A stretch of 61,988 nucleotides of DNA. Source: Lentisphaerota bacterium (GTDB taxonomy: Bacteria; Verrucomicrobiota; Lentisphaeria; Victivallales; Victivallaceae). Within the stretch, counting starts at the first letter, position 1. Every line of letters starts with the position of its first letter. This document shows, one piece after another, positions 1 to 61,988 of the stretch. The notes under the pieces are model-generated. The model did no database searches, had not been told where the DNA came from, and was given only the letters and a program-made list of their open reading frames with translations. The translations under genes and the position numbers were made by a program. The stretch lies in NCBI GenBank assembly GCA_015061745.1, contig SUWB01000013.1:1-61988 (forward strand), given 5' to 3'.

Positions 1-86
1 TTGTGTATATGCGGTTGGCGAACCTTGCATAACATAGCATGGAGTTTACTTTTTTAAAGACTTAAAGCTGAAGCTGTCCGGCAACA

Positions 87-111
87 TACCGGCTCTGCCG
101 GTAGTTTTTTT
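87..111 (+). terminator. Rho-independent terminator of an upstream gene
   Basis: A 7-bp perfect stem (TACCGGC / GCCGGTA) with a 3-nt loop is followed by G and seven T on the plus strand. It should end a transcript entering from the left of the window. Bases 1-86 have no reading frame long enough to call; they may hold the last codons or the 3' UTR of that gene. Confidence 0.75.
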
Positions 112-127
112 GCGCTGAAGCAATGAA

Positions 128-167
128 CAAAAAATCCACCTCATATTGAACTCAATTTGAGGTGGAT
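128..167 (-). terminator. Terminator downstream of tRNA-Thr
   Basis: The 10-bp inverted repeat ATCCACCTCA / TGAGGTGGAT (134-143 and 158-167) is followed, on the minus strand, by a T-rich run. It lies 15 nt past the 3' end of the tRNA gene, so it most likely terminates that single-gene transcript. Confidence 0.7.
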
Positions 168-181
168 ACTGCAATAAAAAA

Positions 182-258
182 TGGAGCCAGCTGTGGGAGT
201 CGAACCCACGACCTGCTGATTACAAGTCAACTGCTCTGGCCAACTGAGCTAAGCTGGC
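182..258 (-). tRNA. tRNA-Thr (anticodon UGU)
   Basis: On the minus strand the gene begins GCCAGCTTAGCTCAGTTGG and has a full cloverleaf: acceptor GCCAGCT pairs with AGCTGGC, the D-loop is present, the 7-nt anticodon loop is CTTGTAA with anticodon TGT, and the T-arm is GTGGGTTCGACTCCCAC. The 3' CCA is encoded (182-184). It has its own promoter at 280-310 and terminator at 128-167. Confidence 0.97.
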
Positions 259-279
259 ATCATTGAATGATACACTTCT

Positions 280-310
280 ATAATATAATGCGTTGTTTTC
301 TGCATTGCAA
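280..310 (-). promoter_or_regulatory. Promoter of tRNA-Thr
   Basis: On the minus strand, -35 TTGCAA (310-305), a 17-bp spacer and -10 TATATTAT (287-280) lie about 22 nt before the mature tRNA 5' end. The -10 octamer is identical to that of many other promoters in this window. Confidence 0.75.
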
Positions 311-342
311 GGGGCTTTATTAAAAATTTTTGGTAAAATCGG

Positions 343-373
343 TTGATTTTTTCAAAAAAAGGTGTTAAATTAA
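343..373 (+). promoter_or_regulatory. Promoter of the nitroreductase gene
   Basis: TTGATT (343-348), 17 bp, TAAATTAA (366-373). It is a weaker version of the window's common promoter, ending 90 bp before the start codon at 463. Confidence 0.55.
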
Positions 374-462
374 TCCCGGAGTCCCGGTTCGGGCCGGAAT
401 TTTTAAGATAGTTCCTGCTGACCGGAAAAGAAGAAGAGAAAAACAAAAAGGAAATGTCCATT

Positions 463-1071
463 ATGAAAAAGATGCTTGCTCTTTTTACCGCCGCAATGCT
501 TTCAACTGCCGCTTTTGCCGCTGATACTGTGCTGCCCGCTCCCGTCAAAAAGGGCGGTATGGCCCTCTCTGAAGCTCTCAATTTGCGTCAGACCTGCCGC
601 GAGTATAAGCCCGATATGCTGAGTCTGCAGCAGATTTCCCAGCTTTTCTGGAGTGCTTTCGGCGTCAACCGGCCCGACGGCAAACGTACCGCCCCCACCG
701 CCAGAAACCGGCAGGAAATCACTTTGTATATGCTCACTGCCAAAGGTGCCTGGGCCTATGCCGCCAAAGAAAACAAGATGATCCAGGTCAGCACCAAAGA
801 TCTGCGTAAAATGGCAGGCATTTTCAACGCTCCCCTTTATGTGGTCATCGTTTCCAACCGTAAACTTTCAGGCGACACCCCCAGGTCACTCCACTTTGCT
901 GCTATGGATGCCGGATATGTGAGTCAGAATATCTATCTTGCCGCAGCTTCTATGAAACTTGGCACCTGTGCTATCGGCTCCGTTCCCAAACCCGCCGTAC
1001 TGGAAAAAGAACTGAAACTGACCCAGTCTGAAAAAGTTTTCCTGACTCACAGCGTAGGATTTCCCAAATAA
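463..1071 (+). CDS. Secreted nitroreductase-family (SagB/ThcOx-like) protein
   Basis: A 202-residue flavin-dependent nitroreductase-fold protein. Residues 1-19 are a signal peptide ending AFA, so it probably works in the periplasm. RQTCREY (about 42-48) matches the family's N-terminal Arg motif. RTAPTARNRQ (about 74-83) resembles the FMN-binding RTAPSAG segment of SagB-type members. MDAGYVSQNIYLAAASMKLGTC (about 151-172) is the typical C-terminal helix and strand. ATG 463 is chosen over ATG 454 because the AAGGAA ribosome-binding site (448-453) abuts the earlier codon but lies about 9 nt from 463, and the signal peptide then starts MKK. The substrate is unknown. It is transcribed on its own, with a palindrome at 1109-1140 after it. 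Confidence 0.8.
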   Translation: MKKMLALFTAAMLSTAAFAADTVLPAPVKKGGMALSEALNLRQTCREYKPDMLSLQQISQLFWSAFGVNRPDGKRTAPTARNRQEITLYMLTAKGAWAYAAKENKMIQVSTKDLRKMAGIFNAPLYVVIVSNRKLSGDTPRSLHFAAMDAGYVSQNIYLAAASMKLGTCAIGSVPKPAVLEKELKLTQSEKVFLTHSVGFPK

Positions 1072-1193
1072 AATTTGATTTTCCAACAGCATTGATTTAT
1101 GTTGAAATGCGGGAACTGAAAAGAAATTTTCTCTTCCCGCATAATTTGTAAAAAACATTATTTTTATCCGTAACAAAGAGGAGAATTGCAGTT

Positions 1194-2216
1194 ATGGAAC
1201 AGAAAGATATACAGCAGCTTCAGGATGAAGTACGCAACAGCTGTGCCCCTTTGCAGCTGATCCGTTCCGAAGTGGGCCGCATCATCGCCGGACAGGAAAA
1301 ACTCATCGACCGTATGCTTCTTGCTATGATCGCTGACGGACACGTCCTTTTGGAAGGTGTCCCCGGTCTGGCTAAAACCCTGGCCGTCAAAACCCTCGCC
1401 CAGACATTAGACTGTTCCTTTTCACGCTTGCAGTTCACTCCTGATCTGCTCCCCGCCGATGTTATGGGGACAAGGATCTACAACGCCGATACCCGGGAAT
1501 TTTCAGTAAAAATCGGTCCCGTTTCCGCTAACGTCGTTCTGGCAGATGAAATCAACCGGGCCCCGGCAAAAGTCCAGAGTGCCCTTTTGGAATCAATGCA
1601 GGAAAAACAGATCACTATCGGCGGTGAACGATTCCCCCTGCCCCAGCCCTTTCTGGTTATGGCCACCCAGAACCCCATTGAACAGGAGGGCACCTACCCC
1701 CTGCCCGAAGCCCAGCTCGACCGTTTTATGTTCAAACTCAAAGTGGACTACCCGGAACGCTCCGAAGAACACACCATTCTTGAACGTATGGCACACCCCG
1801 GGACTCCGGCCCCCGCCGTGGCAGTGGCTTCTCTCAAGGATATTATGACCGCCCGCAATCTGCTCGACCGGGTCTATATCGACGAAAAGATCATTGAATA
1901 TATCCTTGACATCGTCATTGCCACCCGCCCCGGATGCCGGGATCAGCTCTCGTCACGGCAGAGCAGTGCCAAATTGGATTTCATCAACAGCTGGCTCACT
2001 TTCGGAGCAAGCCCCCGTGCCGGTGTGGCCCTTTCTCTGGCCGCCCGCGGCCTTGCACTCCTGAACGGCAGAGCCTACGTCCTGCCCCAGGATGTGAAAG
2101 AACTTGCCCCCGATGTGCTCCGCCACAGGCTGATCCTTTCCTATGAGGCAGAAGCCGAAGACATTGATGCCGATGCCGTCATCGCACGGCTCCTTGCTGA
2201 ACTGCGCACCCCCTGA
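1194..2216 (+). CDS. MoxR-family AAA+ ATPase
   Basis: A 340-residue MoxR ATPase. Walker A GVPGLAKT is at 55-62 and Walker B VVLADE at 114-119, followed by the family signature INRAPAKVQSALLEAMQE-like stretch. The sensor segment ATQNPIEQEGTYPLPEAQLDRF is also present. MoxR proteins act as chaperone-like ATPases with VWA-domain partners, and the next three genes encode exactly such partners, which supports a Bat/aerotolerance-type module. A GAGGAG ribosome-binding site lies upstream. The role is inferred from family and context; the client protein is unknown. Confidence 0.93.
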   Translation: MEQKDIQQLQDEVRNSCAPLQLIRSEVGRIIAGQEKLIDRMLLAMIADGHVLLEGVPGLAKTLAVKTLAQTLDCSFSRLQFTPDLLPADVMGTRIYNADTREFSVKIGPVSANVVLADEINRAPAKVQSALLESMQEKQITIGGERFPLPQPFLVMATQNPIEQEGTYPLPEAQLDRFMFKLKVDYPERSEEHTILERMAHPGTPAPAVAVASLKDIMTARNLLDRVYIDEKIIEYILDIVIATRPGCRDQLSSRQSSAKLDFINSWLTFGASPRAGVALSLAARGLALLNGRAYVLPQDVKELAPDVLRHRLILSYEAEAEDIDADAVIARLLAELRTP

Positions 2217-2250
2217 AAAAGAGTTTCAGAAAGACAGAAAACACTATATT

Positions 2251-3126
2251 ATGATCCCTGAAGAACTTGCAAAACAGATCAAACTGCTGGAAATACGCAC
2301 CGACCGTATGGTGGAGGAGATCTCAGGCGGTGCCTACCGCAGTGTTTTCAAAGGTGCCGGCATTGAATTTGAGGAGGTCAGAGAATACACCGTCGAAGAT
2401 GACGTCCGCACCATTGACTGGAACGTTTCCGCCCGTATGGGAACGCCTTATGTCAAAAAGTTTGTGGAAGAACGTGAACTCAATGTAATGCTTCTTGTTG
2501 ATGTTTCCGCCTCAGGAGCGTTTGGTTCTGCTGCTGTGACAAAACGCCGCAGTGCCGCCGAACTTGCCGCATTGATCGCATTCAGTGCCGCAAGGAACAA
2601 TGACAAAGTTTCCCTGATGATGTTCAGCGACAAGATCGAACTTTACGTCCCTCCCCGTTCAGGAAGAAGGCATACATTGCGTCTGATCCGTGAAATGCTC
2701 GCCTTTACTCCTGAAAATCCCGGTACGGACATCGCCCTTGCCCTGAAAGAAAGTGCAAGGATCCTGAAAAAACGCAGTGTGATCTTTCTCATCAGCGACT
2801 TCATCGACGATCAGGATTTTTCTTCCGCCTTGCGGCAGCTCCGGAACCGGCACGACCTGATCGCCGTTCAAATCTGTGATCCCACAGAAAAACAATGGCC
2901 CATTGATGCTCCGGTTGTCCTTGAAGATGCTGAAACAGGAGAACTCATCACCCTGCATTCCGGCAGCCGTTCTCAGCTTCAGCAGGCCCTCGATGACCGG
3001 AATGAAGCTATCGCCGCCTTATGCCGCAGTACCGGTGTTGACCGCCTTGAAATCGAAAGCGGTTCTGAAGTTCTGAAACCCCTTATCAAATTCTTTGCCT
3101 CCCGGCACAAACGGGGACGGCATTGA
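2251..3126 (+). CDS. DUF58 protein (degenerate VWA fold), MoxR partner
   Basis: A 291-residue DUF58 protein. It has the family hallmark DWNVSARMGTPYVKKF followed by EERE, then a VWA-like MIDAS variant LLVDVSASGAF and a later SDFID. It starts 34 nt after moxR and is clearly cotranscribed. ATG 2251 gives the usual MIPEELAKQIKLLEIRT start of the family; no good Shine-Dalgarno precedes it, so translation may depend on coupling to moxR. It is cytoplasmic or membrane-peripheral. Probable role: adaptor between the MoxR ATPase and the membrane proteins encoded next. Confidence 0.9.
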   Translation: MIPEELAKQIKLLEIRTDRMVEEISGGAYRSVFKGAGIEFEEVREYTVEDDVRTIDWNVSARMGTPYVKKFVEERELNVMLLVDVSASGAFGSAAVTKRRSAAELAALIAFSAARNNDKVSLMMFSDKIELYVPPRSGRRHTLRLIREMLAFTPENPGTDIALALKESARILKKRSVIFLISDFIDDQDFSSALRQLRNRHDLIAVQICDPTEKQWPIDAPVVLEDAETGELITLHSGSRSQLQQALDDRNEAIAALCRSTGVDRLEIESGSEVLKPLIKFFASRHKRGRH

Positions 3127-3148
3127 AAAGGTTTGAAAGGTCAAGTCT

Positions 3149-4108
3149 ATGAAAAAATTTTTTCTCATTTTCCTTTGGCTCATTCTGCTGTCCGGATTGG
3201 CTGCGGGGATCTGGAGTTTAAGCGGTTATCTTGTCTCCCGGCAGGACAAAAGCCCTGTTGCGCTCCCTGACACAGTCACTCTGACGCCGGATAAAGATTT
3301 CCGGGTCGGTGAAGTGATTACCGCTTCAGTGGAATTTTCTCTGCCCCGTTACCGCAAGGTGCACAATGTCCTTCTGACTCCCGGAAACGGTACTGTAACG
3401 GCAACGCCGGGAAAAGCTGTAAAGGTGCGTACTTCCTGGCGATCCTCGGTTTGGAAAGCGGAAGGAAAAATCTGTCCTCTCCGTCCCGGAGAATCACAGC
3501 CGGGGGTTCTGGCTCTTGAAATTTCCTCCCCGGGGGACACTCCTGAGCAAACAGCCTTTGCTGTTGCGATCCCCGCCTTGAAAATTTCCGGACTTCCCGC
3601 CGTAACGACTCCCGATGCAGAACTGGAGCGTCCATTGGAACTTGTGAAAAAAACGCCTTCCAAATGGCATTATCTCTGGCTGCTTTTGCTGCTCCTGATA
3701 CCGTTACTGTACTTTGTGTTCAAAAAAAGGAAGGTCAAAGAAGAAAAGATTTCCCTGCAAGCCCGGACTTTGGACGCTCTTGAAAATTTGCGTTCAGAGG
3801 TCGTGACCCGTGCACTCAGTGCCGAACAGGGAATCGCCCGGCTGTCAGATGTGATCCGCACCTATCTGGAACAGCGTTATACATTGCCTGTTTCAAGCAA
3901 AACGACGCCGGAATTTCTGGAAGAAATGGAAAATCACTCCCCGCTGCCGGAAAAAGACAGACCTTTTCTGCAAAACTTTCTCAACTCAGCCGATATGATC
4001 AAATTTGCCAAAGCCCCCTGTGATGCCCCTGCTGTCAATGCAGCTATTGACAGTGCCGAAAAACTGGTCCGCAGCACAGCATTGCCGGAGGAGGAAAAAA
4101 ATGTTTGA
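3149..4108 (+). CDS. Two-TM protein of the MoxR/Bat cluster (BatD/DUF4381-like)
   Basis: A 319-residue protein with an N-terminal hydrophobic segment (about 3-25), an extracytoplasmic beta-rich region of about 145 residues, a second TM segment WHYLWLLLLLLIPLLYFVF (about 172-190), and a charged, helical cytoplasmic tail. The layout and position match the BatD/DUF4381-type member of MoxR clusters, but the extracytoplasmic sequence is divergent. It overlaps the next gene by 8 nt, which implies translational coupling. No enzymatic motif is visible. Confidence 0.7.
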   Translation: MKKFFLIFLWLILLSGLAAGIWSLSGYLVSRQDKSPVALPDTVTLTPDKDFRVGEVITASVEFSLPRYRKVHNVLLTPGNGTVTATPGKAVKVRTSWRSSVWKAEGKICPLRPGESQPGVLALEISSPGDTPEQTAFAVAIPALKISGLPAVTTPDAELERPLELVKKTPSKWHYLWLLLLLLIPLLYFVFKKRKVKEEKISLQARTLDALENLRSEVVTRALSAEQGIARLSDVIRTYLEQRYTLPVSSKTTPEFLEEMENHSPLPEKDRPFLQNFLNSADMIKFAKAPCDAPAVNAAIDSAEKLVRSTALPEEEKNV

Positions 4109-5117
4109 ATTTGCCAACATCTATTTTCTTTTCGCCCTTTTGGGAGTTCCTTTGCTCTGGTATTACCTGAAGCATATCAAAAAAGCTCCCTCAGTCGTCA
4201 TTCCCAGCACAGCGGTTTTCAGAAAAGCCGCAGCCAGAAAGCGGACGACTTTTGCCAACTGGTGTTACCTCCTTGCCTGCGTGTTCCTTATTGCCGCACT
4301 GGCCCGCCCCCGTTCAGGAGATGAAAAGGTCATCATCCGTTCAAAGGGTATCGACATTGTGCTGGCACTTGATATGTCCGGCAGTATGCAGGCTATGGAT
4401 GTCCCCCGGAACATCACTTCTGCCGATGCTCTTGCCAAAGCGATGAATTCAGGGGAAGTCCGCAACCGTCTGGAAACAGCCAAAGAAGAAATACGCAAAT
4501 TTATCCTTTCCCGGCCCAATGACCGGATCGGACTCATCGGTTTTGCGGATCTTGCTTACAGTTTTTCGCCGCCGACACTGGATCACGCCTGGCTCCTGGA
4601 GCGGCTCCGCACCCTTGAACCCGGTCAGCTGGGAGATGCGACGGGTATTGCTTCAGCAGTCAGTTCCGGTGTCAGACGGCTGAAAAACTCCAACGCTCCC
4701 CGCAGGGTGCTGGTTCTCTTTACCGACGGAGCCAACACCGCAGAAAACCGTCTTACTCCGGAACAAAGTGCCAATCTTGCCAAAGAATTCAATTGTATTA
4801 TCCACACAGTTGGTATCGGCAGCGACAACGCCTATGTTCTTGTACAGGGGTACGGATTCCAAAAGGTTCAGGGCAGTTTTGATGAAAAGCTCCTTTCTTC
4901 CATTGCTTCAGTTACAGGCGGAACCTACTTCCGGGCAGCTGATAAGGCGGGAATGCAAAAGGTAATGGCTGAAATCAACGCTCTTGAAAAGACCAACATC
5001 GAACAGCCCAAATATGTGGAATACAAAGAATATGCTCCCCTTCTGGGAGTTCTGGCTCTGCTGCTGATCCTGACAGGATTTTTACAGGAAAACCTTTTGA
5101 AAGTACGGATTCCGTAA
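4101..5117 (+). CDS. batA: BatA-type VWA-domain membrane protein
   Basis: A 338-residue protein. It has two N-terminal TM segments (about 4-23 and 52-69), a von Willebrand A domain with intact MIDAS motif DMSGSM (91-96), later conserved T and D positions (GDATG; FTDGAN), and a C-terminal TM helix around 313-330. This is the topology of BatA/BatB aerotolerance proteins. The start at 4101 has a strong GGAGGA site and overlaps the preceding stop. A separate batB, batC or batE is not found here, so the cluster is the short moxR-DUF58-BatD-BatA form. Confidence 0.88.
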   Translation: MFEFANIYFLFALLGVPLLWYYLKHIKKAPSVVIPSTAVFRKAAARKRTTFANWCYLLACVFLIAALARPRSGDEKVIIRSKGIDIVLALDMSGSMQAMDVPRNITSADALAKAMNSGEVRNRLETAKEEIRKFILSRPNDRIGLIGFADLAYSFSPPTLDHAWLLERLRTLEPGQLGDATGIASAVSSGVRRLKNSNAPRRVLVLFTDGANTAENRLTPEQSANLAKEFNCIIHTVGIGSDNAYVLVQGYGFQKVQGSFDEKLLSSIASVTGGTYFRAADKAGMQKVMAEINALEKTNIEQPKYVEYKEYAPLLGVLALLLILTGFLQENLLKVRIP

Positions 5118-5128
5118 TCTTTTTCCCT

Positions 5129-5159
5129 TGAATTAAAATGGCCGCAGTTGTATATTATT
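5129..5159 (+). promoter_or_regulatory. Promoter of the MFS transporter / permease pair
   Basis: TTGAAT (5129-5134), a 17-bp spacer and TATATTAT (5152-5159), 41 bp before the start codon at 5201. Confidence 0.75.
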
Positions 5160-5200
5160 CAGCAGATAGCCGATGAACCAAATCTGAAGGATAATTTTTT

Positions 5201-6433
5201 ATGAAACTCAATATCGCTCAGAAATCCTGGGTGGCTTATGATATGGGCAATGCCGCTTATGCTCTCATCGTGCGGACAGCCTTTGCTGCGATTTTGTTCA
5301 AATACTGTGCCGATGATGTATGGGGCAAAGACAATACCACCGCTTACTGGGGTTATATCTGCAGTCTTTCCGGCATTACGGCAGGAGCCGTTTCCATTAC
5401 AATGGGATATTATGCAGATAAATTCCACTGGAAGAAAAAACTGCTGGCCTTTTTTGTTTTTCTCGGCATTGCTTCAACTGCGGCTTTTGCCTTTGTGCAA
5501 AAGGGAATGGCCTGGAGCGTGCTGCTTTTGAGTTTTATCAGTTTGGGCTGCTATATGAGTGCCAACAGTTTTTATGACTCACTGCTTCTGTCAGTGGCTC
5601 CCAAGTCCCTGCGTGACCGCCTGTCTTCTGTGGCTTACGCTTTCGGCTATGTGGGGGGAGTCATTCCCTTTATCCCCTGTCTGATCCTCACGGCAGTTAT
5701 GAGCGATAAGATCGGAGCTATGCGTATATCCTTTGTCATTGCAGCCCTCTGGTGGCTGGTGCTGACACTGCCTGTGCTTAAAATCGTCCGTGAAAGACAG
5801 CATAAGGATGAACACGATCCGTCGGTTGATTTTATTGCCAATTTCAAGGAATTACTGAAAAATAAAAATGTTCTTCTTTTCCTTGCTGCTTATTTTCTCT
5901 ACATTGACGGAGTGGGAACCATTTACACAATGGCTGCCCCCATTGCCACAGATATCGGGATCACCACGCCTCAACTTATGGGGGTGATACTGGGGCTGCA
6001 GTTTCTTGCATTTCCCTGCACGCTTTTGTATGGCAGACTTTCAAAAAATTATCATCCCCGGAATCTGATTTTCTTTGCTATCGGCATCTATATACTTATT
6101 TCACTTCTGGCACTGCTTCTTGCCATACCGTTTTTCAAAGATTGGCGTTTGCACATATTCATTCTGCTTGCGGTCCTCATCGGAACATCCCAGGGCGGTA
6201 TCCAATCTTTGAGCCGTTCCCTTTTCAGCCGGATCGTCCCCTCGCGGAAAGCGGCGGAGTTTTTCGGATTTTACAATCTTTTCGGCAAATTCACCACCAT
6301 CGTGGGCCCTGTGCTCATCGGGATCGCAACTGCGTTGTGGGGCAAGCCTGAACTGGGGATCGCTTTTCTTGCTTTGCCTTTTCTGGCGGGAGCAATATTG
6401 CTGACAAAAGTGGACTTCACACCGGTCAATTGA
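5201..6433 (+). CDS. MFS transporter, UMF1 (Atg22-like) family
   Basis: A 410-residue integral membrane protein with about 12 hydrophobic segments. The N-terminal KSWVAYDMGNAAYALIVRT closely follows the UMF1/Atg22 signature (SWxxYDxGNSAYA). The central loop DPSVDFIANFKELLKNKNVL and the C-terminal GGIQSLSRSLFSRIVPSRKAAEFFGFYN are also typical. Eukaryotic Atg22 exports amino acids from the vacuole; bacterial substrates are not established. It is followed after 4 nt by an ABC permease gene, so the two are cotranscribed. Confidence 0.88.
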   Translation: MKLNIAQKSWVAYDMGNAAYALIVRTAFAAILFKYCADDVWGKDNTTAYWGYICSLSGITAGAVSITMGYYADKFHWKKKLLAFFVFLGIASTAAFAFVQKGMAWSVLLLSFISLGCYMSANSFYDSLLLSVAPKSLRDRLSSVAYAFGYVGGVIPFIPCLILTAVMSDKIGAMRISFVIAALWWLVLTLPVLKIVRERQHKDEHDPSVDFIANFKELLKNKNVLLFLAAYFLYIDGVGTIYTMAAPIATDIGITTPQLMGVILGLQFLAFPCTLLYGRLSKNYHPRNLIFFAIGIYILISLLALLLAIPFFKDWRLHIFILLAVLIGTSQGGIQSLSRSLFSRIVPSRKAAEFFGFYNLFGKFTTIVGPVLIGIATALWGKPELGIAFLALPFLAGAILLTKVDFTPVN

Positions 6434-6437
6434 AATT

Positions 6438-7472
6438 ATGGTCTTTGAATATATCATCAAACGTCTTCTTTTGGCAGGAGTGACTTTGCTTGTCATTCTC
6501 TTTGCCAGCTATGCCCTGCTGCGTCTTGCTCCCGGAGATCCGACAAAAAGCAATATGCTAAATGCCGGAGAAGCGGGCAACGCCGTTTCCGCTGAAAAGG
6601 GTGGCTTGCGGAGCAATCACTCTATGCGGCAAAAACTCCACCTTGACCGTCCCATTGCCGTGGGATTCTGGTATTGGATGCGCAACGTATGCAAAGGTGA
6701 TTTCGGGGAATCGGTTTCTGTCGATCCGGGGCGGCCTGTTCTTGATTTGATTGCCGAAGCCCTGCCTGTTACGCTGAAACTCAATATTTTTGCCATTATC
6801 CTCACCTATCTGTGTGCCATTCCCATTGGCGTCTATTCGGCAAGGTATGCAAATTCCAAAGGGGATCAGCTGACGGGATTCTTTCTTTTTGTTCTCTATT
6901 CTCTGCCTGCTATGTGGGTGGGACTGCTGCTGCAGAGCTTCTTTTGTGCAGGGGGAGTGTGGGAAATTTTCCCTCTGAAAGGGCTGACGCCTGCCAATGC
7001 GGAACGTCTTTCCATCTGGCAGCTCCACTGGGAACTTGTCAAATGTTATGCCCTCCCGGTGCTTTGTCTTTCCTACGGAGGGCTTGCGGCCCTTTCCCGC
7101 TATGCAAGAAGCGGTATGATCGAAGCTCTGCGCGGAGATTTCGTCCGTACAGCAAGGGCAAAAGGAGTCAGTGAAAGCACCCTGCTCTGGCATCACGCAT
7201 TCCGCAATGCTCTTATCACATTGATAACTCTTTTCGGCGGACTTCTTCCGGCACTGATCTCCGGCAGTGTCATTGTTGAATACATATTTTCCATTCCCGG
7301 TATGGGGACACTTTCTTTGAATTCCCTTTCCAGCCGGGATTATCCCTTGCAGATGGCACTTTTTGCCATAGGCGGAGCATTAACTCTGGGAGGAATATTG
7401 CTGTCAGACCTGCTTTACACAGCGGCAGACCCCCGGATCCGTCTTGAATCCGGTTCCGGCAGCAAAAATTGA
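6438..7472 (+). CDS. OppB/DppB-type ABC transporter permease (orphan)
   Basis: A 344-residue permease with the N-terminal FEYIIKRLLLAGVTLLVILFASY and LLRLAPGDPT of the DppB/OppB family. It has six TM segments and the EAA-type loop RYARSGMIEALRGDFVRTARAKG at about 220-242. Normally a DppC permease, two ATPases and a binding protein follow; none is present here. The preceding gene is an MFS transporter and the next is a separately promoted operon. Partners must be encoded elsewhere. The substrate (peptide, nickel or oligosaccharide) cannot be read from the sequence. Confidence 0.88.
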   Translation: MVFEYIIKRLLLAGVTLLVILFASYALLRLAPGDPTKSNMLNAGEAGNAVSAEKGGLRSNHSMRQKLHLDRPIAVGFWYWMRNVCKGDFGESVSVDPGRPVLDLIAEALPVTLKLNIFAIILTYLCAIPIGVYSARYANSKGDQLTGFFLFVLYSLPAMWVGLLLQSFFCAGGVWEIFPLKGLTPANAERLSIWQLHWELVKCYALPVLCLSYGGLAALSRYARSGMIEALRGDFVRTARAKGVSESTLLWHHAFRNALITLITLFGGLLPALISGSVIVEYIFSIPGMGTLSLNSLSSRDYPLQMALFAIGGALTLGGILLSDLLYTAADPRIRLESGSGSKN

Positions 7473-7574
7473 TATTGCAAAATTCTTCCCGGCAGGTTGC
7501 GTTATTTTCAACATTTCTTGTTTTGTCCGACTTCACTTACAACAGAAAATTCCTAAAAAAATTACAATCGTTTA

Positions 7575-7605
7575 TTGACAATGTCAGTTTGCGGATATAT
7601 ATTAT
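7575..7605 (+). promoter_or_regulatory. Promoter of the carbohydrate-degradation operon
   Basis: A near-consensus TTGACA (7575-7580), a 17-bp spacer and TATATTAT (7598-7605). It drives the run of five plus-strand genes from 7677 to 17871. A tandem repeat begins 9 bp downstream of the -10. Confidence 0.85.
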
Positions 7606-7614
7606 CGAAAGAAG

Positions 7615-7640
7615 GTTGCAAATATTAGTTGCAAATATTA
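7615..7640 (+). promoter_or_regulatory. Perfect tandem 13-bp repeat, likely operator
   Basis: GTTGCAAATATTA occurs twice back to back (7615-7627 and 7628-7640) with no mismatch. It lies around or just after the expected transcription start of the operon and 37 bp before the lyase start codon. Each copy contains TTGCAA, itself palindromic. The position suits a repressor site. The GntR-type regulator encoded as the second gene of the operon is the obvious candidate ligand-responsive protein (inference). Confidence 0.6.
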
Positions 7641-7676
7641 ATAGAATATAAAAAAATAAACAAGACGGAGTTCTTT

Positions 7677-10562
7677 ATGATTAAAAGTGCACTTCTTCTG
7701 TTGTCCGTTTTTCCATTGCTTCTTGCAGCTGCCGAGATCTCATTCACAGTGGACAACCCCGGAAAAATCAGTGGTAAACGTATTATACGCGTTGCGGTCC
7801 CCTTTCCGAAAGGCAAATTCTCCCGGGTGGATGATTTCGGAATATTCAGCGGCAAAAAACAGTTCCCTGCAGAAGTCACTGTTCTCAACCGGTGGCCAAT
7901 GGATCAGTCGCTCCGCTGGATCTCAGCAACGTTTGAAGCTGAACTTTCCGGTGCCCCGCAGCAGAAATTCCTTTTCAAAACCGGTGTCCGCCCCTTGCGT
8001 CCCCGGCAGAGCACTTTTTACAAAAACTTCCTGTACAAGCCCTATTTTATTACTGCTTCAGGCGTCCGCTATGAAGCGGGCAAGCCGGAAAAAACAACCA
8101 TTGTGGAGTCCAACGCACTGCGGCAAATGATCAAAACGGAAGGTTTTTTCCGCAACAGTAAAAATGAACCCTTCTGCCGCTGGATCATACGGCAGGAGTT
8201 CAAAGCCGGTGAAAGTGAAAGCAAACTCTATTTCACCTTTGTCATTACCGGCGATGAAAAACAATCCCGTTTCCAGGATATCGGCATCGAATTTCCCGGG
8301 AAATTCAAAAAAGGCACCTTTGGCGGCTATAAAGGGAACGCGATGAACAAATATCTGCTTCAGTATGAATATGACAAATATCTTGTCAGCTCCCGGTTCG
8401 CCCCGAAAAAATGGCAGAAATCCGGAGACGGCAAACACGCTCCCGGCTGGGCGGCAGCAGATGATTTCCGTATTTCCGTTGAAGACTTTGCTGAAACCTT
8501 CCCCAATGAACTTGAGATCCGTCCCGATGCGATCGTCTATCACTTCTGGCCGGCTCACGGCATTAAAAATCCGGATTTCAAAGTCACAGATGCCAACCGG
8601 CAATATCTGCGTTACTGCCACGAGGGCAAAATTTTGAACTTTGCTCCCCCCAGAGAATACTGGGATGTGGGAAATCAATACATCCACCGTTATTTCAAAG
8701 AAGGACGTATCGAGTCCCCTATGGGGGTTGCCAAAACCGCCATATTACGAGTCGATCCCCAAGGGGGTGCCCGGACCGTTGAAGCCGATTTTCTGGCTCT
8801 GGTCGATCCTGTCTGGCTCTGTGCTTCCGGTGTGTTGCGAAAGATCCATCATTACGACCCGGAACAATTCCCCGAAGAAGAAAAATTTATCTACTCCTAT
8901 TATGCACTGGAACGGCACCTTTCCCGGACAACGACGGGGGGAGATTTCGGTAAATGGAACTATGGCGACTCCCACACCTGGTGGAATCCGGAACTGAAAC
9001 GCTGGGATGATTTCTACCGTACCTGGAAAGGATATCACCACTCCTCCGGCTCATTCCCCTGGCTTCTTGCTCTGCGGAAAGGGGATTTCAACCTTGCCCG
9101 CTGGGCCATAGATGTCTCTCTGCATCTTATGGATATCGACATTTGCAACTGGTCAGACGGGGCCCCGGTTTCCAAGGACCCCAAATTGCTCTGGCGGACC
9201 AAAGTCAAGGGAGCACTCAATGATTACAAAGGTCTTTCCCACTGGCACGCAGGTTCCAGAAATCCCGACTACAACAGTCAGACTGAATTTGCCATTCTCT
9301 ACACCTATATCACGGGGGATCCCCGGGGCCTTGATGTGGCAAAAATGTGGGGAGAAACCGCTCTGCAGCGCACCACCTGGGGCCTTTACGGCCGTCGTGC
9401 CACAGGGACCATTTCTGCCCTGACAGATCTGTGGCTCGCCACCGGCGACAAACGTTATCAAAAGCTGATCGAAACACAACTTGCCAATATGGCAAAAGTT
9501 CAGGTCAAAAAAAATCAGCCTCTTTCTGCTAAAGTCCACGAAGGCGGATTTCTCGGCTGGCCCAACTATCAGCCGGGGATCCAGAAATATTATGAAGCGA
9601 CCGGTTCCCCCGTTGCTGCTGCCATCCTCAAAAAATGGGCAAAGAATGTTGTCGGGGGGAGAACGTTCCGCAGTGACGCTATGATGGTCGATCTTCCCAT
9701 TTACGGTTGGCTTCTGACAAAAGAGAGTGACTATCTGCGTTATGCACAATGGTTCAAAGAATCAGGAATGGCATTGACCTATGCATCTCCCACCGGTCAG
9801 CATTTGCTCAACTCTTTCCACCACTTTTTCCTTGAACGTCTGCCCTTCTGGATGTGGATGAAAAACAGATGCAAAAAAGAGATCACGCCCCTTGCCCCGG
9901 GGAACAGCTGCAGCCAGTTCCCCTATGCAATGGCAGGCGGCACTTACCCCAAGGAAGGCAATTATACCATCTTCCTGAAAAGCGATGGCAAACCTTTTGA
10001 ATTGAAATGCGGTCTGACCATCGGCAAACCCGGCAAGGGAACAGCCGAACTTCTGGGACCTGACGGAAAGATCCTGTGGAAAAAAGAGTTGAAACCCGAC
10101 AAAAAGAAAACGGTCGATTTTTCACAAAAGTTTTCCAAAATCCCCGCGGGTGTCCTGACGCTCAAAATCGGTCCAGCCATCCGTGCCGTTGCAATGGAGT
10201 GCCGTCTGCCCCGGGTCGCCTCTCCGGAGGTCCATTACAATCAAAATTACGGCTGTTCCACCTGGGCTTTCAGAATTCCGGCTGCCGGTACGCTTGTCAT
10301 TGAAGCCGAAAGAGTTATGAATATTTCTGCTGATCTGCAGCTTGAGTCTCCGGAAAAAAAGTGTGCCGGTATTTTCAGATTTCCCCTCCCCTTGCGCCAC
10401 CGTCCGGGTGATCCTGTCAGAAAAAAAGCCTCTTTCAAAGTCACGCCCGGGATATGGGAATTGCGAGGATTTTTCGGCACATCGAAATTCACGCTCAAAT
10501 TCAACGGCCAAAAGATCCCTTATGTTGCACCGGGAAAAGAATTCTGGTTTGACAAAGAGTGA
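7677..10562 (+). CDS. Secreted exo-rhamnogalacturonan lyase-like protein (PcRGLX/YetA, PL26-like)
   Basis: A 961-residue protein with a signal peptide (about 1-18). The N-terminal beta domain contains NRWPMDQSLRW, close to the WPDGSxRW segment of PcRGLX/YetA-like proteins. The middle, about 390-730, is rich in Trp, His and Tyr motifs of an alpha/alpha-toroid (WNYGDSHTWWNPEL; HWHAGSRNPDYNSQTEF; EGGFLGWPNYQPG). The C-terminal part is a beta-sandwich. The proposed reaction is exolytic cleavage of rhamnogalacturonan-type polysaccharide outside the cytoplasm; the family call is by recognised motifs only. ATG 7677 follows CGGAG at a 6-nt spacing. A decayed copy of bases 10275-10388 lies at 17927-18040. 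Confidence 0.65.
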   Translation: MIKSALLLLSVFPLLLAAAEISFTVDNPGKISGKRIIRVAVPFPKGKFSRVDDFGIFSGKKQFPAEVTVLNRWPMDQSLRWISATFEAELSGAPQQKFLFKTGVRPLRPRQSTFYKNFLYKPYFITASGVRYEAGKPEKTTIVESNALRQMIKTEGFFRNSKNEPFCRWIIRQEFKAGESESKLYFTFVITGDEKQSRFQDIGIEFPGKFKKGTFGGYKGNAMNKYLLQYEYDKYLVSSRFAPKKWQKSGDGKHAPGWAAADDFRISVEDFAETFPNELEIRPDAIVYHFWPAHGIKNPDFKVTDANRQYLRYCHEGKILNFAPPREYWDVGNQYIHRYFKEGRIESPMGVAKTAILRVDPQGGARTVEADFLALVDPVWLCASGVLRKIHHYDPEQFPEEEKFIYSYYALERHLSRTTTGGDFGKWNYGDSHTWWNPELKRWDDFYRTWKGYHHSSGSFPWLLALRKGDFNLARWAIDVSLHLMDIDICNWSDGAPVSKDPKLLWRTKVKGALNDYKGLSHWHAGSRNPDYNSQTEFAILYTYITGDPRGLDVAKMWGETALQRTTWGLYGRRATGTISALTDLWLATGDKRYQKLIETQLANMAKVQVKKNQPLSAKVHEGGFLGWPNYQPGIQKYYEATGSPVAAAILKKWAKNVVGGRTFRSDAMMVDLPIYGWLLTKESDYLRYAQWFKESGMALTYASPTGQHLLNSFHHFFLERLPFWMWMKNRCKKEITPLAPGNSCSQFPYAMAGGTYPKEGNYTIFLKSDGKPFELKCGLTIGKPGKGTAELLGPDGKILWKKELKPDKKKTVDFSQKFSKIPAGVLTLKIGPAIRAVAMECRLPRVASPEVHYNQNYGCSTWAFRIPAAGTLVIEAERVMNISADLQLESPEKKCAGIFRFPLPLRHRPGDPVRKKASFKVTPGIWELRGFFGTSKFTLKFNGQKIPYVAPGKEFWFDKE

Positions 10563-10595
10563 TCAGCACCTCACCTTAAAGAAGATAAAGTAAAT

Positions 10596-11903
10596 ATGGT
10601 CAATTCAAACGATATCCAACGCTATATCCTTTCGCTGGTCGAGGAGCTGAAAACGCCCGGGGTCAAATTGCCCGGAGCCAGACAGATCGCCGACACACTG
10701 AAGTGCAGTCTGCTTTACGTTCAGGGCGTTTTGAGAACATTGACTCAATGCGGTGTTCTGGAGTCCCTTCCCCGTTCCGGTACATACATCAGAGAGGGAT
10801 GGGAACAGCGTATTCTGATGAATAATCTGGTTATCTACTTTGAGGGGCAGCCCCATTTCCCTGCACTGAAATCTCTTTTTGAAAAAGAGTTTCCGGAGTT
10901 TTACTGTTCGGAACATTTCAAAAACGGTAATATCGAACTGAAAGTCACTCACAGCGTTTTGGCAAGCCGGGATGATTACGCGGACCTTTCCGGAGTCTTC
11001 GACCAGTGCTTTCCCGACAAAAGCATTTTCTATCAGGAACAGCTGAAGAATTTTTACCACAATGGCAAATTGATCGGCATCCCGGTTGTCTTTTCTCCGG
11101 CAGTCATCTGCTGCAACAAAGAAATTTTTGAAAACGCAGGCGTTGATCTTCCCGAACCGGATTGGGATTTTGACCGTTTTTATGACACTGTCTGCCGTCT
11201 GCGTAAAGCACTCCCGGCAGAGTGCGGCATTATCAATTTGAAAGCTATCCACAATTGGTGGTTCTACTGTATCACCGCTGCAGGAGGTGAAATTCTGGAC
11301 CATTCGGCTCAAGATTCAGTAGCCTTTGATTCCCCGGCCGCCATACGGGGATTGTGTGCATTGCGTAAATTGAAAGAAGCATTGATCTCTGATGAAGGAA
11401 AATTCCTTACCGACAAACAATGTTTTTCAGCAAAAAAACTTGCTATGTTTATGGGATTCCGCCAAAGTGTCGTGCATTTCAAAGAATTCCCCACTCACCT
11501 GGTCAATCTTCCTGTTATGGACGGAAAACGCACCAATATTATGGGCGGTGATCTGCTGGTGTTCCGGAAAGAGTGTACAGATACACTTCTTATGAAACGG
11601 GTGATCAAATTTATGCTTTCACCGAAACTTCAAATGCTTTTCGGAAAAACCTATGGCGGTATCCCCCTTTTGAAAAAAGCAGCCCAGGAGTGTCTTGACA
11701 ATGATCTGGACCGTATATACCTTGATGCGCTGCCCATTATGCGCAGTGACTATTATTTTTACGGCGTGGAACCTACTCAATTTTTAAGACAGGGGATGCT
11801 TCGTCTGCTTTCTTTTCCTGAAGAAAAAATACCGGATGCAGCCCGGGAATTTGCAGCAGCCTACAGAACGTATCTTGAAATTTACTTTTTCAATAAAAAA
11901 TGA
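10596..11903 (+). CDS. GntR-type HTH fused to a solute-binding-protein domain: transcriptional regulator
   Basis: A 435-residue protein with no signal peptide. Residues 1-75 form a GntR-type winged helix ([41 protein letters not shown]). From about 80 onward it resembles an extracellular solute-binding protein, family 1 (type II periplasmic-binding fold): [26 protein letters not shown], then [12 protein letters not shown] and LAMFMGF. A cytoplasmic sugar-sensing regulator is therefore likely, with the binding-protein domain as ligand sensor. It sits second in the operon and probably acts on the tandem repeat at 7615-7640. A ribosome-binding site is weak (AAAGAAG). Confidence 0.8.
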
Positions 11904-11926
11904 TTCCAAAAAAAAGGAGCTTGAAA

Positions 11927-12661
11927 ATGAAAGAAAAAATGCACTTCACCCTGATCGAACTCTTGGTTGTAATAGCAATCATTGCCATTCTTGCCGCAAT
12001 GCTTCTGCCCGCCTTGCAGCAGGCCCGGGAACGGGGACGCGGAGCCAATTGTATTTCCAATCTGAAACAGATCAGTCTGGCTCTTATCAATTACAGAGAC
12101 AGCAACAATAACTGGAATATGAGTTCCAACGGCGATTTCTGGAGACCTGAAATCATTAAAGCCCTGCCCGCTAAATCCGTGCAATGTCAGTCGATACCGA
12201 CCGAAAAACAGGCGGCCTCAAAAGGTTCAAGAGAGCCCGGCCGATACGGCTACTGCTACTGGGGGACCGGTCACTTTGCAGGAACGAAAACACCTGACAA
12301 AAAGGCCTTTATCGATGTGGTCAAGGATTCCCAGGTAGTTGCACCTTCCAAATTGATCTATATTATGGAGGCTGCCTGGGGGCCTGTTTCGACCCGTTTC
12401 AGAAGCAACATTTATTTTGTCGATCACGCCACAAGCGGAACCGCTATCGCTCCTTTCCACAACGGATCCCACAATGTGCTCCATTACGATGGCCACGCAG
12501 CGGGGATCCGGTGGGGAATACTGATGGGAACCCAAGGTCTGGACTCCGGCAACCGTTTTGTATCACCGGAAGGTGCGGAGTCCTTCTGCTATTCCCAGAA
12601 GTGCAAAAACGGAAAATCCAGTGCCTCCAACCCCAACGGCTGTCCCAAACACGAATCATAA
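11927..12661 (+). CDS. Prepilin-type N-terminal cleavage/methylation protein (DUF1559-like)
   Basis: A 244-residue protein. Residues 7-26 are the type IV prepilin leader [20 protein letters not shown], followed by [22 protein letters not shown], the Lentisphaerota/Planctomycetes DUF1559 pattern. The C-terminal part has [18 protein letters not shown], resembling the H-x-G-x-N-xxF-DGH tail of this family, and four late cysteines. ATG 11927 has AAGGAG 8 nt upstream. It would be cleaved by a prepilin peptidase and anchored or assembled at the envelope. Members of this kind lie beside sugar-degradation genes in Lentisphaerota, but their function is not known. Confidence 0.88.
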
Positions 12662-12700
12662 TGCCTCATACCACTGATTAAAAAAAGACTGCAGAAAAAA

Positions 12701-15556
12701 ATGAAATATACACTGTTTCTTCTGTTGTTGTTATCGGGTGTGTCCGCTTATTCTTCTGCCCCCAGAGGAATATTGAACGTAGAAATCCAAAGTTCCACAG
12801 TCCTCAAAGGATCTTCGAGAGCAGAAGGGGCAACAGTGATTTCCGCTGCCATTCCGGAAAAACGCCGGTTCAGAAAAGATCAGAAGTTTCTACTTTCCTG
12901 CACATTTCCCGATGATTTGAGCGGAAAATGGCAAAAAAGATCCCTTTCTTTCATTCCGGAAACAGACGGTCGGTGTACGCTTATCCTCAAAGCGGCTTTT
13001 AACGGCAAAAACAGAGTTCATCCCTTTCTTCACATTGACAAAGTGGAACTTCAGGGGGCGGCACTGAAAAATCCGGGGTTTGAATTTCTTGATAAAAAAA
13101 ATGTTCCACTTTTCTGGCGGGGCCCCCAAAATGCCTCCGGGAAGAATAATGCCCTTGAGGGGAAAACATACGCAAGAGTCAACTATCCGGGACCGATTTC
13201 ACAGGAATTTACCGTCAGAAAAAATGAGAAAGTGACCGTAACATTCTATGTCCGTCAGGAATCCCCCCTTGCAGACACCCGGGGAAAAGATGGAATGACC
13301 AATATCTATACTGATTGTGACGGCAGCAGTGTCCACATCAGTTCCGGCAGATTGACACTGATCCCCTCCTTTGAAAACTGTTCCTATTATATCAACCGTA
13401 CAAGATCTGAATGGGGCAAAAAATGCACTGTAAAGGTCTGGTACCGGAAAAAAGGCAGCAAAGAGTGGATCCAGGTTCTTGATCCGGTCAATATGGAAAA
13501 AGAAAAGGCATGGCGCGGTTCCATTATGCTTTTGCAGGAAGACAGTTCCTATGATTTCAAAGCGGTGATTTCCGGAGAAAAAGTTTCAGAGCTCCGCAGT
13601 ACTTTCCGCACCCGGAACTCCAATTTCAAGGTGGCAAGGACCATTATTCTCAACGACAGAAATTTCAACGGGCATCTCAACAATATCCTTTCCGGAACTC
13701 CTGACGGCTATACTCTTTACAAAGCAGCTCCCGGATTCGTCCTCAAAGGAAAAAAAGATCTGCCGGGGGGAGTTATTGAGTGTACCTCTTCCCGGTATGT
13801 GATCTTTGAAGGTCTCACCATCGATGCCAACGGCAGCCGTCACGCCCTGCTCCTGAAAAATTGTCAGGACATTGTTGTCCGGAACTGCAATATCAGCAAC
13901 TTCGGACTTTTTGAGAATGTCCGGGATATGAAGCAGCAGGGGAGATGGACATACAAGGGCAAGGTTATGAACTACGACGGAGGTATCAGGATCGAAGGCA
14001 GCAAAAACACCCTTGTTGAAAGATGTTTCATCCACTCCCCCAATTCGACTGCCAATGCCTGGATCTATTCTCATCCGGCGGGTCCTTCCGCAGTGTGTAT
14101 TCCTTACGCCCAGGGCGGAACAGTCATCCGTTACAATGATTTCGTGGGCAGTGATGCCAAACGCTGGAACGATGCTATTGAATGCAGCGGCAATGGTTAT
14201 CTTACGGGGGGATTTTTCCGGGACAGTGATATTTACGGAAATGTGTTTGCCTTTTCCAACGATGACAGCATCGAGATCGAAGGGGGCGAAATGAACATCC
14301 GTTTCTACGGGAACCGGGTCCAGGGGTCACTTTCGGGAGTTTCTGCCGGCAGCTGCCGTCTGGGACCCTCATACCAGTTCAGAAATCTCTATTACAAGCT
14401 GGGGGATGAAAATAATTACAAAGGGTGCTGCTTCAAAAACGGTCACGGCAATCAGGGAGACGGTGCACTTTTTTTCATCAACAACAGTATTTATTCTCCA
14501 GGGGCTCAAGGGGCGCACAACTTTCCGCCTCACGCGATGCCCCCTGCCTACAATCCTCCCCTCAAAGCCTTTTCCCGGAACAATATTCTGCTTTCTTCAT
14601 CATTTATTGCCAAAGGCTGGTTTTCCTGGAACATCGACTTTGACAATGACCTTTTTTATACGGAAGATCCTGTTGTGCTGAAACAGCAAGCGGCCCTTGC
14701 AAGGGGATTGAAACAGGAAAAAAATGCTCTCCTTGTGCCTCCGGGATATGTTGATCCCGACAACGGAGATCTGCGTTTGAAAAAAGATTCTCCCGCCCGC
14801 AACCGGGCGGTATCCATTCCGGGACTTCCTGTCAGGCATCTGGGGGCCTTTCAGGATGACGGTACCGATATTCCTTTCCGGCCCTTTCCGGTCAATACAG
14901 ACAAAAAAGAAATCAATTTTACGCCTGAAAACAGAAAATCCACTTTTCATTTTTCTGTAACTGCCGGCAAGGAAAATTTTTCATCTTCTTTCAAAGTACA
15001 CTGCAATGACACCTTTTTCACCGTCACTCCTGCTGCGGGAAAAATCAAAAGCGGTGAAAAAATCACTTTTTCAGTCACATTGAACGCCGAAAAGATCAAA
15101 GGGGCAAAACTCCACAATGGTATGGCGGTCATCCGTTTTGCCGATGGTTTTTCCAGAGTTGTGAGCGTTTACGCCGACTTCAGAAACGATAAAACGCTGC
15201 GGAAAGCCAACCGGAAAAATCTTATTCCGGTCAAAAATCTCCGGCGTTCCGGAAACGTTTATCAAGGTTCTGTTACCGTTCCTGCGAAGGGATGTTATTT
15301 CCTTTGGGCCGATGTTGCACCGCAACACATAAAGAGCACCCGTGTCACCGCCTCTTTCGGCAAGATTTGCAACGATTCCCGTGCACGTTTTTCGACCATC
15401 AGACCCGGTCTGGGATTGCTTTACACCGGCAGTTACACCGGCTGGTATTTTTTCCTTGAAAAAGGAACGTTCCCTTTTACGTTCAAAGGTCTTGATCCCC
15501 AACATAAGGTCAATCACTTTTTTATTACCGCACATCCTGAAGAAATTTTAAGATAA
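12701..15556 (+). CDS. Secreted right-handed beta-helix protein, putative polysaccharide-active
   Basis: A 951-residue protein with a signal peptide (MKYTLFLLLLLSGVSAYSSA). The centre (about 350-690) is a parallel beta-helix: repeated strands with VIFEGLTIDANGSRHALLLKNCQDIVVRNCNISNFG-like turns, GIRIEGSKNTLVERCFI, and SDIYGNVFAFSNDDSIEIEGG. Such folds are found in pectin lyases, polygalacturonases and alginate epimerases, and the ND and DD residues in the last strand could be catalytic. Around 735 it has the PVRHLGAF end-cap common in secreted beta-helix proteins, then Ig-like and carbohydrate-binding-like C-terminal domains. No export anchor is visible. It belongs to the same operon as the lyase; the exact substrate is unknown. 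Confidence 0.75.
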   Translation: MKYTLFLLLLLSGVSAYSSAPRGILNVEIQSSTVLKGSSRAEGATVISAAIPEKRRFRKDQKFLLSCTFPDDLSGKWQKRSLSFIPETDGRCTLILKAAFNGKNRVHPFLHIDKVELQGAALKNPGFEFLDKKNVPLFWRGPQNASGKNNALEGKTYARVNYPGPISQEFTVRKNEKVTVTFYVRQESPLADTRGKDGMTNIYTDCDGSSVHISSGRLTLIPSFENCSYYINRTRSEWGKKCTVKVWYRKKGSKEWIQVLDPVNMEKEKAWRGSIMLLQEDSSYDFKAVISGEKVSELRSTFRTRNSNFKVARTIILNDRNFNGHLNNILSGTPDGYTLYKAAPGFVLKGKKDLPGGVIECTSSRYVIFEGLTIDANGSRHALLLKNCQDIVVRNCNISNFGLFENVRDMKQQGRWTYKGKVMNYDGGIRIEGSKNTLVERCFIHSPNSTANAWIYSHPAGPSAVCIPYAQGGTVIRYNDFVGSDAKRWNDAIECSGNGYLTGGFFRDSDIYGNVFAFSNDDSIEIEGGEMNIRFYGNRVQGSLSGVSAGSCRLGPSYQFRNLYYKLGDENNYKGCCFKNGHGNQGDGALFFINNSIYSPGAQGAHNFPPHAMPPAYNPPLKAFSRNNILLSSSFIAKGWFSWNIDFDNDLFYTEDPVVLKQQAALARGLKQEKNALLVPPGYVDPDNGDLRLKKDSPARNRAVSIPGLPVRHLGAFQDDGTDIPFRPFPVNTDKKEINFTPENRKSTFHFSVTAGKENFSSSFKVHCNDTFFTVTPAAGKIKSGEKITFSVTLNAEKIKGAKLHNGMAVIRFADGFSRVVSVYADFRNDKTLRKANRKNLIPVKNLRRSGNVYQGSVTVPAKGCYFLWADVAPQHIKSTRVTASFGKICNDSRARFSTIRPGLGLLYTGSYTGWYFFLEKGTFPFTFKGLDPQHKVNHFFITAHPEEILR

Positions 15557-15567
15557 AGTTAAAGAGT

Positions 15568-17871
15568 ATGAAAAAATTTTTTCCCTTTTCCGCAATATTG
15601 CCAATTCTTTTTCTGACATTTCTCTCCCTGCAGCTTCCGGGAGCTTCTTCCGGGCCCTTTTGCATCACCGTCACGGGAAAAGTTTCCGGTGTATGGCATC
15701 CTGATCTTGCCGTCTGCAACGGAAAAGATTTTTTCCCGGTAAAAAAGGATGGCACCTTCTCATTTTCCTACATTCAAAAGAGCGGCACTCCTTTTGCTTA
15801 CCTCACACTCCCGGACTCCTGCAAGGCAGTTTCTCCGTGGAAATTCCCTCTTAAATACGGAAAAAATGACCTTGCTTTTCAAATTGCTCCACGGGAAGTC
15901 ACAGAAAAAAATTTCAACTTCATCCACGGCAGTGATGTTCAGTTTGACTTCCTCAAAGGCAAAAGCGAACTTGAAGATCTTGCCGATGCCATCGCATCAG
16001 TTATGAAAAAAAACAATTGCAGCTTTATCACCTTTCCGGGAGATTTGAGTACCCACGGCGACATACCTCAGCTGCAAGCTCTCAAAAACGCCCTTGACAA
16101 ACGGAAGATCACCTATTTTGAAGTTTTCGGCGGTCACGATGCTCTGCGTTCCCGTCCTCACTCCTTCGCTCATTTCACCCGTGTGTTCGGTGCCCCTTAT
16201 TCATCCTGGAACTGGAACAAGATCCACTTTATCGCCCCCATTACTGAAGTTAATTTTATGACTTCTGAAGAACGTTCCAGACATTTGGAATGGTTGAAAA
16301 ATGACCTGAAACGTCTTGCTCCCGGGATTCCTGTCATTGTCCTCACTCATCAGCCTGCGGGACTGCCCGGAGAATTTACAGAACTCCTGAAATCCTCCGG
16401 TCGCAAGGTCCACGCCTTTCTGGGAGCGCATCACCATCTGGATGCTCTTTACTCGCTCAAGGGCAGTGTCAATATTTACAATACCCCTCTGCGCAATCTT
16501 GAAGCAGGTTCTCTGACCCGGAAACTCCGGATCGTCACCCTTTCAGCCGCAGCGGGGATCAAAGAGACCCGGAGCTGTTTTCTGGGATATGACCGCTTCA
16601 TCAGCGGCTTTTTGTGCAGGAACGGCAAGGCCGTGTTCCAAATCTGCGACACAGGTTCTCAAGTCAAATCAGCGTGGATAAAAAACTCAGACGCCCCAAT
16701 CCCTCTCCCCCGGAGAAACGGATTTTTCCGGGAGCATATGTTGAAGAAAGGGGGCAAAATCTTTATCGGAGCAACATTTAACGATGGCAGCACGGTTGAA
16801 AAAGAGCTCTCTCTTTCACCAGATCCCAAAATAAAATGGTGTTACCTGACAGACGCTCTTTACCTTCATCGTCCGGAAGTTGTCTGTCATAAAGGACGGC
16901 TCTATCTTAATATCACTTCCGGCAATTTCCCCGGAAAAGGCGGAGTCACGGCTCTCGATGCCGCCACCGGCAAAAAGCTCTGGCACACGGCACTCCCGGG
17001 TAATATCGACGCCGGAGCTGCAATTTGGAAAAATCAGCTCTTTGTACTTTCTGCTTCAGGGGTATTTTATATCCTTGATGCAGAAAACGGTCAAGTTCTC
17101 AAAAAGAAAAACCTTGCAGAAAACCTTTCTGCCAACTCTTTCATCCACTGCACTGTTGCCCCGGTCGTCACCGCAGGCGGCAAAGTCTTTATTCAGGGAA
17201 CAGGTATTGCAACCGCCCTTTACGACACCGTTTCCGGCAAATTCACCTTTCTTCCCCAACTCCGTGCAGTTCACGCCTTTCACGCAGCAGCAGTCTCCGG
17301 AAACCTTATCGCCCTTACCTCTCCGGCTGCCATTCTTTTTGACGCAGAGCAAAAAAAGATCCTCTGGAAAGCTGCAGTAAGCGTGGGAGCCGGTTCACAA
17401 GCACCGCCTGTTTTTGATAAAAACGCAGTATATTTCGCTCTTCAGAGAGTCCTCGTCAAAGCGGATCTTGCATCCGGAAAAATCCTCTGGACACAAAAAA
17501 CCTGGGCACGGCGACAGGAAATGGGCGGTATTGTCAAAACCGGCAACCTTATCCTGCTTTCTGCCGGAAACCGGATCGGAACTTTTGATGCGGCAACGGG
17601 AAAACGTGTCAATAAATTCATCACGCTCCCCTGTTTTCCCGGGCGTCCCGGCAAATTCCGCAGAGCCGCCAATCAGGCGGTTCCCGTACTCATCAACGGC
17701 AAGGTCCTGCTCCCGACAGATATGGCTGGAATACAACTTTTTGACCCTGATGCTCACAAGCTCACACTCGTGACCGATCCCGGACTTTCGTTCCAGGGAC
17801 GGGCAGCCGCAGTAGGGAAAAACATTTTTCCTGTCAGTGCTCAAGGAGCCATACTGGCGGTACAGCTGTGA
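15568..17871 (+). CDS. Secreted calcineurin-like metallophosphatase with PQQ-type beta-propeller
   Basis: A 767-residue protein with a signal peptide and an Ig-like segment to about 110. It then has a metallophosphoesterase domain (about 112-300) with motifs SDVQFD, FPGDLSTHGD, GGHD, LTHQ and GAHHHLD. Motif I is normally DxH; here it is DVQ, so one metal ligand looks replaced. Residues about 420-767 form a PQQ-like beta-propeller with repeats such as GGVTALDAATGKKLWHTALP and VFYILDAENGQVLKKK. It starts 11 nt after the beta-helix gene and closes the operon. The combination suggests a secreted phosphoesterase acting on a decorated glycan or its products, but no substrate can be named. Confidence 0.8.
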   Translation: MKKFFPFSAILPILFLTFLSLQLPGASSGPFCITVTGKVSGVWHPDLAVCNGKDFFPVKKDGTFSFSYIQKSGTPFAYLTLPDSCKAVSPWKFPLKYGKNDLAFQIAPREVTEKNFNFIHGSDVQFDFLKGKSELEDLADAIASVMKKNNCSFITFPGDLSTHGDIPQLQALKNALDKRKITYFEVFGGHDALRSRPHSFAHFTRVFGAPYSSWNWNKIHFIAPITEVNFMTSEERSRHLEWLKNDLKRLAPGIPVIVLTHQPAGLPGEFTELLKSSGRKVHAFLGAHHHLDALYSLKGSVNIYNTPLRNLEAGSLTRKLRIVTLSAAAGIKETRSCFLGYDRFISGFLCRNGKAVFQICDTGSQVKSAWIKNSDAPIPLPRRNGFFREHMLKKGGKIFIGATFNDGSTVEKELSLSPDPKIKWCYLTDALYLHRPEVVCHKGRLYLNITSGNFPGKGGVTALDAATGKKLWHTALPGNIDAGAAIWKNQLFVLSASGVFYILDAENGQVLKKKNLAENLSANSFIHCTVAPVVTAGGKVFIQGTGIATALYDTVSGKFTFLPQLRAVHAFHAAAVSGNLIALTSPAAILFDAEQKKILWKAAVSVGAGSQAPPVFDKNAVYFALQRVLVKADLASGKILWTQKTWARRQEMGGIVKTGNLILLSAGNRIGTFDAATGKRVNKFITLPCFPGRPGKFRRAANQAVPVLINGKVLLPTDMAGIQLFDPDAHKLTLVTDPGLSFQGRAAAVGKNIFPVSAQGAILAVQL

Positions 17872-17926
17872 TAAAAAGAATATTTTACGATATTTTTTTG
17901 TGGAAAACAACTCTTTTTGATGCCAT

Positions 17927-18040
17927 ATTCCGGTAACAGGAACACTTGTCATTGAAGCCGAAAAGAGTTATGGACATTACTGCTGCTCTGCAGCTTGAGT
18001 CTCCGGAAAAAAGTGTGCCGGTATTTTCAGATTTCCCCTC
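17927..18040 (+). pseudogene. Decayed 114-bp copy of the 3' part of the PL26-like lyase gene
   Basis: These 114 bases align end to end with 10275-10388 inside the lyase gene, with about ten substitutions and two single-base indels: an added A in the GAAAAGAG run and one A fewer in the GAAAAAAG run. The indels break the frame. The last stretch (from CTGCAGCTTGAGTCTCCGG to TTTCCCCTC) is almost identical. The relic ends exactly at the stop codon of the converging secretin-like gene. It is what remains of a second lyase gene that once lay here, or a recombination footprint. Confidence 0.85.
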
Positions 18041-19523
18041 ACTTGCGCTTGCTGTCGATCAGATATTGACGGTAGCCGTAAGAGTTGCTTTTTCCGGCAC
18101 CTGCCAAATCATCTTCGATGCTTTTGATCAATTCTGCTTTGTGATCGGCTTTTTCAGCAGGGAGGACTTCTGCAACGACCAACAGCTGAGAACGCTTGGT
18201 CGCTTCGGTTTCTGTCGAAAATATCCAGCCGAGCACAGGAATGTCTTTCAGAATGGGAAGTCCTCCGGAAACTTGCATAACGCTTCGTTTTTCAATGCCG
18301 CCTATAACCAGTTTTGTTCCGGCATTGGCGATCATAAATTCGGTGTCAATTTCAGCACCTTGCTGTATTCTCGGTGAGCCGTCAGAGGTATAGCCGATCA
18401 GTGAGGAGTTGTTGATCTTTACTTTGAGTTTTGTGGCTTGAGTATTGATGACCGGAGTCATCTTGAGTGAAAAGCCGAATTTTTCTGTTGCCTCAAGGTT
18501 GATCGTATTTCCACGCTTTATATCTGCTCTTGATGCAGCGGGTGTGGATTTGGCTGCAAAACATTGAGTGAATTTTTCGATTTTACCTTCTGAATTATTA
18601 CCGATGGTAACTTCGGAAGTATGCAGAACTTTTGCTTTGCCTTTGCTGGTCAGAAAGTCGATATATTTTGTGTTCCATTTGGGGTTGAACTGAAAATAAG
18701 TTGTTTTGTTCCAATCAGCTCCGTTAAAAAGTTCAAATCCCTTGTAGTTTTTGGAAAATCTGCCGCCGGCACTGAAAAGGTCGATACCTTCATTATTTTT
18801 CCACGCCTGAAAATCCAGTCCCAGTTTCGTATCATTTTCAGCATAAAGTTCATAAACCGTGATCCTGGCACGAACAGCCGGTTCGGCCTGATCATATTTT
18901 TTAAGCACATCCATAATATTCTGTTTTGAGAAAGGGGCTGTATTAAAGAAAATCAGATTAAGTTCCGGATCTTCCATCAATACATCATTACCGCCAACAT
19001 TATTCATAGCTTCATTGTACCTGTATGCTCCCACATTTTTCACCATTTCCATCAGATCTTCTGAAGAACGGTATCTTGGTGTATAAACATAGGTCTGCCG
19101 CCCGGAACTTGAGACCAGTTTGGGTTTATCCAATTCCCGTACAATGGAATTAAATCCCTGCGCTCCGGGCGTATCTTCAAAGCGGTAATCTTCCGCAGAG
19201 ATCAGCAGCAATGCACTGCCGTCAGCGTATTTCACAGCTTCCACATTGGTGTTATTTTCATTGACCTTACGGGTTTGAACGATAGAACGGATATAGGAAC
19301 GCAGTTCATAGGGATCAGTATGTTTGATTTCGTACGCTTTGGTGATCACATTGGGATCGGCATTGTCTCGTACAAAATGGACGACGTCAGTATCGGCCTT
19401 GACTGCAACATTGAGTCGGGCATCAATGCGGCTGTTTGCATAGGGGGCAGCGGGTTCTCCGGCAAAGGCGACAAAACTGCTCAACAATGTTGCCGCCAGA
19501 AAATATCTTGAATTGTATTTCAT
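18039..19523 (-). CDS. Secretin-like outer-membrane protein, paralogue 2
   Basis: A 494-residue protein with a signal peptide (about 1-21). N-terminal repeats (TKAYEIKHTDPYELRSYIRSIV; LLLISAEDYRF) look like the N-domains of GspD/PilQ-type secretins. The C-terminal part has the secretin signature region: GTKLVIGGIEKRS, then GGLPILKDIPVLGWIFSTE and LLVVAEVLP. It lies 23 nt downstream of a second secretin-like gene of similar design, so the pair is cotranscribed. No GspE/GspF, pilus or type III partners are adjacent. It might form a hetero-oligomeric pore with its paralogue; that is inference. Its stop codon overlaps the lyase relic. Confidence 0.75.
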   Translation of the reverse strand: MKYNSRYFLAATLLSSFVAFAGEPAAPYANSRIDARLNVAVKADTDVVHFVRDNADPNVITKAYEIKHTDPYELRSYIRSIVQTRKVNENNTNVEAVKYADGSALLLISAEDYRFEDTPGAQGFNSIVRELDKPKLVSSSGRQTYVYTPRYRSSEDLMEMVKNVGAYRYNEAMNNVGGNDVLMEDPELNLIFFNTAPFSKQNIMDVLKKYDQAEPAVRARITVYELYAENDTKLGLDFQAWKNNEGIDLFSAGGRFSKNYKGFELFNGADWNKTTYFQFNPKWNTKYIDFLTSKGKAKVLHTSEVTIGNNSEGKIEKFTQCFAAKSTPAASRADIKRGNTINLEATEKFGFSLKMTPVINTQATKLKVKINNSSLIGYTSDGSPRIQQGAEIDTEFMIANAGTKLVIGGIEKRSVMQVSGGLPILKDIPVLGWIFSTETEATKRSQLLVVAEVLPAEKADHKAELIKSIEDDLAGAGKSNSYGYRQYLIDSKRK

Positions 19524-19546
19524 AATTTCACCAATCTTTCTTTCAA

Positions 19547-20920
19547 TTATTTGCTTGCAAGTTTATCAAATTCTGCGACAGTTCCGGGAGTCATATTTTC
19601 GTTGAACACCACAGGGACGGCACGAACGGTAACAAAGAAACGGTTGACCTCGGTATGGGTGGTCGTTGTGCCGAAAATATATTTAAGAACCGGGATTTCG
19701 CAAAGAAAGGGAACTCCGATGGTCTGTTCCACATCGCTTGTGCGGTTCCAGGAGGCAAGGAGATATTCTTTGTTGAAGTCGATGACTGTTTGTGCAGTAA
19801 CTGTTTCTTTTTCCGTCAATTCGATACCGAGATTGTTTCGTTCGACCACATTGCTGTTGGTGATCTCGCATTGAAAATTGACACACCCATTCACACCTGC
19901 AGTAATGACCGGATTGAAAACTGAAGCCGTCAGAGCAGAATCCCCACCCACAGCAACAGCGGAAGCGTGGTATTCATCTTTAGTGATATTCTGGTATTCC
20001 GGAGCAAAGTTCACTTTGAATTCACGGTTACGGTTGTTCGTGATAATCATACTGGCGGTACTGCTGACAGAGGCTTTCCCGTTCTGCTGCAAAAGGCGGA
20101 GGAAACTTAAATCAAATGCCGGTGCCGTGTAAAATCCTCCAAAGCCCCAGGTCGTATTTCCGAGAATTTCAGCTCCGGAGCCCAGCAGTCCAACAAGTTT
20201 TTCCGCTGTCCGGACATTAAGGGCATTGTATCCGGCACCAAAAAGATCGAGCCCGGGGCCGTTTTTCCACGCCAGATAATCAATACCGATATCTTGAAGA
20301 TCACTGTCACGCACCTGATAGACTTTCATTTCAAGCCGTACTTGCGGAATTGGTTTATCCAGCCAGGCAAGCTTTGCTTTAATATCATCTACAGTTGCAG
20401 GAGTATCCTTGAAGTAAAACATATTACGTTTGCTGTCAAAGCGTACATCGCTGTCAGCTTCTCCGCTGGAAACTTCACCTTTAACAATAATATCAACCAT
20501 TCTTTGTACAGCCCGGAAACGGGGCTGGTAGACCCCGTAAGCAATACCGTCACCGGTAATATTGGAAGCCTTGGCAACCTTTGCCGGACGGTCAAGAGCG
20601 GCAATAAGTTTATTAACGTGTTCAATCATATCTGCACCAGTTGAAACAATGAGCATCTGACGATTGCGTTCAGTGTCTTCAACAGTGGAAACATTGGATT
20701 CTTCGCAATAACGTACAACCGCACTGCGGATGAATGGGGCTATATCTGCCGCCCTGGTATGTTTTAAGGTGTAAATTTTTGATGCCATATTTTTTTGAGC
20801 ATCATCTTCTATAAAAGTGATTTTCTGTACTTTTTCTTCGGCCTTACCTGCAAAAGGCAAGCTGATTGCACCTGCAGCTGCCAGTATGGCAACGCATCTG
20901 TGAATGTTCCTATTCATCAT
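19547..20920 (-). CDS. Secretin-like outer-membrane protein, paralogue 1
   Basis: A 457-residue protein with a signal peptide (about 1-27). Its N-domain MASKIYTLKHTRAADIAPFIRSAVVRYCEE and LIVSTGADMIEHVNKLIAALDRP is a clear secretin N-type repeat. The C-terminal TIGVPFLCEIPVLKYIFGTTTTHTEVNRFFVTVRAVPVVF corresponds to the secretin VPFLGDIPVLGxLF end. It is first in a two-gene unit with the neighbouring paralogue. A second ATG at 20917 is equally possible from the AGGAG site. Both proteins share YLAWKNGPGLDLFGAG/FQAWKNNEGIDLFSAG, which shows that they arose by duplication. Confidence 0.75.
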   Translation of the reverse strand: MMNRNIHRCVAILAAAGAISLPFAGKAEEKVQKITFIEDDAQKNMASKIYTLKHTRAADIAPFIRSAVVRYCEESNVSTVEDTERNRQMLIVSTGADMIEHVNKLIAALDRPAKVAKASNITGDGIAYGVYQPRFRAVQRMVDIIVKGEVSSGEADSDVRFDSKRNMFYFKDTPATVDDIKAKLAWLDKPIPQVRLEMKVYQVRDSDLQDIGIDYLAWKNGPGLDLFGAGYNALNVRTAEKLVGLLGSGAEILGNTTWGFGGFYTAPAFDLSFLRLLQQNGKASVSSTASMIITNNRNREFKVNFAPEYQNITKDEYHASAVAVGGDSALTASVFNPVITAGVNGCVNFQCEITNSNVVERNNLGIELTEKETVTAQTVIDFNKEYLLASWNRTSDVEQTIGVPFLCEIPVLKYIFGTTTTHTEVNRFFVTVRAVPVVFNENMTPGTVAEFDKLASK

Positions 20921-21034
20921 TTTCTCCTGTTGGTATTTTTTATTGCTGCTGTATTTATTATTTGGATTACTTCAATTTCCAGTTGATCAGAATTTTATCA
21001 TTTTCCCTCCTGCGCAAATGTGCTGACATACAAA

Positions 21035-21048
21035 TTAGTCTTACCTAA
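21035..21048. promoter_or_regulatory. DtxR-like iron box (TTAG-N6-CTAA), site A
   Basis: TTAG-TCTTAC-CTAA. It matches the half-site layout of the two boxes upstream of feoA (23575-23588, 23684-23697). It lies 115 bp upstream of the first secretin-like gene and 85 bp past the feoB stop, so it could control the secretin-like pair. No clear -35/-10 of the common type was found around it. Confidence 0.4.
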
Positions 21049-21059
21049 CTTTTTTGTGA

Positions 21060-21116
21060 TTAAAAACCGGGGGGGCTCACAAGCAACTGTTCATTTACTC
21101 ATAAGCCTCCCCGTTC
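21060..21116 (-). terminator. Terminator of the feoAB operon
   Basis: On the minus strand an imperfect G/C-rich stem (CGGGGAGGCT with AGCCCCCCCG) spans a loop of about 30 nt and is followed by TTTTTAATC. It begins 17 nt after the feoB stop codon. Confidence 0.65.
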
Positions 21117-21132
21117 AGGGAGAGCATATGGC

Positions 21133-23259
21133 TCAAAGCATTTTTGTTCCGATTTGCAATATTGTCCCGAGCTGAAAGACAATCAGAGTGGAAACATAGG
21201 CCAATGCGAACAATGCTCCTGCTTCAACAAACGCCGTTTTCCAGGAATTCAACTCCCGCTTGATGATTGCCAGAGTTGCCAGACAGGGAATGGAAAGCAA
21301 ACAAAAGAGCATTATACAGAATGCCTGCAGCGGAGTGTAATGTTTCACCAGCTTCTGCCGCAAACCTTCAGATTCTTCATCCGCTTCCCCCTCGGCATAC
21401 AGAATTCCCATTTGAGCCACAAAAACCTCTTTTGCCGCCAACGCTCCGATAGATGCCGTAGTTATTTTCCAGTCAAAGCCGATAGGGGCAAAGAAGGGTT
21501 CAAGAGCCTTGCCCACTCTGCCGGAAATGGTGTATTCCAGTTTTTCAGAAAGTTTAGCATTTTCAAGAGCAGATGTGTCGCAACCTGCTTTCTGCACTTC
21601 CGAGATTTTTTTATCGTAATCAACAGAAAATTCTTTCTTTTCCGGATAGGTATTGCAGATGTAAAGTATGATACTGGTAAGCAAAATGATCGTACCTGCT
21701 TTCTGCAAATACATCCGTCCACGATCCCACATATGGAGCATCAAACTTTTGAAACTCGGTACACGGTAGGGCGGCAATTCCATCAAATAGACTTCGCCCT
21801 CACCTTTGAAAAGCGTGGACTTCATAATTCGGGCAGCAATCAATGCCACCAAAACGCCGATGATATAAATCATCCACATAGTAAATGCCTGATACTGTTT
21901 GGCAAAAAAAGCCGGAATGATGAGGGCATAAATCGGCAGTCTTGCTCCGCAACTCATAAATGGCAGTACCATAATGGTGATTTTCCGGTCACGTTCCGAC
22001 TCAATGGTTCTTGTTGCCATAATCGCAGGAACGGCACAGCCGAAGCCAAGTACCAGCGGAACAAAAGATTTGCCCTGAAGTCCGAATTTCCGCATAATGC
22101 CGTCCATAACAAAGGCGGCACGGGACATATAACCGGACTCCTCCAGAATAGCGATCGCAAAGAAAAGAAAGAGGATGTTAGGCAGAAACACAATCACTCC
22201 GCCCACCCCGGCAATAATGCCGTCAATAACCATACTGCGGACAAAGGGCAGTTTTTCCGGATTCCAAACATCGCCGACAACTCCGCCGAACCAGCCGAAG
22301 AAATCTTCAATATACCCCATCAGCGGATCCGCGCAGATAAAAGTAAACCAGAACGTAGCGTACATAATTGCAAGAAACAGCGGAAATCCCAAAAACTTAT
22401 TGGTGATAACCTTGTCGATTTTATCGGAGATTTCCCGGCGTTTTTCCTGACTGAAAGATATTGCATTATGGCACGCTCCGGAAAGCATCGCATAGCGGCG
22501 GTCTGCCATAAAGGTATCCGCAACGATTGCGTGTTTGTTTTTAAGATGCAGAATTTGAGCATCCACCTCTTCCCAGACGGACTTCATCGCCTCAATTTTC
22601 ATCGCGCTGGAATCTTTTTCCAGTAATTTAATGGCAAAAAAGCGGGAGGGGATGTGATTGTATTTTTCAATATTCAGAGCGTCGATTTTTTCGGCAACGG
22701 CATTGATCGCATCGTCAAAATCTGCACCGTAAGAGAGCATCGGCATCCCGTGGTCGTCCAATTTTGCCAATGCTTCGACCATTTTATCTTTAAGTGACTG
22801 CACGCCGCGAGAGGTGTTGCCGACAGTTTGGGCAATCGGAGCTCCGAAATATTTTTCCAGCTTGGGAATATCAAATTTCAATCCTTTTTTCCGGGCATCA
22901 TCGCTCATATTGAAACACAGAAGCATAGGGATATGAAGCTCGGCAAGCTGTGTGGTCAGATAAAGACTCCGCTGCAGGATGGTGGAGTCGACCACGTTCA
23001 CGATCAAGTCAATACCTTTTTTCGTCAGTTCCTCAAAAACGACCGCTTCTTCCGGCGAAGAACTGGAAAGAGAATACACTCCCGGCAGGTCGATCAACTC
23101 TATTTCCATATCATTCAAAGTGAATGAACCGGATTTACTTTCCACGGTCACTCCGGGATAATTGCCGACGTGCTGCCTTGTACCGGTAAGAGCATTAAAA
23201 ATACAGGTTTTGCCGCAATTTGGATTACCGGCAAGGACAATGCGGAATTTCTTACTCAT
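21133..23259 (-). CDS. feoB: Ferrous iron transport protein B
   Basis: A 708-residue FeoB. The cytoplasmic G-domain has G1 GNPNCGKT (11-18), G3 DLPG (57-60) and G4 NMSD (117-120). The GDI helical region follows, then a membrane part with the two gate motifs FVPLVLGFGCAVPAIMATRTI and FMSCGARLPIYAL. It moves Fe2+ across the inner membrane. The start is taken at ATG 23259, which overlaps the feoA stop in ATGAGTAA, a standard coupled arrangement. DtxR-like boxes at the operon promoter point to repression by iron. Confidence 0.97.
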   Translation of the reverse strand: MSKKFRIVLAGNPNCGKTCIFNALTGTRQHVGNYPGVTVESKSGSFTLNDMEIELIDLPGVYSLSSSSPEEAVVFEELTKKGIDLIVNVVDSTILQRSLYLTTQLAELHIPMLLCFNMSDDARKKGLKFDIPKLEKYFGAPIAQTVGNTSRGVQSLKDKMVEALAKLDDHGMPMLSYGADFDDAINAVAEKIDALNIEKYNHIPSRFFAIKLLEKDSSAMKIEAMKSVWEEVDAQILHLKNKHAIVADTFMADRRYAMLSGACHNAISFSQEKRREISDKIDKVITNKFLGFPLFLAIMYATFWFTFICADPLMGYIEDFFGWFGGVVGDVWNPEKLPFVRSMVIDGIIAGVGGVIVFLPNILFLFFAIAILEESGYMSRAAFVMDGIMRKFGLQGKSFVPLVLGFGCAVPAIMATRTIESERDRKITIMVLPFMSCGARLPIYALIIPAFFAKQYQAFTMWMIYIIGVLVALIAARIMKSTLFKGEGEVYLMELPPYRVPSFKSLMLHMWDRGRMYLQKAGTIILLTSIILYICNTYPEKKEFSVDYDKKISEVQKAGCDTSALENAKLSEKLEYTISGRVGKALEPFFAPIGFDWKITTASIGALAAKEVFVAQMGILYAEGEADEESEGLRQKLVKHYTPLQAFCIMLFCLLSIPCLATLAIIKRELNSWKTAFVEAGALFALAYVSTLIVFQLGTILQIGTKML

Positions 23260-23536
23260 TGACTGACGCCTCCGTTTTTTCAATCACAATACAGGCGGCA
23301 TCGTCTTTGTGCAACGCCATACTTGTTTCCAGCACCCTGACCCGGATCAAACCGCCGAAAGGGGCGTGCGCCTCGATAAGCAATTCCGTTCCGGGAACGA
23401 TCCCCACATCTGCCAATTTTTTCCGTCCCCGGGATTCAGGCAAGATCCCGACAATAGTTGCTTTTGTCCCGATAGGCAGTTCTGCTAAAGAAACTTTTGC
23501 TTCTGCCGGTCCGCTGCTGCAGCACTGATCTTTCAT
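23252..23536 (-). CDS. feoA: Ferrous iron transport protein A
   Basis: A 94-residue SH3-like FeoA domain: VSLAELPIGTKATIVGI, then RGRKKLADVGIVPGTELLIEAHAPFGGLIRVRV and MALHKDDAACIVIE, the normal core. It has a short Cys-containing N-terminal extension, KDQCCSSG. ATG 23536 has AGGAG at 8-nt spacing. FeoA is a small cytoplasmic accessory that docks on FeoB. It is first gene of feoAB. Confidence 0.95.
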   Translation of the reverse strand: MKDQCCSSGPAEAKVSLAELPIGTKATIVGILPESRGRKKLADVGIVPGTELLIEAHAPFGGLIRVRVLETSMALHKDDAACIVIEKTEASVNE

Positions 23537-23574
23537 AAATTTTTCTCCTTTTATAATCAAATTGCTTCAATTAA

Positions 23575-23588
23575 TTAGAAAAGCCTAA
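23575..23588. promoter_or_regulatory. DtxR-like iron box (TTAG-N6-CTAA), site B
   Basis: TTAG-AAAAGC-CTAA, extended to a 6-bp inverted repeat AATTAG / CTAATT (23573-23590). It lies in the 5' untranslated part of feoA, downstream of the -10. Same spacing as sites A and C. Confidence 0.6.
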
Positions 23589-23652
23589 TTAGAGATTCAA
23601 AAAAATCTGCACGAAACCGAAAACATCTTTTCAGTTCCTGTGCTTATCTCTT

Positions 23653-23682
23653 ATAATATATCACACAACTGCCAATATTCAA
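23653..23682 (-). promoter_or_regulatory. Promoter of feoAB
   Basis: On the minus strand -35 TTGAAT (23682-23677), a 16-bp spacer and -10 TATATTAT (23660-23653). It is bracketed by iron boxes B and C. Confidence 0.75.
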
Positions 23683-23683
23683 G

Positions 23684-23697
23684 TTAGTTTTAACTAA
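23684..23697. promoter_or_regulatory. DtxR-like iron box (TTAG-N6-CTAA), site C
   Basis: TTAG-TTTTAA-CTAA, directly upstream of the feoAB -35. The TTAG-N6-CTAA layout equals the left 14 bases of the known DtxR/IdeR consensus (TTAGGTTAGGCTAA). No DtxR-family gene is in the window. The site also lies in the 311-bp region shared with the divergent aconitase gene. Confidence 0.6.
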
Positions 23698-23847
23698 TTT
23701 TTAATGATTTTTTGCTCCCCAACCAAAAAAACAACAGCACACCGATCGACAATTATAAATTTTTTTCACAAATTATGTGGAAAAAACCGTTCTGCTGTGC
23801 TATTTTATGTAAAATCATCAAATCTTAATACAGGAGAAAGTCTGATT

Positions 23848-25785
23848 ATGGCACGCGGTACGTTGGTACAAAAGATCATTGAAGCCCATTATATTTCAGG
23901 TTCCCGGGTTCCCGGCGAACCTGTTGCGATCAAAATCGACCAGACTTTGACCCAGGATGCCACCGGCACTATGGCTTATCTGGAACTTGAAGCAATGGGG
24001 ATTCCTCAAGTCAAAACAGAACTTTCAGTTTCATACGTTGACCACAATATGATGCAGAACGGCCCCGAAAACCGCAACGATCACCTCTATCTGCAAAGCG
24101 TCGGAGCCAACAAGGGTGTCATCTTTTCTCCTCCCGGCAACGGTATCTGCCACCAGCTTCATCTGGAACGTTTCGGTATTCCCGGAAAAACGCTGATCGG
24201 TTCCGACTCCCACACCCCCACAGGCGGCGGTATCGGTATGATGGCCATCGGTGCGGGCGGCCTTGACGTGGCTCTGGCTATGGCGGGCAAACCTTTCCGC
24301 ATCCCCTACCCCAAAGTGGTGGGTGTCAAATTGACCAACCGTTTGCGCCCCTTTTGTGCCGCCAAAGATGTGATATTGAAACTTCTTTCCATTCTGAGCA
24401 CCAAAGGCAATGTGGGAACGATCGTTGAATACTTCGGTGACGGTGTCGCCACACTGCCTGTCCCCCAGCGTGCCACTATTACCAATATGGGGGCTGAACT
24501 GGGTGTCACCACCAGTGTATTCCCCTCTGATGAAGCAACCAGAGAATTTCTGAAACTCCAGAAGCGTGAAAGCACCTATGTTCCTCTTGCCGCCGATCCC
24601 GATGCTGAATATGACAGGGTCATTGAAATCGACCTTGCACAGATTGTTCCTATGGCGGCCTGTCCTTCATCTCCGGACAATATCAAAACCGTTGCCGAAC
24701 TGGCGGGGATCCCCGTAGATCAGGTGCTCATCGGCAGCTGTACCAACGGCGGATACCGTGACCTTGCCACTGTTGCCGCAATGCTCAAAGGCAAGCACAT
24801 CAGCGATAACGTAACTCTCGGAATCGCTCCCGGCAGCCGCCAGACTTTGGAAATGCTCGCCCGCAACGGTATGCTGGCCGACCTGGTCGCTGCCGGAGCC
24901 CGTATCCTTGAAGTGGGATGCGGCCCCTGTATCGGACAGGGACAGAGCCCTGCCGACGGAACTGTGACTCTGCGTACTTTCAACCGGAACTTTGCGGGCC
25001 GTTCCGGAACCAAAGGGGATCAATCCTATCTTGTGAGCCCCGAAACCGCCGCAGCCACCGCCTTGACAGGTGTTTTCACCGATCCTGCCGCAGCGGGACT
25101 TGAAGTACCGGTTTTCACTGAGCCTGAAAGTTACTTTATTGACGATGCCTATTTCAAGCAGCCCAAAGCCGGGACTGAAATCATCCGCAAGCCCACCATT
25201 GGCGAGCCCCCTTCAAATACGGCTCTGCCCGAAAATCTGGACGGTGTGGCGGTCATCAAAGTTGGCGACAAGATCACCACTGACCATATTATGCCTGCCG
25301 GAGTCCATTTGAAACTGCGGAGCAATATCCCTGCTTATTCAAAGGTGGTCTTTGAATGTTTCACCCAGCCCGGGAAACCCTCTTTTGCTGAACGTGCCGC
25401 CGCTGTCCGGGATGCCGGAAAAGCCGGTATCATCATCGGCCGGGACAGCTATGGTCAGGGTTCCAGCCGGGAACACGCAGCCATCTGTCCTATGTATCTG
25501 GGCGTCAAGGCGGTTGCGGCTCTTGCCATTGAACGGATCCACCGTGCCAATCTGGTGAACTTCGGCATTATTCCTATGATCTTTGATGACGCAGCAGATT
25601 ATGATGCCATTGAAGAAAACGATGCCCTCTTCTTTGCCGCCATCCGCGAACAGATCAAGACAGGAAACTCCCTGACTGCTGAACTGCGCAAGGCTGACGG
25701 AAGTATCAAAACGATCAAGTTCACCGCCCTTCTTTCAGAAGCCGACAAACTGACCATTCTCGCAGGCGGAACACTGAATCAATAA
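23848..25785 (+). CDS. Aconitate hydratase (aconitase family, short form)
   Basis: A 645-residue aconitase-superfamily dehydratase, isomerising citrate and isocitrate. The three [4Fe-4S] cysteines are visible: C298 in GSCTNGG, and C358 and C361 in GCGPCIGQGQS. Substrate-site segments SDSHTPTGGGIG (about 119-130) and the swivel-domain GRDSYGQGSSREHAA are intact. Its length and domain order fit the short bacterial aconitase (about 640 residues) rather than a LeuC/LeuD pair; homoaconitase cannot be excluded. ATG 23848 follows CAGGAGAAAG. A -10-like TATTTTAT is at 23801-23808, with a poor -35. It is divergent from feoAB and shares the iron-box region. Confidence 0.9.
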   Translation: MARGTLVQKIIEAHYISGSRVPGEPVAIKIDQTLTQDATGTMAYLELEAMGIPQVKTELSVSYVDHNMMQNGPENRNDHLYLQSVGANKGVIFSPPGNGICHQLHLERFGIPGKTLIGSDSHTPTGGGIGMMAIGAGGLDVALAMAGKPFRIPYPKVVGVKLTNRLRPFCAAKDVILKLLSILSTKGNVGTIVEYFGDGVATLPVPQRATITNMGAELGVTTSVFPSDEATREFLKLQKRESTYVPLAADPDAEYDRVIEIDLAQIVPMAACPSSPDNIKTVAELAGIPVDQVLIGSCTNGGYRDLATVAAMLKGKHISDNVTLGIAPGSRQTLEMLARNGMLADLVAAGARILEVGCGPCIGQGQSPADGTVTLRTFNRNFAGRSGTKGDQSYLVSPETAAATALTGVFTDPAAAGLEVPVFTEPESYFIDDAYFKQPKAGTEIIRKPTIGEPPSNTALPENLDGVAVIKVGDKITTDHIMPAGVHLKLRSNIPAYSKVVFECFTQPGKPSFAERAAAVRDAGKAGIIIGRDSYGQGSSREHAAICPMYLGVKAVAALAIERIHRANLVNFGIIPMIFDDAADYDAIEENDALFFAAIREQIKTGNSLTAELRKADGSIKTIKFTALLSEADKLTILAGGTLNQ

Positions 25786-26426
25786 TGAACCTCCCTGACA
25801 ACTGGCAGCGTTACCTGACAGGTTTCACCGATTTCCCCGCCCTTGCTGCAACGGTTGCAGCCGTAGAGGCAAGGCGGGAAAAGGGAACTGTTTTTCCCGC
25901 TCCTGAAGCCACCTATACGGCATTGGAACTGACCCCTCCTGAAGCGGTCCGGGTGGTCATTCTGGGGCAGGACCCCTATCACGACGACGGTCAGGCTTAC
26001 GGCCTTGCTTTTGACGTGCCTCAAGGGATCAAGGAGCCCCCTTCATTGCGGAACATCAAAAAGGAGTTCCGCAACGATCTCAAGCGGGAACCGGGTTCTT
26101 TGCGGAGCTGGGCCGAACACGGTGTTCTGCTTCTCAATGCCGTATTGACGGTAGATGCCCATAACCCCGGCAGTCACGCTAAATTGGGCTGGGAACGTTT
26201 CACCGACTCAATTATCAAAGCGGTAAGTACACAAAACCCGGGGGCTGTTTTCATTCTCTGGGGAGCATTTGCCATAAAAAAAGCTGCCCTTGTAGACAGC
26301 TCGAAACATTTGATCCTCACGTCAGTGCACCCCTCCCCTCTTTCCGCTTCACGGGGATTTTTCGGCAGTTGCCCTTTCAGTAAGACAGAAACCTTTTTTC
26401 AAGGCTCCTGGCACTGGCCGGAATAA
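25785..26426 (+). CDS. ung: Uracil-DNA glycosylase, family 1
   Basis: A 213-residue Ung. The water-activating motif GQDPYHDDGQAYGLAF (61-76; catalytic Asp63) and the Leu-loop motif HPSPLSASRGFFG (about 183-195) are intact, as is LLNAVLTV. It removes uracil from DNA in base-excision repair. Its ATG overlaps the last base of the aconitase stop (TAATG), so it is translationally coupled to that gene. A second, unrelated UDG (family 4) is at 35154-36023. Confidence 0.96.
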   Translation: MNLPDNWQRYLTGFTDFPALAATVAAVEARREKGTVFPAPEATYTALELTPPEAVRVVILGQDPYHDDGQAYGLAFDVPQGIKEPPSLRNIKKEFRNDLKREPGSLRSWAEHGVLLLNAVLTVDAHNPGSHAKLGWERFTDSIIKAVSTQNPGAVFILWGAFAIKKAALVDSSKHLILTSVHPSPLSASRGFFGSCPFSKTETFFQGSWHWPE

Positions 26427-26433
26427 GCAGCAG

Positions 26434-27297
26434 TTACTTTTTTTTGCCGTAATCCACATCAGCCAGACGGAAGGTTATTTCAGGGAGTTGGGCTCCGGCA
26501 AGAAATTGTTTCACAAGGGCAACCGGATCAGGCTCTTTTCCCTCCCGGCACCAGTAAATATCCTGTCCGGAACGTTCTATCTTGCGGAAAAAGATATCCT
26601 GTCTTTTGGCAAACTGCCGGATCTTGTCAAGCAAACTCTGCCGCATTTCCTCAAAGGAACATTTTTCCTGTAAATATTGTGCAATCTCTCTGTATTCCAG
26701 ACCGAAAAACTCAAGTTTTTCATAAGGAACTTTTTGGATATCGTGCAGTTTTCTCACTTCCTCCACCATTCCGGCTTCAAAGCGTGCATCCAATCTTTTT
26801 TCAATCCGTTCCCGGACAGTTTTTCTGTCAAAAAGGACTCCGATGACCAGGGGATCAAGTTCAAAAGGAGGCGTAAAAGAGGGTTCAGCCTCATAATCAG
26901 CCTTGCTTCTGGCAACCCCTTTTTCCCGTTCCGGCAGCTGTCCGCCGGGGAGCCTGTACCCCTTGAGCAAAGCGTCCAGATAGAGGGCGGTACCGCCGCA
27001 GAGAACAGGCAGCTTGTTTCTTTTTCTGATATCATCAATTGCCGCAAAGGCATCACGGCAGAAACAACTCAAATTATAGGTTTCCGATGCAGGATCAGCG
27101 ATATCAATCAGGTGATAGGGAATCTCTCCGTATTCCTCAAGGTCTTTTCCAGTTCCAAGATCCATATAACGATAAACCTGTCTTGAATCGACACTGACGA
27201 TTTCTCCGTCAAAAAGAGCGGCAAGTTTAACGGCTAAAGCTGTTTTTCCCGTGGCAGTAGGACCACTTACAGCAACAATTTTCACTTTTTCAGACAT
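26434..27297 (-). CDS. miaA: tRNA dimethylallyltransferase
   Basis: A 287-residue MiaA. The P-loop is GPTATGKT (about 12-19), followed by VSVDSRQVYRYMDLGTGKD, the tRNA- and DMAPP-binding signature, and PVLCGGTALYLDALL. It adds the isopentenyl group to A37 of tRNAs that read UNN codons, including the tRNA-Leu(CAA) encoded at 44462-44547. ATG 27297 is used; a TTG at 27306 is possible but lacks a ribosome-binding site. It converges with ung (7-bp gap) and is divergent from lpxC. Confidence 0.95.
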   Translation of the reverse strand: MSEKVKIVAVSGPTATGKTALAVKLAALFDGEIVSVDSRQVYRYMDLGTGKDLEEYGEIPYHLIDIADPASETYNLSCFCRDAFAAIDDIRKRNKLPVLCGGTALYLDALLKGYRLPGGQLPEREKGVARSKADYEAEPSFTPPFELDPLVIGVLFDRKTVRERIEKRLDARFEAGMVEEVRKLHDIQKVPYEKLEFFGLEYREIAQYLQEKCSFEEMRQSLLDKIRQFAKRQDIFFRKIERSGQDIYWCREGKEPDPVALVKQFLAGAQLPEITFRLADVDYGKKK

Positions 27298-27314
27298 AAA
27301 AAACAACTTTCTAT

Positions 27315-27346
27315 TTGAAATTACCCCCTGTCAGGTATTATATTAT
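27315..27346 (+). promoter_or_regulatory. Promoter of lpxC
   Basis: TTGAAA (27315-27320), 18 bp, TATATTAT (27339-27346). The distance to the lpxC ATG at 27390 is 43 bp. Confidence 0.75.
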
Positions 27347-27389
27347 GACGCATAAATGTGTCAAAGTCAAATCAAAAAGACAAAAAAGT

Positions 27390-28241
27390 ATGAAAAAACA
27401 GAAAACTTTGGCCGGAATCGCTCAACTTTCCGGCGTTGCACTCCATACCGGAGTGCGGGCAACCTTGCGGATCACTCCGGCTCCAGAGAACACCGGAATC
27501 CTTTTCCAGAGAGTCGATCTGCCGGACAAACCTTTTATCCCGGCGATCCCTCAGTGCGTGGTGGATGTGCAGCGTGGAACGACCATTGCCGTTTCCAAAA
27601 GTGCCATAGTTTACACCGTTGAACATATCCTTTCTGCACTGCACGCCTGGGAAGTTGACAACTGTATCGTTGAAATGGACGGTCTGGAACCCCCTATTGC
27701 CGACGGCAGTGCCATTCCCTATTACAATATGGTCAAAGAAGCCGGCGGGACCGTTGAACAGGATACCCCTGCCAAAACTTTCACCCCCCCTCACCCCATC
27801 TGGATCGAGGAAGGTCATACCCGGATTGCAATGTTCCCTGATCCGGAAAAACTGACCATTTCGTGTGTGACCTCTTTCAAGGGGTGTCCTATTGACCCTC
27901 AGTTTTATGAATATGAACTCAATCAGGACTCCTATCCTGTTGAAATCGCTCCGGGCAGAACCTTTGTAAACTTTGCCGATTTGAAACAGCTTCTTGCAAT
28001 GGGATTGGTCAAAGGGGGCAGTCTTGATGCCGCAGCGATCATCCACGATGGAGCGATCATCTGTAAAGATCAGCTCAGATTCCCCAATGAGATCGTCCGT
28101 CACAAGATCCTTGATATGATCGGTGACCTGAAACTTACCGGAATGCGTCTTACGGGCCGTATTATAGCCATCCGTCCCGGCCACCCCAAAAATGTGGAAT
28201 TGGCCAAAAAACTTGTTGAACTTGCCGCAAAGCAGGCTTAA
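27390..28241 (+). CDS. lpxC: UDP-3-O-acyl-N-acetylglucosamine deacetylase
   Basis: A 283-residue LpxC, the committed step of lipid A synthesis. Visible motifs are the N-terminal SGVALHTG, the zinc ligand His79 in VEHILSAL, the DGLEPPIADGSA segment, and the C-terminal zinc/catalytic block RHKILDMIGDLKLTG, ending RIIAIRPGHPKNVELAKKL. ATG 27390 is the only start compatible with the promoter; upstream in-frame ATGs fall in or before the -10. It is followed after 23 nt by a FabZ-like gene, the usual lpxC-fabZ pairing. Confidence 0.97.
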   Translation: MKKQKTLAGIAQLSGVALHTGVRATLRITPAPENTGILFQRVDLPDKPFIPAIPQCVVDVQRGTTIAVSKSAIVYTVEHILSALHAWEVDNCIVEMDGLEPPIADGSAIPYYNMVKEAGGTVEQDTPAKTFTPPHPIWIEEGHTRIAMFPDPEKLTISCVTSFKGCPIDPQFYEYELNQDSYPVEIAPGRTFVNFADLKQLLAMGLVKGGSLDAAAIIHDGAIICKDQLRFPNEIVRHKILDMIGDLKLTGMRLTGRIIAIRPGHPKNVELAKKLVELAAKQA

Positions 28242-28264
28242 AAATAAAGAGGAGAAAAAAAATT

Positions 28265-29176
28265 ATGGGTAAACTTTATGGTGTTTACGAATTGAAGCAG
28301 GCACTTCCCCAATGGAAGAACCGTCTGATGCTTGACCGGGCTGAAATCATTGATGACACTCACGCTGCTGCTGTGAAAAATCTCACCAACAACGAGGAGT
28401 TTTTCAACGGTCATTTCCCCAATCATCCCATTATGCCCGGCGTGCTTCAGGTCGAAGCAATGCGTCAGCTGGCTGAGTTGCTGGGCAGAGAAAAACTCGC
28501 TCCCGCTGCCGGAGAATACATCTACATCAAAACTATGGGCAAAACCCGTTTCCGCCGTCCCAATGTTCCCGGTGACCGGATCAAGATCGAAGTGGAGCTC
28601 GTGGAAGAAGCAGAACGGGAGCTGACCTTTAAGGCCAATATTTCCAACTCTGCCGGAGCCGCCTGTGACAGCCAGTTCACTCTGGCCGTCCGGAACATTC
28701 CCGGTCCCAAGGCAATGCCTGAACTTTTCAACGCTGCCGACAAAAACGCAGAGCTCAAACTCAACGAAGAACAAACCAAAGCTCTGATGCCCCACCGTTA
28801 TCCCTTTTTGCTCATTGACTATGTGCTCAAAGAGGAAGGAACGACCATTGTTGCCGTGAAAAATGTCGCCGCCGATGAACCTGTTTTTGCCGGAATGGAA
28901 CATCCTGTTATGCCCGAAAACCTCCTCTGTGAGATCGGTGCTCAGGCCGGTTGTGCCTGTGTGCTTTCACGGCCCGAAAATGCCGGCAAGCTGGGATTCT
29001 TTATGTCCATTGAAAACGCTTTCTCTCTGGCACCTGTCGTTCCCGGCGATCAGCTGATGGTGGAATGTGATCTGCCTCCTTCAAAGTCCCGTTTCGGCAA
29101 GGGCAGCTGCCGTATGACCGTCGACGGCGTTGAAGTCTTCAAAAGTGCCATTATGTTCGCCATTGTGGATGCCTGA
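28265..29176 (+). CDS. Tandem hotdog protein: FabZ-like dehydratase fused to a second FabZ-like domain
   Basis: A 303-residue protein made of two FabZ hotdog domains. Domain 1 (about 8-148) holds the catalytic GHFPNHPIMPGVLQVEAM with His50 and Glu64 but has an altered N-terminus (LPQWKNRLML instead of LPHRYPFLLV). Domain 2 (about 165-303) has the canonical LMPHRYPFLLIDYVL (from 174) but only MEHPVMPENLLCEIG where the catalytic HFP should be: the His is missing and a Glu (223) remains. The two halves thus carry complementary parts of a FabZ. It probably dehydrates 3-hydroxyacyl-ACP for fatty acid and lipid A supply. It has a good GAGGAG site and is cotranscribed with lpxC. Confidence 0.88.
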   Translation: MGKLYGVYELKQALPQWKNRLMLDRAEIIDDTHAAAVKNLTNNEEFFNGHFPNHPIMPGVLQVEAMRQLAELLGREKLAPAAGEYIYIKTMGKTRFRRPNVPGDRIKIEVELVEEAERELTFKANISNSAGAACDSQFTLAVRNIPGPKAMPELFNAADKNAELKLNEEQTKALMPHRYPFLLIDYVLKEEGTTIVAVKNVAADEPVFAGMEHPVMPENLLCEIGAQAGCACVLSRPENAGKLGFFMSIENAFSLAPVVPGDQLMVECDLPPSKSRFGKGSCRMTVDGVEVFKSAIMFAIVDA

Positions 29177-29179
29177 TCT

Positions 29180-30130
29180 ATGTTGAAAATCGTTCAGCTT
29201 GAGGATTACGCATCCAACTTTGACAACCTGATAGATGCTTCTTTCTGGAGTTCTGAAGGGGATTTCAAAGCCTATTTGCGTACAACTCCTGCCGAAGTGA
29301 TTGGACGAGCCAAAGAAGCTGATGCCCTTTTGATCAATAAAACGATCATCAACAAAGAAGTTCTGGCACAGCTTCCCCGGCTCAAGTATATCGGTATTCT
29401 TGCCACGGGCTACAATGTGGTCGATCTTGACAGTTGCCGTGCGGCGGGGGTTGCAGTAACCAATGTTCCTGCATACAGCACCGACAGTGTGGCGCAGCAT
29501 ACATTTGCTTTGCTGCTCAATCTGGCAAGAGAAGTTGAACTTCACGCCCGCTATGACTGGAGCACTTCACAGGATTTCTGTCAGGTGCTCACGCCGCAGT
29601 TGGAACTTACCGGCAAGACCATAGGTCTGGTGGGATTCGGAGCCATTGCCCGCAAAACAGCGGAAATTGCGCTGGCTTTCGGAATGAATGTTGCTGTCTT
29701 TACCAGAACCCCGGCCAAAGTTGACCTGCCTCAAGTCAAGGTATGCAAAAGTTTTGAAGAACTTTTGCCCTTGTGCGATGTGCTGTCATTCCACTGTCCC
29801 CTTTTCCCGGAAAACGCAAAAATGCTCAATGCCGAAGCCATTTCTCTGATGAAAGACGGAGCCATTGTCATCAACACTTCCCGGGGCGGACTGATCGACG
29901 AAAAGGCCCTGCGGGAAGCCTTGGATTCGGGAAAAATCAGCGGTGCGGGTCTCGATGTTTTAAGTGTCGAACCGCCTCCGGCAGATCATCCTCTGCTCCG
30001 TCATCCCCGCTGCCGGATCACCCCCCATACAGCCTGGGCGACCGTTGAAGCAAGAATGAGGCTTTTCAACACAGCAAGAGAAAATTTGCGTTCCTTTGTT
30101 TCAGGCGGCGATTTGAACCGTCTGGTGTAA
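29180..30130 (+). CDS. D-2-hydroxyacid dehydrogenase (hydroxypyruvate/glycerate dehydrogenase-like)
   Basis: A 316-residue NAD-dependent dehydrogenase. The Rossmann motif is GLVGFGAIARKTAEIA (about 149-164). The substrate/catalytic residues are seen in NTSRGGLIDEKAL (Arg), the downstream Glu in LDVLSVEPP, and His in ITPHTAW. The N-terminal substrate-binding part IGILATGYNVVDLDSCRAAGVAVTNVPAYSTDSVAQHTF is typical of the HprA subgroup. It starts 3 nt after the FabZ-like gene and ends the lpxC operon, which is closed by a terminator at 30144-30180. The preferred substrate cannot be told from sequence. Confidence 0.93.
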   Translation: MLKIVQLEDYASNFDNLIDASFWSSEGDFKAYLRTTPAEVIGRAKEADALLINKTIINKEVLAQLPRLKYIGILATGYNVVDLDSCRAAGVAVTNVPAYSTDSVAQHTFALLLNLAREVELHARYDWSTSQDFCQVLTPQLELTGKTIGLVGFGAIARKTAEIALAFGMNVAVFTRTPAKVDLPQVKVCKSFEELLPLCDVLSFHCPLFPENAKMLNAEAISLMKDGAIVINTSRGGLIDEKALREALDSGKISGAGLDVLSVEPPPADHPLLRHPRCRITPHTAWATVEARMRLFNTARENLRSFVSGGDLNRLV

Positions 30131-30143
30131 GAAAACATCCAGC

Positions 30144-30180
30144 AAAAAAGCTCTGCCTCTCAATGCGGCAGAGCTTTTTC
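30144..30180. terminator. Bidirectional terminator between the lpxC operon and the LVIVD-protein gene
   Basis: A 9-bp perfect stem AGCTCTGCC / GGCAGAGCT is flanked by A5 on the left and T5 on the right. It can end both the plus-strand lpxC operon (stop at 30130) and the minus-strand gene ending at 30243. Confidence 0.88.
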
Positions 30181-30242
30181 TTTGTTTTACGCTCTTTGAT
30201 AAAAGATGACTGCAGAGCCCCTGTTGGAAACAGAGTTTTGTT

Positions 30243-32156
30243 TTATTCGTAGTAAATGCCGCAAAGTCCGGCCGGGATATACACCTTTCCTTTGTAAAAG
30301 ATCACTCTTCCAGTCAGGGTAAAGGGGAGCTGGATACGCCTTTCCCGGCACTCTTTCATCTCTTTCCCGTCAAAACGGTAAAAGCTGATCCGGCCGTTGC
30401 GGCGGTCACTGACTGCAATCAGATCCCCGTCTGATGTGGGGATCCCGATGCGGCAGGGTTTCATAGGAATTCTTACGAACTTGCCGGGGGCTTCCGGAGA
30501 GAGCAAATAGGCTTCTTTTTTTCCTATCAGCAGAAATTTACCGTTGACTTCAGTGATACCATTTTGCTGATAGCTGTGACGGCGCAATGCCGGTATGGAA
30601 CCGCACTCTTTGCCCTCCTTATTGATCCAGCGGACAAAGCGGCTGTGCCAGTTGACAGGGAAAATGCCTTTAACACTCCGCTCCGGGAGCATATCTCCGT
30701 AAAGGATACCACCGCCGGAAAACTCGGCCTGCCGTTTGGGAACAGCAGGATCACTGATATCCCAAGCGTTAAGTTTTCCCGTCCGGCCCCCGGTATAGAG
30801 GCGATCCCCGAAAAGCCGCAGCTGCAAAAAAGGAACTTTTCCCGGTGCTTTGGTCATACTCAATATCTTACCAGTGGCTTGTTCTATGATTTTCAAGTAT
30901 TGATCCGCAGCAATGACCAGCAATTTTTCAGAAACGGCACAATCCATTGCAATACCTGCAAAAGTTCTTTCAGGCCGCAGAGAGCCGTCAGGAGCAATAG
31001 AAAATTCCTTCAATCCTTCCTGACCGCAGGCGGCATAAAGGCGATTCCCCCACCGGGCAAGACTCCAGACAAATCCGGGCAGAGCAAGATGACGCAATCC
31101 TTTTACAGCAGGCCGCACGGGAGCTGTACGGGGAACGGTGATTTTTGACGGAGCAAATTCATTTTCTCCCGCTCTCGGGTCTCTGAAAAGATAGAGCCCG
31201 CTGCTATGTCCTGAAACATAAACAGTTCCCTTGCCAATGGCGATTTGTGAAGCACTGTCTCCGGGCAGCTTGACTGACCGGAGAATTTCCGGACGGCTTT
31301 TATCTGTCACATCCACCACATAAACACCATTGGCGGAGTTGGCAGCAAAGGCGGTATTGCCGCTGACCCGCACTGACCACCAATCAGGAACTCCCAAAGG
31401 GTTGATCTTGAATTTGACAACTCCGGTACGCCGGGGATTTTTGGGGTCGGAAATATCAAATATTTCCAAACCGTTTCCTTTTCCCACTCCCGCAGGGCCT
31501 CTGACTGCTGAATGCATCCCCGTTGCCGCATAAAGGTATTTTCCCCTGACGGTGACGCCGTCTCCCAAGCCGTCAAGTTTAGCAAAAGCCAAAGGAACAG
31601 GTGCCGCAGGATCACTTGCATCGCCGATAAATACCCGCCGTGCCCCCCAGTCTCCGACGGCAATCCTGCCGTTGCCGAAGAAGGCTGCCGATTGAGCTTC
31701 AGCCGTGCGGAGCAATCCCAACGGACGGACTTTCAGCGGATCGCTGACATCAAAAAACTCAACACCGTAGATACGCAGTGTTACAGCCAGTATATTTCCT
31801 GAAAGTGCCAAACCGGTTGCCAGTTCGGAAGGGTAAAAATGGCTGACTTTCCGGGGGGCTTGAGGTTTTTCGAGAGAAAAGATCTCCACGCCCCGGGAAC
31901 GACAGCTCAAATAAAGATACTTTTCCCCCGATACCATCTGCCGGTTTCCGGCAGCTGGTGTTTTGTGTACCAGACGGGGACTCTGAGGCACTGATATGTC
32001 GTATGTGCAGAGAGTGCCGTCAAGAACAGCATACAAACAGTCTCCCGTCAGCAGCAGTGCACCGCCTTTTCCCTCAGCGAACTTCACAAGTCCGCTGCCG
32101 CTCAAAGACAAACTGCAAAACAGCAAGATACACAATAAACATTGACAATACTTCAT
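30243..32156 (-). CDS. Secreted LVIVD-repeat beta-propeller protein
   Basis: A 637-residue protein with a signal peptide (MKYCQCLLCILLFCSLSLSG). It has repeated LVIVD-type units: LYLSCRSRGVEIFSLEKPQAPRKVSHF, ILAVTLRIYGVEFFDVSDPLKVRPLG and AFAANSANGVYVVDVTDKSRPEILRSV. This is a surface or periplasmic beta-propeller without visible catalytic residues. A binding or scaffold role is likely; the partner is unknown. It starts after AAAGGA and is last in the minus-strand run udg-waaG-permease-PHP-LVIVD. Confidence 0.8.
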   Translation of the reverse strand: MKYCQCLLCILLFCSLSLSGSGLVKFAEGKGGALLLTGDCLYAVLDGTLCTYDISVPQSPRLVHKTPAAGNRQMVSGEKYLYLSCRSRGVEIFSLEKPQAPRKVSHFYPSELATGLALSGNILAVTLRIYGVEFFDVSDPLKVRPLGLLRTAEAQSAAFFGNGRIAVGDWGARRVFIGDASDPAAPVPLAFAKLDGLGDGVTVRGKYLYAATGMHSAVRGPAGVGKGNGLEIFDISDPKNPRRTGVVKFKINPLGVPDWWSVRVSGNTAFAANSANGVYVVDVTDKSRPEILRSVKLPGDSASQIAIGKGTVYVSGHSSGLYLFRDPRAGENEFAPSKITVPRTAPVRPAVKGLRHLALPGFVWSLARWGNRLYAACGQEGLKEFSIAPDGSLRPERTFAGIAMDCAVSEKLLVIAADQYLKIIEQATGKILSMTKAPGKVPFLQLRLFGDRLYTGGRTGKLNAWDISDPAVPKRQAEFSGGGILYGDMLPERSVKGIFPVNWHSRFVRWINKEGKECGSIPALRRHSYQQNGITEVNGKFLLIGKKEAYLLSPEAPGKFVRIPMKPCRIGIPTSDGDLIAVSDRRNGRISFYRFDGKEMKECRERRIQLPFTLTGRVIFYKGKVYIPAGLCGIYYE

Positions 32157-32197
32157 TTTTTCAAATCCTTTTGTTTTATACGATCCTTTTCCGGAAA

Positions 32198-32866
32198 TTA
32201 TTGGGGATTTACACCGAAAGTATAAAGGTCATTTTTCAACACATAAACAAGATCGTTCATATTCTTAACGGGATAATCCGTCAGAATGGCACTGCTTCCC
32301 ACATCCACCGTCTGGTGGCAATCTGAACCAGCGATCTTATGCAAATTGTACTTTTCCGCCCAGGCAAGAGCAATGTCGTTGCGGCTGTCGTGGCGAGGAT
32401 GGGTATTCAAAACCTCAACTCCGAAAAGGCATTCCGGAGGCGTGACTGTCATACCGTTGCGGAAAGGATGAGCCTGATAGAACAAGATGCCGTTTTCATC
32501 AGCAAAAGCCTTGAATTCCCGGGGTGTCATTGTAAAAATCTTTTCATAATCCTGACACATCGCCTCTGTCATTCCGTAAACGAGATAATCATTCGCATTT
32601 TCGTCGAACCGAAGCTCAAAACCACCCATAACAAGCAAATTGTGTTTCTTTCCCAACTCAATTCCCCGGCGAACGGTATCAAAATAAGATTTCAGGTAAT
32701 CCCCCCCTGCATTGTCCTTAAACCACTGCAGGGAGATCGAATTGAAATGATTGGTAAGCACAATGGCATCGTAACCGGCCTTGCTGTAAAGTTCAACAAC
32801 TTCCGCAACAGAGAGTTTCCCGCAACAGGAAAAACCTTCCGTATGAATATGAAGTTCTATTTTCAT
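32198..32866 (-). CDS. PHP-domain phosphoesterase
   Basis: A 222-residue PHP-superfamily protein. It starts MKIELHIHTEG, with metal-binding His6 and His8. Later metal motifs are VLTNHFNS, FYQAHPFRNG and AGSDCHQ. Close relatives act on small phosphate esters such as histidinol phosphate, or are uncharacterised. ATG 32866 follows AAGGA at a 9-nt spacing. It lies 37 nt after the permease gene. Confidence 0.88.
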   Translation of the reverse strand: MKIELHIHTEGFSCCGKLSVAEVVELYSKAGYDAIVLTNHFNSISLQWFKDNAGGDYLKSYFDTVRRGIELGKKHNLLVMGGFELRFDENANDYLVYGMTEAMCQDYEKIFTMTPREFKAFADENGILFYQAHPFRNGMTVTPPECLFGVEVLNTHPRHDSRNDIALAWAEKYNLHKIAGSDCHQTVDVGSSAILTDYPVKNMNDLVYVLKNDLYTFGVNPQ

Positions 32867-32903
32867 TATCTTGTCCTTGTTATACAATGTGAATCAGACA
32901 TTC

Positions 32904-34046
32904 TCACTGAGCCGTCACCCGCACTCTGGGGTCGGCCCAGGCGTAAACCAGATCACACAGCAGATTGATAAAAACAAAAAGCAATGCACTCAGCACCACC
33001 AGAGCTTTGAGCAAAGCGATATCGGAATTGTAAAGTGCTTCAATTCCGGCAAACCCCAGTCCGGGGATACCGAAAAAAGATTCCAGAAGCAGACTGCCCG
33101 TAAAAATAAAGGGCAAAGTTGAACCGCTGCGGGTAATGATCTGCAAAGCCGCATTCCGCAGCAGATGCACTCCGTAGACCCGTATCGGGGAAACACCTTT
33201 GGCAACAGCTGTCCGTAAATATTCTTTACCCAATTCATCCACAAAAACAGTCCTGTAAAAGCGGACATTGGCTCCGATCCCGCTGATGATCCCCACTGTT
33301 ACCGGCAAAAGCAGATTGGCAGGGCTTTCAAATCCCCACAAAGGGAAAAGCCCCAGCCGGTATCCGAGAAACCACTGGGCTCCAATAATGATGACCACAT
33401 AACTGACACTCATACCAGCCACAGAGAGCACCAAAAGAACTCTGTCCGGCCAGCGGTTGCGGAAAGCCGCTGCAATCAGGGCAAAGGCGATCCCGAAAAG
33501 CATTTCACCGAAAAAGACCGGCAGCATCAGAAGCAGAGATATTTTCATTCCCCGCCAGAGCATCTCTTTGACAGGCTCCCTGCTGACCAGACTTTCACCG
33601 AAGTTGAAAAAAGTCACAAAGGGGGCTTCTTTTTGGAAGGAAACCAATTCCTGCAATGTCCGCAAAAGCTGTGAATTGAATCCGTTGGATTGATAACGGT
33701 AAAAAACGCCCCCCGACGGAGCTTGAAAAGAATCTTTTGTCACTTTGACCATTCCGTCAGAGCTTTTGAAATAGATCCCTTCAGCCGGGAACTGCCGCTT
33801 ATAATTCCCGCTCCCGGCAGGTATTTCCCTGAAAGCTTCACTCAAGCAGTAATGACCGTAAAACAAAGGCAGATCGCTTCCCAGACGGCGGCGCAGGGAT
33901 TCAATTTCAAACGGCGTGGCATTTTTCCCCAGCACAGCCCCCGCCGGATCACCTGCCCCCACGTTGAAAAGCAGAAAGGTCAGCACCAGCACCCCCGCCA
34001 CGATCAGCAGAGAATATCCGATCCTGCGTAAAATAAATTCAACCAT
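32904..34046 (-). CDS. YejB-like ABC transporter permease (orphan)
   Basis: A 380-residue permease of the OppB/YejB family. It begins MVEFILRRIGYSLLIVAGVLVLTFLLF and has a long extracytoplasmic insertion (about 55-150) between TM1 and TM2, as in YejB. The EAA loop is VDELGKEYLRTAVAKGVSPIRVYGVHLLRNA, and the C-terminus is DLVYAWADPRVRV. Start 34046 overlaps the waaG stop by 8 nt, so it is coupled to waaG. As with the permease at 6438-7472, no ATPase, second permease or binding protein is beside it. Confidence 0.88.
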   Translation of the reverse strand: MVEFILRRIGYSLLIVAGVLVLTFLLFNVGAGDPAGAVLGKNATPFEIESLRRRLGSDLPLFYGHYCLSEAFREIPAGSGNYKRQFPAEGIYFKSSDGMVKVTKDSFQAPSGGVFYRYQSNGFNSQLLRTLQELVSFQKEAPFVTFFNFGESLVSREPVKEMLWRGMKISLLLMLPVFFGEMLFGIAFALIAAAFRNRWPDRVLLVLSVAGMSVSYVVIIIGAQWFLGYRLGLFPLWGFESPANLLLPVTVGIISGIGANVRFYRTVFVDELGKEYLRTAVAKGVSPIRVYGVHLLRNAALQIITRSGSTLPFIFTGSLLLESFFGIPGLGFAGIEALYNSDIALLKALVVLSALLFVFINLLCDLVYAWADPRVRVTAQ

Positions 34047-35157
34047 TGTACCACTGCTCCAGCAGATCAACAGCCGCAGAGGCCCGGCGGCGGAAATCCG
34101 CCTGAGCACCATAGGCAATGGCATCACGTTTCAACTGTGCAAGATTCCCTGCCTGCAGGAACTCCTCAAGTTTGGAATCCAGCTCCTGCTGCTCAAAGGG
34201 CAGTTTGAGAGCACAGCCGCCAGATTCAGCGGCAAAGTTGGCAAAGCCGCATTCACTTGAAGCAATAACAGGCAGCCCCGCCGCCAGAGCTTCAACAATG
34301 ACCGTCCCTGTGGCTTCTTTGCGGGCGGGGTGAACCATCAAATCAGCTCCCAGCAGCCAGTCGGGCACATCTGAAGCAGGCCCGGGCATAATCAGCACCG
34401 ATTCAGAGAGCCCCAGCTGACGGCACAATTTCAAACAGGGTTTCCGGGGCATATTCCCCACAATGGCAACACGGCATTTCTGCCGCAGAGGATCACTTAA
34501 AGCTCCAACGGCTTTCAAAAGGCGGTCGGCTCCTTTTCCTTCAAAAAAAGAGCCTACAAGCAAAAGCAGTATTTCGTCATCAGCAATATTGTATTGAGCT
34601 CTTTTTTTCTGCCGCCGTTCTTCAGCATCATCCCCTCTGAAACAGGCTTCATTCAAACCGGGAGGCAGGTAAAAAAAGCGTTCTTCTTCGGTGTTGTAAA
34701 ACTTCTGATAATCTGTTTTCTGCTTGCCGGTGATATAAAGGATTCCCGTTTTTCCCCCTGGCTGCATCAGGGCACGTTCCTGACCGATAATAGCCCGGTG
34801 CCGGGGAGAAATTTTAAGAAACCACTCAGGATAAACACTGAGAGCCTCACTCATAATGCAGTTGTCAGCGGCAAAGTAAAAGTCGATGCCGCTGATCCGG
34901 TTGAAGCCCAGTTTTACATCAAAATTCTGAGCACGTTCTTTGAAAATCTTTTCAAACTCAGCCGCCTTTCCGTGATTGGTAAAGGAGCTGAGTTTAAGGA
35001 TCTCAACTTTCAATCCGGCAGGGATTTCTCCGTCGAAACTGCGGGTAAAAGCAGTCACATCGTGACCTCTTTTCAGCAGTTCCAGAGCAATTCGCATAAA
35101 ATCCCGCTGCAAGCCGCCGTGGGGAAAATATTTGAATATGGCAAGTGCGATTTTCAT
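34039..35157 (-). CDS. waaG: LPS core glucosyltransferase I, WaaG (RfaG) family
   Basis: A 372-residue GT4-family glycosyltransferase. It matches E. coli WaaG unusually well by eye: KYFPHGGLQRDFMRIA at the N-terminus, NHGKAAEFE, VKLGFNRISGIDFYFAADNC, then YLPPGL and LLVGSFFEGKGADRLL. The donor-site Glu segment is HPARKEATGTVIVEALAAGLPV. It adds a hexose to the inner-core heptose of LPS at the cytoplasmic face. Its ATG overlaps the upstream udg stop (ATGA) and its end overlaps the permease start. Sugar donor and acceptor may differ in this phylum. Confidence 0.9.
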   Translation of the reverse strand: MKIALAIFKYFPHGGLQRDFMRIALELLKRGHDVTAFTRSFDGEIPAGLKVEILKLSSFTNHGKAAEFEKIFKERAQNFDVKLGFNRISGIDFYFAADNCIMSEALSVYPEWFLKISPRHRAIIGQERALMQPGGKTGILYITGKQKTDYQKFYNTEEERFFYLPPGLNEACFRGDDAEERRQKKRAQYNIADDEILLLLVGSFFEGKGADRLLKAVGALSDPLRQKCRVAIVGNMPRKPCLKLCRQLGLSESVLIMPGPASDVPDWLLGADLMVHPARKEATGTVIVEALAAGLPVIASSECGFANFAAESGGCALKLPFEQQELDSKLEEFLQAGNLAQLKRDAIAYGAQADFRRRASAAVDLLEQWYNG

Positions 35158-36023
35158 TGTGCTCTTCTCCGCGGCGCAGGCGGTTCTATGCCGAAACGGC
35201 GCATAACCTGCTTGAGATCCTCCCAGGCTTCACGCTTGGCAGATTCCTGCCGCAGCAGAAAGGAGGGGTGGAATGTGGGCATAACAGGGATTCCGTCATA
35301 TTCGAGCCACCGTCCCCGCAAACGCATAATACCTTCCTCTCGCTGAAGCAGAAAATGAGCCGCAGTCGCTCCGAGAAGCACAATAACTTCAGGCCGGATC
35401 ATACGGATCTGATGTTCCAGATAGCCGATACAGGCATTGGCTTCTTCAGGCATAGGAGTCCGGTTGCGGGGGGGACGGCATTTGACGATATTGGCGATAT
35501 ACACATCTTCTCTGCGGAACTGCATCGCAAGGATCATCTTATCCAGCAGCTGCCCTGCGGCTCCCACAAAAGGACGTCCCTGGCGGTCTTCATCAGCCCC
35601 GGGGCCTTCACCGATAAACATAAGTCTGGCGTGGGGATTTCCTTCACCCGGGACGGCATTGAGCCGGGTTTCCCACAAAGGACACCGTCTGCAATGGCGT
35701 ACTGTTTCGGCAAGGTGTTCCAGCGTTCCGGGGACAAGATTTTTCTGCGGCGGCAATTCCTGCGGCTCCGGAACAACAGCAGCACGGGGCGGGATTTCCG
35801 CAGCTGCCGGCACAGCAGGGACAGCGGAAACAGGAGCGGCAACAGGGGCGGGAGCGGGGGCAGCTCGTTCTGTTCTTTCAGCTTGAGGCAAAGGCTGTTT
35901 GACTTCTTCTTTTACAGGGGAAGAATTAAGCTCAGCAAGAGTTTCCGGAGCAATTTTCATCCCCGGACGTCTGAGTGATTCACTTTCCAAAGCTTCTATC
36001 AATTGGGTAAAAAATTCAGTCAT
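35154..36023 (-). CDS. Uracil-DNA glycosylase, family 4 (iron-sulfur)
   Basis: A 289-residue protein. The C-terminal about 195 residues are a family-4 UDG: four cysteines for a [4Fe-4S] cluster (C111, C114, C182, C198), motif [18 protein letters not shown] (138-154) and motif [10 protein letters not shown]. The N-terminal about 100 residues are an extension with an Ala/Pro-rich linker (about 55-95), likely flexible. ATG 36023 has AAGGAA upstream. It has its own promoter at 36085-36115. It is the first gene of a unit continuing into waaG by a 4-nt overlap. Confidence 0.94.
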
Positions 36024-36084
36024 TGCATATTCCTTAAACATCCGGAACCGAACAAGCTCCGGATTCATATTCACGTTTCAAAGG

Positions 36085-36115
36085 ATAATTTACCACCGGA
36101 ATGAGTATTTTGCAA
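36085..36115 (-). promoter_or_regulatory. Promoter of the udg-waaG unit
   Basis: On the minus strand -35 TTGCAA (36115-36110), 17 bp, -10 TAAATTAT (36092-36085). It is back to back with the argG promoter; the two -35 elements are 9 bp apart. Confidence 0.7.
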
Positions 36116-36124
36116 GTCCAGCCC

Positions 36125-36155
36125 TTGAAAAAAAAGCGTTCAGATATTATATTAT
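36125..36155 (+). promoter_or_regulatory. Promoter of argG
   Basis: TTGAAA (36125-36130), 17 bp, TATATTAT (36148-36155). It is followed by a leader of nearly 90 nt with alternative pairings. Confidence 0.8.
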
Positions 36156-36177
36156 CCAATTGACATATAATTTAATT

Positions 36178-36225
36178 AAGGCCGCGCGGACAAAGTCCGG
36201 AAGTCAGACAGCGTCCGGCAGCCTT
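36178..36225 (+). promoter_or_regulatory. Structured argG leader with two alternative hairpins
   Basis: CGGAC (36187-36191) can pair with GTCCG at 36195-36199 across a 3-nt loop, or with GTCCG at 36213-36217. In the second case an outer AAGGC / GCCTT helix (36178-36182 and 36121-36125 of the next hundred, i.e. 36221-36225) also closes. The two folds exclude each other. It could be a simple attenuating or stabilising leader; no known riboswitch is recognised. Confidence 0.35.
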
Positions 36226-36249
36226 GCAAAAAACTACAAGGAGTTGAAA

Positions 36250-37455
36250 ATGAAAGTTGTCGTTGCGTATTCCGGCGGTTTGGACACCTCGGTGATCGTG
36301 AAGTGGGTCAAAGAGACCTACAATGCGGAAGTCATCTGCTATTGCGCCGACGTGGGCCAGCAGGAAGAACTTGACGGTCTTGAAGCCAAGGCCATCGCCA
36401 CCGGTGCCAGCAAGTGCATCATTGACGACCTTAACGAAGAGTTCGCCCGTGACTACATTTTCCCGATGCTTCAGGGTGAAGCGATCTATGAAAACAACTA
36501 CCTGCTGGGTACTTCCATCGCCCGTCCTCTCATTGCCAAACGCCTCGTCGAAGTCGCCAAGGCTGAAGGTGCCGATGCCATCTGCCACGGTGCCACCGGT
36601 AAAGGTAATGACCAGGTGCGTTTTGAACTGAATGCCAATGCCATTGATCCTTCCATCAAGATCATCGCCGCCTGGCGCGATCCCAACTGGCACTTCACCG
36701 GCCGTCTGGATATGATCGAATATGCCAAACAGCAGAACATTCCCATCAACGTTTCCGCCAAAAAGCCTTACAGTATGGACCGCAATCTGCTCCACATCAG
36801 CTTTGAAGGCGGCATCCTCGAAGATCCCTGGGAAGAACTCCCCGAAGATATCGCTGTTATGACTGAGCCCCTTTCCAAGGCCGCCGACACTCCCGAAGAT
36901 GTGGTCATCACCTTTGAAAAAGGTATCCCCGTCAAGGTCAACGGCACCGAATACAGCCCCGCCAACATTATGCGTACTCTCAATGCCCTCGGTAAAAAGC
37001 ACGCTGTCGGCCGGGTCGATATCGTTGAAAACCGTTTCGTGGGTATGAAATCCCGCGGTGTCTATGAAACTCCCGCCGGCACCATTCTTTCCAAGGCTCA
37101 CCGCGGCCTGGAAGAAATCACTCTCGACCGCGAAGTTATGCATTTGCGCGACAGCCTGATCCCCCGTTATGCCGATATGATCTACAACGGTTTCTGGTTC
37201 GCCCCCGAACGTGAAATGCTCCAGGTTATGATCACCGAAAGCCAGAAATATGTCACTGGTGACGTCCGTGTCAAACTTTACAAAGGTGCCTGCCACGTTA
37301 CCGGCCGCCGTTCTGAATTCAGTCTCTACGACGATGCCATCGCCAGCTTTGAAGAAGACGGCAACACCTACGATCACAAAGATGCCGCCGGATTCATCAA
37401 ACTCAACGCTCTGCGTCTCCGGGTTCTCGCCCGCAGCAAGCAGAAACGCTACTGA
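36250..37455 (+). CDS. argG: Argininosuccinate synthase
   Basis: A 401-residue ArgG that condenses citrulline and aspartate using ATP. The P-loop is AYSGGLDTS (residues 6-14). [13 protein letters not shown] and [13 protein letters not shown] are also typical. The start at 36250 follows AAGGAG and gives the standard [10 protein letters not shown]. Codons are strongly C-ended, as expected for a well-expressed gene. leuB follows 23 nt later, and the two are probably cotranscribed. Confidence 0.98.
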
Positions 37456-37478
37456 TTTGAGAAAGGCCGTTTGAAATA

Positions 37479-38585
37479 ATGAAAAATTACAAGATCGCTG
37501 TTATTCCCGGCGACGGAACCGGTCCCGAAGTCGTCAATGAAGCATTGAAAGTCCTTGATGCCGCAGGAAAAAAGTTCGGTTTTACCCTTGACCGCAAAGA
37601 ATTCTGCTGGGGTGCCGATCACTATCTGGCAACCGGAGAAATCCTGCCTGATGATGCTTCAGATCAGCTCCGCAAGTTTGATGCCTGTCTCCTCGGTGCT
37701 ATCGGCAGCAACAAAGTCAAACCCGGTATCCTTGAAAAAGGTATTCTGCTGCGTCTGCGTTTTGAACTTGACCAGTACATCAATCTCCGTCCGGTAAAAC
37801 TTTTCCCCGGCGTGGAAACTCCCCTTGCCAACAAGGGCCCGGAAGATATCGACTATGTGGTCGTCCGTGAAAACTCCGGCGGTGTCTATACCGGTATGGG
37901 CGGCAGCGTCCAGCAGAACACCCCTGATGAAGTCGCCTGCCAGAACTGGGTCTACACCCGCAAACAGGTTGACCGCTGCCTCAAATATGCCTTTGAACTG
38001 GCAGTAAAACGCCACACCAAAGAAAATCCCTGGAAGGGTCTTTCCGACGAGGATAAGGCCGCCGGTTACACCTCACAGCTCACCCTGGTGGGCAAAACCA
38101 ACGTGCTGACCTACGTCTGCGGACTCTGGGAACGGGCCTTCAACGAAATGGCCAAAGAGTATCCCACCGTCAAAACCGCTTACTGCCACGTGGATGCCAC
38201 CACTATGTGGATGGTCAAAAACCCGGAATGGTTCGACGTCATCGTTACTGAAAACCTTATGGGCGACATCGTCACCGACCTGGCTGCGATGACCGCTGGC
38301 GGTATGGGCATTTCTTCCGGCGGAAACATCAACCCCGAAGGCGTCAGTATGTTTGAACCTATCGGCGGTTCCGCTCCCAAATACACCGGCTTGGGCGTTA
38401 TCAACCCCCTGGCCGCTGTGGGTGCCGGTGCTATGATGCTGGAATATCTCGGTGAAAAAGAAGCCGCTGCCGCCATCGAAAAGGCGATCGCCTTTGTCAC
38501 CGGAAACAAACTGAAATCTATGGCCGCCGGCAAGATGGGTTACTCCACTTCTGAAGTGGGTGATCTGATCGTTGAAAACCTCTGA
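37479..38585 (+). CDS. leuB: 3-isopropylmalate dehydrogenase
   Basis: A 368-residue beta-decarboxylating dehydrogenase. IAVIPGDGTGPEVV opens the chain. Further marks are LLRLRFELDQYINLRPVKLF (substrate Arg residues), VVRENSGGVYTG, the catalytic Lys/Asp segments, and the family signature NLMGDIVTDLAAMTAGGMG, followed by EPIGGSAPKYTG. The substrate pattern suits 3-isopropylmalate (leucine synthesis); other members of the family cannot be fully excluded. leuA, leuC and leuD are not in the window. Confidence 0.92.
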   Translation: MKNYKIAVIPGDGTGPEVVNEALKVLDAAGKKFGFTLDRKEFCWGADHYLATGEILPDDASDQLRKFDACLLGAIGSNKVKPGILEKGILLRLRFELDQYINLRPVKLFPGVETPLANKGPEDIDYVVVRENSGGVYTGMGGSVQQNTPDEVACQNWVYTRKQVDRCLKYAFELAVKRHTKENPWKGLSDEDKAAGYTSQLTLVGKTNVLTYVCGLWERAFNEMAKEYPTVKTAYCHVDATTMWMVKNPEWFDVIVTENLMGDIVTDLAAMTAGGMGISSGGNINPEGVSMFEPIGGSAPKYTGLGVINPLAAVGAGAMMLEYLGEKEAAAAIEKAIAFVTGNKLKSMAAGKMGYSTSEVGDLIVENL

Positions 38586-38593
38586 GCGTGCGA

Positions 38594-39349
38594 ATGAAAA
38601 ACGGAGGAATCAAGTTTGAGCCCTGCCGGAAAGGAGCACTTTCCGGAAAATGCCTTACTGCTTCCCCCGTTTCACTCTTTGAAGCCCTCGATATCTTTGA
38701 CTCCGGCAAAGCCGAAGTTCGGAAAGTGGGTTCAAAGATTATCGCCGCCATTGCGGGAGACGTCTTTGTAAAATGTTATTTTTATAAAGGTTTCGTCTCC
38801 CGTTTTCGTCATCTTTTCTGTGTTTCCCGGGCAAAAAGTTCTGTTGGTTGTGCGTTGGCGATCCAAAAAACCGGCGTCCCGACACCTCAAGTCCTGGGGT
38901 GGCTGCGTGAAGGCGGGCTCCTTCTGCCCCACAGAGACTTTCTTTTTACAGAATGCCTGAGGAAAGAAACTGTTTTTATGCCGTTTTTTTTACAGGATTC
39001 TCCTGAAGAAGCGGTCAAAAAGATCACTGAATGTGTGGTCAAACTTCATCAGGCAGGAATTCAGCACGGAGATTTAAGTTTGCGTAACTTATATATTTCC
39101 GATGCCGGAACTGCCGGAGTCATAGACCTTGACGGCTGCCGGCTCTACCCGACTCCCCTTTCTTTCAGAAAAAGGGTGCGTGAAATGGCAAGAGTCATCA
39201 GTTCAGCAGCCAGGATCACAGAAAAAATTTCCCTCTCACGTTTCAAAGAACTTTTCCTGTCTGAATACAAAGAACAGTGCGGCATTGATCTTGCGTGTTC
39301 CCAACTGGACTCCCAGACAGAATATCTCTGCAACCGCCGGCGTGCGTGA
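38594..39349 (+). CDS. LPS-core/lipid A sugar kinase-like protein (KdkA/WaaP/InaA family)
   Basis: A 251-residue protein-kinase-fold enzyme. The catalytic loop is HQAGIQHGDLSLRNLYI (HGDLxxxN pattern) and the metal-binding motif GVIDLDGCRL replaces DFG. The N-terminal part VGSKIIAAIAGDVFVKCY could hold the ATP-binding lysine. Family members phosphorylate Kdo or heptose of the LPS core. It starts 8 nt after the leuB stop without a clear ribosome-binding site, so it is probably coupled to leuB; a GTG at 38588 is an alternative. Fits with lpxC and waaG elsewhere in the window. Confidence 0.8.
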   Translation: MKNGGIKFEPCRKGALSGKCLTASPVSLFEALDIFDSGKAEVRKVGSKIIAAIAGDVFVKCYFYKGFVSRFRHLFCVSRAKSSVGCALAIQKTGVPTPQVLGWLREGGLLLPHRDFLFTECLRKETVFMPFFLQDSPEEAVKKITECVVKLHQAGIQHGDLSLRNLYISDAGTAGVIDLDGCRLYPTPLSFRKRVREMARVISSAARITEKISLSRFKELFLSEYKEQCGIDLACSQLDSQTEYLCNRRRA

Positions 39350-39454
39350 CCCGGTGACCGGAACTTTCTTCCGGCCATCAGCTCACGGATGCAGACAAGA
39401 GTTGAGAATTTTCGTAAAATTTTTATCAATCTCTTTAATTCAAAGGTATTGCCG

Positions 39455-40156
39455 ATGCATCACCTCAAACCCCTTGCAGCAAAGTTCAACATTTCTGCCG
39501 ACTCAAAATGGCTGTTGGAAGCCTTTACTCACCGCAGTTATGCTGTTGAACATAATTTGACCTACGATAATCAGCGTTTGGAATTTCTGGGCGATTCTGT
39601 CCTTGAAATCGTCCTGACAGAACATCTTTTCAAACTCTATCCTGCTATGACCGAGGGAGATATGACAAAAACCCGTTCAGCTCTTGCCTGTGAAGGTTCC
39701 CTCGCTGTTCTGGCAAGAAAACTGGATCTGGGCTCCTACCTCAGGATCGGCCGGGGCGAACAGGGAGCAGGCGGCATCGACAGGGATTCCACCCTTGCCG
39801 ACCTCTTTGAAGCCTTTACCGGGGCCCTTTATCTGGAATCCGGCTTTGAAGCGGCACGCTTATTCCTGCTCGATCAGGTAAACAGCAATTTTCCGGATCC
39901 CCGCAGACTCCTCGTAGAGCTGAATCCCAAAGGGAAACTTCAGGAATTTTCACAGCAGCACTGGAACGAGATCCCTCACTATACCGTTTTCCGCCACAGC
40001 GGCCCTCAGCATCTTCCTTTGTACGAAGTGGAAGTCACCTTGCGGTGCTACACAGCAATGGGTTCCGGTCGCAGCCGCAAGCAGGCGGAATTCAATGCGG
40101 CTTCACAGCTTTTTCAATTCTTACGCAACAGGGGAGTAATCAAAGATGATTTTTGA
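39455..40156 (+). CDS. rnc: Ribonuclease III
   Basis: A 233-residue RNase III. The catalytic signature is NQRLEFLGDSVLEIVL (about 41-56), with a second acidic motif DSTLADLFEAFTGALYLESG. A double-stranded-RNA-binding domain follows (about 160-230: NPKGKLQEFSQQHWNEIPHY to GSGRSRKQAEFNAASQLFQFL). ATG 39455 has AAAGG 9 nt upstream. It overlaps the next gene by 11 nt. Confidence 0.95.
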   Translation: MHHLKPLAAKFNISADSKWLLEAFTHRSYAVEHNLTYDNQRLEFLGDSVLEIVLTEHLFKLYPAMTEGDMTKTRSALACEGSLAVLARKLDLGSYLRIGRGEQGAGGIDRDSTLADLFEAFTGALYLESGFEAARLFLLDQVNSNFPDPRRLLVELNPKGKLQEFSQQHWNEIPHYTVFRHSGPQHLPLYEVEVTLRCYTAMGSGRSRKQAEFNAASQLFQFLRNRGVIKDDF

Positions 40157-41252
40157 AATGCAAAGTCCCGCCAAAGTGCTTTTCGGCAGAAAAGTGCGTT
40201 TCCAACTGCCCGGACTGCTGCCGGAAGGTAACGTCTTTATCATCTGCGGAAAACACGCTCTTGGCCGCTTGGAAAAAGAGCTGCTCCCGGAACTTGCGGG
40301 CAGAAAAGTGGAACTTTTTTCCGGATTCCCCGCTGAAGCTCCCCTGGATAAAACTGATGAAGCTCTGAAAGCCGCACGGTCTGTCAATGCCCGTTCCATT
40401 ATCGGTTACGGCGGCGGCAGTTGTATCGACGGAGCAAAAACCGTTGCAGTACTTCTTGACACAGAGTTGACAGCAGCGGCAGCCTTCCGCGAAAGCATTT
40501 CTCTTGATGAACGCTCCTGTTTTTTTGCGGCACTCCCGACCACTGCGGGAACCGCCGCTGAAATGACACCCAATGCCGTGCTCTGTGACGGTGAAACAGG
40601 AATCAAAAAATCCCTGCGGGGAGCGGCGATGTTTGCTGATGCCGCCCTCGTTGACCCGGAACTGCTGGAAGGTTCTCCCCTCGAAGTGCTTTACGGTTCC
40701 GGATTCGATGCCCTCACCCAGGGGATCGAAAGTACCATTTCAGCCAAAGCAGATGCAATGACGATGATGCTTTCTGTTGAAGGGACTTTTCTTACCTGGA
40801 ACGCCTTGCAGCGTCACGCCTCAGGTGAAAATACCCCTGAAATATTTGATATGCTGGCCCGTGGCTGTATGCTTTCCGGAGCAGCCTTTGTCCGTTCCGG
40901 TTTGGGGGCAGCCCACGGGGTCGGTCATCCCATAAGCGGCCTGAAAGGAGTTCCCCACGGCGTTTGCTGTGCCATTCTTTTGCCGGAAGTTCTGAAGTGG
41001 AACTTGCCCGCTGCCAAAGAAAAAATGGATCAACTGGCTTTGCGGCTGGGATTTGCAGCGGCGGAAAAGTTTATTGAAGAACTCATTGCATTGCGCCGCA
41101 AATGTGCTTTGCCTGAGAATTTCAAACAGTGGCAGCTGGCCCGGGAAGATTTCCCTTTTGTGGTAAAAAATTGCCGCTCCGGAAGTATGAAGAGCAATCC
41201 TCGCACCCTTTCTGATGAAGATGTGAGCCAACTGTTGGAAAAATTGATATGA
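40146..41252 (+). CDS. Iron-containing (group III) alcohol dehydrogenase
   Basis: A 368-residue Fe-ADH. The nucleotide-binding motif is IIGYGGGSCIDGAKTVAV (about 85-102) with the PTTAGTAAEMTPNAV block. The metal ligands are in GSGFDALTQGIES and GLGAAHGVGHPISGLKGVPHGVC (three His). It reduces or oxidises a small alcohol or aldehyde; the substrate is not readable. Its start overlaps rnc and its end overlaps the PfkB kinase gene by 4 nt (ATGA), so the three are translated as a unit. Pairing with a 1-phosphofructokinase-like kinase hints at sugar or polyol use. Confidence 0.9.
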   Translation: MIFEMQSPAKVLFGRKVRFQLPGLLPEGNVFIICGKHALGRLEKELLPELAGRKVELFSGFPAEAPLDKTDEALKAARSVNARSIIGYGGGSCIDGAKTVAVLLDTELTAAAAFRESISLDERSCFFAALPTTAGTAAEMTPNAVLCDGETGIKKSLRGAAMFADAALVDPELLEGSPLEVLYGSGFDALTQGIESTISAKADAMTMMLSVEGTFLTWNALQRHASGENTPEIFDMLARGCMLSGAAFVRSGLGAAHGVGHPISGLKGVPHGVCCAILLPEVLKWNLPAAKEKMDQLALRLGFAAAEKFIEELIALRRKCALPENFKQWQLAREDFPFVVKNCRSGSMKSNPRTLSDEDVSQLLEKLI

Positions 41253-42181
41253 GCAAACTGGCGATCCTCGGTCCAAATCCTGCCTGGCAGAAAACTTTGT
41301 TTTTCCCTGATTTCACCAAGGGCGCAGTCAACCGTGCCCGCAAGATGGAAGAACTTGCCTCCGGCAAAGGTATCAACTTCTGCCGTGCCCTCGGATGCAG
41401 CGGCCAAAGTTCTTTTACATTGATCCAGTTCAGCGGCGGTGACAACGGTGCCAAGCTGGATGCTGCGTTGAAAAAAACAGATATGGAGTTCATTTCTATT
41501 CCCGTTTCCGGTCCCACCCGGTGCTGCACCACCTGTCTGGATGAAAATGCACAGATTATGACGGAACTTATTGAGCCCTCTTTTCCTGCTTCAGCGGATG
41601 AAGTTCAAGCGATGCTTGATGCTTTTGAAAAAACGCTTTCACAAGCCTCTGGAGCGGCCTTTTGCGGTTCACTCCCCGACGGGACAGATCCTGCACTCTA
41701 TGTCAAAGCGGCTTTGCTTGCGGCAAAATACGGAGCTTTGCTTCTCATAGATGCGTGCCGGGATCTGGATGAAGTTTTTGCCTCAGGAGCAGCCATTGTC
41801 CTCAAGATCAACAAAGAAGAACTGGAAAAACTTTCCGGTATTCCGGGCGTTGCACCGGGAATGAAAAAACTTTTCAAAGAGTTCCCCTCTCTGAAATATG
41901 CGGCCATTACCGATGGTCCGGGGACAGCTTTTGCCTCAGACGGAACTCAACTTGCCAGCTATACGCTCCCTCCCCTGCCCTATGTTGCAAGTCCTCTGGG
42001 CTGCGGAGATACGGCAAGTGCAGTTCTTTTATCAGAATTGTGCAGCAATATGGCTCTTTTTCCCGCCTTCCAAAAGGCTCTGGCGGCGGCAAGTGCCAAC
42101 TGCCTGAATCCCACCCCGGGGAAATTTCTGCCGGAAGAAGCCGCAAAACTGCTTCCGGCTTACACGCTGGCAAAACTTTGA
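41249..42181 (+). CDS. PfkB-family sugar kinase, 1-phosphofructokinase (FruK/LacC)-like
   Basis: A 310-residue ribokinase-fold kinase. The N-terminal LGPNPAWQKTLFF and GKGINFCRALGCSG correspond to the LNPAxD and GGKGxNVAxxL motifs of FruK/LacC. The C-terminal signature is GCGDTASAVLL, keeping the catalytic Asp although the usual GAGDS is altered. ATP-dependent phosphorylation of a sugar phosphate is likely. It converges on the PilT-like gene with a 2-bp gap and no terminator. Confidence 0.85.
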   Translation: MSKLAILGPNPAWQKTLFFPDFTKGAVNRARKMEELASGKGINFCRALGCSGQSSFTLIQFSGGDNGAKLDAALKKTDMEFISIPVSGPTRCCTTCLDENAQIMTELIEPSFPASADEVQAMLDAFEKTLSQASGAAFCGSLPDGTDPALYVKAALLAAKYGALLLIDACRDLDEVFASGAAIVLKINKEELEKLSGIPGVAPGMKKLFKEFPSLKYAAITDGPGTAFASDGTQLASYTLPPLPYVASPLGCGDTASAVLLSELCSNMALFPAFQKALAAASANCLNPTPGKFLPEEAAKLLPAYTLAKL

Positions 42182-42183
42182 AC

Positions 42184-44391
42184 TTAAAAATCTTTGACTT
42201 TTACACAGTCAACGCTGTACAATCTTGTATCTTCAAGAGATATCTTTCCGGCAGCATAAAGTTCCTGCAGAGATCTTTCCATCGTCTGCATACCGTCTTT
42301 GAAGCCGGTTTCCAGAGTTGACTGCAAAAGATGGGTTCTGTTTTCCCGGATCAATGCGGTCACAGGGGGCGTTCCCACCATAATTTCAAAAGCCGCCGCC
42401 ATACCGGGCTGATCTTTCCGGGGCAGCAGACGTTGAGAAACGACCGCCAGCAAAGTTGCTGCCAACTGCTGCCGGATCTGATTCTGCTGTCCGGCAGGAA
42501 AAGAATCCACAATACGGTCGACGGTCTGCGGTGCACTGTTGGTATGCAATGTGGCAAAAACCAGATGTCCCGTCTCTGCTGCGGTAAGGGCCGCTGCCAT
42601 TGTTTCCACATCACGCATTTCCCCCACAAGGATCACATCCGGAGCTTCACGCAAAGCCGCACGCAGTGCAGTGGAAAAACTTAAAGTGTCTGCGTGAAGT
42701 TCCCTCTGCTCAATTACAGCCTTTTTATTAGCATAAACATATTCAATGGGATCTTCGATCGTCACGATATGACAGTATCTTGCAAGATTGATTTCTTCGA
42801 TCAGACTGGCAAGGGTCGTGGATTTTCCGCTGCCGGTAGGGCCGGTCACAATAACAAGCCCCTGTTTCTTTTTGGTCAGTTCCAATAATACAGGGGGCAA
42901 TCCCAGAGCTGCCGGGGCAGGGATCGTGCTGTTGATGACACGGGCCACCATTCCCAGTGTTCCCCGCTGGAAAAAGGCATTGAAACGGAACCGGCAAACT
43001 GTTTCATTTTCATCGGCGACCACTTTGAGCAGCCGGGCGGCAAGAGCAAAGTCAAGTTCTTTCTTTTCTTCAAGGATGACTCTTTGACGGCGGGTAATGA
43101 CTCCGTAAACAAGTCTTTCAATATCTTCCGGCTCAAGGGGGGGCAGTTCAAGTTTTCTGATAACCCCTGAAATCTTGACCAGAGGCGGCAATCCCACAGA
43201 AAGAATCAAATCACTTGCTCCGTTTTTGACCGCTGAACGCAGTAAAGTCCGCATACACACCTGTTCCCGGGGAGCGGAGCTCTCATCACCGCTGCCGTAA
43301 TTGGGAATCATACTGGCACTGCCGTTTTCCATTCCCCGGATCAGCAATTTGAATTCATCCGGATTGTTAGAAGCCGCTATTGCTGTTTCAAATGAGATTT
43401 CCCCTCTTTGATAACACTCCGCCAAAGCCCGGTTAAAAGTCACCATTCCCTGATAACGTCCGGAACGTAATGTCAGCTCGAGAGCTTCAAGATCACTTTC
43501 GGCGATCTGCTTTTTTACAGTTGGAGTTCCGAGGAGAATTTCCATAACAGGCAGAACTCCTGCCCCATTCTTCCGAGGCAGCAGCCTTTGAGCAAGCAAG
43601 GCATTAAGCGACAAAGAAAGATCCTGCGCCGCCTGCTGACGCAGAGATTCCGGATAAAGCCCGAGAATACGCTCCACAGCCAGAACCGTATCGGTCGTAT
43701 GAAGCGTCGCAATGACCAGATGTCCTGTCAAAGCAGCGTGCAAAGCGGTCTGCATCGTCTCACTGGATCGGATCTCTCCGATAACGATCACGTCGGGATT
43801 TTCACGCAGAGCAAACTTCAATGCCTGCGAAAACCCGCCTGCAGAATCTTTCACCTCCCGCTGGGTAATCATCGAATTCATACTGGAGTGGAGATATTCG
43901 GCGGGATCTTCTATCATCAATATATGTTTGGAAAAATGCGTATTGATATAGTTGACCATTGCACTGAGGGTCGTGGTCTTGCCGCTGCCGGTGGCACCGG
44001 TCACCAGAATCAGCCCCCGGGAAGCGGAACAGATTTCCTGTAAACATTCAGGTAAGAGGGAATTTTCAAAGGTAACGCAGTCTCCGTTCCTCAAAGGTCT
44101 GGCAGCCATTCCCGGACCGTTGACAGTCGTAAAAAAATTGATCCGGCAACGCTGAGAAGCAGACAGAGCCACAGAAGCATCTGCCCCGTCATTAAGCTGA
44201 TACTCCTTTTCGCCTTCGCTGCCCAGGACCTGAAGTCTGAAACTGTCGATATCACCTGCGCCAACCATACCCCAGGCTTTTTCTTCGACCAGAGTCCCAT
44301 TGATCCGGACCCGGGGAAAAGCATTTACTGCAAGCAATATATCTGAAGCATTACGGGCAGTCAAATTTTCGATCAGATCACCGATTTTCAC
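42184..44391 (-). CDS. Tandem PilT-PilT twitching-motility ATPase fusion
   Basis: A 735-residue protein with two complete PilT-type ATPase modules. Module 1 (about 1-350) has Walker A GATGSGKT (132-139), the Asp box IEDPAEYLHSS, Walker B with GEIRSSETMQTALHAALTGH, and His box ATLHTTD. Module 2 (about 376-735) has GPTGSGKS (517-524), IEDPIEYVY, GEMRDVETMAAALTAAETGH and ATLHTNSA. Single PilT proteins are about 350 residues and form hexamers, so a trimer of this fusion would make one ring. It probably powers pilus or pseudopilus retraction. Start codon is GTG after GAGGTGG. No other pilus assembly gene is adjacent. Confidence 0.9.
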   Translation of the reverse strand: MKIGDLIENLTARNASDILLAVNAFPRVRINGTLVEEKAWGMVGAGDIDSFRLQVLGSEGEKEYQLNDGADASVALSASQRCRINFFTTVNGPGMAARPLRNGDCVTFENSLLPECLQEICSASRGLILVTGATGSGKTTTLSAMVNYINTHFSKHILMIEDPAEYLHSSMNSMITQREVKDSAGGFSQALKFALRENPDVIVIGEIRSSETMQTALHAALTGHLVIATLHTTDTVLAVERILGLYPESLRQQAAQDLSLSLNALLAQRLLPRKNGAGVLPVMEILLGTPTVKKQIAESDLEALELTLRSGRYQGMVTFNRALAECYQRGEISFETAIAASNNPDEFKLLIRGMENGSASMIPNYGSGDESSAPREQVCMRTLLRSAVKNGASDLILSVGLPPLVKISGVIRKLELPPLEPEDIERLVYGVITRRQRVILEEKKELDFALAARLLKVVADENETVCRFRFNAFFQRGTLGMVARVINSTIPAPAALGLPPVLLELTKKKQGLVIVTGPTGSGKSTTLASLIEEINLARYCHIVTIEDPIEYVYANKKAVIEQRELHADTLSFSTALRAALREAPDVILVGEMRDVETMAAALTAAETGHLVFATLHTNSAPQTVDRIVDSFPAGQQNQIRQQLAATLLAVVSQRLLPRKDQPGMAAAFEIMVGTPPVTALIRENRTHLLQSTLETGFKDGMQTMERSLQELYAAGKISLEDTRLYSVDCVKVKDF

Positions 44392-44417
44392 AGGCCACCT
44401 CTCTTTCCGGCAGACAT

Positions 44418-44453
44418 AAAAAAACCCGGTACACCAACTGACCGGGAAAAAAA
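44418..44453 (-). terminator. Terminator of tRNA-Leu
   Basis: A CCCGGT / ACCGGG stem (44425-44430 and 44441-44446) with a 10-nt loop is followed on the minus strand by seven T. It lies just past the tRNA 3' end and before the PilT-PilT gene. Confidence 0.85.
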
Positions 44454-44461
44454 TTCAACTT

Positions 44462-44547
44462 TGGTACCGGAGGTGGGACTTGAACCCACACTTCATCACT
44501 GAAACCAGATTTTGAGTCTAGCGCGTCTGCCATTTCGCCACTCCGGC
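44462..44547 (-). tRNA. tRNA-Leu (anticodon CAA)
   Basis: An 86-nt class II tRNA with a long variable arm. On the minus strand it starts GCCGGAGTGGCGAAATGG. The anticodon loop is CTCAAAA (anticodon CAA), the T-arm is GTGGGTTCAAGTCCCAC, the acceptor closes CTCCGGT, and CCA is encoded (44462-44464). It reads UUG. Confidence 0.96.
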
Positions 44548-44559
44548 TTGTCCATACGT

Positions 44560-44590
44560 ATAAGATATACCGTATTCATTGATTTTTCAA
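44560..44590 (-). promoter_or_regulatory. Promoter of tRNA-Leu
   Basis: On the minus strand -35 TTGAAA (44590-44585), 17 bp, -10 TATCTTAT (44567-44560), 13 nt before the tRNA 5' end. Confidence 0.75.
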
Positions 44591-44632
44591 GTCATTTTTT
44601 AAAAAAAATCCTTATTTTTTTATTTTTGAACC

Positions 44633-44663
44633 TTGAAAAATGACCGCTCGGTCATTATATTAC
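44633..44663 (+). promoter_or_regulatory. Promoter of the RND efflux operon
   Basis: TTGAAA (44633-44638), 17 bp, TATATTAC (44656-44663). The spacer is occupied by a palindromic operator (44639-44656). Confidence 0.8.
44639..44656. promoter_or_regulatory. TetR-type palindromic operator inside the RND promoter
   Basis: AATGACCG-CT-CGGTCATT is an 8+8-bp inverted repeat with a 2-bp centre. TGACCGnnCGGTCA is a form used by TetR-family repressors of efflux systems. It fills the whole -35/-10 spacer, so binding would block RNA polymerase. No TetR-family gene is in the window; the repressor must be encoded elsewhere. Confidence 0.75.
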
Positions 44664-44716
44664 AAAAGTTGCTTAATTTTTCGTCAAAAATAATAGGATA
44701 ATAAGGCGAGGAGAAA

Positions 44717-45880
44717 ATGAGAAAGATTGGATTGATTCTGTTGTTTGCGGCACTGTTTTCTGTCTGCGCGTCCGGCTGCCGTAAAAAAGCGGTCAAAGAA
44801 AACAAAGAAAAAGTTGTCCGTGTCGGCACTATGAAGCCCGTTCACAAACTTTTCCAGCAGCGTATTCCTGTACAGGGGACAGTGGCTCCTGTACGCTATG
44901 CAACACTTTCCAGCAAAACTTCAGGAACTCTCGATATCCTTGAGGCCGCCGAAGGAAAACAGATGAAGAAAAATTCTCTGCTTTTCCAGGTCGATAAATC
45001 CAATCTGGAAAATCAGGTCACTGTGGCCCAGCGGCAGTTCGACGTCTGCCGTTCCGAAGTGGAAACAGCAAAAATCGCCCTTGATCTTGCCAAGATCCGT
45101 CTGCGCAAAGCTCAGCTGGACTTCAAACGTGCCGTGACCCTGCACCAGACCAAGGCGATCTCTCAGGAAAATTACGAAAGTGCCGAGGTGGACCTTAAAG
45201 GTGCCGCCGCCGAAGTTGCCAGTTCCGAAGCTAAATTGCAAATCGCCATTGCCAAACGGGAACAACAGGAAAACAATCTTAAGATCGCCCGCAAAAATCT
45301 CTCTGACTCTGAAGTTCGTGCCCCTTTCAGCGGTATTATCACCGTTTGCGACTTTGAACCCAATGAATACGTCAGTCAGGGAACAGCCATTCTCAAGATC
45401 GAAGATCAGAGCCTTTTGCAGGTGGAGTGCTTCATCAGTTCCGTCTACTACAATCTGATCGTTCCCGGCAAAACTCAAGCCAACTTCAAACTGGACGGCA
45501 AAAATGCCGGTTCCGCAGTTGTGACCTACCGTTCTCCCAGTGTCGATCCCCTGAGCAGAACTTTCAAAATCAAGATTCGCCTGCCCAAAGATACGCCTCT
45601 GGTCAGCGGACTCCTCTGTGATGTGGATCTGATGCTCCAGGCACGTCAGGGTTACGGTGTTCCTGCTGACGCAATTATGACCCGCGGCGCAGGACGTGAA
45701 GTCATCTTCGTTATGGATAACGGCAAAGCCAGAATGGTCGAAGTTAAACGGGGCATCGTTGAACCCTATTATGCAGAAATCATCGGCGGAAGCAAACTGA
45801 AAAATAATTCCGTTATCGTTTCAGGACACACCTTTGTCAACAACGGCGACAAGGTTATTTCCAACCGCACGGAGAAGTAA
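44717..45880 (+). CDS. RND efflux periplasmic adaptor (membrane-fusion lipoprotein)
   Basis: A 387-residue membrane-fusion protein. The lipoprotein signal ends CASG-C21, so the protein is lipid-anchored in the inner membrane, as AcrA is. It has a barrel-sandwich/lipoyl half (VRYATLSSKTSGTLDIL), a long helical hairpin with coiled-coil character (about 85-190) and the second lipoyl half DSEVRAPFSGIITVCDFEPNEYVSQG. It links the RND pump to an outer-membrane channel. It is followed after 3 nt by the pump gene; no TolC-like gene is near, so a channel from elsewhere must be used. Confidence 0.94.
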   Translation: MRKIGLILLFAALFSVCASGCRKKAVKENKEKVVRVGTMKPVHKLFQQRIPVQGTVAPVRYATLSSKTSGTLDILEAAEGKQMKKNSLLFQVDKSNLENQVTVAQRQFDVCRSEVETAKIALDLAKIRLRKAQLDFKRAVTLHQTKAISQENYESAEVDLKGAAAEVASSEAKLQIAIAKREQQENNLKIARKNLSDSEVRAPFSGIITVCDFEPNEYVSQGTAILKIEDQSLLQVECFISSVYYNLIVPGKTQANFKLDGKNAGSAVVTYRSPSVDPLSRTFKIKIRLPKDTPLVSGLLCDVDLMLQARQGYGVPADAIMTRGAGREVIFVMDNGKARMVEVKRGIVEPYYAEIIGGSKLKNNSVIVSGHTFVNNGDKVISNRTEK

Positions 45881-45883
45881 ATT

Positions 45884-48800
45884 ATGTTTCTGACCCACTG
45901 GTCGGTGCGGCGACCCATTGCAATGACCGCATTCATTATCGTGCTCCTGATGCTGGGAGTCAACTCCTACCGTAAGTTGAGCATTGACCTTATGCCCAGT
46001 ATCGACTCCCCCTTCGTGTTGATCCGGGCAGAGTACCAGGGCGGCAGTCCGGAAGAAATCGAAGTTGAAGTTGCCCGCCGTATCGAAGATGCTGTGTCTT
46101 CTCTTGAAGGTTTGCGTCATATTTCCGCAATGTGTATGGAAAACGAATGCCGCGTCAACCTTGAGTTCAATATGGGAGCCAACATCGACATTGCGGCAAC
46201 CGAAGTACGCGAACAGCTCAACCGTATCCGCGATGACTTCCCTGAAGGCGTTGATGAACCGACGATCCGGAAAATCGACAATAACGCAAGTTCTGTTGCA
46301 TATATCTTCCTGACCGGCGACCGTCCCATTGATGAAATCTACGACTATGCTGATGATAAGCTGGCCGATAAATTTTCAGCCATTCCCGGTGTGGGTGAAG
46401 TCCGTGTCCGCGGTTCCAACGAAATGCAGATCCACATTCTTGTCAACCGTCAGAAATTGGCCTCCACCAATTTGACCATTGACGACATCGTCAAGAAACT
46501 TCAGGACAACAATGTCAAGATTCCTGCCGGCCGTATCCGCGGCAACAAACAGGAAACCAACATTACCTTTGACGGTGAATTCAAAAGTTTTGATGACATT
46601 GAATCTCTGGAAATCGGTAAGCATCAGGGCAAGCGTGTCTATCTGCGTGACGTCGCCAAGGCTCAGCTCATTTCCCGTGAAGCCCGCGGCCGTGCCTTTG
46701 TCAACGGCAAACCTGCGGCCGGATTCAGCATCGTCAAACGAAGCGACGCCAACGTAATGGAAGTGATTAAAGGTATCCGCAAAACCTTTAACCAGATCGT
46801 CAGCAAAGGCGAATTGCCTTCCGGTATGGAAATGGTCTGGTACAGCGACTCCGGTGACTTTATCCAGTCCTCTGTGGATGACTCCTGGAGCAGTATTCTC
46901 ACAGGTATCATTCTTACGGGTGTGCTGCTTTTCCTTTTCCTCCACGAAGTCCGTTCCACCTTTATCGTGCTGATCTCAATGCCGATTTCAGTGATCGTCA
47001 CCTTTGCCGCAATGCAGATGCTGGACTACACGTTCAACATTATGACACTGCTTTCTCTGGGGTGTTCAGTGGGTGTGCTGGTCACAAACTCCATTGTGGT
47101 CATCGAAAATATCTTCAAACACCTTGACAAAGGCGAATCCCCCAAAGAAGCTGCCGAAAAAGGCACCAACGAAGTTATCAACGCTGTGGCCGCCAGTGCT
47201 CTCACCAACGTGGTGGTGTTCGTCCCTGTTGCTATGATGACCACCCGCACGGGATTGATGATGGCCCCCTTTGCCGGTGTGATGGTGGTTGCCACTATCA
47301 TCTCACTTTTCATCAGCTTCACATTGACTCCCATTCTGGCAATGATTCTGCTCAAAAAGCAGAGCGACAACAAAAATTCCTTTATGGAAAAACTCTTTAC
47401 CCCCTGGAATTTTTGCTATGATGCCCTCTGTCGCGGCTTTGACCGGACGATGGACTTCACCCGCAAATTTGCCTGGCTGGTTCTCGCCATCATTGTCGGC
47501 GGCTGTGCTTTCATCTACTTTGTTATCGTTCCCCAGGTGGGACTTTCCTTCCTGCCCAATGCGGACCAGGGAGAAATGACCATCCGTCTGGAATTCCCCA
47601 CCTACTACAACCTCGAGACCACCACTCAGCGTACCATTGAAGCTGCCAACAAGATCAAAGCTCTGCCCTTTGTTAAAAATGTCAGTATCAATGTGGGTAA
47701 CGTGAGCGGTGCCGGCGGTCAGGTTTCTGCGGCTGTGTATCTGGGACAGATCCACGCCAAGATGACCCGCAAAAATGAACGTAAAGAAACTCTGCCCCAG
47801 TTGATTGACATTGCCCGCGAAACCCTGTCCTATATGGATAACTGCATCGTCACCATCAACGTGCCGAAATCCGGCGGCGGTTCATCTGCCGATATTCCTA
47901 TGCGTATAAGCGGTTCCAGTTTGGAAGAACTGGAGCGTATCGGCCGCAAGGCTCAGGAACTGGCCAAAGATATGCCTCTTATTTCCGACCTTGACACCAG
48001 TATCCGCGTGGGCAAACCCAATATTGACATCACGCCCCGCCGTCCGGTGCTGCAGAATCTGGGCATTTCCGCCAAAACCCTGAGCAGTTCTATCCGCGGA
48101 ACCTATGAAGGTATTGAAGTGGGAACGTTCCGTATGGGCAACCGTTCCTTTGACATCCGCCTGAAGCAGGATGAAGAAATGGGTCTCGACCAGCTTTCCA
48201 ATCTGGCGATCGGTGCCCGTGAAGGTTATCCTATGAACATCAATGTTCTTGCCAATCTGACACAGAATACCCGTTCTGTCTGTATCAACCGTTACGACAA
48301 AGAACGTGCCATCTGGCTTTACGCCAACGTGGCTCCCGGTGTGGCTCTGGGCCACGCTGTGAAGGCTCTCCGGAAAACCTCTGAAGATATCCTTCCTCCC
48401 GGATACAGTGTCCGCTTCATCGGTCAGGTGGAACGTATGGGCGAAACCTCACTTGAGTTCATTGAGGTGATCGTTCTGGCCATCTTCCTCACCTATCTGC
48501 TGATCGTGGCGATTATGGAATCCTGGACAAAGCCTTTCCTGATTATGTTCACCGTTCCTCTGGGCTTCCTCGGTATGTATCTGACCTTGTTCTCAGTGGG
48601 AATGTCTATGTCGATGATGGGACTTTTGGGCGGCGTTATGATGATCGGTATCGTGGTGAACAACGCCATTCTGATTATGGATGAGTGTTCTGTGCTGACT
48701 GCTCAGGGCAAATCCACCCATACAGCTATGCTTGAAGCCACCAAAGCCAAATTCCGTCCCATTGTGATGACCAGTATCGCTTCAGTTGCCGGTATGCTGC

Positions 48801-48967
48801 CTATGGCTCTGGGAACAGGTCTCGGTTCAGAACTCCGTGCCTCCTGCGGTATGGGTGTGGTTGGCGGTCTTGCATTCTCAGCAGTGCTGACATTGTATAT
48901 GATCCCGGCCTTGTACTTTGCCTTTGTAAAGGACAAAGTCATCGCTCCCGCCGAAGAAAATAAATAA
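45884..48967 (+). CDS. RND efflux pump, AcrB/HAE1-like, with a non-canonical proton relay
   Basis: A 1027-residue RND transporter with 12 TM segments and two large periplasmic loops. The N-terminus (FLTHWSVRRPIAMTAFIIVLLMLG) and SIDLMPSIDSPFVLIRAEYQGGSPEEIE are standard. In TM4 the AcrB proton-relay pair Asp407-Asp408 is replaced by Thr401-Asn402 (VGVLVTNSIVVIEN). In TM10 Lys940 is replaced by Asn926 (GIVVNNAILIMDE). The Arg971 equivalent is kept (Arg958 in KFRPIVMTS). It still has the overall HAE1 body. The substrate is unknown, but drugs or lipids are typical. Transcription is probably repressed by a TetR-type protein at 44639-44656. Confidence 0.95.
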   Translation: MFLTHWSVRRPIAMTAFIIVLLMLGVNSYRKLSIDLMPSIDSPFVLIRAEYQGGSPEEIEVEVARRIEDAVSSLEGLRHISAMCMENECRVNLEFNMGANIDIAATEVREQLNRIRDDFPEGVDEPTIRKIDNNASSVAYIFLTGDRPIDEIYDYADDKLADKFSAIPGVGEVRVRGSNEMQIHILVNRQKLASTNLTIDDIVKKLQDNNVKIPAGRIRGNKQETNITFDGEFKSFDDIESLEIGKHQGKRVYLRDVAKAQLISREARGRAFVNGKPAAGFSIVKRSDANVMEVIKGIRKTFNQIVSKGELPSGMEMVWYSDSGDFIQSSVDDSWSSILTGIILTGVLLFLFLHEVRSTFIVLISMPISVIVTFAAMQMLDYTFNIMTLLSLGCSVGVLVTNSIVVIENIFKHLDKGESPKEAAEKGTNEVINAVAASALTNVVVFVPVAMMTTRTGLMMAPFAGVMVVATIISLFISFTLTPILAMILLKKQSDNKNSFMEKLFTPWNFCYDALCRGFDRTMDFTRKFAWLVLAIIVGGCAFIYFVIVPQVGLSFLPNADQGEMTIRLEFPTYYNLETTTQRTIEAANKIKALPFVKNVSINVGNVSGAGGQVSAAVYLGQIHAKMTRKNERKETLPQLIDIARETLSYMDNCIVTINVPKSGGGSSADIPMRISGSSLEELERIGRKAQELAKDMPLISDLDTSIRVGKPNIDITPRRPVLQNLGISAKTLSSSIRGTYEGIEVGTFRMGNRSFDIRLKQDEEMGLDQLSNLAIGAREGYPMNINVLANLTQNTRSVCINRYDKERAIWLYANVAPGVALGHAVKALRKTSEDILPPGYSVRFIGQVERMGETSLEFIEVIVLAIFLTYLLIVAIMESWTKPFLIMFTVPLGFLGMYLTLFSVGMSMSMMGLLGGVMMIGIVVNNAILIMDECSVLTAQGKSTHTAMLEATKAKFRPIVMTSIASVAGMLPMALGTGLGSELRASCGMGVVGGLAFSAVLTLYMIPALYFAFVKDKVIAPAEENK

Positions 48968-48983
48968 AATTTCTTTAACGCTC

Positions 48984-49023
48984 AAACTTCCGTATTGATT
49001 TTTCAGTGCGGAAGTTTTTTTCT
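48984..49023 (+). terminator. Terminator of the RND operon
   Basis: A 9-bp stem AAACTTCCG / CGGAAGTTT (48984-48992, 49009-49017) with a 16-nt loop is followed by a T-rich tail. It touches the -35 of the next gene's promoter. Confidence 0.8.
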
Positions 49024-49053
49024 TGCTTTTTTCCCTATCCGGAAGTATATTAT
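49023..49053 (+). promoter_or_regulatory. Promoter of the MBL-fold gene
   Basis: TTGCTT (49023-49028), 17 bp, TATATTAT (49046-49053), 27 bp before the start codon. Confidence 0.7.
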
Positions 49054-49080
49054 GGAACAAATATTATTCAGGAGCAGCAA

Positions 49081-49821
49081 ATGAAAATCATCACTCTCGG
49101 AACCGGCCACGGCAGTGCAACTGCCACACATATGTCCAGCATCACCTGTCTGGAATGCGGCGGGAAAACCTATCTTATTGATTGTGCCGACGGAACAGAT
49201 GCCGTTATGATGCAGAAGCATCTCAACCCTTCTGATTTGACCGCCGTTTTCATCACCCATATGCACCTTGACCACACAGGGGGACTTCCTGTGATTATGA
49301 AACGCAATGTCAAGGAAGAAGCCGCCCGTATGACCATTGTTCTGCCGGATATGGAACTTATTCCCTGTATGGAACAGTGGATCGCCCTGCAGGGGTTTGC
49401 TGAGCAGCTGAAAAAGGAGCCCTTTATTTACCGGGATTCCAAAGAAGGCTATGACGACGGCAATCTGAAACTGACCGCTCAGGCCACAGAACACCTTGCC
49501 TCAACGGGGAAACCCAGCTATGCTTACAGAATCGAAACCGAAAACAAGATCCTCTGTTTCACCGGAGACTTGCGGGGCGATTGTCAGGACTTCCCCTTTG
49601 CAGCGGCCAACAACACCGATCTGGTGGTCTCTGAGTTGACCCATTTCCGTCTGGAACACATCTGGCCCTATCTGGAAAAACTGCAAACCCAAGCCCTTAT
49701 TTTCAATCATCTGGGCAACTGGAGCCAGGTTCCTGAAGAACAGGAACGGATCAAAGAAAAATGCAAAGCCCTCCCCTACCCCGTCACTCTGGCATACGAC
49801 GGTATGGAAATAACGCTTTGA
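49081..49821 (+). CDS. MBL-fold metallo-hydrolase (RNase Z-like)
   Basis: A 246-residue metallo-beta-lactamase-fold protein. The metal motif is THMHLDH (59-65) followed by TGGLP. Other ligand segments are ATEHLAS, FTGDLRGD and FNHLGNW. The N-terminal TLGTGHGSAT and the single-domain size resemble RNase Z/phosphonate-type MBL hydrolases, but a tRNA-binding exosite arm was not recognised, so the substrate is open. ATG 49081 follows AGGAG and the promoter spacing supports it. Confidence 0.85.
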   Translation: MKIITLGTGHGSATATHMSSITCLECGGKTYLIDCADGTDAVMMQKHLNPSDLTAVFITHMHLDHTGGLPVIMKRNVKEEAARMTIVLPDMELIPCMEQWIALQGFAEQLKKEPFIYRDSKEGYDDGNLKLTAQATEHLASTGKPSYAYRIETENKILCFTGDLRGDCQDFPFAAANNTDLVVSELTHFRLEHIWPYLEKLQTQALIFNHLGNWSQVPEEQERIKEKCKALPYPVTLAYDGMEITL

Positions 49822-49885
49822 TTTTTTCATTTGCAGAAGCAGTGAAGCAGGAGCAGGCCGAAATTGCAGTAGAAAAAAGTGAAGG

Positions 49886-50065
49886 ATGTTTAGACTTTTA
49901 CTTAAACGTTTGTTCGAGAAAGCTGAAGCATATTCAGAACGTTTAACCGCAATAGCCGAAGAAATGCAAAAAGAAAGTCAAAAATCTATCAGTCCTCCCA
50001 ATAATTGGGGCACCGGTACTTATGCGGCCCAACAAGAAAGGGCTGTTGACATTTTTTTGAAGTGA
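49886..50065 (+). CDS. Small ORF, 59 residues, unknown
   Basis: This reading frame encodes MFRLLLKRLFEKAEAYSERL and continues to a C-terminal ERAVDIFLK. It is amphipathic and charged, with an N-terminal basic helix and no signal peptide. AAGG lies only 1-2 nt before the ATG, a poor ribosome-binding spacing. The stretch 49822-50123 holds nothing else recognisable. The frame could be a small protein or the tail of a lost gene, since a transposase remnant lies 2 kb further on. No family is recognised. Confidence 0.35.
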   Translation: MFRLLLKRLFEKAEAYSERLTAIAEEMQKESQKSISPPNNWGTGTYAAQQERAVDIFLK

Positions 50066-50123
50066 TTTTTTGTTTTCAGTTAAGGTTTGCCTCCTTTGTT
50101 TTGGCAGGGAACAAAGGAGTTTT

Positions 50124-52022
50124 TCAAAGCCTGATTATGGCACGGATGTCATCGTGACCATATTTTTCGTGTTTGCCAATCCCATCGTCATTTTTGCCGT
50201 TGCAGCCTTCGCTCCATACTGCAACAGCCTCTGCTTCACAACGAACACGATCAAAGAATCTTGTTTGAGGGTTGTAGAGCCGTTCAAAAACTGGAATTTT
50301 CCCTTTGATATAATGAAATTTTTTGCCGCTGAAAGGATCAACTGGCAGCCATTCCGGAGCAGTCGCAGGATAAAATCCTTGTTTACGCTTTTCCAGTTCC
50401 AACTTCAGAAGTGTTTCAAGAAGAAGGTACATAGTATCCAATTCTGTGTACCTTTTGGGAATATTCTTTCGAGCCATTGTTCTGTCAAATAAAATGTGTT
50501 GAGTTAAAAGCGGATCTCCTTTATAAGAATTTTTTTGCTTGGATTTTATAAAAAGATTGCAGCTGTGCCTGATGACATACCAATACTGCGGAACAAACCA
50601 CCGGAAATTTTTAATTGCCGGCAGCCAGGATTTTCCTTCCCAGATCTGATCCTGAAAATCAAACAAGAGTGTTATTTCACCGCCAAGTGCAGCACGTTCC
50701 ATTGCGGCAAGCTGTTTTCGTTTTCCGGTCAGAATATCCAGCTGTTTTTTTAATTCATACTGCTCAAGTTTACCGTTTTCGAGAAGTAATTCAAAAGCAC
50801 TCTTCTTTTCCAACAACAGAGCATAACTGAACAGATGGCTTATAGTGATATGATCTTTGTCCAAGCGGTCAATGCTTTTGTTGATACAATCCAATGCATC
50901 AATAACCGTCGCCATATCATTGTTTTGAAGAGCAAATCTTATACGCCACACTTGAACGCGGGCCAACTTGCGCAGCAGCAGGAGTTCATCTAAAATAATC
51001 CCTCCCAAATAATATTTCTTGTATTCCCTCATTTTCGGAGGAAGTATACTCGAAAAAAGATCGGAAATTTTCTTTAATTGAGGAGATTCATCAAATGTAT
51101 TTTTCCAAGTATCAAAGTTTTTTTTATCAAGCTTTCCTTTAGGGAAGACAATAAAGTCATCTTGTTTCCGGGCAGCAGTCAAATCTTCAAAAGCCTTGAA
51201 GTGTTGTTCGAGATTTTTCCAAAAGCCGATGTTGTCGCGCCCTTCTTTATAATAAAAATCCCGTACTCCTTCGGCAGTTAATGGGAAACCGAAAAATTTC
51301 CCGGCTTGCAAAAGATTTTTCTGATAGGTCCTTTCTTCATTAAAAGCCGCTTCGATCATTACGCTCCAGGAAATGATAAATGCAACGAGCACGGTCAGAT
51401 TGGGGCGGGAAAACATTTTTTTCCAGTTTTCATTTCCCGAATATAACTTAAAAAGACAGAAAAGTGCTCCCCAAATCGTAAAAAATCCAATAATGGCAAT
51501 ATTGAACGTAATTGAAAAAGTTTCAGCATATATAAAGTTTATCACTCTGTAACAGCAGACAATGACTTCATAAAATGCCGGACCACCCAGAAAAACAAAT
51601 GTCCAGCAAGCACTTCCCGGGATGACCCAATGGGAATCCTTATGAAACACCGCAAGTGGGAGCAGCCAGAAAAAAGCTGCAATAAAAGTGTAATATCCTA
51701 TCTCTCTTCCGAAAAAATATCCGCTTCCCCATACTGCAAGAGACAATAGGATACAGGCGGGGATAAACCATTTTTTGAATTTTTCCGGAACCCGGGTATA
51801 AAAAAAAGCAAGATTACAGAACGATGCCGCAAGAGCAAACACAGCAAAGATCACAAGAAAATATGGAGAGAGTTTCCAAGCTTTTGAGAAGTTGATCAGC
51901 CAACCGCCCAAGGTCATCCATACTGCAATGCTCCATATTCCCAAGGTGGCAAGGAGAACTGTAAAAAATGCTGTTTGAGGAGCACTTGCGGCATCAAAAA
52001 ACTTTTTTATCAACTTTTTCAT
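50124..52022 (-). CDS. Large multi-TM protein of unknown function
   Basis: A 632-residue protein. The first about 245 residues contain seven or eight hydrophobic segments (TAFFTVLLATLGIWSIAVWM, LVIFAVFALAASFCNLAFFY and others). The rest is soluble, helical and charged (about 250-632) with a tail LPVDPFSGKKFHYIKGKIPVF then EAVAVWSEGCNGKNDDGIG. That tail resembles the C-terminal DPF-sG-k-f-Y pattern seen in some prepilin-like or DUF-family proteins of Lentisphaerota; no enzyme motif was recognised. ATG 52022 gives MKKLIKKFFDAA. Promoter at 52097-52127 and a palindrome at 52070-52089 precede it. Function unknown. Confidence 0.65.
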   Translation of the reverse strand: MKKLIKKFFDAASAPQTAFFTVLLATLGIWSIAVWMTLGGWLINFSKAWKLSPYFLVIFAVFALAASFCNLAFFYTRVPEKFKKWFIPACILLSLAVWGSGYFFGREIGYYTFIAAFFWLLPLAVFHKDSHWVIPGSACWTFVFLGGPAFYEVIVCCYRVINFIYAETFSITFNIAIIGFFTIWGALFCLFKLYSGNENWKKMFSRPNLTVLVAFIISWSVMIEAAFNEERTYQKNLLQAGKFFGFPLTAEGVRDFYYKEGRDNIGFWKNLEQHFKAFEDLTAARKQDDFIVFPKGKLDKKNFDTWKNTFDESPQLKKISDLFSSILPPKMREYKKYYLGGIILDELLLLRKLARVQVWRIRFALQNNDMATVIDALDCINKSIDRLDKDHITISHLFSYALLLEKKSAFELLLENGKLEQYELKKQLDILTGKRKQLAAMERAALGGEITLLFDFQDQIWEGKSWLPAIKNFRWFVPQYWYVIRHSCNLFIKSKQKNSYKGDPLLTQHILFDRTMARKNIPKRYTELDTMYLLLETLLKLELEKRKQGFYPATAPEWLPVDPFSGKKFHYIKGKIPVFERLYNPQTRFFDRVRCEAEAVAVWSEGCNGKNDDGIGKHEKYGHDDIRAIIRL

Positions 52023-52069
52023 ACTTTTCCATAAAAAACACTTTTTACCGGTATAACTTTTTTTCCTTT

Positions 52070-52089
52070 GAGGCAATTAAAATTGCCTC
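52070..52089. promoter_or_regulatory. Perfect 20-bp palindrome in the leader of the membrane-protein gene
   Basis: GAGGCAATT-(AA)-AATTGCCTC on the plus strand, a 9+9-bp inverted repeat. It starts 8 nt downstream of the -10 of the minus-strand promoter at 52097-52127, so it lies at the transcription start. It could be an operator or an mRNA hairpin. Confidence 0.5.
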
Positions 52090-52096
52090 CTTTCTT

Positions 52097-52127
52097 ATAC
52101 AATACCACAAACAAGGCTCCTTTTCAA
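52097..52127 (-). promoter_or_regulatory. Promoter of the multi-TM protein gene
   Basis: On the minus strand -35 TTGAAA (52127-52122), 17 bp, -10 TATTGTAT (52104-52097). Confidence 0.55.
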
Positions 52128-52144
52128 ATTTTTTATTCAAATAA

Positions 52145-52474
52145 TCGCAGCGGTTATGCAACGGATCTGGTGCCCCTGCTATTTCCCCTGTAAATAAGGA
52201 ATTGAAATCTCAAGTGGAAGGAGCTTCCGGGGTAATCAAACAAGATATGGACTACGAGCGGGTTCGGCGAAAAGGCTTGGAAAATGTCAGTTGCAAATGT
52301 ATGCTGTTTTGTTTGGGATACAATATTCGCAAGCTTTTTACCTTGATTGCCGGTAAAGGAAAAATTGACTATTGGATCGCTCCTGACGGGCTTGAAGCAG
52401 AACTCCCCCAAACTCCCAAGATGGAGAAAATTATAAAAAAGCTGCAAAGAAAAGAGGCTGCTGCGAAACATTAG
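52145..52474 (+). pseudogene. C-terminal remnant of a DDE transposase (IS1182/IS5-like)
   Basis: An open frame of about 110 codons without its own start. It encodes QVEGASGVIKQDMDYERVRR then KGLENVSCKCMLFCLGYNIRKL, the C-terminal helix region of DDE transposases (pattern QVEGxFGxIK...R..RG...V..E..L..l.yNi.K). The N-terminal catalytic domain and both inverted repeats are missing; the left side runs directly into the promoter of the membrane-protein gene. It is a truncated, inactive insertion-sequence relic. Confidence 0.75.
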
Positions 52475-52510
52475 GTTTTGCAACAGCCCCCTTTGAAAAA
52501 AGGCAGTCAA

Positions 52511-53518
52511 TTACATAGACTGGCAGACGGTGATAACGATTTCACCGTAGATGTCATCGGCAGAGCAGCCGCGTGACAGGTCGTTGAGAGGCATAGCAAG
52601 TCCCTGAAGAACAGGGCCGTAAGCCTGAGCTTTGCCCAGACGCTGCACCAGCTTGTAGCAGATGTTTCCGGCGTTCAGGTCGGGGAAAATCAGCACGTTG
52701 GCCTGACCGGCAACAGCACTGCCGGGAGCCTTGGATTTGCCCACGCTGGGAACGATAGCAGCATCAGCCTGCAGTTCGCCGTCACAAAGGATATCCAGCT
52801 TATCAGCTTCAACGCGGCGGGCAAATTCAGCAGCAGCTTCACGGATCTTGATGAGCAGATCATCTTCGGCACTGCCTTTGGTGGAGAAGGAGAGGAAAGC
52901 CACTTTGGGGGTCTTGCCCAAAAGTGAACGGTAGGTCTTGGCAGTAGCCATAGCAATGTCAACCAGCTGATTGGCATCAGGATTGGGGATCACGCCGCAG
53001 TCAGAGAAAAGCAGAACATCGTCACCGGATTCGGTGGGTTCGGCAAGGTCCATAACAAAGGTGCTGCTGGCACTCTTGATGCCGGGGGCGGTACCGATGC
53101 AGTGGAAAGCAGCGCGGAGCATATCAGCGGTAGAAGCAATACTTCCGGCGACCAGACCGTCGGCAGCACCGTTTTTGCACATCATAGCACCGAAATAGAT
53201 ACGGCTGGACATCATCTTGACAGCCTTTTCCAGTTCCAGACCTTTGGCTTTGCGCTTTTCATAAAGCTGATTGGCATATTCCTGAAGCAGGGGGGAAGCC
53301 ATATAGTCAAGGGATTCAAACAGACGTTCAGTGACGCCGCCTTTGGCACAGGCATCAGCGATTTCAGCTTCGGTACCCAGCACGATAACTTTGGCAGCCA
53401 CTTTTTCAGCCATTGCCTTATTGGCGGCAACGACGACACGGGGATCCTGACCTTCGGGCAGAACAATGGTGCGTGCCACGGAACGGGCGCGCTCGGCGAA
53501 TTTTTCGATTGCAGACAT
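52511..53518 (-). CDS. pta: Phosphate acetyltransferase
   Basis: A 335-residue Pta (short form, without the DRTGG/P-loop N-terminal domain). VLPEGQDPRVVVAA opens the chain. ADGLVAGSIASTADMLRAAFHCIG, LLFSDCGVIPNPDANQLVDIA and the C-terminal VLIFPDLNAGNICYKLVQRLGKAQAYGPVLQGLAMPLNDLSRGCS are all canonical. It converts acetyl-CoA to acetyl phosphate. Together with ackA (54573) it forms the acetate/ATP pathway of a fermenter, but a gene on the opposite strand separates the two. Good AGGAG site; its own promoter at 53561-53591. Confidence 0.97.
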   Translation of the reverse strand: MSAIEKFAERARSVARTIVLPEGQDPRVVVAANKAMAEKVAAKVIVLGTEAEIADACAKGGVTERLFESLDYMASPLLQEYANQLYEKRKAKGLELEKAVKMMSSRIYFGAMMCKNGAADGLVAGSIASTADMLRAAFHCIGTAPGIKSASSTFVMDLAEPTESGDDVLLFSDCGVIPNPDANQLVDIAMATAKTYRSLLGKTPKVAFLSFSTKGSAEDDLLIKIREAAAEFARRVEADKLDILCDGELQADAAIVPSVGKSKAPGSAVAGQANVLIFPDLNAGNICYKLVQRLGKAQAYGPVLQGLAMPLNDLSRGCSADDIYGEIVITVCQSM

Positions 53519-53560
53519 CTTGTCTCTCCTTAAATAAAAGATAAAGAAAAAGCTATGTAC

Positions 53561-53591
53561 TTAATATACAGCAAATCCCTGTTTTTTTCAA
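53561..53591 (-). promoter_or_regulatory. Promoter of pta
   Basis: On the minus strand -35 TTGAAA (53591-53586), 17 bp, -10 TATATTAA (53568-53561). Confidence 0.75.
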
Positions 53592-53619
53592 GTCATCTGA
53601 CACCAAAAAACATTTCAAC

Positions 53620-53650
53620 TTGTAATGTTCAAAGTAAAAGATTATATTAT
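53620..53650 (+). promoter_or_regulatory. Promoter of the DA1-like peptidase gene
   Basis: TTGTAA (53620-53625), 17 bp, TATATTAT (53643-53650), 45 bp before the start codon. It is divergent from the pta promoter. Confidence 0.7.
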
Positions 53651-53695
53651 GACAGGATGAGCTGTTTATACAAATTACCGGGGAGAAAAAATTTT

Positions 53696-54571
53696 ATGAA
53701 AAACCTTTTGTTTCTGTTGTTCTGTGCTGCAAGTTTCACACTTCAGGCAGAAGTCAAGATTTGTGCCCATTGCGGCAAAGGTTCACGACATATGCGTTAT
53801 TCGGCGGAAAACCGTTATTTCTGCTCTAAAAGATGTGCTCAAGCTAAATTCAGCTGTTACATCTGCCGCCGGATCCCTTCCGGTCGGTATATGATCTTTA
53901 TGGGGATCACAGGAGAAAGCAGACGCTACTGTTCAAGCTGCAGTCAGCATCCAAAATGTTTTTCCTGCTTTTACCCTGCCGCCCGGTGGAAAATGCTGAA
54001 GGACGGCCGGACACAATGCCTGGATTGCAGCCGCACAGCTCTTGCTTATCCCCAAGCCTTGCAGCTGCTTCAGCAGCTCCGGCTGGATTTGGCAGAGATG
54101 CACGACTTTGATCCCCATCATCGTATTACTTTGCGTCTTGTCAGCAAAAACGCTTTGCGAAAAATCACCAGTGATCCAAGAGCGTTGGGGTGTATGAAAG
54201 TTCTTGTCACCACCAGAGAGGAACGCAAAGGATTGAAAAAAAAGGTCTCAAAAGAATGGCAGTGTACACTTTATATACTTGATAATCTGCCCCGGACAGC
54301 TGCCGCAAAGGTTATGACACACGAGTTGACTCACGATTACCTCTATCATCACGCAGGTTCTGGAAAAAATCCCAAGATCACAGAAGGGATCTGCGAAGCC
54401 GTTTCAGGACAATGGCTTCTGCTTAAGAAGCATAAGGGATTTTTTGAAGCTATGCAAAAAAATCCCGACCCGGTTTACGGGGCGGGATTCAGAGAAATCT
54501 ATCCGCAGCTTGAACGCTGCGAATTAAAGGAGCTCATCAGACGTTACCGTCGGGAATTCACTCCTTTTTGA
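53696..54571 (+). CDS. Secreted DA1-like zinc-finger (LIM-like) metallopeptidase
   Basis: A 291-residue protein with a signal peptide (about 1-18). Residues 23-111 hold six CxxC/CxxxC pairs: C23/C26, C43/C47, C54/C57, C79/C82, C88/C91 and C108/C111, arranged as three LIM-like zinc modules. The C-terminal domain has HELTH (209-213) and, 17 residues on, TEGICEAVSGQWL with Glu230 as likely third zinc ligand. This order and the EGICxxxxxxWL block closely follow the plant DA1 family (LIM domain plus DA1-like peptidase). It is probably a periplasmic or surface zinc protease. ATG 53696 follows GGGGAG. It converges with ackA with a 1-bp gap. Confidence 0.8.
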   Translation: MKNLLFLLFCAASFTLQAEVKICAHCGKGSRHMRYSAENRYFCSKRCAQAKFSCYICRRIPSGRYMIFMGITGESRRYCSSCSQHPKCFSCFYPAARWKMLKDGRTQCLDCSRTALAYPQALQLLQQLRLDLAEMHDFDPHHRITLRLVSKNALRKITSDPRALGCMKVLVTTREERKGLKKKVSKEWQCTLYILDNLPRTAAAKVMTHELTHDYLYHHAGSGKNPKITEGICEAVSGQWLLLKKHKGFFEAMQKNPDPVYGAGFREIYPQLERCELKELIRRYRREFTPF

Positions 54572-54572
54572 T

Positions 54573-55772
54573 TCAGCAGCAGACGATCTTCTGGGTGTGC
54601 TGAGCAATCATCAGCTCTTCGTCGGTGGGCATAACCACAGCCTTCCAGGCACTGTCGGCGGTGGAAATGATTCCAGCCTTTCCGAAGCAGGCATCGTTGG
54701 CAGCAGCGTCAACCTTGATATCAAGAGCAGCGATACCATCGACAATCATCTTGCGGATGGGGCAGGAAAATTCGCCGATACCGCCGGTAAAAACCAATGC
54801 GGCGGGTTTGCCCACAAGCACATAGTAAGAACCAATGTACTTCACAATACGGCGGACAAACATCTTAATGGCCAGCTGAGCTCTTTCGTTTCCGGCTTCA
54901 GCAGCAGCCATCATATCACGCATATCGCCTGAGTTGATGCCGCCCACGCCGTAGAGACCGGATTTCTTGTTGAGCATATTGTCCACTTCTTTAGTAGTCA
55001 TACCCATATCCACCAGACGGAGCACAGCGGCAGGGTCCATATCACCGGAACGGCCGCCCATCATCAGACCTTCCAGGGGAGTCAGGCCCATAGTGGTATC
55101 GATGACTTTTCCGCCTTTGACAGCAGCCATACTGCAGCCGTTGCCCAGGTGGCAGGTGATAAGATTGGTGTCTTCGGGAGCCAGATTCAGATACTTGGCA
55201 GTGGCCAGGGTCACATAGTGATGACTGGTGCCGTGGAAACCGTATTTACGGATGCCGTGCTTTTCATAGTATTCATAGGGAATAGCATAGAGATAAGCAT
55301 CGGGAGTCATTGTCATATGGAACTGGGTATCAAAGACGCCCACGTTGGGCTTTCCGGGCATAAGTTCTTCACAAGCCTCGATACCGGCCAGGTTGGCGGG
55401 GTTGTGCAGAGGGCCGAGGGGGAAGCACTCACGAACGACCTGTTTGATTTCTTCGGTGACCAGCACGGGAGCGGTGATTTTTTCGCCGCCGTGAAGCACG
55501 CGGTGACCGATAGCGACGATTTCGCTCAGGTCAGCGATAACGCCCATTTCGGGGTCGACCAGTTTCTTGCAGATCTCTTTGAGAGCATCAACGTGATCGT
55601 TGATCTTGATGACCTGCTCAAATTTGAAACCATCAGCTTTTTTGTAGATCAGATTGGGATTGTCAGCTCCAATGCGTTCAAAAACACCCTTGGCCAGAAC
55701 GGCCTGTTTTTCCATTTCAAAAAGGGTGAACTTCATGGAACTGCTGCCGGCATTGATGACTAAAATCTTCAA
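54573..55772 (-). CDS. ackA: Acetate kinase
   Basis: A 399-residue AckA. ILVINAGSSSMKFTLF, HRVLHGGEKITAPVL, GVFDTQFHMTMT, YGFHGTSHHYV, CHLGNGCSMAAVKGGKVIDTTMG and the C-terminal GIGEFSC region are canonical. It makes ATP and acetate from acetyl phosphate. The start codon is TTG at 55772: AGGAG lies 6 nt before it, and translation from there gives the standard MKILVINAGSS. It has its own promoter beside the infA stop. Confidence 0.97.
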   Translation of the reverse strand: MKILVINAGSSSMKFTLFEMEKQAVLAKGVFERIGADNPNLIYKKADGFKFEQVIKINDHVDALKEICKKLVDPEMGVIADLSEIVAIGHRVLHGGEKITAPVLVTEEIKQVVRECFPLGPLHNPANLAGIEACEELMPGKPNVGVFDTQFHMTMTPDAYLYAIPYEYYEKHGIRKYGFHGTSHHYVTLATAKYLNLAPEDTNLITCHLGNGCSMAAVKGGKVIDTTMGLTPLEGLMMGGRSGDMDPAAVLRLVDMGMTTKEVDNMLNKKSGLYGVGGINSGDMRDMMAAAEAGNERAQLAIKMFVRRIVKYIGSYYVLVGKPAALVFTGGIGEFSCPIRKMIVDGIAALDIKVDAAANDACFGKAGIISTADSAWKAVVMPTDEELMIAQHTQKIVCC

Positions 55773-55803
55773 TTTGGACTCCTGTTAATAAAAATGAAAA
55801 CTC

Positions 55804-55833
55804 CCTGTCCCGGGAAACTTTTTCCGGAACAGG
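55804..55833 (-). terminator. Terminator of the adk-map-infA operon
   Basis: On the minus strand CCTGTTCCGG / CCGGGACAGG pairs over 10 bp (one G-U) and is followed by GAG and a U-rich tail (TTTTCATTTTTATT). It overlaps the -10 of the ackA promoter, so the two units are tightly packed. Confidence 0.7.
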
Positions 55834-55860
55834 TTATACCTGCAATATATGGACTGTCAA
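55833..55860 (-). promoter_or_regulatory. Promoter of ackA
   Basis: On the minus strand -35 TTGACA (55860-55855), a 16-bp spacer and TATAAC (55838-55833). It starts 3 bp after the infA stop codon. Confidence 0.6.
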
Positions 55861-55863
55861 CCG

Positions 55864-56082
55864 TTATTTCCGTCGGAAAACAATCCGTCCTTTAGTGAGG
55901 TCATAGGGGGACATCTCAAGGGTCACAGCATCACCGGGCAGAATGCGGATGAAATTCATCCGCATCTTGCCGGAAATATGCGCTGTCACCAAATGTCCGG
56001 ACTGGATCTCGACCCGGAACATAGTCCCGGGCAGAAGTTCCTTGACCACACCTTCGATACGAATCACATCATCTTTGGCCAC
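55864..56082 (-). CDS. infA: Translation initiation factor IF-1
   Basis: A 72-residue S1/OB-fold IF-1: [38 protein letters not shown] is canonical, as is the tail [14 protein letters not shown]. The start is GTG at 56082 (GGAG 8 nt upstream), overlapping the map stop by 19 nt, so it is coupled to map. In most bacteria infA precedes rpmJ-rpsM; here that link is broken. Confidence 0.97.
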
Positions 56083-56831
56083 GTCAGAATCTCCGGTTGA
56101 TTTTCAGTTATAAGAACCATATGTTCAAAGTGAGCACTGTAAAGTCCGTCTGTTGTACGGACAGTCCAATGATCACTCCGGTCAGTCACGACCTTCCACG
56201 ATCCCAGATTGAGCATAGGCTCAATAGCAAGCACCATACCGGGTTCCAGTTTTGCACCGGAACCCCACCCGGAAAAGTTGGGGACTTCAGGGGGCTCGTG
56301 CAGTTTGATGCCGCAGCCGTGGCCGACATAATCCCGCACCACCCCCAAACGGTGACGGTGAGCGGTCTTTTCTACGGCAGAACTGATATGTCCCACCCGA
56401 TTACCGACCCGGCAGGCAGCAATACCTGCATCAAGAGCTTCAAGTGTTCCTGCAAGAAGCCGCTTCACATCAGAAGTCACTTCCCCGACGGCGACAGTCC
56501 GGGCTGTATCGCCCACCGCACCGTCTATACGGACACCAACATCAATACTGACCACATCTCCCTCGCGGATGATCTGATCTGCGCTGCCGATTCCGTGGAC
56601 AACAACTTCATTGAGAGAGATACAGATATTGCCGGGGAATCCGCAATATCCCAGAAAGGCACTGGTACCGCCTGTTTCAGCTATGAAAGCTCCGGCGATC
56701 TGATCGAGCTGGGCTGTTGACATTCCCGGCTCAATGGCAGCGGCGATCCGGTCACGCACTTCCGCCGTGACCTGAGCGGCCCGGCGGATGCGGATGATCT
56801 CTTCTGCACTATGTACAATGGCTTTAGCCAC
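56064..56831 (-). CDS. map: Methionine aminopeptidase, type I
   Basis: A 255-residue MetAP. The metal ligands are seen in [21 protein letters not shown] (two Asp), [17 protein letters not shown] (His), and AIEPML (Glu). It removes N-terminal Met from new proteins in the cytoplasm. The start is GTG at 56831 after AGGA. It lies between adk and infA, the normal spc-operon order. Confidence 0.96.
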
Positions 56832-56846
56832 GATAAAAAATCCTGC

Positions 56847-57512
56847 TTATTCCAATTCTTTGGCAATGGCGGCCATAATGGTATCGTGGTCGGCATTGGG
56901 CAGAGTAAAAACAAGACCCTTGGCATTGTAGTAGTCCATCAGGGGCTGGGTCTGTTTGTGAAAAACTGCCAGACGGGATTTGGCTGTTTCGAGGGAGTCA
57001 TCAGCTCTCTGATAAAGTTCGGAACCGCATTTGTCGCAGATACCTTCTTTGGCAGGCTTTTTGAAAATCTTGTTGTAGATCTCGTCGCAGCCGCGGCAAT
57101 TCATACGGGCGGTCAGACGGGTAATCAGTTCTTCGTCGGGCACGTCAAAGCAGACAACGCAGTCGAGTTTAGTACCCAGTTCTTCGAGGGCCTTTTCCAG
57201 CAGTTCAGCCTGGGGCACAGTACGGGGGAACCCGTCAAGGATAAAACCGTCGGCACAGTCGGGTTCAGCCAGACGACTGCGGACCATACCGGCGACCAGG
57301 GCATCGGGCACCAGCTGACCGGATTTCATAAGGGCTTCAGCTTCCTTGCCGGCAGGGGTCTGCTTGGCAACTTCAGCACGGAGGATATCTCCAGTGGAAA
57401 TGTGGGCAATCTGATAATTTTTGAGCATCAGATTGGAAATGGTTCCTTTCCCGGCACCGGGGGCACCGAGAAAGACAAGATTTTTACGGGTAAGCTTTTT
57501 CATAAATTTCAT
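56847..57512 (-). CDS. adk: Adenylate kinase (zinc-LID type)
   Basis: A 221-residue Adk. The P-loop is GAPGAGKGT (16-24), with STGDILRAEV and FILDGFPRTVPQAELL for AMP binding. The LID carries two Cys pairs (CRGC and CDKCG), a structural zinc site. It equilibrates ATP, ADP and AMP. Two ATGs (57512 and 57503) follow AGGAG, at 3 and 12 nt; the first is used but the second is possible. It is first of adk-map-infA. Confidence 0.95.
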   Translation of the reverse strand: MKFMKKLTRKNLVFLGAPGAGKGTISNLMLKNYQIAHISTGDILRAEVAKQTPAGKEAEALMKSGQLVPDALVAGMVRSRLAEPDCADGFILDGFPRTVPQAELLEKALEELGTKLDCVVCFDVPDEELITRLTARMNCRGCDEIYNKIFKKPAKEGICDKCGSELYQRADDSLETAKSRLAVFHKQTQPLMDYYNAKGLVFTLPNADHDTIMAAIAKELE

Positions 57513-57529
57513 AAACTCCTGATAAAATC

Positions 57530-57566
57530 CACGCCCGACGAAGATACTCGTTTTTCGTCAGGCGTG
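57530..57566 (-). terminator. Strong hairpin between hup and adk, probable hup terminator
   Basis: On the minus strand CACGCCTGACGAA pairs with TTCGTCGGGCGTG over 13 bp (one U-G), followed by GATTTTATC. It lies 9 nt before the adk ribosome-binding site, so it could also act as an attenuator. Confidence 0.7.
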
Positions 57567-57605
57567 TTAATGATTATTCTTTACTGGGCTGCGACTCCGT
57601 GAGAA

Positions 57606-57908
57606 TTATTTGAAAGAAGCGGTGCTGAGCTTTTCAACAGCTTCCTTGAGGTCTTTACCGGCACGGAACTTCACCACTGCCCGTTCGGGAATGGTAACTT
57701 CATTCTGGGGCTGATTGGGATTGCGGCCTTTGCGGCTTTTGCGAACTTTGATCTCAAAAACGCCGAATTTACGCAACTCAATGGTGTTTCCGGCAATCAA
57801 CTCTTCTGCGATGTAATCAAGAGTTTTCTGCACGATTTCAGCCACTTCATTTTGAGTTGCAAAGGCGGTTTCCTTGGCGATTTTCACCACCAGATCACGT
57901 TTGGTCAT
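57606..57908 (-). CDS. hup: HU-family DNA-binding protein
   Basis: A 100-residue HU/IHF-fold protein. It has TKRDLVVKIAKETAFATQNEVAEIVQKTLDYI at the N-terminus and the DNA-binding beta-arm GNTIELRKFGVFEIKVRKSRKGRNPNQPQNEVTIPERAVVKFRAGKDLKE-like segment. It bends and compacts DNA. ATG 57908 follows GGAG. It has its own promoter at 57979-58009. Confidence 0.95.
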   Translation of the reverse strand: MTKRDLVVKIAKETAFATQNEVAEIVQKTLDYIAEELIAGNTIELRKFGVFEIKVRKSRKGRNPNQPQNEVTIPERAVVKFRAGKDLKEAVEKLSTASFK

Positions 57909-57978
57909 TTTCTTCTCCAAAAAAATATAATAAAAGTTAAAAAAATATTTTCACAGATGAGTGCGAAATTACGTTCAT

Positions 57979-58009
57979 ATAATATGCCACTGAAATGCGA
58001 TTTAGTCAA
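57979..58009 (-). promoter_or_regulatory. Promoter of hup
   Basis: On the minus strand -35 TTGACT (58009-58004), 17 bp, -10 CATATTAT (57986-57979). The 267-bp stretch between hup and the SGNH gene holds this promoter and the inverted repeat at 58076-58123, and nothing else recognisable. Confidence 0.75.
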
Positions 58010-58075
58010 TAGCAAAACGAAAACTTTTTGCCATTTTTCCTACATTTACAATGGGTTGCCATTCATTTCCAAGTT

Positions 58076-58123
58076 CCGGCAGAAATTTCAAAAGGCAATA
58101 TTCCCTGAAAATTTTTCTGCCGG
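58076..58123 (-). terminator. Inverted repeat downstream of the SGNH hydrolase gene
   Basis: CCGGCAGAAATTT and AAATTTTTCTGCCGG form a long, imperfect stem about 53 nt past the SGNH-hydrolase stop codon. No long T-run follows, so termination is only plausible. Confidence 0.4.
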
Positions 58124-58175
58124 ATAAATGCACAATACATTACAAAAATCTGCACATATCAAGCCAGAAGTTCCG

Positions 58176-58880
58176 TTACTTTTCGTAACGATCCATAAGA
58201 GCCTGAGCCAGAAGTCCGGAAGTACACTGCAACCGGTAATCGGCTCTCAGCGTGAGATTCAGCTTACGCACAAGATCAAGACCGATGAGCTGATTTCCGG
58301 TATCATTGACGTGCATACTGTTAAGCATAAGCAGACGGAATGTTTCAATATCGTTATCCCGGAGCCGGGCCCAACGCAAGTCATTATCGTTGAGCAAAAC
58401 GCCTTTATCGGCAGCGACTTCACGAACGATCTGCATATTTTGGACCATCAATTCAGCTCTTTCGGGAGGAGTGATCTGTTCAAGATCACAAGCATAATAG
58501 GTCTGCAATATCACATCACCGCCCAGATCCCTGATTTTATCGCACAGGATCCCCAAATTTTCACGGAACTGCTCAGTAGTGATATTTTTCGCAGGATTAC
58601 AATCATTTCCGCCGATAGTCATAATCACCAGATCAGGCTTGTAAAAAGCAAGTTCCCGATCGAAACGGTTAAGCAGATCGACAGTGGTATTGCCGCTGAT
58701 CCCTGAATTGACAAAGTGGCCGCAACCGCCGCCGTATGTATTTTTGAATGCCATATCGACATAGTCAAACCAGTGTGTTCCGGGCAAATAACGCTGAGTG
58801 TTTGAAGCACCGAAAGCCACCACTCTGATAAATTCGTGCCTTTCCAGCATTCCCCAAATCTTAAGATCAGAAAAATTCAT
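58176..58880 (-). CDS. SGNH/GDSL-type hydrolase
   Basis: A 234-residue SGNH hydrolase. Block I is VAFGASNTQ (nucleophile Ser26 in GASN in place of GDSL), block II Gly in FVNSGISGNTT, block III Asn in TIGGNDCN, and block V NSMHVNDTG with the catalytic His. In block V the Asp of the usual DxxH is Asn, so the triad may be incomplete. The protein has no signal peptide. ATG 58880 has GGAG at 8-nt spacing; an earlier ATG at 58904 is less well placed. It interrupts the ribosomal block; substrate unknown (esterase or sugar deacetylase are typical). Confidence 0.85.
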   Translation of the reverse strand: MNFSDLKIWGMLERHEFIRVVAFGASNTQRYLPGTHWFDYVDMAFKNTYGGGCGHFVNSGISGNTTVDLLNRFDRELAFYKPDLVIMTIGGNDCNPAKNITTEQFRENLGILCDKIRDLGGDVILQTYYACDLEQITPPERAELMVQNMQIVREVAADKGVLLNDNDLRWARLRDNDIETFRLLMLNSMHVNDTGNQLIGLDLVRKLNLTLRADYRLQCTSGLLAQALMDRYEK

Positions 58881-58920
58881 TATAGCCGCTCCATATTCAT
58901 CCATAAATTTCTTTCAAATC

Positions 58921-58952
58921 AAAAGGGGGAGTACGTTGGCACTCCCCCTTTC
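58921..58952 (-). terminator. Terminator of the alpha ribosomal operon
   Basis: A 10-bp perfect stem AAGGGGGAGT / ACTCCCCCTT with an 8-nt loop, then TTGATTTG on the minus strand. It is 17 nt past the rplQ stop. Confidence 0.8.
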
Positions 58953-58968
58953 TTCACGATCGGGCCAA

Positions 58969-59364
58969 TCAAGCCTGAGCTTCAGCAGCCTTTTCGGCGG
59001 CAGCAGCATCAGCTTCAACCAGCATCAGCAGACAGGTTTCAGCAGCATCGCCGCGACGCTGTCCCAGTTTGAGAATCCGGGTATAACCACCCTGACGACC
59101 GGCATAAGCAGGTGCGATTTCATCAAACAGCTTTTTAACAGCACCTTCATCGTGCATACGGGCAGCAGCAAGACGACGGCTGTGAAGAGTTCCCTGCTTA
59201 CCGAGGGTGATCATACGTTCAGCCATACGGCGGGCAGCTTTGGCTTTAACGAGAGTGGTCTCGATCCGGCCGCTGTAAAAGAGGCTGCTGACCATATTGG
59301 CCAACATCGCCCGACGATGTGCGCTGGAACGCCCGAGCTTAAGTGTATCAACTCTATGACGCAT
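58969..59364 (-). CDS. rplQ: Ribosomal protein L17
   Basis: A 131-residue L17: [21 protein letters not shown] at the start and the usual [25 protein letters not shown] end, with an Ala/Glu-rich tail. It starts 2 nt after the rpoA stop and is last gene of the alpha operon. Confidence 0.97.
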
Positions 59365-59366
59365 AA

Positions 59367-60383
59367 TTACTTATTCTCCTCTGACTCGGCGCGGACATTG
59401 GCTGCTTCGGCATCGAGAGCAGCAACGAGCCTGTCGCTGAGCTGCATATCAAGTACCAATCCGAGTCCTTTAATTTTTTCTTTGATTTCTTCCAATGACT
59501 TATGACCGAAGTTCCGGAATTTAAGCATCCGGGCTTCGCTCTTGGTGCAGAGTTCGTAGAGCAGTTTGATATTGGCACTGCTCAGACAGTTCATAGACCG
59601 GACCGAAAGATCCAGAGATTCAATATCACGTGAAAGCAGCTTAAAGAGTTTGGTTTCTTCTTCGCTGAGCTTGACATCCTGCGGCACGACCTGAGCACCC
59701 AGGAAAGGCTGCAGATGATCTCTGAGAATCCGGGCGGCTTCTTCGAGGGCATTCCGCGGAGAAATACGGCCATCGGTCCAGATTTCAATAGTCAAGCTGT
59801 CCATTTCAGTTTCTTCACCCACGCGGGCAGCACCGGTCTGATAGTTGACCCAGGTAACAGGGCTGAAAAGGCAGTCGACAGGGATAGTGCCGATGGCACA
59901 GGAAGCGGCGTTCTTTTCAGCGGGCAGATAGCCCTTACCGGTCATAACCTCGATTTCCGCACGGAAAGGGAAAGCCTTATCAAGCGTACAAATCAGCTGA
60001 TCCGGATTCAAAACTTCAACGGTACTGTCACAAATGATATTGGCGGCCGTCACCGGACCTGCTTTGTCCTTGCGGATTTCCAGCAGTTTCGGACTTTCAC
60101 CATGAAGGTTAAGACGGACTTTTTTCAAATTGAGGACAATTTCAGTCACATCTTCGACCACATTTTCCAATGAGCCGAATTCGTGCTTGACGCCATCAAT
60201 GCGAACAGAACAGATCGCCGCACCTTCGAGAGAAGAAAGCAGCACCCGACGCAGAGAGTTGCCGAGCGTATGACCATACCCTCTCTGAAAGGGCTGTGCC
60301 AAAAATTTGGCATAGGTATCGGTCATAGTTGCCTGGTCAACCTCAATAGACTTCGGCATCGGAAATCTGGTTTCACAATTCAT
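59367..60383 (-). CDS. rpoA: RNA polymerase alpha subunit
   Basis: A 338-residue alpha subunit. The N-terminal assembly domain has [26 protein letters not shown]; the C-terminal domain has the helix-hairpin-helix [16 protein letters not shown], then LRNFG-like [17 protein letters not shown]. The rpsD gene that usually sits just upstream is missing; 138 nt with a hairpin separate rpoA from rpsK. Confidence 0.98.
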
Positions 60384-60462
60384 TAGGTTATCCTCCCCAG
60401 TATATTTTTACGGACACGTTTTACAATTTGATCACGCAGCAAACGAAGCCTGCGTTGTTCGG

Positions 60463-60488
60463 AGTCCGGAACACTTGCGCTCCGGACT
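60463..60488 (-). promoter_or_regulatory. Hairpin in the rpsK-rpoA spacer
   Basis: A perfect 8-bp inverted repeat AGTCCGGA / TCCGGACT with a 10-nt loop, in the 138-nt spacer where rpsD would normally be. A further CCGGACT follows, which could pair as an alternative. No T-run follows, so it is not a simple terminator. Confidence 0.45.
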
Positions 60489-60521
60489 GCCGGACTGAAG
60501 CGATTGGTTCGTAGTCCGTAA

Positions 60522-60968
60522 TCAGACACGCCGACGCTTCGGAGGGCGGCAGCCGTTGTGCGGCACCGGGGTGATATCTTTGATGACGGTCACTTCGAGT
60601 CCGGCGGCGATAAGACCGCGGACAGCAGATTCACGACCGGCACCGGGTCCTTTAATGCGGACCTCGACTTCTCTCATTCCGAAAAGCATAGCTTTTTTAG
60701 CGGCATCGCCGGCAATAACCTGAGCGGCATAAGCAGTGCTCTTACGTGAGCCCTTAAAGCCGTTCTTACCGCCGGTGGACCAGCAAAGCACGCTTCCGTG
60801 CAAGTCAGTAATGGTAACTTTTGTATTATTAAAGGTCGCCAGAACGTAAACAATTCCGCTCTGAATGTGGCGACCGCTCTTAGCACGCTGCTTAGGAGCG
60901 GCGGCGGTCTCTGTGGACTCAGCCGGAGCCTCAGCTGCTGCGACGTTCTTTTCCAATTCTTCTGCCAT
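60522..60968 (-). CDS. rpsK: Ribosomal protein S11
   Basis: A 148-residue S11 with the canonical core [39 protein letters not shown] and [12 protein letters not shown]. It carries an extra N-terminal tail of about 25 residues rich in Ala and Glu. Confidence 0.97.
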
Positions 60969-61007
60969 AGTAGAAAATTCCTGTGATTAATTACTGTTAA
61001 CCGAAAC

Positions 61008-61412
61008 TTACGCCTTCGCACTGGCGGCGAGACGACGCTGAGTTTTGTCACGGATAGCACCGATGGTCACGCGCTTACCTTTACGGGTACGGGCATTGGT
61101 CTTGGTGCGCTGTCCGCGGCAGGGCAGTTTCCGCCGATGACGGATTCCACGATAGCAGTTGATCTGCTGAAGACGACGAATATCAGCATCAACTGCACGG
61201 CGGAGGTCACCCTCCACCAGGATGTCGTCCTGCAGGATCTTGGTAATCTTGGCGATCTGCTCGGGAGTCAGTTCGCTTGCTTTGATATTACGGTCGATTC
61301 CGACCTTTTCAATAATTTCCAGCGCCTTGGTGGGGCCGACCCCGTACAAGTACTGCAGAGAGTACTCAACACGCTTGTTGCCGGGGATATCCACTCCGAT
61401 AATTCTTGGCAT
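61008..61412 (-). CDS. rpsM: Ribosomal protein S13
   Basis: A 134-residue S13: PRIIGVDIPGNKRVEYSLQYLYGVG and the C-terminal YRGIRHRRKLPCRGQRTKTNARTRKG are canonical, with a short Ala-rich end. It lies between rpmJ and rpsK, the normal order. Confidence 0.97.
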   Translation of the reverse strand: MPRIIGVDIPGNKRVEYSLQYLYGVGPTKALEIIEKVGIDRNIKASELTPEQIAKITKILQDDILVEGDLRRAVDADIRRLQQINCYRGIRHRRKLPCRGQRTKTNARTRKGKRVTIGAIRDKTQRRLAASAKA

Positions 61413-61475
61413 TTTTGGATTCCTGTTTTTTAATAGTTATCAACAAATTGAAAACACTGAACTTGTACCAGAGGA

Positions 61476-61592
61476 TTAACCCTGGCGCTGCTTGTGGCGC
61501 GGATCGCGCGAGCAGATGATACGGATAATACCGTTTCTTTTAATAACCTGGCAGAACTGACATCTGCGCTTAATCGACGCTCTGACTTTCAT
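61476..61592 (-). CDS. rpmJ: Ribosomal protein L36 (zinc-binding form)
   Basis: A 38-residue L36, beginning [20 protein letters not shown] and ending [11 protein letters not shown]. The four zinc ligands (CxxC, then C, then H) are present. It is the first gene of rpmJ-rpsM-rpsK-rpoA-rplQ and is preceded by its own promoter and a roughly 200-nt leader. The ribosome-binding site before the ATG is weak (AAAGAAC). Confidence 0.95.
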
Positions 61593-61796
61593 GTTCTTTC
61601 ACCCTTTTTTTCATAAAATTGCAAAGCACGCCGCAGTTTCCCCTTCCCCCAACCCCGACACTCTTACGAGTACCGTGCTACATGGATTGGTGGCAAGATG
61701 CTTACCGCGCCGTTCTCTACGCTTCATTACTCGACCCTCGGGTGATGCGGTGCGGTGGAATGGAATTCACCGCAAAACCTTCCGGAATCCTTGTTT
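61593..61796 (-). ncRNA. Structured leader RNA of the rpmJ (alpha) operon, candidate autoregulatory element
   Basis: About 200 nt between the rpmJ promoter and its start codon, on the minus strand. Helices visible by eye, 5' to 3': GCGGTG / CACCGC; ACCGC / GCGGT enclosing about 40 nt; GGTAA / TTGCC; AGCACG (61679-61674) / CGTGCT (61630-61625) enclosing a hairpin ACTC-GTAA-GAGT with a GNRA-type tetraloop. A G-rich stretch follows that hairpin. No match to a known riboswitch, SRP RNA or tmRNA was recognised. The E. coli alpha operon leader is bound by S4, but rpsD is absent from this operon. Confidence 0.55.
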
Positions 61797-61801
61797 GTCT
61801 T

Positions 61802-61832
61802 ATAAGATACAACCGATTCAATTATTTGTCAA
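61802..61832 (-). promoter_or_regulatory. Promoter of the rpmJ-rplQ operon
   Basis: On the minus strand -35 TTGACA (61832-61827), 17 bp, -10 TATCTTAT (61809-61802). Confidence 0.8.
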
Positions 61833-61890
61833 GTCATATTTTGTTTTTTCTTTGTTTTTTTACACAGATATCCCATAAAATTTTTCTGAT

Positions 61891-61919
61891 TTGACAAAAA
61901 AGAGGATTCATGCTACCTT
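61891..61919 (+). promoter_or_regulatory. Promoter of the gene at the right edge
   Basis: TTGACA (61891-61896), 17 bp, TACCTT (61914-61919), with TG one base upstream of the -10 (extended -10 type). It differs from the TATATTAT type of the window. Confidence 0.45.
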
Positions 61920-61949
61920 TTTCTCTGCTACAATCCAAAGGAGAAAATC

Positions 61950-61988
61950 ATGAATCCTCAAGAACATAATATGGCAGTGTTAGGACAA
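61950..61988 (+). CDS. 5' end of an unidentified gene, truncated by the window
   Basis: Thirteen codons are visible (MNPQEHNMAVLGQ), preceded by AAGGAG at 7-nt spacing and a promoter. It is divergent from the ribosomal operon. Too short to assign a family. Confidence 0.55.
   Translation, partial: MNPQEHNMAVLGQ

Follow-up and report, generated by a model that had tools for sequence, protein, structure and literature searches.

CATG in the window

The window analysed here is a stretch of 61,988 nt that makes up the entire contig C4 of G000, a Lentisphaeria gut metagenome genome (window GC 0.487). The tetramer CATG occurs in it eight times against 180.4 expected under a maximal-order Markov model, and the resulting ratio of 0.044 is the lowest among all 256 tetramers. 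A first-pass annotation had described CATG as nearly absent and proposed such a count, which bears the description out; its tally of seven sites overlooked the one at 13509. The features are as follows.

1..61988, unstranded: CATG-depleted contig C4 (8 CATG, 180.4 expected)
38..41, unstranded: residual CATG in a contig-end repeat common to the start of contig C50, with an identical 35-base context in L019
13509..13512, unstranded: residual CATG within a 951-aa ORF
55734..55737, unstranded: residual CATG within an acetate/propionate kinase family gene (54573-55772, minus)
60101..60104, unstranded: residual CATG within rpoA (59367-60383, minus)
61590..61593, unstranded: residual CATG close to the contig end
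61681..61684, unstranded: residual CATG close to the contig end
61909..61952, unstranded: two residual CATG (61909, 61949) in a contig-end repeat

The cluster in the last 400 bases has a partial explanation: 61909 and 61949 fall within a repeat that is the reverse complement of the start of contig C30 (L015 positions 36 and 76); the sites at 61590 and 61681 are unaccounted for. GATC (360 observed, 330 expected) and CCGG (585 and 586) are normal, in agreement with the earlier remark that both are common. CTAG is also very low (1 against 17.2 expected), but most relatives share this scarcity, which is a matter separate from the loss of CATG. GCGC (0.40), CGCG (0.48) and GGCC (0.56) are moderately low, and TATG is raised (1.44). 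Several of these palindromes (GGCC, CGCG, CTAG) are scarce in much of the genus as well.

Extent, routes and timing of the loss

The depletion extends across the genome. In 733 kb sampled from the 3.10 Mb of G000 (assembly 91.55% complete), CATG was found 120 times against approximately 2,039 expected. When CATG-rich stretches were excluded, which was done post hoc after the counts had been seen, 37 sites were left in 690.6 kb against approximately 1,896 expected, a ratio of 0.02. Noncoding DNA is depleted as well (16 of 202 expected). Within genes, whose frames were taken from a simple ORF caller (473 ORFs) here and in the route and four-fold counts below, observed and expected numbers by reading frame under synonymous shuffling were 7/1339, 6/367 and 6/218. 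The corresponding ratios are 0.005, 0.016 and 0.028, the last two belonging to the frames where C to T is not silent, and the depletion of the word acts in all three frames as well as outside genes.

Comparison with relatives shows how the sites were lost. CATG is normal in the three closest species (469/467, 384/415 and 278/297 observed/expected). Their aligned CATGs are kept in G000 at 2/207, 3/226 and 4/163 positions (1-2.5%), while two of the relatives keep 83/168 (49%) between them. The aligned-site, loss-route and four-fold counts pool three relatives, and one G000 site may count up to three times. The silent routes differ by frame: T to C is the main change at His-codon sites (CAT to CAC before G), and in NCA codons before TG the A mostly became C or G (giving NCC or NCG). 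At four-fold sites, C was retained before ATG in 3 of 207 cases, compared with 82 of 150 before ATC and 97 of 126 before ATT; this test omits the CATA context, where 6 of 8 sites were kept. T was not in excess among the four-fold losses (118/204 vs 62/97, p 0.38). Because all three frames have been emptied by whichever silent change is available, the loss reflects selection on the word itself and not deamination alone.

Among the 33 other genomes of the genus, measured over 4.4-108 kb each, 29 have CATG ratios of 0.78-1.23 and the lowest is 0.28. This lowest value belongs to G031 (0.33 on a slightly different sample), and G030 (0.37) and G001 (0.52) are also partly depleted. Near-total loss is thus limited, among the genomes measured, to the lineage of the G000 species, and measured against the genus as a whole the selection is recent. 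The first-pass annotation had proposed long-term selection, of which the selection stands and the long term does not. One shared segment records the process.

50063..52051, (-): 2-kb segment 97.9% identical to sister species G016:C33

The window copy of this segment has no CATG and the G016 copy has nine. When polarised with G027, seven of the nine differences are losses on the window side and two are gains in G016. C to T or G to A accounts for six of the seven losses, and six of the seven alter the protein.

A candidate gene pair on contig C3

Outside the window, at approximately 152.9-154.8 kb of contig C3, an IceA/NlaIII-family restriction gene directly follows a C5-cytosine methyltransferase gene. 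The restriction protein matches PF05315 (ICEA) over positions 1-211 of 218 (E 2.6e-99, 331.6 bits, cut-off 24). In four of four aligned IceA-family proteins, D114, H115, K116, G118, R119, C151, C154, C186 and C189 are invariant, and we take the conserved D-H-K...G-R and paired cysteines to be of HNH type. The methyltransferase matches PF00145 (E 2.3e-65, 221.6 bits, cut-off 22), has an N-terminal helix-turn-helix, and contains the C5 methyltransferase motifs FCGAGG, PCQ, ENV and QTRER. Three CATGs are left inside the methyltransferase gene, in a span of 51 bases approximately 200-260 bases upstream of the restriction gene start; the remainder of that gene and the whole restriction gene have none.

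From its family and the depletion in its host, the IceA-type protein probably cuts CATG. The methyltransferase probably methylates the same word, judging from its operon position, the host depletion, and depleted viral loci that carry homologues. A methyltransferase gene, which the first-pass annotation had suggested looking for, is present beside an IceA gene, with a CATG specificity that is putative. NlaIII belongs to the PF05315 family, and its own partner methyltransferase is of the D12 type. The G000 protein resembles NlaIII and IceA1 (HpyI) in family and in standing beside a DNA methyltransferase gene, but its partner is a PF00145 protein and not the adenine (m6A) methyltransferase of an NlaIII-type system. 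A search of the G000 assembly for a D12-type adenine methyltransferase found none, and among seven genus members searched, including the three partly depleted ones, only G027 had one. Since known IceA systems have adenine methyltransferases, the pairing with a C5-cytosine enzyme is a new variant, and it points to a modular exchange of the genes that restrict and modify CATG.

Other methyltransferases of G000 were considered and rejected. A beta-class adenine methyltransferase on C51, the first candidate, has homologues of up to 73% identity in congeners with normal CATG. A 483-aa N6 methyltransferase on C55 (Eco57I/TaqI-like) and a Type I HsdM on C74, within a CATG-rich stretch, have no known link to CATG.

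The best-scoring match to the C5 methyltransferase in 77 other family members, in a search covering all 33 other genus members, is 38% identical. In 387 genomes of the phylum, drawn evenly from a larger group, two pass the cut-off for IceA: G000 and G348. Of the 33 other genus members, 21 are listed (G027 not among them), 20 with no IceA match and G007 with a weak one. A search of phage records for IceA found no match. In the short flank seen in G016 and G020, ksgA lies without the pair, but the neighbouring gene order differs and the comparison yields no clean empty site. In keeping with restriction-site avoidance, CATG is depleted in the genome that has the system, whereas near relatives that lack it are not depleted; G031, G030, G001 and G348 are exceptions.

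Beyond the phylum, the two families occur together on the Priestia plasmid pFDU301A, as in G000 but approximately 1.3 kb apart with an ORF between them, and three CATG counts there found none (0/19, 0/118 and 0/126, or 0 of approximately 263 expected). A different Priestia megaterium plasmid has 140 of 145 expected. The viral contig IMGVR_UViG_3300020112_001736 also has an IceA-family gene near a PF00145 gene, but unlike G000 it has a convergent gene order and normal CATG (1.09). Nine viral loci carry methyltransferase homologues, with CATG ratios of 0.03-0.06 in four and 0.36 to 1.09 in five.

Two characterized systems are close to this one. According to the available text of PMC10423294, HpyI makes C-m6A-TG and CATG is the densest methylated motif in H. 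pylori (9,036 per Mb), whereas it is nearly absent from G000. In Ureaplasma parvum, the available text of PMC6191088 describes UPV229, which carries a C5 methyltransferase annotation, as shielding CATG against both UpaP162 and NlaIII, although the authors suspect that it makes m6A. A Mesomycoplasma hyorhinis methyltransferase, 49% identical to that of G000, adjoins an UpaP162-family enzyme, and the likeness to the UpaP162 system (UPV229 and UPV230, CATG) is drawn through this homologue. The restriction protein family differs, as the G000 IceA-type protein has no match to NF045956 (NCBIfam); the M. hyorhinis UpaP162-family protein had no Pfam match at 0.001.

Explanations for the purge

We consider it very probable that the purge is due to the Type II pair on C3 through the risk of self-cleavage. 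The endonuclease most likely cleaves unmethylated CATG and the C5 enzyme most likely methylates it. Because protection is never perfect, each chromosomal CATG would be a constant risk, and selection would replace it by the cheapest change: the C in front of a Met codon becomes T (or A/G), a His codon followed by G shifts from CAT to CAC, and NCA followed by TG turns into NCC or NCG. The depletion, its extent and lineage restriction, the routes of loss and the presence and families of the two genes are observed; we infer that both enzymes are active on CATG and that selection acts through self-cleavage. The NlaIII-like restriction proposed earlier is supported by the IceA gene beside a methyltransferase, by selection at the level of the word and by normal CATG in most congeners; the refinement is a modification enzyme of the C5-cytosine and not the adenine type.

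Several observations count against the C3 pair. Three CATGs persist in its own methyltransferase gene, which would allow the purge to have preceded the pair. G348 has an IceA match and a CATG ratio of 0.80 in 57 kb, although its IceA contig (3.1 kb, no CATG against 3.9 expected) may be a stray, with a GC of 0.26 in 2.6 kb of L306 vs 0.47 for the G348 sample. G031, G030 and G001 show partial depletion despite lacking an IceA match. Homologues of one or the other gene also occur without strong depletion (L346 0.80, L350 0.80, L351 0.76), as do both genes together (L349/L352, 1.09). In the available text of PMC6191088, U. parvum has 1,450 CATG in 732,031 bases with its CATG system, which by our own arithmetic is near expectation, and H. 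pylori retains CATG as its densest methylated motif.

The purge could instead be the work of a previous CATG system, since lost or missing from the assembly, with the IceA and C5 pair arriving afterwards and sharing its specificity. The three persisting CATGs fit this, as do a gene GC of 0.43 (vs 0.487 in the window), the 38% identity of the best-scoring methyltransferase match in the family, and the available text of PMC4687349, which reports avoided sites in genomes without a matching system. However, this requires two systems where one is enough, no CATG occurs in the restriction gene or elsewhere in the methyltransferase gene, and among adenine methyltransferases the assembly has no D12 type and a beta-class one common to relatives with normal CATG. 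We therefore regard it as unlikely. Mutational decay, in which methylated C deaminates and CATG becomes TATG and CATA without selection, is far less plausible. It could draw on the predominance of C to T or G to A, mostly protein-changing, among the losses in the 2-kb segment and on the raised TATG. However, the His-codon and NCA routes run through other changes, CATG is almost as scarce in the two frames where a C to T change alters the protein as in the first, and T is not over-represented among four-fold losses; deamination as sole cause is refuted by these counts, with a partial role possible. A codon-pair or general palindrome bias without restriction would agree with low GGCC, CGCG and CTAG across much of the genus, but it is refuted by the depletion of noncoding DNA, the normal CATG of the closest relatives, and normal GATC and CCGG.

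The three CATGs remaining in the methyltransferase gene might conceivably be kept as a methylation sensor or fail-safe, a doubtful idea in which a lapse of methylation would lead to the operon being cut or silenced there before the restriction enzyme accumulates; with the chromosome emptied of targets, the system's hold on its host would be mostly lost. A scan around the pair found three promoter sites against a shuffle mean of 4.2, so the idea gains no promoter evidence.

Restriction-site avoidance is already known, and its cause is usually inferred from statistics; the available text of PMC4687349 reports depletion of palindromic orthodox Type II sites in approximately 50% of 1,774 cases. 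G000 agrees in the depletion of a palindromic site and differs in depth (0.02), in speed (near-normal CATG in the closest sister) and in a site-by-site record of loss. Here, a single word has been purged from one species but not from its closest sisters, a gene pair that could plausibly be the cause has been identified, and a recently shared 2-kb segment records the removal of CATG substitution by substitution. Together, these make the strength and speed of self-restriction measurable. In such a genome, CATG-rich stretches may also flag recently acquired DNA.

CATG in the window and the host genome

The window is almost empty of CATG, as the first-pass annotation reported, although its count of seven overlooked a site at 13509 and should be eight. 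The window's own trinucleotides predict 180.4 (maximal-order Markov model), and the resulting observed/expected ratio of 0.044 is the lowest among all 256 tetramers. GATC and CCGG, previously described as common, are indeed unaffected, with ratios of 1.09 and 1.00. CTAG is also scarce (1 versus 17.2 expected); most relatives share this shortage, which therefore probably dates from early in the group's history. The window is a complete contig (C4) of G000, a 3.10-Mb assembly of 75 contigs with 91.55% completeness. By rpoA comparison, its source is a Lentisphaeria/Victivallales-type bacterium; among named relatives, the three closest are genomes assembled from gut metagenomes of roe deer, yak, and goat. 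As a separate observation, a stretch of about 100 bases at 11945-12040 matches well over 100 sites in three sister genomes at approximately 75-94% identity; given N_methyl matches elsewhere in G000, our guess is that this is probably the start of prepilin-like genes.

A count beyond the window, which the same annotation had called for, extended the loss to the genome: 732,707 bases of G000, window included, contain 120 CATG versus approximately 2,039 expected. The leftover sites are concentrated in five ranges (C2, ~6-14 kb; C3, 1-11 kb; C30, ~7-18 kb; C74, ~42-50 and 50-53.7 kb), two of which adjoin one another. These ranges alone hold 83 CATG versus 141 expected. They encode, among others, a Type I HsdM, a Type I restriction-subunit-domain protein, two DUF4838 proteins, and a rhamnosidase-like protein, a gene content compatible with acquired DNA. 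With the ranges excluded, a choice made after the counts were seen, 37 of 1,896 expected CATG were found in 690.6 kb (ratio 0.0195, again the lowest tetramer). Nine of these 37 lie no more than about 110 bases from a contig end, in sequence common to another contig.

A methyltransferase and IceA-type gene pair on contig C3

Family searches of G000 identified a beta-class adenine methyltransferase on C51, an Eco57I/TaqI-like enzyme on C55, a Type I HsdM on C74, one C5-cytosine methyltransferase on C3, and no D12 methyltransferase. The C3 enzyme has 423 residues and an N-terminal helix-turn-helix (PF00145, E 2.3e-65). Its gene is succeeded, no more than a few bases downstream, by an IceA-type gene for a protein of 228-238 residues (PF05315, ICEA, E 2.6e-99), from a family related to NlaIII. 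In H. pylori, the CATG restriction protein is described as IceA1 (PMC10423294). The pair is the likely cause of the CATG loss. It is part of G000 rather than a stray contig, because it is flanked by ksgA and a cation transporter gene in otherwise almost CATG-free DNA.

The PF05315 cut-off was passed in 2 of 387 phylum genomes, G000 and G348, with weak matches in three more, including the congener G007. Of the 33 other genus members, the listing covers 21, of which 20 had no match and G007 the weak one; the sister species G027 and 11 others fall outside it. For the C5 methyltransferase the listing covers all 33, and the top-scoring match among 77 other family members had 38% identity. Despite its IceA match, G348 has a CATG ratio of 0.80 in 57 kb, which counts against a simple rule that IceA leads to depletion. 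The gene lies on a contig with 0 of 3.9 expected CATG; since this contig is 3.1 kb long with a GC of 0.26 (2.6 kb, L306) versus 0.47 for the G348 sample, it may, at a guess, be a stray piece. The IceA-like protein of G007 (309 residues, C36, L307) is encoded beside a different C5 methyltransferase gene, and that genome has ratios of 0.39 for AGCT and 0.78 for CATG.

The C3 methyltransferase gene itself carries three CATG within 51 bases, at codons 340, 345, and 357 (L167:1671-1724). The expectation for the entire gene is 0.04 (p 1.2e-5, for a region chosen after the fact), and the background outside the CATG-rich stretches is approximately one per 19 kb. Of the viral homologue genes, L352 has five (three at codons 337-349), L353 six, L354 two, and L355-L360 none. 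There are two readings: the purge predates the pair, or the sites were kept for a reason. The boldest reading, that they serve as a methylation sensor, strikes us as improbable, and a promoter scan around the pair gave it no promoter support.

Timing and route of the loss

Among 80 named relatives with an rpoA locus, the CATG ratio was never below 0.42. CATG was also measured in each of the 33 other genus genomes, where the lowest ratios were in G031 (0.28), G030 (0.37), G001 (0.52), and G005 (0.63), and the remaining 29 ranged from 0.78 to 1.23. The closest genomes, G016, G020, and G027 (82-85% identity over the best aligned blocks), have 469/467, 384/415, and 278/297 CATG observed/expected. 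As these are normal, the near-total loss most likely postdates the split of the host species from them. Searches of the partly depleted G031, G030, and G001 for IceA and D12 matched neither. Other palindromes are near-empty in 9-24 kb samples of G006 (GGCC, 0.02), G008 (GCGC, 0.05), G018 (ACGT, 0.07), and G028 (AGCT, 0.09). The genus resembles a set of parallel avoidance experiments, with sister species seeming to empty different palindromes.

Aligned to G016, G020, and G027 (79.5-81% identity overall), G000 retained 2/207, 3/226, and 4/163 of their CATG, versus 83/168 between G016 and G020 (Fisher p < 1e-24 for each). The three reading frames hold 7, 6, and 6 CATG versus 1,339, 367, and 218 predicted by synonymous shuffling of G000 codons, and noncoding DNA holds 16 versus 202 expected. 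The route of loss is frame-dependent: before a Met codon, C became T, A, or G; His codons before G mostly changed from CAT to CAC; and in NCA-TG, the A mostly became C or G. Deamination of methylated C, acting alone, cannot be the cause. With neighboring bases unchanged, four-fold C was retained at 3/207 sites before ATG, 82/150 before ATC, and 97/126 before ATT, and T made up 118/204 of the losses before ATG versus 62/97 before ATC or ATT (p 0.38). Such a pattern over frames and four-fold sites goes beyond deamination alone, while selection on the word can give it. Some help from deamination is possible in the 2-kb segment at 50063-52051, where 6/7 losses changed C to T or G to A; in this respect the small sample differs from the genome-wide loss spectrum.

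That segment is 97.9% identical to its G016 counterpart, far above the remaining alignment, and we read it as a recent exchange between species. The G016 copy has nine CATG and the window copy none. Polarization with G027 as a third sequence assigns seven losses to the window side and two gains to G016. The seven losses are one third of 21 window-side changes and fall within 28 of 1,990 bases (p 1e-8); six of them alter the protein. The segment's 650-residue open reading frame, which has no Pfam match, shares 98% identity with G016 and 95% with G027, whereas the genomes are otherwise at ~80-85%.

Other carriers and CATG as the putative target

Viral and plasmid carriers offer indirect support for CATG as the putative target of the C3 pair. 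Among nine viral loci with 68-75% methyltransferase homologues, CATG ratios were 0.03-0.06 in four (L357-L360) and 0.36-1.09 in five. The four, whose viral contigs range in length from 20.6 to 355 kb and whose enzymes are 70-71% like the host's, are probably close kin of one another; they combine the modification gene with CATG avoidance, and no IceA match was found in their loci. Six viral loci with IceA homologues had ratios of 0.09 (L348), 0.76-0.80 (L346, L350, L351), and 1.09 (L349), or 2/13 sites (L345). L349 and L352 are the same viral contig, with both genes (70% and 39%) and a ratio of 1.09. The 1.08-Mb Priestia megaterium plasmid pFDU301A (NZ_CP045273.1; L347, L364, L365) encodes both an IceA-type protein and a C5 methyltransferase, and three stretches of it totaling 108.6 kb contain zero CATG (0/19, 0/118, 0/126), versus 140/145 in 50 kb of pBM600 from the same species. 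CATG extinction appears to have occurred here a second time, independently.

The best plasmid-collection match to the C5 methyltransferase was from Mesomycoplasma hyorhinis (49% over residues 5-420). After its gene comes one for a UpaP162-family restriction enzyme (NF045956, E 1.2e-90), and in two 50-kb stretches from this M. hyorhinis record no palindrome has a lower ratio than CATG (0.46, 0.59). UpaP162 is reported to cut CATG, and UPV229, which carries a C5-methyltransferase annotation, to shield DNA from UpaP162 and NlaIII (PMC6191088). By analogy through the M. hyorhinis homologue, this is suggestive of CATG methylation by the C3 enzyme, and only suggestive because the authors suspect that UPV229 makes m6A (PMC6191088). 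Hosts of CATG systems are not always emptied of the word, since U. parvum, with such a system, is reported to have 1,450 CATG (PMC6191088), close to the composition expectation by our own arithmetic, and CATG is given as the densest methylated motif in H. pylori (PMC10423294).

Type II site avoidance is described as established (PMC4687349). Two features are unusual here: how deep and fast the purge was, and that an IceA-type restriction gene has a C5 methyltransferase as its partner. Searches by title and abstract, mainly of open literature and without REBASE, found no paper tying CATG avoidance to such a pair. HpyI, in contrast to the C5-cytosine partner in G000, is reported to make C-m6A-TG (PMC10423294). 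Three other IceA-family loci adjoin PF01555 genes (matches above the cut-off in L346 and L348; in L345, a fragment that falls just short of it). PF01555 comprises N6-adenine and N4-cytosine enzymes, unlike the PF00145 partner in G000.
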